DNA from: Saccoglossus kowalevskii
Lineage: Eukaryota; Hemichordata; Enteropneusta; Harrimaniidae
NCBI RefSeq assembly: GCF_000003605.2
Contig: NW_003157217.1
Span: 1 to 46,808, forward strand
Length of the DNA: 46,808 nt
Direction: 5' to 3'
The notes beneath the pieces were generated by a model, which worked only from the letters and a program-made list of their open reading frames with translations, searched no databases and was not told the origin of the DNA. The position numbers were made by a program, and so were the translations under genes. This document shows, in pieces, positions 1 to 46,808 of the stretch. How positions within the stretch are numbered: the stretch's first letter is position 1; each line of letters begins with the position of its first letter.

Positions 1-240
1 AAGCAGATTATCACCACAGCATACCAAAAAATCGACAAGAAACTGCTTACAAAGTTGTAAAAAGGGATTGCAAAGTTGATAGTTTCATTCGGGATTGTTA
101 CCTGTGATATCATATTAACAAGTCCAATAGTTAAAAGTTCGAAAATGTGAATAAATGTTTCGTTAATTGGTGTTAAATTATCGTAGTGTTAATCAAAGTA
201 TGTAGAGATCATAGGTCAATTATAGGAGGTACCTGTGAAA
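1..240 (+). repeat. Partial monomer M0 (3' end only)
   Basis: Last 240 bp of a unit cut by the window edge, starting inside the AAGCAGATTATCACC segment. The nuclear-receptor-type direct repeat at 206-218 has a degenerate first half (AGATCA). Confidence 0.9.
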
Positions 241-1266
241 GCGATATCGTTTTTGAAACATAAAAAAATCTGAAATAGCCGGCAATTCCGCTGAATTTCC
301 AATAATCGATGCAGCTGTGTGGTTAGGAGATCGAGCAATGTTTAGAGTAAAGTACAAACGGGCGTGGTTAGTTCTTGCATGGGAGACTGCTTGAGTAAAT
401 GAGCTGTTGAGTTTATTTTTTTAGTTCCATCACACATATCGAAAATATATAAGGCAACGTTCCTGCATTCTTTTTGCTGTGATGTCGATCATTTATAGTG
501 GAAAATCGTGGAATTTTTGAAACTGTTTTAATTATTACAAAGTTTTAAAATTTCTTTTAAATTTCAAGAACAGCTTGCTGACCTGGAATCGTGGAATTAT
601 TGTAACTGTTTTAATTAATGGACAGTTTTCAAATTCCTTCTAATTTCAAGAACAAGTTGCTGATCTGTCGGCACGTAGTGGGATTTACGCTGTTACCACT
701 CCGTGCAAAGTTGTTCAAAGTGATTGCAAAATTGTGCAAAGTTATTGAAAAGTTGGTAGATGTATTTGTATATATGACCTAAGTTGTTGGCAGATAGAAA
801 CACGCAGTTGTAAAGTCGAGAAATTCAATAAAAGCCAATTGAAAGCAGTCTATAGATGTTGCCATGTGGTGAGGGCAAAATGTTTGAAAACACCGTGCAA
901 AGTTGGAAAAAAACGATGGAAATGTTGGCGGAGTTGCTTATATATTTAACGTAAGTCATTTTCATGACAACCCCGTAGTTAAATTTCGAAAACATTAAGT
1001 AAATGTTCCGAGAATGTCTTATATATAAGCAGATTATCACCATAGCCTACCAAAGAATCGACAAGAAACTGCTTACAAAGTTGTAAAAAGCGATTGCAAA
1101 GTTGGTAGTTTCATTCGGGATTGTTACCTGTGATATCATATTAACAAGTCCAATAGTTAAAAGTTCGAAAATGTGAATAAATGTTTCGTTAATTGGTGTT
1201 AAATTATCGTAGTGTTACTCAAAGTATGTAGAGGTCATAGGTCAGTTATAGGAGGTACATGTGAAA
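241..1266 (+). repeat. Monomer M1, 1026 bp, with 83-bp internal duplication
   Basis: Longer than the norm because the segment starting AATCGTGG is present twice in tandem (504-586 and 587-669). The first copy carries the ATTACAAAG allele and the second the TGGACAG allele, so the unit joins two variants that are normally alternatives. The 3' half (about 660-1500) closely matches 18.37-19.21 kb. Class B (CGTAAGTCATTTTC). Direct repeat 1232-1244 intact. Confidence 0.93.
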
Positions 1267-2209
1267 GCGATATCGTTTTTGAAACTTAAAAAAATCTGAA
1301 ATAGCCGGCAATTCGGCTGAATTTCCAATAATCGATGCAGTTGTGTGGTTAGGTGATCGAGCAATGTTTAAAGTAAAGTACAAACGGGCGTGGTTAGTTC
1401 TTGCATGGGTGACTGCTTGAGTAAATGAGCTGTTGAGTTTATTTTTTTAGTTCCATCACGCATATCGAAAATATATAAGGCAACGTTCCTGCATTCTTTT
1501 TACTGTGATGTCGATCATTTATAGTGGAAAATCGTAGAATTTTTGTAACTGTTTTAATTATTACAAAGTTTTCAAATTCCTTTTAGATTTCAAGAACAAG
1601 TTGCTGAGCTGTCGGCACGTAGTGGGATTTACGCTGTTAACACTCCCGGCAAAGTTATTCAAAGTGATTGCAAAATTGTGCAAAGTTATTGCAAAGTTGG
1701 TAGATGGATTTGTATGTATGACCTAAGTTGTTGGCATATAGAAACACGCAGTTGTAAAGTCGAGAAATTTAATAAAAACCGATTGAAAGCAGCCTATAGA
1801 TGTTCCCATGAGCTGAGGGTAAAATCATAGAACATACCGTGCAAAGTTTGAAAAAGCGAAGGAAATGTTGGCGGAGTTGCTTATATATTTAACGTATGTC
1901 ATTTTCATGACAACCCCGCAGTTAAATTTCGAAAACATTAAGTAAATGTTCCGAGAATGTCTTATATATAATCAGATTATCACAACAGCCAACGGAAAAA
2001 TCGACAAGAAACTGCTTACAAAGTTGTAAAAAGCGATTGCAAAGTTGGTAGTATCATTCGGAATTGTTACCTGTGATATCATATTAACAAGTCCAATAGT
2101 TAAAAGTTCGAAAATGTGAATAAATGTTTCGTTAATTGGTGTTAAATTATCGTAGTGTTACTCAAAGTATGTAGAGGTCATAGGTCAATTATAGGAGGTA
2201 CCTGTGAAA
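1267..2209 (+). repeat. Monomer M2, 943 bp
   Basis: ATTACAAAG allele and class B' (CGTATGTCATTTTC). Its AATCAGATTATCAC variant is shared with M10, M12 and M19, marking a related subfamily. Direct repeat 2175-2187 intact. Confidence 0.92.
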
Positions 2210-3151
2210 GCGATATCGTTTTTGAACATTAAAAAATCTGAAATAGCCGGCAATTCAGCTGAATTTCAAATAATCGATGCAGCTGTGTGATTAGGTGATC
2301 GACCAATTTTTTAAAGTTAAGCACAAACGGGCGTGGTTAGTTCTTGCAAGGAAGACTGATTGAGTAAATGAGCTGTTGAGTTTATTTTTTTTGTTTCATC
2401 ACGCATATCGAAAATATATAAGGCAACGTTCCTGCATTCTTTCTTACTGTGATGTCGATCATTTATAGTGGAAAATCGTGGAATTGTTGTAACTGTTTTA
2501 ATTAACGGACAGTTTTCAAATTCCTTCTAATTTCAAGAACAAGTTGCTGATCTGTCGGCACGTAGTGGGATTTACGCTGTTAACACTCCCTGCAAAGATA
2601 TTCAAAGTGATTGCAAAATTGTGCAAAGTTATTCAAAGTTGGTAGATGGATTTGTATGTATGACCTAAGTTGTTGGCATATAGAAACGCGCAGTTGTAAA
2701 GTCGAGAAATTCAATAAAAGCCAATTGAAAGCAGTCTATAGTTGTTCCCATGAGCTGAAGGTAAAATGTTAGAAAACACCGTGCAATGTTGGAATAAGCG
2801 ATGGAAATGTTGGCGGAGTTGCTTATATATTTAACCTAAGTCATTGTCATGACAACGCCGCAGTTAAATTTCGAAAACATTAAGTAAATGTTCCAAGAAT
2901 GCTTCCTATATAAGCAGATTATCACCACAGCCTACCAAAAAATCGACAAGAAACTGCTTACAAAGTTGTAAAAAGCGATTGCAAAGTTGGTAGTTTCATC
3001 CGGGATTGTTACCTGTGATATCATATTAACAAGTCCAATAATTAAAAGTTCGAAAATGTGAATAAATGTTTCGTTAATTGGTGTTAAATTATCGTAGTGT
3101 TACTCAAAGTATGTATAGGTCATAGGTCAGTTATAGGAGGTACATGTGAAA
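2210..3151 (+). repeat. Monomer M3, 942 bp
   Basis: Class A. Near-copy of M9 about 5.08 kb downstream, sharing AAAGTTAAGCAC, CAAAGATATTC and the ACAACGCC variant. It contains the perfect palindrome AATTCAGCTGAATT at 2252-2265. Direct repeat 3117-3129 intact. Confidence 0.92.
2252..2265. other. Perfect 14-bp palindrome AATTCAGCTGAATT
   Basis: Self-complementary over 14 bp in units with the CAGCTG allele. Many other units read CGGCTG here, which breaks the symmetry. It sits between GCCGGC and ATCGAT in the palindrome cluster downstream of the landmark. Confidence 0.75.
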
Positions 3152-4094
3152 GCGATATCGTTTTTGAAACATAAACAAATCTGAAATAGCCGGCAATTTG
3201 ACTGAATTTCCAATAATCGATGCAGCTGTGTGGTTAGGTGATCAACCAATGTTTAAAGTAAAGTACAAACGGGCGTGGTTAGTTCTTGCATGGGAGACTG
3301 CTTGAGTAAACAAGCTGTTGAGTTTATTTGTTTAGTTCCATCACGCATATCGAAAATATATAAGGCAACGTTCCTGCATTCTTTTTACTGTGATGTCGAT
3401 TATTTATAGTGGAAAATCGTAGAATTTTTGTAACTGTTTTAATTATTACAAAGTTTTCAAATTCCTTTTAGATTTCAAGAACAAGTTGCTGAGCTGTCGG
3501 CACGTAGTGGGATTTACGCTGTTAATTCTCCCGGCAAAGTTATTCAAAGTGATTGCAAAATTGTGCAAAGTTATTGCAAAGTTGGTAGATGGATTTGTAT
3601 GTATGACCTAAGTTGTTGGCATATAGAAACACGCAGTTGTAAAGTCGAGAAATTTAATAAAAACCGATTGAAAGCAGTCTATAGATGTTCCCATGAGCTG
3701 AGGGTAAAATCATAGAACACACCGTGCAAAGTTGGAAAAAGCGAAAGAAATGTTGGCGGAGTTGCTTATATATTTAACGTATGTCATTTTCATGACAACC
3801 CCGCAGTTAAATTTCGAAAACATTAAGTAAATGTTCCGAGAATGTCTTATATATAAGCAGATTATCACCACAGCCTACCAAAAAATCGACAAGAAACTGC
3901 TTACAAAGTTGTAAAAAGCGATTGCAAAGTAGGTAGTTTCATTCGGGATTGTTACCTGTGATATCATATTAACAATTCCAATAGTTAAAAGTTCGAAAAT
4001 GTGAATAAATGTTTCGTTAATTGGTGTTAAATTATCGTAGTGTTAATCAAAGTATGTAGAGGTCATAGGTCAATTATAGGAGGTACCTGTGAAA
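3152..4094 (+). repeat. Monomer M4, 943 bp
   Basis: Shares CAATTTGACTG, TGATCAACC and AAACAAGCTG with M10, 5.07 kb away. M3-M4 and M9-M10 are therefore copies of a two-unit block. ATTACAAAG allele, class B'. Direct repeat 4060-4072 intact. Confidence 0.92.
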
Positions 4095-5038
4095 GCGATA
4101 TCGTTTTTGAAACATTAAAAAATCTGAAATAGCCGGCAATTCGGCTGAATTTCAAATAATCGATGCAGCTGTGTGGTTAGGTGATCGACCATTGTTTTTA
4201 AAGTAAAGTACAAAAGGGCGTGGTTAGTTCTTGCATGGGAGACTGCCTGAGTAAATGACCTGTTGAGTTTATTTTTTTTTGTTTCATCACGCATATCGAA
4301 AATATATAAGGCAACGTTCCTGCATTCTTTCTTACTGTGATGTCGATCATTTATAGTGGAAAATCGTGGAATTTTTGTAACTGTTTTAATTAATGGAAAG
4401 CTTTCAAATTCCTTCTAATTTTCAAGAACAAGTTGCTGAGCTGTCGGCACGTAACAGGATTTACGCTGTTACCACTCCGTGCAAAGTTGTTCAAAGTGAT
4501 TGCAAAGTTGTGCAAAGTTATTGAAAAGTTGGTAGATGTATTTGTATATATGACCTAAGTTGTTGGCATATAGAAACGCGCAGTTGTAAAGTCGAGAAAT
4601 TCAATAAAAGCCAATTGAAAGCAGTCTATAGATGTTGGCATGAGGTGAGGGCAAAATGTTTGAAACACCGTGCAATATTGGAAAAAACGAAGGAAATGTT
4701 GGCGGAGTTGCTTATATATTTAACCTAAGTCATTGTCATGACAACCCCGCAGTTAAATTTCGAAAACATTAAGTAAATGTTCCGAGAATGTCTCATATAT
4801 AAGCAGATTATCACAACAGCAACCGTAAAATCGACAACCAACTGCAACAAAGTTGTAAAAAGCTATTGCAAAGTTGGTAGCTTCATTCGGGATTGTTACC
4901 TGTGATATCATATTAACAAGTCCAATAGTTAAAAGTTCGAAAATGTGAATAAATGTTTCGTTAATTGGTGTTAAATTATCGTAGTGTTACTCAAAGTATG
5001 TAGAGGTCATAGGTCAGTTATAGGAGGTACATGTGAAA
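4095..5038 (+). repeat. Monomer M5, 944 bp
   Basis: Class A, TGGAAAG allele. Near 4815 it carries the AACCGTAAAATCG / CCAACTGCAAC variant also found in M8, M25 and M43. Direct repeat 5004-5016 intact. Confidence 0.92.
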
Positions 5039-5981
5039 GCGATATCGTTTTTGAAACATTAAAAAATCTGAAATAGCCGGCAATTCGGCTGAATTTCAAA
5101 TAATCGAAGCAGCTGTGTGGTTAGGTGATCGACCAATGTTTAAAGTAAAACACAAACGGGCGTGGTTAGTTCTGGCATGGGAGACTGCTTGAGTAAATGA
5201 GCTGTTGAGTTTATTTTTTTAGTTCCATCACGCATATCGAAAATATATAAGGCAACGTTCCTGCATTCTTTTTACTGTGATGTCGATCATTTATAGTGGA
5301 AAATCGTAGAATTTTTGTAACTGTTTTAATTATTACAAAGTTTTCAAATTCCTTCTAAATTTGAAGAACAAGTTGCTGAGCTGTCGGCACGTAGTGGGAT
5401 TTACGCTGTTAACACTCCCGGCAAAGTTGTTCAAAGTGATTGCAAAATTGTGCAAAGTTATTGCAAAGTTGGTAGATTTATTTGTATGTATGACCTAAGT
5501 TGTTGGCATATAGAAACGCGCAGTTGTAAAGTCGAGAAATTCAATAAAAGCCAATTGAAAGCAGTCTATCGATGTTCCCATGAGCTGAGGGTAAAATGTT
5601 AGAACACACCGTGCAAAGTTGGAAAAAGCGAAGGAAATGTTGGCGGAGTTGCTTATATATTTAACCGAAGTCATTGTCATGACAACCCCGCAGTTAAATT
5701 TCGAAAACATTAAGTAAATGTTCCTAGAATGTCTTATATATAAGCAGATTATCACAACAGCCAACGGAAAAATCGACAAGAAACTGCATACAAAGTTGTA
5801 AAACGCGATTGCAAAGTTGGTAGTTTCATTCGGGATTGTTACCTGTGATATCATAATAACAAGTCCAATAGTTAAAAGTTCGAAAATGTGAATAAATGTT
5901 TCGTTAATTGGTGTTAAATTATCGCAGTGTTACTCAAAGTATGTCGAGGTCATAGGTCAATTATAGAAGGTACCTGTGAAA
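5039..5981 (+). repeat. Monomer M6, 943 bp
   Basis: ATTACAAAG allele. Class A with a private CCGAAG change. It contains a 119-codon minus-strand open frame (5495-5854) that I do not treat as a gene. Direct repeat 5947-5959 intact. Confidence 0.92.
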
Positions 5982-6344
5982 GCGATATCGTTTTTGAAAC
6001 ATTAAAAAATCTGAAATAGCCGGCAATTCGGCTGAATTTCAAATAATCGATGGAGCTGTGTGATTAGGTGATCGACCAATGTTTAAAGTAAGGAACAAAC
6101 GGGCGTGGTTAGTTCTTGCATGGGAGACTTCCTGAGTAAATGAGCTGTTGTATTTATTTTTTTTGTTTCATCACGCATATCGAAAATATATAAGGCAACG
6201 TTCCTGCATTCTTTTTACTGTGATGTCGATCATTTATAGTGCAAAATCGTAGAATTTTTGTAACTGTAAATTGGTGTTAAATTATCGTAGTGTTACTCAT
6301 AGTATGTTGAGGTCATAGGTCAAATATACGAGGTACCTGTGAAA
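5982..6344 (+). repeat. Monomer M7, truncated to 363 bp (580-bp deletion)
   Basis: The unit jumps from TAACTGT (ends 6267, about +286) straight to AAATTGGTG (about +866), losing roughly 580 bp. TTAATT lies near both ends in full units and may have mediated the exchange. The same junction recurs in M37, M45 and M47, but M7 lacks their additional 40-bp deletion. Direct repeat 6310-6322 intact. Confidence 0.93.
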
Positions 6345-7287
6345 GCGATATCGTTTTTGAAACATTAAAAAATCTGAAATAGCCGGCAATTCGGCTGAAT
6401 TTCAAATAATCGAAACAGCTGTGTGGTTAGGTGATCGAGCAATGTTTAAAGTAAAGTACAAACGGGCGTGGTTAGTTCTTGCATGGGAGACTGCTTGAGT
6501 AAATGAGCTGTTGAGTTTATTTTTTGTTTGTTTCATCACGCATATCGAAAATATATAAGGCAACGTTCCTGCATTCTTTCTTACTGTGATGTCGATCATT
6601 TATAGTGGAAAATCGTGGAATTGTTGTAACTGTTTTAATTAACGGACAGTTTTCAAATTCCTTCTAATTTCAAGAACAAGTTGCTGATCTGTCGGCACGT
6701 AGTGGGATTTACGCTGTTAACACTCCCTGCAAAGTTATTCAAAGTGATTGGAAAATTGTGCAAAGTTATTGCAAAGTTGTTAGATGGATTTGTATGTATG
6801 ACCTAAGTTGTTGGCATATAGAAACACGCAGTTGTAAAGTCGAGAAATTTAATAAAAACCGATGGAAAGCAGTCTATAGATGTTCTCATGAGCTGAGGGT
6901 AAAATCATTGAACACACCGTGCAAAGTTGGAAAAAGCGAAGGAAATGCTGGCGGAGTTGCTTATATATTTAACCTAAGTCATTGTCATGACAGCCCCGCA
7001 GTTAAATTTCGAAAACATTATGTAAATGTTCCGAGAATGTCTCTTATATAAGCAGATTATCGCAACAGCAACCGTAAAATCGACAACCAACTGCAACAAA
7101 GTTGTAAAAAGCTATTGCAAAGTTGGTAGTTTCATTCGTGATTGTTACCTGTGATATTATATTAACAAGTCTATTAGTTAAAAGTTCGAAAATGTGAATA
7201 AATGTTTCGTTAATTGGTGTTAAATTAGCGTAGTGTTACTCAAAGTATGTAGAGGTCATAGGTCAATTATTGGAGGTACCCGTGAAA
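6345..7287 (+). repeat. Monomer M8, 943 bp
   Basis: Class A with many private changes (GATTGGAAAATTG, GAAATGCTGG, CATTATGTAAATG, AATTAGCGTAG). All are shared with M25, 15.46 kb downstream. Direct repeat 7253-7265 intact. Confidence 0.92.
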
Positions 7288-8224
7288 GCGATTTCGTTTT
7301 TGAAACATTAAAAAATCTGAAATAGCCGGCAATTCAGCTGAATTTCAAATAATCGATGCAGCTGTGTGATTAGGTGATCGACCAATTTTTTTAAAGTTAA
7401 GCACAAACGGGCGTGGTTAGTTCTTGCAAGGGAGACTGATTGAGTAAATGAGCTGTTGAGTTTATTTTTTTTGTTTCATCACGCATATCGAAAATATATA
7501 AGGCAACGTTCCTGCATTCTTTCTTACTGTGATGTCGATCATTTATAGTGGAAAATCGTGGAATTGTTGTAACTGTTTTAATTAACGGACAGTTTTCAAA
7601 TTCCTTCTAATTTCAAGAACAAGTTGCTGATCTGTCGGCACGTAGTGGGATTTACGCTGTTAACACTCCCTGCAAAGATATTCAAAGTGATTGCAAAATT
7701 GTGCAAAGTTATTCAAAGTTGGTAGATGGATTTGTATGTATGACCTAAGTTGTTGGCATATAGAAACGCGCAGTTGTAAAGTCGAGAAATTCAATAAAAG
7801 CCAATTGAAAGCAGTTGTTCCCATGAGCTGAAGGTAAAATGTTAGAAAACACCGTGCAATGTTGGAATAAGCGATGGAAATGTTGGCGGAGTTGCTTATA
7901 TATTTAACCTAAGTCATTGTCACGACAACGCCGCAGTTAAATTTCGAAAACATTAAGTAAATGTTCCAAGAATGCTTCCTATATAAGCAGATTATCACCA
8001 CAGCCTACCAAAAAATCGACAAGAACCTGCTTACAAAGTTGTAAAAAGCGATTGCAAAGTTGGTAGTTTCATCCGGGATTGTTACCTGTGATATCATATT
8101 AACAAGTCCAATAATTAAAAGTTCGAAAATGTGAATAAATGTTTCGTTAATTGGTGTTAAATTATCGTAGTGTTACTCAAAGTATGTAGAGGTCATAGGT
8201 CAGTTATAGGAGGTACATGTGAAA
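7288..8224 (+). repeat. Monomer M9, 937 bp
   Basis: Near-copy of M3 and, in its first half, of M26. It lost TCTATA near 7815 relative to M3. The CATGAC palindrome is changed to CACGAC at 7921. Direct repeat 8190-8202 intact. Confidence 0.92.
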
Positions 8225-9167
8225 GCGATATCGTTTTTGAAACATAAACAAATCTGAAATAGCCGGCAATTTGACTGAATTTCCAATAATCGATGCAGCT
8301 GTGTGGTTAGGTGATCAACCAATGTTTAAAGTAAAGTACAAACGGGCGTGGTTAGTTCTTGCATGGGAGACTGCTTGAGTAAACAAGCTGTTGAGTTTAT
8401 TTGTTTAGTTCCATCACGCATATCGAAAATATATAAGGCAACGTTCCTGCATTCTTTTTACTGTGATGTCGATCATTTATAGTGGAAAATCGTAGAATTT
8501 TTGTAACTGTTTTAATTATTACAAAGTTTTCAAATTCCTTTTAGATTTCAAGAACAAGTTGCTGAGTTGACGGCACGTAGTGGGATTTACGCTGTTAACA
8601 CTCCCGGCAAAGTTATTCAAAGTGATTGCAAAATTGTGCAAAGTTATTGCAAAGTTGGTAGATGGATTTGTATGTATGACCTAAGTTGTTGGCATATAGA
8701 AACACGCAGTTGTAAAGTCGAGAAATTTAATAAAAACCGATTGAAAGCAGCCTATAGATGTTCTCATGAGCTGAGGGTAAAATGTTAGAACACACCGTGC
8801 AAAGTTGGAAAAAGCGAAGGAAATGTTGGCGGAGTTGCTTATATATTTAACGTATGTCATTTTCATGACAACCCCGCAGTTAAATTTCGAAAACATTAAG
8901 TAAATGTTCCGAGAATGTCTTATATATAATCAGATTATCACAACAGCAAACGGAAAAATCGACAAGAAACTGCTTACAAAGTTGTAAAAAGCGATTGCAA
9001 AGTTGGTAGTATCATTCGGAATTGTTACCTGTGATATCATATTAACAAGTCCAATAGTTAAAAGTTCGAAAATGTGAATAAATGTTTCGTTAATTGGTGT
9101 TAAATTATCGCAGTGTTACTCAAAGTATGCAGTGGTCATAGGTCAATAATAGGAGGTACCTGTGAAA
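8225..9167 (+). repeat. Monomer M10, 943 bp
   Basis: Near-copy of M4 in its first part, class B' in its second. The direct repeat at 9133-9145 has a degenerate first half (TGGTCA), as do the sites ending M12 and M19. Confidence 0.92.
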
Positions 9168-9827
9168 GCGATATCGTTTTTGAAACATTAAAAAATCTGA
9201 AATAGCCGGCAATTCAGCTGAATTTCAAATAATCGATGCAGTTGTGTGGTTAGATGATCGACCAATTTTTTAAAATAAAGCACAAACGGGCGTGGCTAGT
9301 TCTTGCATGGGAGACTGCTTGAGTAAATGAGCTGTTGAGTTTATTTTTTTAGTTCCATCACGCATATCGAAAATATATAAGGCAACGTTCCTGCATTCTT
9401 TTTACTGTGATGTCGATCATTTATAGTGGAAAATCGTAGAATTTTTGTAACTGTTTTAATTATTACAAAGTTTTCAAATTCCTTCTAGATTTCAAGAACA
9501 AGTTGATGAGCTGTCGGCACATAGTGGGATTTACGCTGTTAACACTCCCGGCAAAGTTATTCAAAGTGATTGCAATGCTGTGCAAAGTTATTGAAAAGTT
9601 GGTAGATGTATTTGTATATATGACCTAAGTTGTTGGCAGATAGAAACACGCAGTTGTAAAGTCGAGAAATTCAATTAAAGCTTGTTACCTGTGATATCAT
9701 ATTAACAAGTCCAATAGTTAAAAGTTCGAAAATGTGAATAAATGTTTCGTTAATTGGTGTTAAATTATCGTAGTGTTACTCAAAGTATGTAGAGGTCATA
9801 GGTCAATTATAGGAGGTACCTGTGAAA
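9168..9827 (+). repeat. Monomer M11, truncated to 660 bp (~283-bp deletion)
   Basis: The unit runs to CAATTAAAGC (about 9681) and then continues directly at TTGTTACCTG, skipping about 283 bp that include the second TATATAA element and the second CAAAGTT pair. The same junction occurs in M20, 8218 bp downstream. Direct repeat 9793-9805 intact. Confidence 0.93.
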
Positions 9828-10770
9828 GCGATATCGTTTTTGAAACATTAAAAAATCTGAAATAGCCGGCAATTCGGTTGAATTTCAAATAATCGAAGCA
9901 GCTGTGTGGCTGGGTGATCGAGCAATGTTTAAAGTAAAGTACAAACTGGCGTGGTTAGTTCTTGCATGGGAGACTGCTTGAGTAAATGATCTGTTGAGTT
10001 TATTTTTTTAGTTCCATCACGCATATCGAAAATATATAAGGCAACGTTCCTGCATTCTTTTTACTGTGATGTCGATCATTTATAGTGGAAAATCGTAGAA
10101 TTTTTGTAACTGTTTTAATTATTACAAAGTTTTCAAATTCCTTTTAGATTTCAAGAACAAGTTGCTGAGCTGTCGGCACGTAGTGGGATTTACGCTGTTA
10201 ACACTCCCGGCAAAGTTATTCAAAGTGATTGCAAAATTGTGCAAAGTTATTGCAAAGTTGGTAGATGGATTTGTATGTATGACCTAAGTTGTTGGCATAT
10301 AGAAACACGCAGTTGTAAAGTCGAGAAATTTAATAAAAACCGATTGAAAGCAGCCTATAGATGTTCCCATGAGCTGAGGGTAAAATCATAGAACACACCG
10401 TGCAAAGTTGGAAAAAGCGAAGGAAATGTTGGCGGAGTTGCTTATATATTTAACGTATGTCATTTTCATGACAACCCCGCAGTTAAATTTCGAAAACATT
10501 AAGTAAATGTTCCGAGAATGTCTTATATATAATCAGATTATCACAACAGCCAACGGAAAAATCGACAAGAAACTGCTTACAAAGTTGTAAAAAGCGATTG
10601 CAAAGTTGGTAGTATCATTCGGAATTGTTACCTGTGATATCATATTAACAAGTCCAATAGTTAAAAGTTTGAAAATGTGAATAAATGTTTCGTTAATTGG
10701 TGTTAAATTATCGCAGTGTTACTCAAAGTATGCAGTGGTCATAGGTCAATAATAGGAGGTACCTGTGAAA
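9828..10770 (+). repeat. Monomer M12, 943 bp
   Basis: Class B', ATTACAAAG allele. It resembles M19, 6615 bp downstream (both have the CGAAGC start variant and the CAGTGTTACTC end). The direct repeat at 10736-10748 is degenerate (TGGTCA first half). Confidence 0.92.
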
Positions 10771-11715
10771 GCGATATCGTTTTTGAAACATTAAAAAATC
10801 TGAAATAGCCGGCAATTCAGCTGAATTTCAAATAATCGATGCAGCTGTGTGGTTAGGTGATCGACCAATTTTTTAAAATAAAGCACAAACGGGCGTGGCC
10901 AGTTCTTGCATGGGAGACTGCTTGAGTAAATGAGCTGTTGAGTTTATTTTTTTTGTTTCATCACGCATATCGAAAATATATAAGGCAAAGTTCCTGCATT
11001 CTTTCTTACTGTGATGTCGATCATTTATAGTGGGAAATCGTGGAATTGTTGTAACTGTTTTAATTAACGGACAGTTTTCAAATTCCTTCTAAATTTCAAG
11101 AACAAATTGCTGATCTGTCGGCACGTAGTGGGATTTACGCTGTTAACACTCCGTGCAAAGTTGTTCAAAGTGATTGCAAAGTTGTGCAAAGTTATTGAAA
11201 AGTTGGTAGATGTATTTGTATATATGACTTAAGTTGTTGGCATATAGAAACGCGCAGTTGTAAAGTCGAGAAATTCAATAAAAGCCAATTGAAAGCAGTC
11301 TAAAGATGGTGCCATGAGGTGAGAGCAAAATGTTTGAAAACACCGTGCAAAGTTGGAAAAAACGATGGAAATGTTGGCGGAGTTGCTTATATATTTAACG
11401 TAAGTCATTTTCATGACAACCCCGCAGTTAAATTTCGAAAACATTAAGTAAATGTTCCGAGAATGTCTTATATATAAGCAGATTATCACCACAGCCTACC
11501 AAAAAATCGACAAGAAACTGCTTACAAAGTTGTAAAAAGCGATTGCAAAGTTGGTAGTTTCATTCGGGATTGTTACCTGTGATATCATATTAACAAGTCC
11601 AATAGTTAAAAGCTCGAAAATGTGAATAAATGTTTCGTTAATTGGTGTTAAATTATCGTAGTGTTACTCAAAGTATGTAGAGGTCATAGGTCAGTTATAG
11701 GAGGTACATGTGAAA
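10771..11715 (+). repeat. Monomer M13, 945 bp
   Basis: Class B with the ACGGACAG allele. The single TGACCT half-site near +453 is changed to TGACTT at about 11226. Direct repeat 11681-11693 intact. Confidence 0.92.
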
Positions 11716-12665
11716 GCGATATCATTTTTGAAACATAAAAAAATCTGAAATAGCCGGCAATTCGGCTGAATTTCCAATAATCGATGCAGCTGTGTGATTA
11801 GGTGATCGACCTATGTTTTTAAAGTAAAGCACAAACAGGCGTGGTTAGTTCTTGCAAGGGAGACTGATTGAGTAAATGAGCTGTTGAGTTTATTTTTTTT
11901 TGTTCCATCACGCATATCAAAAACATATAAGGAAACGTTCCTGCATTCTTTCTTACTGTGATGTCGATCATTTGTAGTGGAAAATCGTGGAATTTTTGTA
12001 ACTGTTTTAATTAATGGAAAGTTTTCAAATTCCTTCAAATTTCAAGAACAAGTTGCTGATCTGTCGGCACGTAGTGGGATTTACGCTGTTACCACTCCGT
12101 GCAAAGTTGTTCAAAGTGATTGCAAAGTTGTGCAAAGTTATTGAAAAGTTGGTAGATGTATTTGTATATATGGCCTAAGTTGTTGGCATGTAGAAACGCG
12201 CAGTTGTAAAGTCAAGAAATTCAATAAAAGCCAATTGAAAGCAGTCTATAGATAATGCCATGAGGTGAGGGCAAAATGTTTGAAAACACCGTGCAAAGTT
12301 GGAAAAAACAAAGGAAATGTTGGCGGAGTTGCTTATATATTTAACGTAAGTCATTTTCATGGCAACCCCGCAGTTAAATTTCGAAAACATTAAGTAAATG
12401 TTCCGATAATGTCTGTCTTATATATAAGCAGATTATCACAACAGCCAACGGAAAAATCGACAAGAAACTGCTTACAAAGTTGTAAAAAGCGATTGCAAAG
12501 TTGGTAGCTTCATTCGGGATTGTTACCTGTGATATCATATTAACAAGTCCAATAGTTAAAAGTTCGAAAATGTGAATAAATGTTTCGTTAATTGGTGTTA
12601 AATTATCGTAGTGTTACTCAAAGTATGTAGAGGTCATAGGTCAGTTATAGGAGGTACATGTGAAA
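11716..12665 (+). repeat. Monomer M14, 950 bp
   Basis: Class B. A small duplication (GTCTGTC) near 12410 lengthens it. AAAACATATAAGG replaces the usual AAAATATATAAGG near 11920. Both features recur in M42, 25.48 kb away. Landmark changed to GCGATATCA. Direct repeat 12631-12643 intact. Confidence 0.92.
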
Positions 12666-13608
12666 GCGATATCGTTTTTGAAACATAAAAAAATCTGAAA
12701 TAGCCGGCAATTCAGCTAAATTTCCAATAATCGATGCAGCTGTGTGGTTAGGTGATCGACAAATGTTTAAAGTAAAGCACAAACGGGCGTGGTCAGTTCT
12801 TGCATGGGAGACTGCTTGAGTAAATGAGCTGTTGAGTTTATTTTTTTTGTTTCATCACGCATATCGAAAATATATAAGGCAACGTTCCTGCATTTTACTT
12901 ACTGTGATGTCGATCATTTATAGTGGGAAATCGTGCGAATTTTTGTAACTGTTTTAATTAATGGACAGTTTTCAAATTCCTTCTAATTTCAAGAACAAGT
13001 TGCTGATCTGTCGGCACGTAGTGGGATTTACGCTGTTACCACTCCGTGCAAAGTTGTTCAAAGTGATTGCAAAGTTGTGCAAAGTTATTGAAATGTTAGT
13101 AGATGTATTTGTATGTATGACCTAAGTTGTTGGCATATAGAAACGCGCAGTTGTAAAGTCGAAAAAATCAATAAAAGCCTATTGAAAGCAGTCTATAGTT
13201 GTTCCCATGAGCTGAAGGTAAAATGTTAGAAAACACCGTGCAATGTTGGAATCAGCGAAGGAAATGTTGGCGGAGTTGCTTATATATTTAACCTAAGTCA
13301 TTGTCATGACAACCCCGCAGTTAAATTTCGAAAACATTAAGTAAATGTTCCAAGAATGCCTCATATATAAGCAGATTATCACCACAGCCTACCAAAAAAT
13401 CGACAAGAAACTGCTTACAAAGTTGTGAAAAGCGATTGCAAAGTTGGTAGTTTCATTCGGGATTATTACCTGTGATATCATATTAACAAGTCCAATAGTT
13501 AAAAGTTCGAAAATATGAATAAATGTTTCGTTACTTGGTGTTAAATTATCGTAGTGTTACTCAAAGTATGTAGAGGTCATAGGTCAATTATAGGAGGTAC
13601 ATGTGAAA
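12666..13608 (+). repeat. Monomer M15, 943 bp
   Basis: Class A in its 3' half. From about 13.01 kb onward it is nearly identical to the following unit, marking the start of a recent tandem duplication. Direct repeat 13574-13586 intact. Confidence 0.92.
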
Positions 13609-13813
13609 GCGATATCGTTTTTGAAACATTAAAAAATCTGAAATAGCCGGCAATTCGGCTGAATTTCAAATAATCGATGCAGCTGTGAGGTTTGGTGATC
13701 GACCAATGTTTAAAGTAAAGCACAAACGGGCGTGGATAGTTCTTGCATGGGAGACTGCCTGAGTAAATGAGCTGTTGAGTTTATTTTTTTTGTTTCATCA
13801 CGCATATCGAAAA

Positions 13814-13820
13814 TATATAA
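13814..13820 (+). promoter_or_regulatory. TATA-like element TATATAA (near +205 of each unit)
   Basis: AAAATATATAAGG is conserved in almost all units, including the deletion forms. It resembles an RNA polymerase II TATA box, but no downstream gene exists and AT-rich DNA gives such matches often. Confidence 0.25.
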
Positions 13821-14113
13821 GGCAACGTTCCTGCATTCTTTCTTACTGTGATGTCGATCATTTATAGCGGGAAATCGTGGAATTATTGTAACTGTTTTAA
13901 TTAATGGAAAGTTTTCAAATTCCTTCTAGATTTCAAGAACAAGTTGCTGAGCTGTCGGCACGTAGTGGGATTTACGCTGTTACCACTCCATGCAAAGTTG
14001 TTCAAAGTGATTGCAAAGTTGTGCAAAGTTATTGAAATGTTAGTAGATGTATTTGTATGTATGACCTAAGTTGTTGGCATATAGAAACGCGCAGTTGTAA
14101 AGTCGAAAAAATC

Positions 14114-14119
14114 AATAAA
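14114..14119 (+). terminator. AATAAA polyadenylation-signal match (near +505)
   Basis: TCAATAAAAGCC is conserved in most units, with a second AATAAA near +853 (14462). M11 and M20 read CAATTAAAG and lack this one. It would be usable only if the + strand is transcribed. Confidence 0.2.
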
Positions 14120-14244
14120 AGCCTATTGAAAGCAGTCTATAGTTGTTCCCATGAGCTGAAGGTAAAATGTTAGAAAACACCGTGCAATGTTGGAATAAGC
14201 GAAGAAAATGTTGGCGGAGTTGCTTATATATTTAACCTAAGTCA

Positions 14245-14256
14245 TTGTCATGACAA
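14245..14256. other. Perfect 12-bp palindrome TTGTCATGACAA
   Basis: Present in classes A and C. In class B the left arm is TTTTCATGAC and the symmetry is lost. It serves as a convenient class marker. Confidence 0.75.
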
Positions 14257-14307
14257 CCCCGCAGTTAAATTTCGAAAACATTAAGTAAATGTTCCAAGAA
14301 TGCCTCA

Positions 14308-14314
14308 TATATAA
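14308..14314 (+). promoter_or_regulatory. TATA-like element TATATAAGC (near +699), lost in class C
   Basis: CATATATAAGCAG or CTTATATATAAGC in classes A and B becomes CATAAATAAGC in class C. Function is uncertain. Confidence 0.2.
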
Positions 14315-14517
14315 GCAGATTATCACCACAGCCTACCAAAAAATCGACAAGAAACTGCTTACAAAGTTGTGAAAAGCGATTGCAAAGTTGGTAGTTTCAT
14401 TCGGGATTGTTACCTGTGATATCATATTAACAAGTCCAATAGTTAAAAGTTCGAAAATATGAATAAATGTTTCGTTACTTGGTGTTAAATTATCGTAGTG
14501 TTACTCAAAGTATGTAG

Positions 14518-14530
14518 AGGTCATAGGTCA
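14518..14530 (+). promoter_or_regulatory. DR1 nuclear-receptor-type direct repeat (T-spacer form, reference copy)
   Basis: AGGTCATAGGTCA is two perfect AGGTCA half-sites separated by one base. It lies 35-23 bp before each landmark. By my count the form AGGTCA-N-AGGTCA is intact at 44 of the 53 landmarks. Eight more have one changed half-site and one has a single half-site. Family knowledge: DR1 elements are bound by RXR/USP, HNF4, COUP-TF and PPAR-RXR type receptors of animals. Whether any receptor binds here is inference. Confidence 0.6.
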
Positions 14531-14936
14531 ATTATAGGAGGTACATGTGAAAGCGATATCGTTTTTGAAACATTAAAAAATCTGAAATAGCCGGCAATTC
14601 GGCTGAATTTCAAATAATCGATGCAGCTGTGAGGTTTGGTGATCGACCAATGTTTAAAGTAAAGCACAAACGGGCGTGGATAGTTCTTGTATGGGAGACT
14701 GCCTGAGTAAATGAGCTGTTGAGTTTATTTTTTTTGTTTCATCACGCATATCGAAAATATATAAGGCAACGTTCCTGCATTCTTTCTTACTGTGATGTCG
14801 ATCATTTATAGCGGGAAATCGTGGAATTATTGTAACTGTTTTAATTAATGGAAAGTTTTCAAATTCCTTCTAGATTTCAAGAACAAGTTGCTGAGCTGTC
14901 GGCACGTAGTGGGATTTACGCTGTTAACACTCCCGG

Positions 14937-14987
14937 CAAAGTTATTCAAAGTGATTGCAAAATTGTGCAAAGTTATTGCAAAGTTGG
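14937..14987 (+). repeat. Helically phased CAAAG run within the monomer
   Basis: CAAAG/CAAAA motifs start at 14937, 14947, 14958, 14968 and 14979, i.e. spacing 10, 11, 10, 11. The mean of 10.5 bp equals the B-DNA helical repeat. An equivalent run occurs in every unit that keeps this region. Such phasing can favour curvature or rotational nucleosome positioning. That role is inferred. Confidence 0.8.
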
Positions 14988-15305
14988 TAGATGGATTTGT
15001 ATGTATGACCTAAGTTGTTGGCATATAGAAACACGCAGTTGTAAAGTCGAGAAATTTAATAAAAACCGATTGAAAGCAGTCTATAGATGTTCCCATGAGC
15101 TGAGGGTAAAATGTTAGAACACACCGTGCAAAGTTGGAAAAAGCGAAGGAAATGTTGGCGGAGTTGCTTATATATTTAACCTAAGTCATTGTCATGAAAA
15201 CCCCGCAATTAAATTTCGAAAACATTAAGTAAATGTTCCGAGAATGTCTCATATATAAGCAGATTATCACAACAGCCAACGGAAAAATCGACAAGAAACT
15301 GCTTA

Positions 15306-15333
15306 CAAAGTTGTAAAAAGCGATTGCAAAGTT
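15306..15333 (+). repeat. Second CAAAGTT pair, two helical turns apart
   Basis: CAAAGTTG at 15306 and CAAAGTTGG at 15327 are 21 bp apart with an A-tract (TAAAAAG) between them, so they continue the 10.5-bp pattern on the same DNA face. Deleted in the 660-bp and the 324/363-bp units. Confidence 0.65.
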
Positions 15334-15496
15334 GGTAGTTTCATTCGGGTTTGTTACCTGTGATATCATATTAACAAGTCCAATAGTTAAAAGTTCGAAA
15401 ATATGAATAAATGTTTCGTTAATTGGTGTTAAATTATCGTAGTGTTAATCAAAGTATGTAGAGGTCATAGGTCAAATATAGGAGGTACCTGTGAAA

Positions 15497-16442
15497 GCGA
15501 TATCGTTTTTGAAACATTAAAAAATCTGAAATAGCCGGCAATTCGGCTGAATTTCAAATAATCGATGCAGCTGTGTGATTAGGTGATCGACCAATGTTTT
15601 TAAAGTAAAGCACAAACAGTCGTGGTTAGTTCTTGCAAGGGAGACTGATTGAGTAAATGAGCTGTTGAGTTTATTTTTTTTTGTTTCATCACGCATATAG
15701 AAAATATATAAGGCAACGTTCCTGCATTCTTTCATACTGTGATGTCGATCATTTATAGTGGGAAATCGTGGAATTGTTGTAACTGTTTTAATTAATGGAC
15801 AGTTTTCAAATTCCTTCTAATTTCAAGAACAAGTTGCTGATCTGTCGGCACGTTGTGGGATTTACGCTGTCACTACTCCGTGCAAGATTGTTCAAAGTGA
15901 TTGCAAAGTTGTACAAAGTTATTGAAAAGATAGTAGATGTATTTGTATGTATGACCTAAGTTGTTGGCATATAGAAACGCGCAGTTGTAAAGTCGAGAAA
16001 TTCAATAAAAGCCAATTGAAAACAGTCTATAGATGTTGGCATGAGGTGAGGGCAAAATGTTTGAAAACACCGTGCAAAGTTGGAAAAAACGAAGGAAATG
16101 TTGGCGGAGTTGCTTATATATTTAACGTAAGTCATTTTCATGACAACCCCGCAGTTAAATTTCGAAAACATTAAGTAAATGTTCCTAGAATGTCTTATAT
16201 ATAAGCAGATTATCACAACAGCCAACGGAAAAATCGACAAGAAACTGCTTACAAAGTTGTAAAAAGCGATTGCAAAGTTGGTAGTTTCATTCGGGATTGT
16301 TACCTGTGATATCATATTAACAAGTCCAATAGTTAAAAGTTCGAAAGTGTGAATAAATGTTTCGTTAATTGGTGTTAAATTATCGTAGTGTTACTCAAAG
16401 TATGTAGAGGTCATAGGTCAATTATAGGAGGTACCCGTGAAA
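15497..16442 (+). repeat. Monomer M18, 946 bp
   Basis: Class B. It contains perfect palindromes AGGTACCT (15483-15490, just before its start) and CGATATCG (15498-15505). A 119-codon minus-strand open frame lies at 15956-16315. Direct repeat 16408-16420 intact. Confidence 0.92.
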
Positions 16443-17385
16443 GCGATATCGTTTTCGAAACATTAAAAAATCTGAAATAGCCGGCAATTCGTTTGAATTT
16501 CAAATAATCGAAGCCGCTGTGTGGTTAGGTGATCGAGCAATGTTTAAAGTAAAGTACAAACGGGCGTGGTTAGTTCTTGCATGGGAGACTGCTTGAGTAA
16601 ATGAGCTGTTGAGTTTATTTTTTTAGTTCCATCGCGCATATCGAAAATATATAAGGCAACGTTCCTGCATTCTTTTTACTGTGATCTTGATCATTTATAG
16701 TGGAAAATCGTAGAATTTTTGTAACTGTTTTAATTATTACAAAGTTTTCAAATTCCTTTTACATTTCAAGAACAAGTTGCTGAGCTGTCGGCACGTAGTG
16801 GGATTTACGCTGTTAACACTCCCGGCAAAGTTATTCAAAGTGATTGCAAAATTGTGCAAAGTTATTGCAAAGTTGGTAGATGGATTTGTATGTATGACCT
16901 AAGTTGTTGGCATATAGAAACACGCAGTTGTAAAGTCGAGAAATTTAATAAAAACCGATTGAAAGCAGCCTATAGATGTTCCCATGAGCTGAGGGTAAAA
17001 TCATAGAACACACCGTGCAAAGTTGGAAAAAGCGAAGGAAATGTTGGCGGAGTTGCTTATATATTTAACGTATTTCATTTTCATGACAACCCCGCAGTTA
17101 AATTTCGAAAACATTACGTAAATGTTCCGAGAATGTCTTATATATAATCAGATTATCACAACAGCCAACGGAAAAATCGACAAGAAACTGCTTACAAAGT
17201 TGTAAAAAGCGATTGCAAAGTTGGTAGTATCATTCGGAATTGTTACCTGTGATATCATATTAACAAGTCCAATAGTTAAAAGTTCGAAAATGTGAATAAA
17301 TGTTTCGTTAATTGGTGTTAAATTATCGCAGTGTTACTCAAAGTATGCAGTGGTCATAGGTCAATAATAGGAGGTACCTGTGAAA
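16443..17385 (+). repeat. Monomer M19, 943 bp
   Basis: Close to M12 (6615 bp upstream). Class B' with a private CGTATTTC change. Direct repeat at 17351-17363 degenerate (TGGTCA). Confidence 0.92.
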
Positions 17386-18045
17386 GCGATATCGTTTTTG
17401 AAACATTAAAAAATCTGAAATAGCCGGCAATTCAGCTGAATTTCAAATAATCGATGTAGCTGTGTGGCTAGGTGATCGACCAATTTTTTAAAATAAAGCA
17501 CAAACGGGCGTGGCTAGTTCTTGCATGGGAGACTGCTTGAGTAAATGAGCTGTTGAGTTTATTTTTTTAGTTCCATCACGCATATCGAAAATATATAAGG
17601 CAACGTTCCTGCATTCTTTTTACTGTGATGTCGATCATTTATAGTGGAAAATCGTAGAATTTTTGTAACTGTTTTAATTATTACAAAGCTTTCAAATTCC
17701 TTCTAGATTTCAAGAACAAGTTGATGAGCTGTCGGCACATAGTTGGATTTACGCTGTTAACACTCCCGGCAAAGTTATTCAAAGTGATTGCAATGCTGTG
17801 CAAAGTTATTGAAAAGTTGGTAGATGTATTTGTATATATGACCTAAGTTGTTGGCAGATAGAAACACGCAGTTGTAAAGTCGAGAAATTCAATTAAAGCT
17901 TGTTACCTGTGATATCATATTAACAAGTCCAATAGTTAAAAGTTCGAAAATGTGAATAAATGTTTCGTTAATTGGTGTTAAATTATCGTAGTGTTACTCA
18001 AAGTATGTAGAGGTCATTGGTCAATTATAGGAGGTACCTGTGAAA
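17386..18045 (+). repeat. Monomer M20, truncated to 660 bp (~283-bp deletion)
   Basis: Second copy of the M11 deletion, with the same AATTAAAGC|TTGTTACC junction near 17899. M11 and M20 also share the TTGATGAGCTG and GCAATGCTG changes, so they are copies of one deleted ancestor. The second half of the direct repeat at 18011-18023 is degenerate (TGGTCA). Confidence 0.93.
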
Positions 18046-18980
18046 GCGATATCGTTTTTGAAACATAAAAAAATCTGAAATAGCCGGCAATTCAGCTGAA
18101 TTTCAAATAATCGATGCAGCTGTGTTATTAGGTGATCGACAAATGTTTAAAGTAAAGCACAAACGGGCGTGGTTAGTTCTTGCAAGGGAGACTGATTGAG
18201 TAAATGAGCTGTTGAGTTTATTTTTTTTGTTTCATCACGCATATCGAAAATATATAAGGCAACGTTCCTGCATTCTTTCTTACTGTGATGTCGATCATTT
18301 ATAGTGGAAAATCGTGTAATTTTTGTAACTGTTTTAATTAATGGAAAGTTTTCAAATTCCTTCTAATTTTCAAGAACAGGTTGCTGAGCTGTCGGCACGT
18401 AGTGGGATTTACGCTGTTACCACTCCGTGCAAAGTTGTTCAAAGTGATTGCAAAGTTATTGAAAAGTTGGTAGATGTATTTGTATATATGACTTAAGTTG
18501 TTGGCATATAGAAACGCGCAGTTGTAAAGTCGAGAAATTCAATAAAAGCCAATTGAAAGCAGTCTATAGATGTTGCCATGTGGTGAGGGCAAAATGTTTG
18601 AAAACACCGTGCAAAGTTGGAAAAAAACGATGGAAATGTTGGCGGAGTTGCTTATATATTTAACGTAAGTCATTTTCATGACAACCCCGTAGTTAAATTT
18701 CGAAAACATTAAGTAAATGTTCCGAGAATGTCTTATATATAAGCAGATTATCACCACAGCCTACCAAAGAATCGACAAGAAACTGCTTACAAAGTTGTAA
18801 AAAGCGATTGCAAAGTTGGTAGTTTCATTCGGGATTGTTACCTGTGATATCATATTAACAAGTCCAATAGTTAAAAGTTCGAAAATGTGAATAAATGTTT
18901 CGTTAATTGGTGTTAAATTATCGTAGTGTTACTCAAAGTATGTAGAGATCATAGGTCAGTTATAGGAGGTCCATGTGAAA
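18046..18980 (+). repeat. Monomer M21, 935 bp
   Basis: Shorter mainly because one 10-bp element of the phased CAAAG run is missing (18430-18465 has three CAAAG motifs before GAAAAG instead of four). From about 18.37 kb it matches M1. Class B. Direct repeat 18946-18958 degenerate (AGATCA). Confidence 0.92.
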
Positions 18981-19923
18981 GCGATATCGTTTTTGAAACA
19001 TAAAAAAATCTGAAATAGCCGGCAATTCGGCTGAATTTCCAATAATCGATGCAGCTGTGTGGTTAGGTGATCGAGCAATGTTTAAAGTAAAGTACAAACG
19101 GGCGTGGTTAGTTCTTGCATGGGTGACTGCATGATTAAACGAGCTGTTGAGTTTATTTTTTTAGTTCCATCACGCATATCGAAAATATATAAAGCAACGT
19201 TCCTGCATTCTTTTTACTGTGATGTCGATCATTTATAGTGGAAAATCGTAGAATTTTTGTAACTGTTTTAATTATTACAAAGTTTTCAAATTCCTTTTAG
19301 ATTTCAAGAACAAGTTGCTGAGCTGTCGGCACGTAGTGGGATTTACGCTGTTAACACTCCCGGCAAAGTTATTCAAAGTGATTGCAAAATTGTGCAAAGT
19401 TATTGCAAAGTTGGTAGATGGATTTGTATGTATGAACTAAGTTTTTGGCATATAGAAACACGCAGTTGTAAAGTCGGGAAATTTAATAAAAACCGATTGA
19501 AAGCAGTCTATAGATGTTCCCATGAGGTGAGGGTAAAATGTTAGAACACACCGTGCAAAGTTGGCAAAAGCGAAGGAAATGTTGGCGGAGTTGCTTATAT
19601 ATTTAACGTAAGTCATTTTCATGACAACCCCGCAGCTAAATTTCGAAAACATTAAGTAAATGTTCCTAGAATGTCTTATATATAAGCAGATTATCACCAC
19701 AGCCTACCAAAAAATCGACAAGGAACTGCTTACAAAGTTGTAAAAAGCGATTGCAAAATTGGTAGTTTCATTCGGGATTGTTACCTGTGATATCATATTA
19801 ACAAGTCCAATAGTTAAAAGTTCGAAAATGTGAATAAATGTTTCGTTAATTGGTGTTAAATTATCGTAGTGTTAATCAAAGTATGTAGACGTCATAGGTC
19901 AATTATAGGAGGTACGTGTGAAA
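18981..19923 (+). repeat. Monomer M22, 943 bp
   Basis: Class B, ATTACAAAG allele. TGAACTAAGTTTTTGG replaces TGACCTAAGTTGTTGG near 19435, a change shared with M23 and partly M24. Direct repeat 19889-19901 degenerate (ACGTCA first half). Confidence 0.92.
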
Positions 19924-20866
19924 GCGATATCGTTTTTGAAACATTAAAAAATCTGAAATAGCCGGCAATTCGGCTGAATTTCTAATAATCGATGCAGCTG
20001 TGTGGTTAGGTGATCGACCAATGTTTAAAGTAAAGTACAAACGGGCATGGTTAGTTCTTGCATGGGAGACTGCTTGAGTAAATGAGCTGTTGAGTTTATT
20101 TTTTTGTTTCAACACGCATATCGAAAATATGTAAGGCAACGTTCCTGCATTCTTTCTTACTGTGATGTCGATCATTTGTAGTGGGAAATCGTGGAATTAT
20201 TGTAACTGTTTTAATTAATGGACAGTTTTCAAATTCCTTCTAGATTTCAAGAACAAGTTGCTGAGCTGTCGGCACGTAGTGGGATTTACGCTGTTAACAC
20301 TCCCGGCAAAGTTATTCAAAGTGATTGCAAAATTGTGCAAAGTTATTGCAAAGTTGGTAGATGGATTTGTATGTATGAACTAAGTTTTTGGCATATAGAA
20401 ACACGCAGTTGTAAAGTCGAGAAATTTAATAAAAACCGATTGAAAGCAGTCTATAGATGTTCCCATGAGCTGAGGGTAAAATGTTAGAACACACCGTGCA
20501 AAGTTGGAAAAAGCGAAGGAAATGTTGGCGGAGTTTCTGTTATATTTAACGTAAGTCATTTTCATGACAACCCCGCAGTTAAATTTCGAAAACATTAAGT
20601 AAATGTTCCGAGAATGTCTTATATATAAGCAGATTATCACCACAGCCTACCAAACAATCGACAAGAAACTGCTTACAAAGTTGTAAAAAGCGATTGCAAA
20701 GTTGGTAGTTTCATTGGGGATTGTTACCTGTGATATCATATTAACAAGTCCAATAGTTAACAGTTTGAAAATGTGAATAAATGTTTCGCTAATTGGTGTT
20801 AAATTATCGTAGTGTTACTCAAAGTATGTAGAGGTCATAGGTCAATTATAGGAGGCGCCTGTGAAA
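19924..20866 (+). repeat. Monomer M23, 943 bp
   Basis: Class B. Its 3' half closely resembles M22. Private TTTCTGTTATATT near 20535. Direct repeat 20832-20844 intact. Confidence 0.92.
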
Positions 20867-21805
20867 GCGATATCGTTTTTGAAACATTAAAAAATCTGAA
20901 ATAGCCGGCAATTCAGCTGAATTTCAAATAATCGATGCAGCTGTGTGGTTAGGTGATCGACAAATGTTTACAGTAAAGCACAAACGGGCGTGGTTAGTTC
21001 TTGCATAGGAGACTGCCTGAGTAAATGACCTGTTGAGTTTATTTTTTTTTGTTTCATCACGCATATCGAAAATATATAAGGCAACGTTCCTGCATTTTTC
21101 TTACTGTGATGTAGATCATTTATAGTGAAATCGTAGAAATTTGTAACTGTTTTAATTAATACAAAGTTTTCTAATTCTTCTAGATTTCAAGAACAAGTTG
21201 CTGAGCTGTCGGCACGTAGTGAGATTACGCTGTTAACACTCCCGGCAAAGTTATTCAAAGTGATTGCAAAATTGTGCAAAGTTATTGCAAAGTTGGTAGA
21301 TGGATTTGTATGTATGAACTAAGTGTTTGGCATATAGAAACACGCAGTTGTAAAGTCGAGAAATTTAATAAAATCCGATTGAAAGCAGTCTATAGATGTT
21401 CCCATGAGCTGAGGGCAAAATGTTTGAGAACACCGTGCAATGTTGGAAAAAACGAAGGAAATGTTGGCGGAGTTGTTTATATATTTAACGTAAGTCATTT
21501 TCATGACAACCCCGCAGTTAAATTTAGAAAACATTAAGTAAATGTTCCGAGAATGTCTTATATATAAGCAGATTATCACAACAGCCAACGGAAAAATCGA
21601 AAAGAAACTGCTTACAAAGTTGTAAAAAGCGATTGCAAAGTTGGTAGTTTCATTCGGGATTGTTACCTGTGATATCATATTAACAAGTCCAATAGTTAAA
21701 AGTTCGAAAATGTGAATAAATGTTTCGTTAATTAGTGTTAAATTATCGTAGTGTTACTCAAAGTATGTAGAGGTCATAGGTCAGTTATAGGAGGTACATG
21801 TGAAA
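20867..21805 (+). repeat. Monomer M24, 939 bp, with clustered 1-bp losses
   Basis: Class B. Several one-base deletions fall within 21095-21235 (for example AGTGAGATTACG for AGTGGGATTTACG). It shares GATGTAGATC and ATTAATACAAAG with M43. Direct repeat 21771-21783 intact. Confidence 0.9.
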
Positions 21806-22744
21806 GCGATATCAGTTTTGAAACATAAAAAAATCTGAAATAGCCGGCAATTCGGCTGAATTTCCAATAATCGATGCAGCTGTGTGGTTAGGGGATCAGA
21901 CCAATGTTTAAAGTAAAGTACAAACGGGCGTGGTTAGTCTGCATGGGAGACTGCTGAGTAAATGAGCTGTTGAGTTTATTTTTTGTTTGTTTCATCACGC
22001 ATATCGAAAATATATAAGGCAACGTTCTGCATTCTTCTTACTGTGATGTCGATCATTTATAGTGGAAAATCGTGGAATTGTTGTAACTGTTTTAATTAAC
22101 GGACAGTTTTCAAATTCCTTCTAATTTCAAGAACAAGTTGCTGATCTGTCGGCACGTAGTGGGATTTACGCTGTTAACACTCCCTGCAAAGTTATTCAAA
22201 GTGATTGGAAAATTGTGCAAAGTTATTGCAAAGTTGTTAGATGGATTTGTATGTATGACCTAAGTTGTTGGCATATAGAAACACGCAGTTGTAAAGTCGA
22301 GAAATTTAATAAAAACCGATGGAAAGCAGTCTATAGATGTTCTCATGAGCTGAGGGTAAAATCATTGAACACACCGTACAAAGTTGGAAAAAGCGAAGGA
22401 AATGCTGGCGGAGTTGCTTATATATTTAACCTAAGTCATTGTCATGACAGCCCCGCAGTTAAATTTCGAAAACATTATGTAAATGTTCCGAGAATGTCTC
22501 TTATATAAGCAGATTATCGCAACAGCAACCGTAAAATCGACAACCAACTGCAACAAAGTTGTAAAAAGCTATTGCAAAGTTGGTAGTTTCATTCGTGATT
22601 GTTACCTGTGATATTATATTAACAAGTCTATTAGTTAAAAGTTCGAAAATGTGAATAAATGTTTCGTTAATTGGTGTTAAATTAGCGTAGTGTTACTCGA
22701 AGTATGTAGAGGTCATAGGTCAATTATTGGAGGTACCCGTGAAA
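21806..22744 (+). repeat. Monomer M25, 939 bp
   Basis: From about 21.97 kb it is a near-perfect copy of M8. Several single-base losses near 21935-22040 (GTTAGTCTGC, CGTTCTGCATTC) are absent from M8. Class A. Direct repeat 22710-22722 intact. Confidence 0.91.
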
Positions 22745-23686
22745 GCGATTTCGTTTTTGAAACATTAAAAAATCTGAAATAGCCGGCAATTCAGCTGAAT
22801 TTCAAATAATCGATGCAGCTGTGTGATTAGGTGATCGACCAATTTTTTTAAAGTTAAGCACAAACGGGCGTGGTTAGTTCTTGCAAGGGAGACTGATTGA
22901 GTAAATGAGCTGTTGAGTTTATTTTTTTTGTTTCATCACGCATATCGAAAATATATAAGGCAACGTTCCTGCATTCTTTCTTACTGTGATGTCGATCATT
23001 TATAGTGGAAAATCGTGGAATTGTTGTAACTGTTTTAATTAACGGACAGTTTTCAAATTCCTTCTAATTTCAAGAACAAGTTGCTGATCTGTCGGCACGT
23101 AGTGGGATTTACGCTGTTAACACTCCCTGCAAAGATATTCAAGTGATTGCAAATTGTGCAAAGTTATTCAAAGTTGGTAGATGGATTTGTATGTATGACC
23201 TAAGTTGTTGGCATATAGAAACACGCAGTTGTAAAGTCGAGAAATTCAATAAAAGCCAATTGAAAGCAGTCTATAGATGTTCCCATGACCTGAAGGTAAA
23301 ATGTTAGAAAACACCGTGCAATGTTAGAATAAGCGAAGGGAATGTTTGCGGAGTTGCCTATATATTTAACCTAAGTAATTGTCATGACAACCCCGCAGTT
23401 AAATTTCGGAAACATTAAGGAAATGTTCCGAGAATGTCTCATAAATAAGCAGATTATCACAACATCCAACGGAAAAATCGACAAGGAACTGCTTACAAAG
23501 TTGTAAACAGCGAATGCAAAGTTGGTAGGCTCATTCGGGATTGTTACCTGTGATATCATATTAACAAATCCAATAGTTAAAAGTTCGAAAATGTGAATAA
23601 ATGTTTCGTTAATTGGTGTTAAATTATCGTAGTGTTACTCAAAGTATGTTGAGGTCAAAGGTCAATTATAGGAGGTACCTGTGAAA
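22745..23686 (+). repeat. Monomer M26, 942 bp, first class C unit
   Basis: The first half copies M9. The second half is the first of class C (TAAGTAATTG, CGGAAAC, ATAAATAAGC), so the class switch at 23.2-23.35 kb lies inside this unit. Its 3' direct repeat at 23652-23664 is the A-spacer form AGGTCAAAGGTCA. Confidence 0.92.
23652..23664 (+). promoter_or_regulatory. DR1 element, A-spacer form AGGTCAAAGGTCA
   Basis: Matches the textbook DR1 consensus, in which A is the preferred spacer. Seven copies exist: 23652, 25487, 29216, 31058, 32905, 39993 and 41256. Each sits just upstream of a unit with the 40-bp deletion, and none occurs elsewhere in the window. Confidence 0.6.
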
Positions 23687-24579
23687 GCGATATCGTTTTT
23701 GAAACATTAAAAAATCTGAAATAGCCGGCAATTCGGCTGAATTTCAAATAATCGATGCAGCTGTGTGGTTAGGTGATCGACCAATGTTTAAAGTAAAGAA
23801 CAAACGGGCGTGGTTAGTTCTTGCATGGGAGACTTCCTGAGTAAATGATAATATATAAGGCAACGTTCCTGCATTCTTTCTTAATGTGATGTCGATCATT
23901 TATAGTGGCAAATCCTGGAATTGTTGTAACTGTTTTAATTAATGGACAGTTTTCAAATTCCTTCTAATTTCAAGAACAAGTTGCTGAGCTGTCGGCACGT
24001 AGTGGGATTTAAGCTGTTACCACTCCGCGGAAAGTTGTTCAAAGTGATTGCAAAGTTTTGCAAAGTTATTGAAAAGTTGGTAGATGTATTTGTGTATATG
24101 ACCTAAATTGTTGGCATATAGAAACGCGCAGTTGTAAAGTCGAGAAATTCAATAAAAGCCAATTGAAAGCAGTCTATAGATGTTGCAATGAGGTGAGGGC
24201 AAAATGTTTGAAAACACCGTGCAATGTTGGAAAAAACGAAGGAAATGTTTGCGGAGTTGCTTATATATTTAACCTAAGTAATTGTCATGACAACCCCGCA
24301 GTTAAATTGCGGAAACATTAAGTAAATGTTCCGAGAATGTCTCATAAATAAGCAGATTATCACAACAGCCAATGGAAAAATCGACAAGGAACTGCTTACA
24401 AAGTTGTAAAAAGCGATTGCAATGTTGGTAGTTTCATTCGGGATTGTTACCTGTGATATCATATTAACAAGTCCAATAGTTAAAAGTTTGAAAATGTGAA
24501 TGAATGTTTCGTTAATTGGTGTTAAATTATCGTAGTGTCCAAAGTATATAGAGGTCAATTATAGGAGGTACCTGTGAAA
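23687..24579 (+). repeat. Monomer M27, 893 bp, S-type (40-bp deletion)
   Basis: First S-type unit of the dimeric repeat. About 40 bp containing the T-rich tract are lost at about 23848-23850 (ATGATAATATATAAGG). A further 7-bp loss removes one half of the direct repeat, leaving a lone AGGTCA at 24552-24557. Class C. Confidence 0.93.
24552..24557 (+). promoter_or_regulatory. DR1 collapsed to a single AGGTCA half-site
   Basis: AGAGGTCAATTATAGG here replaces AGAGGTCATAGGTCAATT. A 7-bp loss equals one repeat of AGGTCAT, as expected from slippage between the two half-sites. Confidence 0.75.
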
Positions 24580-25521
24580 GCGATATCGTTATTGAAACAT
24601 AAAAAAATCTGAAATAGCCGGCAATTCGGCTGAATTTCCAATAATCGATGCAGCTGTGTGGTCAGGTGATCGAGAAACGTTTAAAGTAAAGTACAAACGG
24701 GCGTGGTTAGTTCTTGCATGGGAGACTGCTTGAGTAAATGAGCTGTTGAGTTTATTTTTTTAGTTCCATCACGCATATCGAAAATATATAAGGCAACGTT
24801 CGTGCATTCTTTTTACTGTGATGTCGATCATTTATAGTGGAAAATCGTGGAATTTTTGTAACTGTTTTAATTATTACAAAGTTTTCAAATTCCTTCTAAA
24901 TTTCAAGAACAAGTTGCTGAGCTGTCGGCACGTAGTGGGATTTACGCTGTTAACACTCCCGGCAAAGTTGTTCAAAGTGATTGCAAATTTTGCAAAGGTA
25001 TTGCAAAGTTGGTAGATGGATTTGTATGTATGACCTAAGTTGTTGGCATATAGAAACACGCAGTTGTAAAGTCGAGAAATTCAATAAAAGCCAATTGAAA
25101 GCAGTCTATAGATGTTCCCATGACCTGAAGGTAAAATGTTAGAAAACACCGTGCAATGTTAGAATAAGCGAAGGGAATGTTTGCGGAGTTGCCTATATAT
25201 TTAACCTAAGTAATTGTCATGACAACCCCGCAGTTAAATTTCGGAAACATTAAGGAAATGTTCCGAGAATGTCTCATAAATAAGCAGATTATCACAACAT
25301 CCAACGGAAAAATCGACAAGGAACTGCTTACAAAGTTGTAAACAGCGAATGCAAAGTTGGTAGGCTCATTCGGGATTGTTACCTGTGATATCATATTAAC
25401 AAATCCAATAGTTAAAAGTTCGAAAATGTGAATAAATGTTTCGTTAATTGGTGTTAAATTATCGTAGTGTTACTCAAAGTATGTTGAGGTCAAAGGTCAA
25501 TTATAGGAGGTACCTGTGAAA
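24580..25521 (+). repeat. Monomer M28, 942 bp, L-type
   Basis: L-type partner of M27, marked by GAGAAACGTTT, TTCGTGCATTC and TTTTGCAAAGGTATTGC. Almost identical to M32 (3729 bp away) and M34. Class C. A-spacer direct repeat at 25487-25499. Confidence 0.93.
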
Positions 25522-26421
25522 GCGATATCGTTTTTGAAACATTAAAAAATCTGAAATAGCCGGCAATTCGGCTGAATTTCAAATAATCGATGCAGCTGTG
25601 TGGTTAGGTGATCGACCAATGTTTAAAGTAAAGAACAAACGGGCGTGGTTAGTTCTTGCATGGGAGACTTCCTGAGTAAATGATATTATATAAGGCAACG
25701 TTCCTGCATTCTTTCTTAATGTGATGTCGATCATTTATAGTGGCAAATCGTGGAATTGTTGTAACTGTTTTAATTAATGGACAGTTTTCATGTTCCTTCT
25801 AATTTCAAGAACAAGTTGCTGAGCTGTCGGCACGTAGTGGGATTTAAGCTGTTACCACTCCGCGGAAAGTTGTTCAAAGTGATTGCAAAGTTTTGCAAAG
25901 TTATTGAAAAGTTGGTAGATGTATTTGTGTATATGACCTAAATTGTTGGCATATAGAAACGCGCAGTTGTAAAGTCGAGAAATTCAATAAAAGCCAATTG
26001 AAAGCAGTCTATAGATGTTGCAATGAGGTGAGGGCAAAATGTTTGAAAACACCGTGCAATGTTGGAAAAAACGAAGGAAATGTTTGCGGAGTTGCTTATA
26101 TATTTAACCTAAGTAATTGTCATGACATCCCCGCAGTTAAATTTCGGAAACATTAAGTAAATGTTCCGAGAATGTCTCATAAATAAGCAGATTATCACAA
26201 CAGCCAATGGAAAAATCGACAAGGAACTGCTTACAAAGTTGTAAAAAGCGATTGCAATGTTGGTAGTTTCATTCGGGATTGTTACCTGTGATATCATATT
26301 AACAAGTCCAATAGTTAAAAGTTTGAAAATGTGAATGAATGTTTCGTTAATTGGTGTTAAATTATCGTAGTGTGCAAAGTATATAGAGGTCATAGGTCAA
26401 TTATAGGAGGTACCTGTGAAA
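25522..26421 (+). repeat. Monomer M29, 900 bp, S-type (40-bp deletion)
   Basis: Copy of M27 with an intact direct repeat (26387-26399) and a private ATGATATTATATAAGG at the 40-bp deletion junction (about 25683). Class C. Confidence 0.93.
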
Positions 26422-27369
26422 GCGATATCGTTATTGAAACAATAAAAAAATCTGAAATAGCCGGCAATTTCGGCTTGAATTTGCAATAATCGATGCAGCT
26501 GTTTGTTTAGGTGATCGAGCAATGTTAAAAGTAAAGTACAAACGGGCGTGGTTAGTTCTTGCATGGGAGACTGCTTGAGTAAATGAGCTGTTGAGTTTAT
26601 TTTTTTAGTTTCATCACGCATATCGAAAATATATAAGGCAACGTTCCTGCATTCTTTCTTACTGTGATGTCGATCATTTATAGTGGAAAATCGTGGAATT
26701 TTTGTAACTGTTTTAATTTATGGACAGTTTTCAAATTCCTTCTAATTTTCAAGAACAAGTTGCTGAGCTGTCGGCACGTAGTGGGATTTACGCTGTCACC
26801 ACTCCGTGCAAAATTGTTCAAAGTGATTGCAAAGTTGTGGAAAGTTATTGAAAAGTTAGTAGATGTATTTGTATGTATGACCTAAGTTGTTGGCATATAG
26901 AAACGCGCAGTTGTAATGTCGAGAAATTCAATAAAAGCCAATTGAAAGCAGTCTATAGATGTTCCCATGAGCTGAGGGTAAAATGTTAGAAAACACCGTG
27001 CAATGTTAGAATAAGCGAAGGAAATGTTTGCGGAGTTGCTTATATATTTAACCTAAGTAATTGTCATGACAACCCCGCAGTTAAATTTCGGAAACATTAA
27101 GTAAATGTTCCGAGAATGTCTCATAAATAAGCAGATTATCACCACAGCCTACCAAAAAATCGACAAGAAACTGCTTACACAGTTGTAAAAAGCGAATGTT
27201 AAAGTTGGTAGTTTCATTCGGGATTGTTACCTGTGATATCATATTAACAAGTCCAATAGTTAAAAGTTCGAAAATGTGAATAAATGTTTCGTTAATTGGT
27301 GTTAAATTATCGTAGTGTTACTCAAAGTATGTAGAGGTCATAGGTCAGTTATATGAGGTACATGTGAAA
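26422..27369 (+). repeat. Monomer M30, 948 bp, interrupts the dimer
   Basis: Stands where an L-type unit is expected but has the TTTATGGACAG allele and several small insertions (AATTTCGGCTTG, GAATGTTAAAG). Class C 3' part. Direct repeat 27335-27347 intact. Confidence 0.92.
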
Positions 27370-28308
27370 GCGATATCGTTTTTGAAACATAAAAAAATCT
27401 GAAATAGCCGGCAATTCGGCTGAATTTCCAATAATCGATGCAGCTGTGTGGTTAGGTGATCGACCAATGTTTAAAGTAATTACAAACGGGCGTGGTTAGT
27501 TCTTGCATGGGAGACTGCTTGAGTAAATGAGCTGTTGAGTTTATTTTTTTAGTTCCATCACGCATATCGAAAATATATAAGGAAACGTTCCTGCATTCTT
27601 TTTACTGTGATGTCGATCATTTATAGTGGAAAATTGTAGAATTTTTGTAACTGTTTTAATTATTACAAAGTTTTCAAATTCCTTCTAAATTTCAAGAACA
27701 AGTTGCTGAGCTGTCGGCACATAGTGGGATTTACGCTGTTAACACTACCGGCAAAGTTATTCAAAGTGATTGCAAAATTGTGCAAAGTTATTGCAAAGTT
27801 GGTAGATGGATTTGTATGTATGACCTAAGTTGTTGGCATATAGAAACACGCAGTTGTAAAGTCGAGAAATTTAATAAAAACCGATTGAAAGCAGCCTATA
27901 GATGTTCCCATGAGCTGATGGTAAAATCATAGAACACACCGTGCAAAGTTGGAAAAAGCGAAGGAAATGTTGGCGGAGTTGCTTATATATTTAACCTAAG
28001 TCATTGTCATGACAACCCCGCAGTTAAATTTCGGAAACATTAAGTAAATGTTCTGAGAATGTCTCATAAATAAGCAGATTATCACAACAGCCAATGGAAA
28101 AATCGACAAGGAACTGCTTACAAAGTTGTAAAAAGCGATTGCAATGTTGGTAGTTTCATTCGGGATTGTTACCTGTGATATCATATTAACAAGTCCAATA
28201 GTTAAAAGTTTGAAAATGTGAATGAATGTTTCGTTAATAGGTGTTAAATTATCGTAGTGTCCAAAGTATATAGAGGTCATAGGTCAATTATAGGAGGTAC
28301 CTGTGAAA
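27370..28308 (+). repeat. Monomer M31, 939 bp, mosaic
   Basis: Second interrupting unit. It resembles the B'/ATTACAAAG subfamily up to about 27.93 kb, then reads class A at the palindrome (CATTGTCATGAC) and class C just after it (CGGAAAC, ATAAATAAGC), with the GTGTCCAAAG end of the S units. Direct repeat 28274-28286 intact. Confidence 0.92.
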
Positions 28309-29250
28309 GCGATATCGTTATTGAAACATAAAAAAATCTGAAATAGCCGGCAATTCGGCTGAATTTCCAATAATCGATGCAGCTGTGTGGTTAGGTGATC
28401 GAGAAACGTTTAAAGTAAAGTACAAACGGGCGTGGTTAGTTCTTGCATGGGAGACTGCTTGAGTAAATGAGCTGTTGAGTTTATTTTTTTAGTTCCATCA
28501 CGCATATCGAAAATATATAAGGCAACGTTCGTGCATTCTTTTTACTGTGATGTCGATCATTTATAGTGGAAAATCGTGGAATTTTTGTAACTGTTTTAAT
28601 TATTACAAAGTTTTCAAATTCCTTCTAAATTTCAAGAACAAGTTGCTGAGCTGTCGGCACGTAGTGGGATTTACGCTGTTAACACTCCCGGCAAAGTTGT
28701 TCAAAGTGATTGCAAATTTTGCAAAGGTATTGCAAAGTTGGTAGATGGATTTGTATGTATGACCTAAGTTGTTGGCATATAGAAACACGCAGTTGTAAAG
28801 TCGATAAATTCAATAAAAGCCAATTGAAAGCAGTCTATAGATGTTCCCATGACCTGAAGGTAAAATGTTAGAAAACACCGTGCAATGTTAGAATAAGCGA
28901 AGGAAATGTTTGCGGAGTTGCCTATATATTTAACCTAAGTAATTGTCATGACAACCCCGCAGTTAAATTTCGGAAACATTAAGGAAATGTTCCGAGAATG
29001 TCTCATAAATAAGCAGATTATCACAACATCCAACGGAAAAATCGACAAGGAACTGCTTACAAAGTTGTAAACAGCGAATGCAAAGTTGGTAGGCTCATTC
29101 GGGATTGTTACCTGTGATATCATATTAACAAATCCCATAGTTAAAAGTTCGAAAATGTGAATAAATGTTTCGTTAATTGGTATTAAATTATCGTAGTGTT
29201 ACTCAAAGTATGTTGAGGTCAAAGGTCAATTATAGGAGGTACCTGTGAAA
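28309..29250 (+). repeat. Monomer M32, 942 bp, L-type
   Basis: Near-identical to M28, restoring the dimer after the M30-M31 interruption. Class C. A-spacer direct repeat at 29216-29228. Confidence 0.93.
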
Positions 29251-30150
29251 GCGATATCGTTTTTGAAACATTAAAAAATCTGAAATAGCCGGCAATTCGG
29301 CTGAATTTCAAATAATCGATGCAGCTGTGTGGTTAGGTGATCGACCAATGTTTAAAGTAAAGAACAAACGGGCGTGGTTAGTTCTTGCATGGGAGACTTC
29401 CTGAGTAAATGATAATATATAAGGCAACGTTCCTGCATTCTTTCTTAATGTGATGTCGATCATTTATAGTGGCAAATCGTGGAATTGTTGTAACTGTTTT
29501 AATTAATGGACAGTTTTCAAATTCCTTCTAATTTCAAGAACAAGTTGCTGAGCTGTCGGCACGTAGTGGGATTTATGCTGTTACCACTCCGCGGAAAGTT
29601 GTTCAAAGTGATTGCAAAGTTTTGCAAAGTTATTGAAAAGTTGGTAGATGTATTTGTGTATATGACCTAAATTGTTGGCATATAGAAACGCGCAGTTGTA
29701 AAGTCGAGAAATTCAATAAAAGCCAATTGAAAGCAGTCTATAGATGTTGCAATGAGGTGAGGGCAAAATGTTTGAAAACACCGTGCAATGTTGGAAAAAA
29801 CGAAGGAAATGTTTGCGGAGTTGCTTATATATTTAACCTAAGTAATTGTCATGACAACCCCGCAGTTAAATTTCGGAAACATTAAGTAAATGTTCCGAGA
29901 ATGTCTCATAAATAAGCAGATTATCACAACAGCCAATGGAAAAATCGACAAGGAACTGCTTACAAAGTTGTAAAAAGCGATTGCAATGTTGGTAGTTTCA
30001 TTCGGGATTGTTACCTGTGATATCATATTAACAAGTCCAATAGTTAAAAGTTTGAAAATGTGAATGAATGTTTCGTTGATTGGTGTTAAATTATCGTAGT
30101 GTCCAAAGTATATAGAGGTCATAGGTCAATTATAGGAGGTACCTGTGAAA
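29251..30150 (+). repeat. Monomer M33, 900 bp, S-type (40-bp deletion)
   Basis: 40-bp deletion junction at about 29411. Private GATTTATGCTG near 29570. Class C. Direct repeat 30116-30128 intact. Confidence 0.93.
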
Positions 30151-31092
30151 GCGATATCGTTATTGAAACATAAAAAAATCTGAAATAGCCGGCAATTCGG
30201 CTGAATTTCCAATAATCGATGCAGCTGTGTGGTTAGGTGATCGAGAAACGTTTAAAGTAAAGTACAAACGGGCGTGGTTAGTTCTTGCATGGGAGACTGC
30301 TTGAGTAAATGAGCTGTTGAGTTTATTTTTTTAGTTCCATCACGCATATCGAAAATATATAAGGCAACGTTCGTGCATTCTTTTTACTGCGATGTCGATC
30401 ATTTATAGTGGAAAATCGTGGAATTTTTGTAACTGTTTTAATTATTACAAAGTTTTCAAATTCCTTCTAAATTTCAAGAACAAGTTGCTGAGCTGTCGGC
30501 ACATAGTGGGATTTACGCTGATAACACTCACGGCAAAGTTGTTCAAAGTGATTGCAAATTTTGCAAAGGTATTGCAAAGTTGGTAGATGGATTTGTATGT
30601 ATGACCTAAGTTGTTGGCATATAGAAACACGCAGTTGTAAAGTCGAGAAATTCAATAAAAGCCAATTGAAAGCAGTCTATAGATGTTCCCATGACCTGAA
30701 GGTAAAATGTTAGAAAACACCGTGCAATGTTAGAATAAGCGAAGGAAATGTTTGCGGAGTTGCCTATATATTTAACCTAAGTAATTGTCATGACAACCCC
30801 GCAGTTAAATTTCGGAAACATTAAGAAAATGTTCCGAGAATGTCTCATAAATAAGCAGATTATCACAACATCCAACGGAAAAATCGACAAGGAACTGCTT
30901 ACAAAGTTGTAAACAGCGAATGCAAAGTTGGTAGGCTCATTCGGGATTGTTACCTGTGATATCATATTAACAAATCCCATAGTTAAAAGTTCGAAAATGT
31001 GAATAAATGTTTCGTTAATTGGTATTAAATTATCGTAGTGTTACTCAAAGTATGTTGAGGTCAAAGGTCAATTATAGGAGGTACCTGTGAAA
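30151..31092 (+). repeat. Monomer M34, 942 bp, L-type
   Basis: Third L-type copy. It differs from M32 by a few substitutions (for example GATAACACTCACGGC near 30520). Class C. A-spacer direct repeat at 31058-31070. Confidence 0.93.
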
Positions 31093-31995
31093 GCGATATC
31101 GTTTTTGAAACATTAAAAAATCTGAAATAGCCGGCAATTCGGCTGAATTTCAAATAATCGATGCAGCTGTGTGGTTAGGTGATCGACCAATGTTTAAAGT
31201 AAAGAACAAACGGGCGTGGTTAGTTCTTGCATGGGAGACTTCCTGAGTAAATGATAATATATAAGGCAACGTTCCTGCATTCTTTCTTAATATGATGTCG
31301 ATCATTTATAGTGGCAAATCGTGGAATTGTTGTAACTGTTTTAATTAATGGACAGTTTTCAAATTCCTTCTAATTTCAAGAACAAGTTGCTGAGCTGTCG
31401 GCACGTAGTGGGATTTAAGCTGTTACCACTCCGCGGAAAGTTGTTCAAAGTGATTGCAAAGTTTTGCAAAGTTATTGAAAAGTTGGTAGATGTATTTGTG
31501 TATATGACCTAAATTGTTGGCATATAGAAACGCGCAGTTGTAAAGTCGAGAAATTCAATAAAAGCCAATTGAAAGCAGTCTATAGATGTTGCAATGAGGT
31601 GAGGGCAAAATGTTTGAAAACACCGTGCAATGTTGGAAAAAACGAAGGAAATGTTTGCGGAGTTGCTTATATATTTAACCTAAGTAATTGTCATGACAAC
31701 CCCGCAGTTAAATTTCGGAAACATTAAGTAAATGTTCCGAGAATGTCTCATAAATAAGCAGATTATCACAACATCCAACGGAAAAATCGACAAGGAACTG
31801 CTTACAAAGTTGTAAACAGCGAATGCAAAGTTGGTAGTTTCATTCGGGATTGTTACCTGTGATATCATATTAACAAGTCCAATAGTTAAAAGTTCGAAAA
31901 TGTGAATAAATGTTTCGTTAATTGGTGTTAAATTATCGAAGTGTTACTCAAAGTATGTTGAGGTCATAGGTCAATTATAGGAGGTACCTGTGAAA
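31093..31995 (+). repeat. Monomer M35, 903 bp, S-type (40-bp deletion)
   Basis: 40-bp deletion at about 31253. It retains TTACTCAAAG at the end instead of the shorter CCAAAG of M27, M31 and M33. Class C. Direct repeat 31961-31973 intact. Confidence 0.93.
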
Positions 31996-32939
31996 GCGAT
32001 ATCGTTTTTGAAACATTAACAAATCTGAAATAGCCGGCAATTCGGTTGAATTTCAAATAATCGATGCAGCTGTGTGATTAGGTGATCGACCAATGTTTAA
32101 AGTAAAGAACAAACGGGCGTGGTTAGTTCTTGCATGGGAGACTTCCTGAGTAAATGAGCTGTTGAGTTTATTTTTTTTGTTCCATCACGCATATCGAAAA
32201 TATATAAGGCAACGTTCCTGCATTCTTTCTTACTGTGATGTCGATCATTTAAAGTGGAAAATCGTGGAATTTTTGGAACTGTTTTAATTATTACAAAGTT
32301 TTCAAATTCCTTCTAAATTTCAAGAACAAGTTGCTGAGCTGTCGGCATGTTGTGGGATTTACGCTGTTAACACTCCGTGCAAAGTTGTTCAAAGTGATTG
32401 CAATGCTGTGCAAAGTTATTGCAAAGTTGGTAGATGTATTTGTATATATGACCTAAGTTGTTGGCGTATATGAACGCGCAGTTCTAAAGTCGAGAAATTT
32501 GATAAAAGCCAATTGAACGCAGCCTGTAGATGTTCCCATAAGCTGAGGGTAAAATGTTAGAAAACACCGTGCAAAGTTGGAAAAAACGAAGGAAATGTTG
32601 GCGGCGTTGCTTATGTATTTAACCTAAGTAATTGTCATGACAACCCCGCAGTTAAATTTCGGAAATATTAAGTAAATGTTCCGAGAATGTCTCATAAATA
32701 AGCAGATTATCACAACATCCAACGGAAAAATCGACAAGGAACTGCTTACAAAGTTGTAAACAGCGAATGCAAAGTTGGTAGTTCCATTCGGGATTGTTAC
32801 CTGTGATATCATATTAACAAGTCCAATAGTTAAAAGTTCGAAAATGTGAATAAATGTTTCGTTAATTGGTGTTAAATTATCGTAGTGTTACTCAAAGTAT
32901 GTTGAGGTCAAAGGTCAATTTTAGGAGGTACCTGTGAAA
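31996..32939 (+). repeat. Monomer M36, 944 bp
   Basis: Class C. Private block GGCGTATATGAACG / GTTCTAAAG / TTGATAAAAGCC is shared only with M44, 7.09 kb downstream. A-spacer direct repeat at 32905-32917. Confidence 0.92.
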
Positions 32940-33960
32940 GCGATATCGTTTTTGAAACATTAAAAAATCGGAAATAGCCGGCAATTCGGCTGAATTTCAA
33001 ATAATCGATGCAGCTGTGTGGTTAGGTGATCGACCAATGTTTAAAGTAAAGAACAAACGGGCGTGGTTAGTTCTTGCATGGGAGACTTCCTGAGTAAATG
33101 ATAATATATAAGGCAACGTTCCTGCATTCTTTCTTACTGTGATGTCGATCATTTAAAGTGGAAAATCTTGGAATTTTTGTAACTGTAAATTGGTGTTAAA
33201 TTATCGTAGTGTTACTCAAAGTATGTTGAGGTCATAGGTCAATTATAGGAGGTACCTGTGAAAGCGATATCGTTTTTGAAACATTAAACAATCTGAAATA
33301 GCCGGCAATTCAGCTGAATTTCAAATAATCGATGCAGCTGTGTGGTTAGGTGATCGACGAATGTTTAAAGTAAAGCACATACGGGCGTGGTTAGTTCTTG
33401 AATAGGAGACTGCCTGAGTAAATGAGCTGTTGAGTTTATTTTTTTTGTTTCATCGCGCATATCGAAAATATATAAGGCAACGCTCCTGCATTCTTTCTTA
33501 CTGTGATGTCGATCATTTATAGTGGCAAATCGTGGAATTGTTGTAACTGTTTTAATTAATGGACAGTTTTCAAATTCCTTCTAATTTCAAGAACAAGTTG
33601 CTGAGCTGTCGGCACGTAGTGGGATTTAAGCTGTTACCACTCCGCGGAAAGTTGTTCAAAGTGATTGCAAAGTTTTACAAAGTTATTGAAAAGTTGGTAG
33701 ATGTATTTGTGTATATGACCTAAATTGTTGGCATATAGAAACGCGCAGTTGTAAAGTCGAGAAATTCAATAAAAGCCAATTGAAAGCAGTCTATAGATGT
33801 TGCAATGAGGTGAAGGCAAAATGTTTGAAAACACCGTGCAATGTTGGAAAAACGAAGGAAATGTTTGCGGAGTTGCTTATATATTTAACTAAGTAATTGT
33901 CATGACAACCCCGCAGTTAAATTTCGGAAACATTAAGTAAATGTTCCGAGAATGTCTCAT
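32090..33960 (+). repeat. Segmental duplication, copy 1 (partner 39.17-41.06 kb)
   Basis: M36-M37-M38 and M44-M45-M46 share private variants and the same truncated unit at offsets of 7086-7090 bp. Similarity drops to background on both sides (near 39.16 kb and 41.06 kb in the partner). Boundaries are approximate. Confidence 0.85.
32940..33263 (+). repeat. Monomer M37, truncated to 324 bp (40-bp plus 580-bp deletions)
   Basis: Carries both the S-type 40-bp deletion (about 33101) and the M7-type 580-bp deletion (CTGT|AAATTGG at 33186/33187). Only the core around the landmark and the first TATATAAGG remain. Duplicated as M45 and M47. Direct repeat 33229-33241 intact. Confidence 0.94.
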
Positions 33961-34200
33961 AAATAAGCAGATTATCACAACAGCCAACGGAAAAATCGAC
34001 AAGGAACTGCTTACAAAGTTGTAAAAAGCGATTGCAAATTTGGTAGTTTCATTCGGGATTGTTACCTGTGATATCATATTAACAAGTCCAATAGTTAAAA
34101 GTTCGAAAATGTGAATGAATGTTTCGTTAATTGGTGTTAAATTATCGTAGTGTCCAAAGTATTAGAGGTCATAGGTCAATTATAGGAGGTACCTGTGAAA
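33264..34200 (+). repeat. Monomer M38, 937 bp
   Basis: Class C. GACGAATG and CACATACGGGCG are shared with M46. It ends with the 4-bp-shorter GTGTCCAAAG. Direct repeat 34166-34178 intact. Confidence 0.92.
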
Positions 34201-35227
34201 GCGATATCGTTTTTGAAACATAAACAAATCTGAAATAGCCGGCAATTCCGCTGAATTTCCAATAATCGATGCAGCTGTGTGGTTAGGTGATCGACCAATG
34301 TTTAAAGTAAAGTACAAACTGGCGTGGTTAGTTCTTGCATGGGAGACTGCTTGAGTAAATGAGCTGTTGAGTTTATTTTTTTTAGTTCCATCACGCATAT
34401 CGAAAATATATAAGGCAACGTTCCTGCATTCTTTTTGCTGTGATGTCGATTATTTATAGTGGACAATTGTGGAATTTTTGTAACTGTTTTAACTATTACA
34501 AAGTTTTAAAATTCCTTCTAAATTTCAAGAACAAGTTGCTGAGCTGGAATCGTGGAATTATTGTAACTGTTTTAATTAATGGACAGTTTTCAAATTCCTT
34601 CTAATTTCAAGAACAAGTTGCTGATCTGTCGGCACGTAGTGGGATTTACGCTGTTACCACTCCGTGCAAAGTTGTTCAAAGTGATTGCAAAGTTGTGCAA
34701 AGTTATTGAAATGTTGGTAGATGTATTTGTATATATGACTTAAGTTGTTGGCATATAGAAACGCGCAGTTGTAACGTCGAGAAATTCAATAAAAGCCAAT
34801 TGAAAGCAGTCTATAGATGTTGCCATGAGGTGAGGGCAAAATGTTTGAAAACACTGTGCAAAGTTGCAAAAAAACGATGGAAATGTTGGCGGAGTTGCTA
34901 ATATATTTAACGAAAGTCATTTTCATGACAACCCCGCAGTTAAATTTCGAAAACATTAAATAAATGTTCCGAGAATGTCTTATATATAAGCAGATTATCA
35001 CCACAGCCTACCAAAGAATCGACAAGAAACTGCTTACAAAGTTGTAAACAGCGATTGCAAAGTTGGTAGTTTCATTCGGGATTGTTACCTGTGATATCAT
35101 ATTAACAAGTCCAATAGTTAAAAGTTCGAAAATGTGAATAAATGTTTCGTTAATTGGTGTTAAATTATCGTAGTGTTACTCAAAGTATGTAGAGGTCATA
35201 GGTCAGTTATAGGAGGTACATGTGAAA
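34201..35227 (+). repeat. Monomer M39, 1027 bp, with 83-bp internal duplication
   Basis: Second unit carrying the duplicated AATCGTGG segment (copies start at about 34465 and 34548), again ATTACAAAG allele first and TGGACAG allele second. Class B, so the class C domain ends before its 3' half. Direct repeat 35193-35205 intact. Confidence 0.93.
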
Positions 35228-36252
35228 GCGATATCGTTTTTGAAACATAAAAAAATCTGAAATAGCCGGCAATTCAGCTGAATTTCAAATAATCGATGCA
35301 GCTGTGAGGTTAGGTGATCGACCAATGTTTAAAGTAAAGTACAAACTGGCGTGGTTAGTTCTTGCATGGGAGACTGCTTGAGTAAATGAGCTGTTGAGTT
35401 TATTTTTTTAGTTCCATCACGCATATCGAAAATATATAAGGCAACGTTCCTGCATTCTTTTTGCTGTGATGTCGATTATTTATAGTGGAAAATTGTGGAA
35501 TTTTTGTAACTGTTTTAACTATTACAAAGTTTTAAAATTCCTTCTAAATTTCAAGAACAAGTTGCTGAGCTGGAATCGTGGAATTTTTGTAACTGTTTTA
35601 ATTTATGGAAAGTTTACAAATTCCTTCTAATTTTCAAGAACAAGTTGCTGAGCTGTCGGCACGTAGTGGGATTTACGCTGTCACCACTCCGTGCAAAATT
35701 GTTCAAAGTGATTGCAAAGTTGTGCAAAGTTATTGAAAAGTTAGTGATGTATTTGTATGTATGACCTAAGTTGTTGGCATATAGAAACGCGAAGTTGTAA
35801 AGTCGAAAAAATCATAAAAAGCCAATTGAAAGCAGTCTATAGTTGTTTCCCATGAGCTGAAGGTAAATGTTAGAAAACACCGGAGCAATGTTGGAATAAG
35901 CGAAGGAAATGTTGGCGGAGTTGCTTATATATTTAACCTAAGTCATTGTCATGACAACCCCGCAGTTAAATTTCGAAAACATTAAGTAAATGTTCCAAGA
36001 ATGCCTCATATATAAGCAGATTATCACCACAGCTACCAAAAAATCGACAAGAAACTGCTTACAAAGTTGTAAAAAGCGATTGGAAAGTTGGTAGTTTCAT
36101 TCGGGATTGTTACCTGTGATATCATATTAACAAGTCCAATAGATAAAAGTTTGAAAATGTGAATAAATGTTTCGTTAATTGGTGTTAAATTATCGTAGTG
36201 TTACTCAAAGTATGTAGAGGTCATAGGTCAATTATAGGAGGTACCTGTGAAA
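35228..36252 (+). repeat. Monomer M40, 1025 bp, with 83-bp internal duplication
   Basis: Adjacent copy of the duplication-bearing form. Its second segment carries TTTATGGAAAG instead of TGGACAG. Class A 3' half. Several one-base indels cluster at 35745-35890. Direct repeat 36218-36230 intact. Confidence 0.92.
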
Positions 36253-37193
36253 GCGATATCGTTTTTGAAACATTAAAAAATCTGAAATAGCCGGCAATTC
36301 AGCTGAATTTCAAATAATCGATGCAGCTGTGAGGTTAGGTGATCGACCAATGTTTAAAGTAAAGCACAAACGGGCGTGGTTAGTTCTTGCATAGGAGACT
36401 GCCTGAGTAAATGACCTGTTGAGTTTATTTTTTTGTTTCATCACGCATATCGAAAATATATAAGGCAACGTTCCTGCATTCTTTCTTACTGTGATGTCGA
36501 TCATTTATAGTGGAAAATCGTGGAATTGTTGTAACTGTTTTAATTAATGGAAAGTTTTCAATTTCCTTCTAATTTTCAAGAACAAGTTGCTGAGCTGTCG
36601 GCACGTAGTGGGATTTACGCTGTTACCACTCCGTGCAAAGTTGTTCAAAGTGATTGCAAAGTTGTGCAAAGTTATTGAAAAGTTGGTAGATGTATTTGTA
36701 TATATGAGTTAAGTTGTTGGCATATAGAAACGCGCAGTTGTAAAGTCGAGAAATTCAATAAAAGCCAATTGAAAGCAGTCTATAGATGTTGCCTTGAGGT
36801 GAGGGCAAAATGTTTGAAAACACCGTGCAAAGTTGGAAAAAAACGATGGAAATGTTGGCGGAGTTGCTTATATATTTAACGTAAGTCATTTTCATGACAA
36901 CCCCGCAGTTAAATTTTGAAAACATTAAGTAAATGTTCCGAGAATGTCTCATAAATAAGCAGATTATCAGAACAGCCAACGGAAAAATCGACAAGGAACT
37001 GCTTACAAAGTTGTAAAAAGCGATTGCAAATTTGGTAGTTTCATTCGGGATTGTTACCTGTGATATCATATTAACAAGTCCAATAGTTAAAAGTTCGAAA
37101 ATGTGAATGAATGTTTCGTTAATTGGTGTTAAATTATCGTAGTGTCCAAAGTATGTAGAGGTCATAGGTCAATTATAGGAGGTACCTGTGAAA
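36253..37193 (+). repeat. Monomer M41, 941 bp, mosaic
   Basis: Class B up to the palindrome (CGTAAGTCATTTTC) and class C from about 36.95 kb (ATAAATAAGC, GTGTCCAAAG). The switch creates the longest minus-strand open frame of the window (36755-37165, 136 codons). Direct repeat 37159-37171 intact. Confidence 0.92.
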
Positions 37194-38140
37194 GCGATAT
37201 CGTTTTTGAAACATAAACAAATCTGAAATAGCCGGCAATTCGGCTGAATTTCTAATAATCGATGCAGCTGTGTGGTTAGGTGATCGACCAATGTTTAAAG
37301 TAAAGTACAAACGGGCGTGGTTAGTTCTTGCATGGGAGACTGCTTCAGTAAATGAGCTGTTGAGTTTATTTTTTTAGTTCCATCACGAATATCAAAAACA
37401 TATAAGGAAACGTTCCTGCATTCTTTCTTACTGTGATGTCGATCATTTGTAGTGGAAAATCGTGGAATTTTTGTAACTGTTTTAATTAATGGAAAGTTTT
37501 CAAATTCCTTCTAATTTCAAGAACAAGTTGCTGATCTGTCGGCACGTAGTGGGATTTACGCTGTTACCATTCCGTGCAAAGTTGTTCAAAGTGATTGCAA
37601 AGTTGTGCAAAGTTATTGAAAAGTTGGTAGATGTATTTGTATATATGGCCTAAGTTGTTGGCATGTAGAAACCCGCAGTTGTAAAGTCAAGAAATTCAAT
37701 AAAAGCCAATTGAAAGCAGTCTATATATGTTGCCATGAGGTGAGGGCAAAATGTTTGAAAACACCGTGCAAAGTGGGAAAAAACAAAGGAAATGTTGGCG
37801 GAGTTGCTTATATATTTAACGTAAGTCATTTTCATGGCAACCCCGCAGTTAAATTTCGAAAACATTAAGTAAATGTTCCGATAATGTCTGTCTTATATAT
37901 AAGCAGATTATCACAACAGCCAACGGAAAAATCGTCAAGAAACTGCTTACAAAGTTGTAAAAAGCGATTGCAAAGTTGGTAGTTTCATTCGGGATTGTTA
38001 CCTGTGATATCATATTAACAAGTGCAATAGTTAAAAGTTCGAAAATGTGAATAAATGTTTCGTTAATTGGTGTTAAATTATCGTAGTGTTACTCAAAGTA
38101 TGTAGAGGTCATAGGTCAATTATAGGAGGTACCTGTGAAA
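37194..38140 (+). repeat. Monomer M42, 947 bp
   Basis: From about 37.38 kb it is a copy of M14 (AAAACATATAAGG, GTCTGTC insertion, CATGGCAACC). Class B. Direct repeat 38106-38118 intact. Confidence 0.92.
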
Positions 38141-39081
38141 GCGATATCGTTTTTGAAACATTAAAAAATCTGAAATAGCCGGCAATTCAGCTGAATTTCA
38201 AATAATCGATGCAGCTGTGAGGTTAGGTGATCGACCAATGTTTAAAGTAAAGCACAAACGGGCGTGGTTAGTTCTTGCATAGGAGACTGCCTGAGTAAAT
38301 GAGCTGTTGAGTTTATTTTTTTTGTTCCATCACGCATATCAAAAACATATAAGGAAACGTTCCTGCATTCTTTTTACTGTGATGTAGATCATTTATAGTG
38401 GAAAATCGTAGAAATTTTGTAACTGTTTTAATTAATACAAAGTTTTCAAATTCCTTCTAGATTTCAAGAACAAGTTGCTGAGCTGTCGGCTCGTAGTGGG
38501 ATTTACGCTGTTAACACTCCCGGCAAAGTTATTCAAAGTGATTGCAAAATTGTGCAAAGTTATTGCAAAGTTGGTAGATGTATTTGTATGTATGACCTAA
38601 GTTGTTGGCATATAGAAACGCGCAGTTGTAAAGTCGAGAAATTCAATTAAAGCCAATTGAAAGCAGTCTATAGATGTTCCCATGAGCTGAGGGTAAAATG
38701 TTAGAACACACCGTGCAAAGTTGGAAAAAGCGAAGGAAATGTTGGCGGAGTTGCTTATATATTTAACCTAAGTCATTGTCATGACAACCCCGCAGTTAAA
38801 TTTCGAAAACATTAAGTAAATGTTCCGAGAATGTCTCATATATAAGCAGATTATCACAACAGCAACCGTAAAATCGACAACCAACAGCAACAAAGTTGTA
38901 AAAAGCTATTGCAAAGTTGGTAGTTTCATTCGAGATTGTTACCTGTGATATCATATTAACAAGTCCAATAGTTAAAAGTTCGAAAATGTGAATAAATGTT
39001 TCGTTAATTGGTGTTAAATTATCGTAGTGTTACTCAAAGTATGTGGAGGTCATAGGTCAGTTATATGAGGTACATGTGAAA
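38141..39081 (+). repeat. Monomer M43, 941 bp
   Basis: Class A with the AACCGTAAAATCG variant near 38865 and GATGTAGATC near 38390. Direct repeat 39047-39059 intact. Confidence 0.92.
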
Positions 39082-40027
39082 GCGATATCGTTTTTGAAAC
39101 ATTAAAAAATCTGAAATAGCCGGCAATTCGGCTGAATTTCAAATAATCGATGCAGCTGTGTAATTAGGTGATCGGCCAATGTTTAAAGTAAAGAACAAAC
39201 GGGCGTGGTTAGTTCTTGCATGGGAGACTTCCTGAGTAAATGAGCTGTTGAGTTTATTTTTTTTGTTTCATCACGCATATCGAAAATATATAAGGCAACG
39301 TTCCTGCATTCTCTCTTACTGTGAGGTCGATCATTTAAAGTGGAAAATCGTGGAATTTTTGGAACTGTTTTAATTATTACAAAGTTTTCAAATTCCTTCT
39401 AAATTTCAAGAACAAGTTGCTGAGCTGTCGGCATGTAGTGGGATTTACGCTGTTAACACTCCGTGCAAAGTTGTTCAAAGTGATTGCAATGCTGTGCAAA
39501 GTTATTGCAAAGTTGGTAGATGTATTTGTATATATGACCTAAGTTGTTGGCGTATATGAACGCGCAGTTCTAAAGTCGAGAAATTTGATAAAAGCCAATT
39601 GAACGCAGCCTATAGATGTTCCCATAAGCTGAGTGTGTAAAATGTTAGAAAACACCGTGCAAAGTTGGAAAAAACGAAGGAAATGTTGGCGGCGTTGCTT
39701 ATATATTTAACCTAAGTAATTGTCATGACAACCCCGCAGTTAAATTTCGGAAATATTAAGTAAATGTTCCGAGAATGTCTCATAAATAAGCAGATTATCA
39801 CAACATCCAACGGAAAAATCGACAAGGAACTGCTTACAAAGTTGTAAACAGCGAATGCAAAGTTGGTAGTTTCATTCGGGATTGTTACCTGTGATATCAT
39901 ATTAACAAGTCCAATAGTTAAAAGTTCGAAAATGTGAATAAATGTTTCGTTAATTGGTGTTAAATTATCGTAGTGTTACTCAAAGTATGTTGAGGTCAAA
40001 GGTCAATTATAGGAGGTACCTGTGAAA
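39082..40027 (+). repeat. Monomer M44, 946 bp
   Basis: Copy of M36, class C. It starts the second class C island. A-spacer direct repeat at 39993-40005. Confidence 0.92.
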
Positions 40028-41060
40028 GCGATATCGTTTTTGAAACATTAAAAAATCTGAAATAGCCGGCAATTCGGCTGAATTTCAAATAATCGATGCA
40101 GCTGTGTGGTTAGGTGATCGACCAATGTTTAAAGTAAAGAACAAACGGGCGTGGTTAGTTCTTGCATGGGAGACTTCCTGAGTAAATGATAATATATAAG
40201 GCAACGTTCCTGCATTCTTTCTTACTGTGATGTCGATCATTTAAAGTGGAAAATCTTGGAATTTTTGTAACTGTAAATTGGTGTTAAATTATCGTAGTGT
40301 TACTCAAAGTATGTTGAGGTCATAGGTCAATTATAGGAGGTACCTGTGAAAGCGATATCGTTTTTGAAACATTAAACAATCTGAAATAACCGGCAATTCA
40401 GCTGAATTTCAAATAATCGATGAAGCTGTGTGGTTAGGTGATCGACGAATGTTTAAAGTAAAGCACATACGGGCGTGGTTAGTTCTTGAATAGGAGACTG
40501 CCTGAGTAAATGAGCTGTTGAGTTTATTTTTTTGTTTCATCGCGCATATCGAAAATATATAAGGCAACGCTCCTGCATTCTTTCTTACTGTGATGTCGAT
40601 CATTTATAGTGGCAAATCGTGGAATTGTTGTAACTGTTTTAATTAATGGACAGTTTTCAAATTCCTTCTAATTTCAAGAACAAGTTGCTGAGCTGTCGGC
40701 ACGTAGTGGGATTTAAGCTGTTACCACTCCGCGGAAAGTTGTTCAAAGTGATTGCAAAGTTTTGCAAAGTTATTGAAAAGTTGGTAGATGTATTTGTGTA
40801 TACGACCTAAATTGTTGGCATATAGAAACGCGCAGTTGTAAAGTCGAGAAATTCAATAAAAGCCAATTGAAAGCAGTCTATAGATGTTGCAATGAGGTGA
40901 GGGCAAAATGTTTGAAAACACCGTGCAATGTTGGAAAAAACGAAGGAAATGTTTGCGGAGTTGCTTATATATTTAACCTAAGTAATTGTCATGACAACCC
41001 CGCAGTTAAATTTCGGAAACATTAAGTAAATGTTCCGAGAATGTCTCATAAATAAGCAGA
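39170..41060 (+). repeat. Segmental duplication, copy 2 (partner 32.09-33.96 kb)
   Basis: Second copy of the block ending in M46. It explains the isolated class C island between class A/B units on both sides. Confidence 0.85.
40028..40351 (+). repeat. Monomer M45, truncated to 324 bp
   Basis: Copy of M37, 7088 bp downstream, with the same two deletion junctions (about 40189 and 40274/40275). Direct repeat 40317-40329 intact. Confidence 0.94.
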
Positions 41061-41290
41061 TTATCACACCATCCAACGGAAAATCGACAAGAACTGCTTA
41101 CAAAGTTGTAAACAGCGAATGCAAAGTGGGTAGTCTCATTCGGGATTGTACCTGTGATATCATATTAACAAATCCAATAGTTAAAAGTTCGAAAATGTGA
41201 ATAAATGTTTCGTTAATTGGTGTTAAATTATCGTAGTGTTACTCAAAGTGTGTTGAGGTCAAAGGTCAATTATAGGAGGTACCTGTGAAA
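40352..41290 (+). repeat. Monomer M46, 939 bp
   Basis: Copy of M38 until about 41.06 kb, then diverges. One-base losses cluster near 41080-41150 (GACAAGAACTGC, GGATTGTACC). Class C. A-spacer direct repeat at 41256-41268. Confidence 0.91.
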
Positions 41291-41614
41291 GCGATATCGT
41301 TTTTGAAACATTAAAAAATCTGAAATAGCCGGCAATTCGGCTGAATTTCAAATAATCGATGCAGCTGTGTGATTAGGTGATCGACCAATGTTTAAAGTAA
41401 AGAACAAACGGGCGTGGTTAGTTCTTGCATGGGAGACTTCCTGAGTAAATGATAATATATAAGGCAACGTTCCTGCATTCTTTCTTACTGTGATGTCGAT
41501 CATTTAAAGTGGAAAATCTTGGAATTTTTGTAACTGTAAATTGGTGTTAAATTATCGTAGTGTTACTCAAAGTATGTTGAGGTCATAGATCAATTATAGG
41601 AGGTACCTGTGAAA
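41291..41614 (+). repeat. Monomer M47, truncated to 324 bp
   Basis: Third copy of the doubly deleted unit, 1263 bp after M45 (junctions about 41452 and 41537/41538). Its 3' direct repeat at 41580-41592 has a degenerate second half (AGATCA). Confidence 0.94.
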
Positions 41615-42556
41615 GCGATATCGTTTTTGAAACATTAAAAAATCTGAAATAGCCGGCAATTCGGCTGAATTTCAAATAATCGATGCAGCTGTGTGGTTAG
41701 GTGATCGACCAATGTTTTTAAAGTAAAGTACAAACGGGCGTGGTTAGTTCTTGCATGGGAGACTGCCTGAGTAAATGACCTGTTGAGTTTATTTTTTTTT
41801 TGTTTCATCACGCATATCGAAAATATATAAGGCAACGTTCCTGCATTCTTTCTTACTGCGATGTCGATCATTTATAGTGGAAAATCGTGCAATTTTTGTA
41901 ACTGTTTTAATTAATGGAAAGCTTTCAAATTCCTTCTAATTTTCAAGAACAAGTTGCTGAGCTGTCGGCACGTAGTGGGATTTACGCTGTTACGACTCCG
42001 TGCAATGTTGTTCAAAGTAATTGCAAAGTTGTGCAAAGTTATTGAAAGGTTGGTAGATGTATTTGTATATATGACCTAAGTTGTTGGCATATAGAAACGC
42101 GCAGTTGTAAAGTCGAGAAATTCAATAAAAGCCAAATTGAAAGCAGTCTATAGATGTTGCCATGAGGTGAGGGCAAAATGTTTGAAAACACCGTGCAATA
42201 TTGGAAAAAACGAAAGAAATGTTGGCGGAGTTGCTTATATATTTAACCTAAGTCATTTTCATGACAACCCCGCAGTTAAATTTCGAAAACATTAAGTAAA
42301 TGTTCCGAGAATGTCTTATATATAAGCAGATTATCACAACAGCCAACGGAAAATCGACAGAAACTGCTTACAAAGTTGTAAAAGCGATTGCAAGTGGTAG
42401 TTTCATTCGGGATTGTTACCTGTGATATCATATTAACAAGTCCAATAGTAAAGTTCGAAAATGTGAATAAAATGTTTCGTTAATTGGTGTTAAATTATCG
42501 TAGTGTACTCAAAGTATGTTGAGGTCATAGGTCAATTATAGGAGGTACCTGTGAAA
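41615..42556 (+). repeat. Monomer M48, 942 bp, mosaic
   Basis: Mixed class marker (CCTAAG of class A with CATTTTC of class B at about 42246). Many one-base indels lie at 42345-42510 (GACAGAAACTGC, GCAAGTGGTAG, GTGTACTC). Direct repeat 42522-42534 intact. Confidence 0.9.
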
Positions 42557-43498
42557 GCGATATCGTTTTTGAAACATAAAAAATCGGAAATAGCCGGCAA
42601 TTCAGCTGAATTTCAAATAATCGATGCAGCTGTGAGGTTAGGTGATCGACCAATGTTTAAAGTAAAGCACAAACGGGCGTGGTTAGTTCTTGCATAGGAG
42701 ACTGCCTGAGTAAATGAGCTGTTGAGTTTATTTTTTTGTTTCATCACGCATATCGAAAATATATAAGGCAACGTTCCTGCATTCTTTCTTACTGTGATGT
42801 CGATCATTTATAGTGGGAAATCGTGGAATTATTGTAACTGTTTTAATTAATGGACAGTTTTCAAATTCCTTCTAATTTCAAGAACAAGTTGCTGATCTGT
42901 CGGCACGTAGTGGGATGTACGCTGTTACCACTCCGTGCAAAGTTGTTCAAAGTGATTGCAAAGTTGTGCAAAGTTATTGAAAAGTTGGTAGATGTATTTG
43001 TATATATGACTTAAGTTGTTGGCATATCGAAACGCGCAGTTGTAAAGTCGAGAAATTCAATAAAAGCCAATTGAAAGCAGTCTATAGATGTTGCCATGAG
43101 GTGAGGGCAAAATGTTTGAAAACACCGTGCAAAGTTGGAAAAAAACGATGGAAATGTTGGCGGAGTTGCTTATATATTTAACGTAAGTCATTTTCATGAC
43201 AACCCCGCAGTCAAATTTTGAAAACATTAAGTAAATGTTCCGAGAATGTCTTATATATAAGCAGATTATCACCACAGCCTACCAAAAAATCGACAAGAAA
43301 CTGCTTACAAAGTTGTAAAAAGCGATTGCAAAGTTGGTAGTTTCATTCGGGATTGTTACCTGTGATATCATATTAACAAGTCCAATAGTTAAAAGTTCGA
43401 AAATATGAATAAATGTTTCGTTAATTGGTGTTAAATTATCGTAGTGTTACTCAAAGTATGTAGAGGTCATAGGTCAATTATCGGAGGTACCTGTGAAA
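42557..43498 (+). repeat. Monomer M49, 942 bp
   Basis: Class B, TGGACAG allele. GTGGGATGTACG is shared with M50. Direct repeat 43464-43476 intact. Confidence 0.92.
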
Positions 43499-44439
43499 GC
43501 GATATCGTTTTTGAAACATTAAAAAATCTGAAATAGCCGGCAATTCAGCTGATTTTCAAATAATCGATGCAGCTGTGAGATTAGGTGATTGACCAATGTT
43601 TAAAGTAAAGCACAAACTGGCGTGGTTAGTTCTTGCATAGGAGACTGCCTGAGTAAATGAGCTGTTGAGTTTATTTTTTTCGTTCCATCACGCATATCGA
43701 AAATATATAAGGCAACGTTCCTGCATTCTTTCTTACTGTGATGTCGATCATTTATAGTGGGAAATCGTGGAATTATTGTAACTGTTTTAATTAATGGACA
43801 GTTTTCAATTCCTTCTAATTTCAAGAACAAGTTGCTGATCTGTCGGCACGTAGTGGGATGTACGCTGTTACCACTCCGTGCAAAGTTGTTCAAAGTGATT
43901 GCAAAGTTGTGCAAAGTTATTGAAAAGTTGGTAGATGTATTTGTATATATGACTTAAGTTGTTGGCATATAGAAACGCGCAGTTGTAAAGTTGAGAAATT
44001 CAATAAAAGCCAATTGAAAGCAGTCTATAAATGTTGCCATGAGGTGAGGGCAAAATGTTTGAAAACACCGTGCAATGTTGGAAAAAACGAAGGAAATGTT
44101 GGCGGAGTTGTTTATATATTTAACGTAAGTCATTTTCATGACAACCCCGCAGTTAAATTTCGAAAACATTAAGTAAATGTTCCGAGAATGTCTTATATAT
44201 AAGCAGATTATCACCACAGCCTACCAGAAAATCGACAAGAAACTGCTTACAAAGTTGTAAAAAGCGATTGCAAAGTTGATAGTTTCATTCGGGATTGTTA
44301 CCTGTGATATCATATTAACAAGTCCAATAGTTAAAACTCGAAAATGTGAATAAATGTTTCGTTAATTGGTGTTAAATTATCGTAGTGTTAATCAAAGTAT
44401 GTAGAGGTCATAGGTCAATTATAGGAGGTACCTGTGAAA
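43499..44439 (+). repeat. Monomer M50, 941 bp
   Basis: Class B, similar to its upstream neighbour M49. Direct repeat 44405-44417 intact. Confidence 0.92.
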
Positions 44440-45383
44440 GCGATATCGTTTTTGAAACATTAAAAAATCTGAAATTGCCGGCAATTCAGCTGAATTTCAA
44501 ATAATCGATGCAGCTGTGTGGTTAGGTGATCGACAAATGTTTAAAGTAAAGCACAAACGGACGTGGTTAGTTCTTGCATAGGAGACTGCCTGAGTAAATG
44601 ACCTGTTGAGTTTATTTTGTTTTGTTTCATCACGCTTATCGAAAATATATAAGGCAACGTTCCTGCATTCTTTCTTACTGTGATGTCGATCATTTATAGT
44701 GGAAAATCGTGGAATTTTTGTAACTGTTTTAATTAATGGAAAGTTTTCAAATTCCTTCTAATTTTCAAGACCAAGTTGCTGAGCTGTCGGCACGTAGTGG
44801 GATTTACGCTGTTACCACTCCGTGCAAAGCTGTTCAATGTGATTGCAAAGTTGTGCAAAGTTATTGAAAGGTTGGTAGATGTATTTGTATATATGACCTA
44901 AGTTGTTGGCATATAGAAACGAGCAGTTGTAAAGTCGAGAAATTCAATAAAAGCCAATTGAAAGCAGTCTATAGATGTTGGCATGAGGTGAGGGCAAAAT
45001 GTTTGAAACACCGTGCAATATTGGAAAAAACGAAGGAAATGTTGGCGGAGTTGCTTATATATTTAACCTAAGTCATTGTCATGACAACCGCCCAGTTAAA
45101 TTTCGAAAACATTAAGTAAGTCTTCCAAGAATGCCTCATATATAAGCAGATTATCACCACAGCCTACCAAAAAATCGACAAGAAACTGCTTACAAAGTTG
45201 TAAAAAGCGATTGCAAAGTTGGTAGTTTCATTCGGGATTGTTACCTGTGATATCATATTAACAATTCCAATAGTTAAAAGTTCGAAAATGTGAATAAATG
45301 TTTCGTTAATTGGTGTTAAAGTATCGTAGTGTTAATCAAAGTATGTAGAGGTCATAGGTCAATTATAGGAGGTACCTGTGAAA
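44440..45383 (+). repeat. Monomer M51, 944 bp
   Basis: Class A with private ACCGCCC and TAAGTCTTCC near 45090-45125. Direct repeat 45349-45361 intact. Confidence 0.92.
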
Positions 45384-46332
45384 GCGATATCGTTTTTGAA
45401 ACATTAACAAATCTGAAATAGCCGGCAATTCGGATGAATTTCAAATAATCGATGCAGCAGTGTGGTTAGGTGATCGACCAATGTTTTTAAAGTAAAGTAC
45501 AAACGGGCGTGGTTAGTTCTTGCATGGGAGACAGCCTGAGTAAATGACCTGTTGAGTTTATTTTTTTGTTTGTTTCATCACGCTTATCGAAAATATATAA
45601 GGCAACGTTCCTGCATTCTTTCTTACTGTGATGTCGATCATTTATAGTGGAAAATCGTGGAATTTTTGTAACTGTTTTAATTAATGGAAAGTTTTCAAAT
45701 TCCTTCTAATTTTCAAGAACAAGTTGCTGAGCTGTCGGCACGTAGTGGGATTTACGCTGTTACCACTCCGTGCAAAGTTGTTCAAAGTGATTGCAAAGTT
45801 GTGCAAAGTTATTGAAAGGTTGGTAGATGTATTTGTATATATGACCTAAGTTGTTGGCATATAGAAACGCGCAGTTGTAAAGTCGAGAAATTCAATAAAA
45901 GCCAATTGAAAGCAGTCTATAGATGTTGCCATGAGGTGAGGGCAAAATGTTTGAAAACACCGTGCAATATTGGAAAAAACGAAGGAACTGTTGGCGGAGT
46001 TGCTAATATATTTAACGTAAGTCATTTTCATGACAACCCCGCAGTTAAATTTCGAAAACATTAAATAAATGTTCCGAGAATGTCTTATATATAAGCAGAT
46101 TATCACAACAGCCAACGGAAAAATCGACAAGAAACTGCTTACAAAGTTGTAAAAAGCGATTGCAAAGTTGGTAGTTTCATTCGGGATTGTTACCTGTGAT
46201 ATCATATTAACAAGTCCAATAGTTAAAAGTTCGAAAATGTGAATAAATGTTTCGTTAATTGGTGTTAAATTATCGTAGTGTTACTCAAAGTATGTAGAGG
46301 TCATAGGTCAGTTATAGGAGATACATGTGAAA
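45384..46332 (+). repeat. Monomer M52, 949 bp
   Basis: Class B. Slightly long through T-tract and AATGTTTTTAAAG insertions. A 119-codon minus-strand frame lies at 45846-46205. Direct repeat 46298-46310 intact. Confidence 0.92.
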
Positions 46333-46808
46333 GCGATATCGTTTTTGAAACATAAACAAATCTGAAATAGCCGGCAATTTAGCTGAAATTCAAATAATCT
46401 ATGCAGCTGTGTGGTTAGGTGATCGACCAATGTTTAAAGTAAAGTACAAACGGGCGTGGTTAGTTCTTGCATGGGAGACTGCTTGAGTAAATGAGCTGTT
46501 GAGTTTATTTTTTTAGTTCCATCACGCATATCGAAAATATATAAGGCAACGTTCCTGCATTCTTTTTACTGTGATGTCGATCATTTATAGTGGATAATCG
46601 TAGAATTTTTGTAACTGTTTTAATTATTACAAAGTTTTCAAATTCCTTCTAATTTTCAAGAACAAGTTGCTGAGCTGTCGGCACGTAGTGGGATTTACGC
46701 TGTTACCACTCCTTGCAAAGTTGTTCAAAGTGATTGCAAAGTTGTGCAAAGTTATTGCAAAGTAGGTAGATGTATTTGTATATATGACCTAAGTTGTTGG
46801 CATATTGA
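46333..46808 (+). repeat. Partial monomer M53 (5' half)
   Basis: First 476 bp of a unit (ATTACAAAG allele), cut by the window edge just after the phased CAAAG run. Confidence 0.9.

Follow-up and report, generated by a model that had tools for sequence, protein, structure and literature searches.

The DNA analyzed here, a 46,808-bp stretch referred to as the window (1..46808, + strand), is an array of a complex satellite of the acorn worm Saccoglossus with a monomer of ~943 bp, in which 53 unit starts follow each other head-to-tail in a single orientation. The monomer is a composite of a stretch bearing a DR1 motif, a decayed segment that descends from a 5S rRNA gene, and a ~171-bp repeat present in three diverged copies. 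The satellite is new, while its kind is already known; its DR1 motif is real and preferentially kept. Coordinates are based on one reference monomer, in which we distinguish the following features:

1200..2142, + strand: reference monomer, 943 bp
1232..1244, + strand: DR1 (consensus 33-45), the 7-bp unit AGGTCAT twice
1267..1275, + strand: landmark GCGATATCG, 35 bp past the start of DR1
1352..1413, + strand: 5S rRNA-derived segment (consensus 153-214), its consensus aligned without gaps to 5S rRNA of the same genome (nt 30-91), 45/62 identical
1385..1413, + strand: box-C-like stretch, the last 29 bases of the 5S segment, 28/29 identical in the consensus
1661..1789, + strand: internal repeat copy 1 of 3, ~171-bp period (consensus 462-590)
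1719..1724, − strand: third AGGTCA half-site (reads TGACCT)
1840..1959, + strand: internal repeat copy 2 of 3 (consensus 641-760)
2009..2136, + strand: internal repeat copy 3 of 3 (consensus 810-937), which holds TGTGATATCATATTAACAA

The assignment to the complex satellites with a long monomer is based on the tandem head-to-tail arrangement, the lack of a long coding frame (the longest stop-to-stop frame in the window has 144 aa), and the many relatives in the genome. Using a single exact 15-mer that is independent of DR1, we identified 1199 copies genome-wide; dispersed pieces of one or two copies are also present. Compared with the window consensus, the consensus of subfamily B has 11.8% and that of subfamily C 12.2% differing positions, and both are identical to it in DR1. 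The array itself includes shortened units of 324, 363, 660, and 903 bp and lengthened units of ~1025 bp. The two 660-bp units are 99.1% alike even though one starts at 9101 and the other at 17319, and because near-identical units lie this far apart, the satellite copies are not independent of each other. In the mitochondrial contig of the same genome, COX1 is inverted and ND1/ND2 are reordered, matching reports for Saccoglossus; on this basis we rejected an insect origin, which USP would imply. The lancelet Asymmetron was considered because of the unusual gene order and was rejected as well, since the rearrangements described for it (PMC2034537) are different.

DR1 is defined as a direct repeat of the half-site AGGTCA with 1 bp between the two copies, and the motif in the monomer has exactly this arrangement. 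The original prediction that AGGTCA-N-AGGTCA is exact in 44 of 53 units was borne out, with all sites on the + strand and spanning 1232..46310. The corresponding pattern, AGGTCANAGGTCA, has 44 matches in the window (first at 1232, last at 46298-46310) and none in any of 100 shuffles; because the copies are related by descent, the shuffle expectation is no gauge of whether one ancestral monomer held the motif by chance. The spacer base of the exact sites is T in 37 and A in 7. In a pile-up of the 53 units, the nine inexact rows have AGATCA as one half-site (three rows), TGGTCA as the first half-site (three rows), TGGTCA as the second half-site (one row), ACGTCA (one row), or a precise 7-bp deletion (one row, the unit at 24523). 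The prediction had also placed DR1 35 bp upstream of every landmark. This spacing holds for 40 of the 44 exact sites, while around the other four an exact GCGATATCG is absent over 100 bp, and "every" was therefore slightly too strong. Similarly, the sites had been described as evenly spaced, which fits 30 of the 43 gaps between exact sites (930-955 bp), while the remaining gaps range from 324 to 4424 bp because units are truncated, longer, or mutated. On the reverse strand, AGGTCA occurs 48 times in the window. Finally, among 150 sites scored for the number of 7-bp units, 148 had two units, two had one, and none had three; slippage by 7 bp is thus rare, and the idea that DR1 is an expanding 7-bp tandem repeat is unsupported.

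Whether DR1 appears better conserved than its surroundings depends on the sample. Within the window alone it is unremarkable, with 39% of 13-mers equally or better conserved. In a tree with 178 monomers, taken from 11 contigs in a set that left out aligned pieces of <700 bp, loci L001-L008, and the 5S and mitochondrial loci, the DR1 13-mer had 21 Fitch changes versus a mean of 42.4, and 5.5% of 13-mers were as low. In this wider sample, the half-sites had 1.58 changes per site versus 3.24 overall, 2.85 in the left flank, and 4.31 in the right flank, so that the comparison with neighboring bases put forward as a check favors DR1 here, while inside the window DR1 is ordinary. The spacer base, with two changes, was changed no more often than the half-sites. 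In exact intactness, with the three subfamilies given equal weight, DR1 ranked 14th of 919 windows. Genome-wide, 929 of the 1199 copies keep an exact DR1 and 646 keep the control motif AATGTTNAAAGTA; this comparison rests on one control motif, which is located farther from the anchor than DR1, and indels could therefore lose more of it. In the sample, the two motifs were about equally intact: 152 DR1 sites and 145 control motifs were intact when pooled (n = 175), and the fractions were 0.832 and 0.847, respectively, with equally weighted subfamilies.

DR1 does not stand alone among the conserved parts of the monomer. The top-conserved 19-mer, based on changes per site across the 178-monomer tree, is TGTGATATCATATTAACAA. 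Apart from DR1, this tree shows 1.0-1.9 changes per site for at least five 19-bp blocks; because several blocks match or exceed DR1 in how well they are kept, conservation does not single out a receptor site. The 19-mer TAGAGGTCATAGGTCAATT, comprising DR1 and its immediate flanks, had 69 changes and was no better than average (71% of 19-mers had no more changes than this). DR1 sites with a G/C spacer at ~930-bp steps on three contigs (C930, C1187, and C879), and a single such site on C820, which carries satellite copies, are candidate members of the satellite. Some local clusters of copies lack an exact DR1, and on contig C482, the motif is exact in none of the first six listed copies found by the independent motif and in all of the next three. 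Together, these data show, for the sample, that DR1 predates the split of the sampled subfamilies and, as one of roughly half a dozen conserved blocks, has been retained better than the bulk of the monomer; in the wider samples it stands out moderately.

By its sequence, the segment at 1352..1413 is homologous to transcribed 5S sequence, and the satellite is by this likeness partly of 5S descent. The 5S match had a score of 56 versus a maximum of 33 across 2000 Markov shuffles, and the same segment is also present in L022 and L024, which are dispersed copies. Towards box A, 17 of 33 positions are identical to 5S, and the box-C-like stretch has 4.28 changes per site versus an average of 3.24 in the 178-monomer tree. 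Because of this fast change and the poorly matched box A side, the 5S promoter looks decayed. The fast change also leaves present selection on box C unsupported. We also considered that the monomer is a diverged gene unit of a 5S-rDNA array. In one 5S gene copy, the match to the monomer extends ~12 bp beyond the gene end; a comparison of the rest of the monomer with 5S spacers (L037 and L041 of C3485; L039 of C2212) gave a best E value of 0.074 outside the 5S segment. As the remainder is not homologous to the spacers of these two arrays, we rejected this origin. We found no 5S family match at E values up to 10 in positions 1100-4100 of the window or at E values up to 1 in five loci (L022, L024, L015, L017, and L012), and the box C stretch is not conserved among copies, which argues against an active 5S gene or a 5S-derived SINE. 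Rfam matches of the monomer to Spy1786666, mir-36, and ArcZ were under the curated thresholds and were taken as chance. The Spy1786666 match overlaps the 5S-like stretch.

DR1 response elements are sites of RXR, HNF4, and COUP-TF; binding is what defines them, and they usually exert their effect close to genes. The satellite sites share their AGGTCA-N-AGGTCA consensus arrangement but are predicted sites repeated in an array. The genome encodes nuclear-receptor DNA-binding domains (40 zf-C4 matches, counted exon by exon and at the domain-family level only). Of the receptors proposed in the original prediction, USP follows an insect frame and is wrong for a hemichordate, in which the partner would be RXR; the motif as such is a true DR1. 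Exact DR1 sites number 4335 in the assembly versus 58 for a reversed control. Among the first 100 sites listed genome-wide, 36 are outside the satellite, and none of the 10 of these that we inspected had satellite similarity. A transposon origin of dispersed DR1 sites was not supported, as loci L001-L008 lack mutual flanking similarity and no common element was seen among these eight.

We tentatively favor, at a little short of even chances, that this is a homogenized satellite in which DR1 is kept as a putative protein contact site, with a DR1-class receptor as its reader. Unequal exchange, together with copying from array to array, would have spread the satellite and kept it uniform, and pieces of one or two copies would occasionally have ended up elsewhere. 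The most likely reason for the conserved blocks would be that they are contact sites for proteins that package or maintain the array, and DR1 may be read by a nuclear receptor such as COUP-TF, HNF4, or RXR; based on the motif, receptor binding at the satellite DR1 is plausible. CENP-B boxes and similar protein sites are kept in satellites. DR1 resembles the CENP-B box in being a short motif better kept than most of the monomer; it differs in being another motif and a candidate protein site. That a COUP-TF/HNF4/RXR-class receptor bound DR1 and thereby preserved it through the subfamily split, as a packaging or array-maintenance protein in a CENP-B-box-like use, is a narrower proposition that we consider rather unlikely. 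A neutral history is itself a serious contender, at somewhat less than even chances: DR1 would have arisen in the founding monomer as a chance duplication of 7 bp and been left intact by recent descent, gene conversion, and chance, with nothing binding to it. The ordinary rank of DR1 within the window, the near-identity of the distant 660-bp units, the exact 7-bp loss in the unit at 24523, and the fact that DR1 was singled out for being recognizable all agree with such a history, but the rate of change in the half-sites is about half the mean and DR1 outdoes the one control motif genome-wide.

Two further possibilities extend uses suggested in the original prediction. An array that titrates or recruits RXR/HNF4/COUP-TF, as a receptor sink or hormone-responsive heterochromatin, is in line with the dozens of consensus sites that the array holds, the excess of exact DR1 over the reversed control in the assembly, and the encoded receptor domains. 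Because many exact sites lie outside the satellite, it is not the sole DR1 pool, and these sites would compete with it; we regard this possibility as improbable. Still further down, and highly improbable, is that the monomer is a transcription unit, driven by its 5S-like segment (pol III) or by its TATA-like sites (pol II), with DR1 as an upstream element. The close match of the box-C-like stretch to the genome's 5S, a run of eight T at consensus 243-250 after the 5S-like segment, TATA-like sites at consensus 273 and 766, and the conserved block TATATAAGCAGATTATCAC are consistent with transcription, but the box-C-like stretch changes faster than average and the box A side matches 5S much less well.

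Among the closest known systems is PcP190, a frog satellite with ~190-bp repeats and a 120-bp 5S-like region; as outlined in PMC4201667 and PMC11675491, it is likewise tandem and non-coding, and one segment of it resembles transcribed 5S rDNA while the remainder is variable. The Saccoglossus satellite differs in its ~943-bp monomer, its 62-bp 5S-like part, and the addition of DR1 and three ~171-bp internal copies. In the fish Hoplias malabaricus, a tandem centromeric repeat is described as 5S rDNA-derived in the title of Martins et al. 2006 (cited in PMC4201667), and it is by this title that we liken it to the present satellite.

Even if DR1 is unbound, part of the monomer is shown to descend from 5S sequence, and the satellite is a clean case of a recognizable motif that looks special by eye but exceeds average conservation only moderately. 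If DR1 is bound, a single hemichordate satellite would hold receptor sites numbering about a thousand or more, of which one anchor motif yielded 929, and a factor of the hormone-receptor class would be tied to heterochromatin.

The whole window is one head-to-tail array of an ~943-bp monomer in a single orientation, with 53 unit starts. Unit sizes are chiefly 932-950 bp, with variants of 324, 363, 660, 903, and ~1025 bp. The pair of 660-bp units that start at 9101 and at 17319 are 99.1% alike and far apart in the array; near-identical units at such distances point to copying together with unequal exchange within the array. The 903-bp and 324-bp variants have in common an A as the spacer of DR1 (AGGTCA-N-AGGTCA) and gaps of ~40 bp relative to the reference monomer (window 1200..2142). 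In monomer coordinates, consensus 462-937 consists of three diverged copies of an ~171-bp unit (63% identity over 301 columns at an offset of 171 bp, E 3e-14). The features of the array are as follows.

Window 23620, 25455, 29184, and 31026: variant 903-bp units, near-identical and recurring through the array.
Window 32873, 39961, and 41224: variant 324-bp units, near-identical and recurring through the array.
Window 1352-1413, for example (consensus 153-214 in full monomers): 5S-derived segment, from the 5S alignment.
Window 1661-1789, 1840-1959, and 2009-2136, for example: three ~171-bp internal copies, from comparison of the monomer consensus.
Window 2067-2094, for example (consensus 868-895): TTACCTGTGATATCATATTAACAAGTCC, which includes the 19-mer with the highest conservation in the monomer, above DR1.

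Recounting gave 44 exact occurrences of AGGTCANAGGTCA among 53 DR1 copies, as originally predicted; all 44 are on the + strand. Eight of the nine inexact copies carry a single substitution, and the remaining one (24523) has a precise 7-bp loss. The landmark GCGATATCG, every copy of which was predicted to have DR1 35 bp before it, lies 35 bp beyond DR1 at 40 of the 44 exact sites; 30 of the 43 gaps between exact sites are 930-955 bp, while the others make the spacing less regular than the claimed even spacing. As AGGTCAT AGGTCA, DR1 is a 7-bp tandem that could in principle slip. Among 150 DR1 sites with matching flanks, 148 had two units, 2 had one, and none had three, supporting that slippage loss occurs but rarely.

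Within the window, the mean conservation of DR1 is 0.968, and 39% of 13-mers are equal or better. A wider sample comprised 178 monomers, each aligned over at least 700 bp and drawn from 11 contigs. There, the DR1 13-mer had 21 parsimony changes versus a mean of 42.4, on a tree that presupposes descent without conversion, which satellites violate. Changes as few as these were found for 5.5% of 13-mers overall and for 9.2% of the 532 located away from CpG. The half-sites had 1.58 changes per site, compared to 2.85 in the 13 bp to the left, 4.31 in the 13 bp to the right, and 3.24 over all sites. The spacer base had only 2 changes, which is not above the half-site bases, and DR1 extended by three flanking bases on each side displayed ordinary conservation. 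The monomers form three subfamilies, A (the window type, n=140), B (n=19), and C (n=18), whose consensuses differ at 180 of 943 columns; the invariant run holding DR1 (19 bp) is the third longest across them. With the centre base free and subfamilies weighted equally, DR1 ranked 14th of 919 windows for exact intactness. The contigs yielding subfamilies B and C first came from a DR1-based listing; a DR1-free listing again gave C74, C113, and C124, the three array contigs, and none other before C203. DR1 is unexceptional inside the window and moderately special across the 178 monomers. It is one among several preferentially kept blocks, as TGTGATATCATATTAACAA, CTGCTTACAAAGTTGTAAA, TATATAAGCAGATTATCAC, and TGTTCAAAGTGATTGCAAA (1.0, 1.16, 1.53, and 1.58 changes per site, respectively) equal or better the DR1 half-sites.

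Using CATATTAACAAGTCC as an anchor that does not involve DR1, we identified 1199 copies genome-wide versus 4 for the reversed control. An exact, correctly placed DR1 was present in 929 of these (77.5%), and AATGTTNAAAGTA, the sole genome-wide control motif, was retained in 646 (53.9%). In the sample, AATGTTNAAAGTA was about as intact as DR1 (0.847 versus 0.832 weighted; 145 versus 152 of 175 pooled). In the first ~13 kb of contig C482, the first six anchor copies listed are without exact DR1, and later copies have it.

Exact DR1 occurs 4335 times in the genome versus 58 for the reversed control, and 36 of the first 100 sites listed lie outside the satellite. The 10 of these 36 that we examined had no similarity to the satellite, and the flanks of eight outside sites, compared mutually, had nothing in common. 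Beyond the satellite, exact DR1 seems to occur well above the chance level: sites with a G/C spacer numbered 356 versus 28 reversed, some of them in arrays. Those that recur every 923-932 bp on C930, C1187, and C879 may represent a satellite subfamily with an altered spacer base. At C255:22199, C599:46724, and C773:23165, DR1 matches overlap 7 bp apart, giving three consecutive AGGTCA half-sites with G/C spacers.

An ungapped alignment of consensus 153-214 with nt 30-91 of the 5S rRNA from this genome has 45 of 62 identical positions (72.6%), including 28 of the last 29 (consensus 186-214). It scored 56, whereas the best of 2000 Markov shuffles reached 33 and the reverse complement scored 20. 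Genuine 5S gene arrays are on C3485 (mostly ~1139-bp steps) and on C2212 and C3801 (mostly ~1579-bp steps). When the satellite was compared with loci of C3485 and C2212, no convincing match lay outside the 5S segment, the best having E 0.074; in one case the 5S match itself extends ~12 bp beyond the gene end. C58 and C129 each have a dispersed copy that is more diverged and has a wider 5S match (nt 11-104 and 35-101), which suggests that a longer 5S piece is probably ancestral. Both copies were located through exact DR1, so its presence there is no evidence. The box-C-like stretch changes faster than average (4.28 changes per site), consistent with a promoter relic that is no longer functional. 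The nearest precedent found for 5S descent is the frog satellite PcP190, as far as the available text describes it (PMC4201667, PMC11675491); five promoter-related terms looked for in PMC11675491 do not occur there.

The assembly comprises 572 Mb in 4830 contigs, of which the window is C4655. Other satellite copies are embedded in longer contigs (C58, which is 100 kb long, C203, and C446), which argues against a contaminant contig. The mitochondrial genome (C4830, 17,037 bp) has COX1 on the opposite strand and ND2 before ND1; AAA codons are present, AGG is absent, and AGA is rare (5 codons across 11 genes whose ends were set roughly). The available part of a description of Saccoglossus kowalevskii mtDNA reports inverted COX1, transposed ND1 or ND2, AAA as Lys, AGA as Ser, and AGG unused (PMC3121625). 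On these traits, the host is assigned to Saccoglossus, probably S. kowalevskii. In titles and abstract openings, mostly outside subscription journals, on Saccoglossus or hemichordate satellites, and on nuclear-receptor AGGTCA satellites and 5S SINEs in Saccoglossus, we found no description of this satellite.

Altogether, the DR1 copies are real and were counted correctly, and they belong to a complex satellite that descends in part from a 5S sequence. DR1 elements in general are bound by RXR, HNF4, and COUP-TF. Counted per exon, zf-C4 DNA-binding domain matches in the genome number 40. Judged from the motif itself, nuclear-receptor binding would be the most specific reading of DR1.
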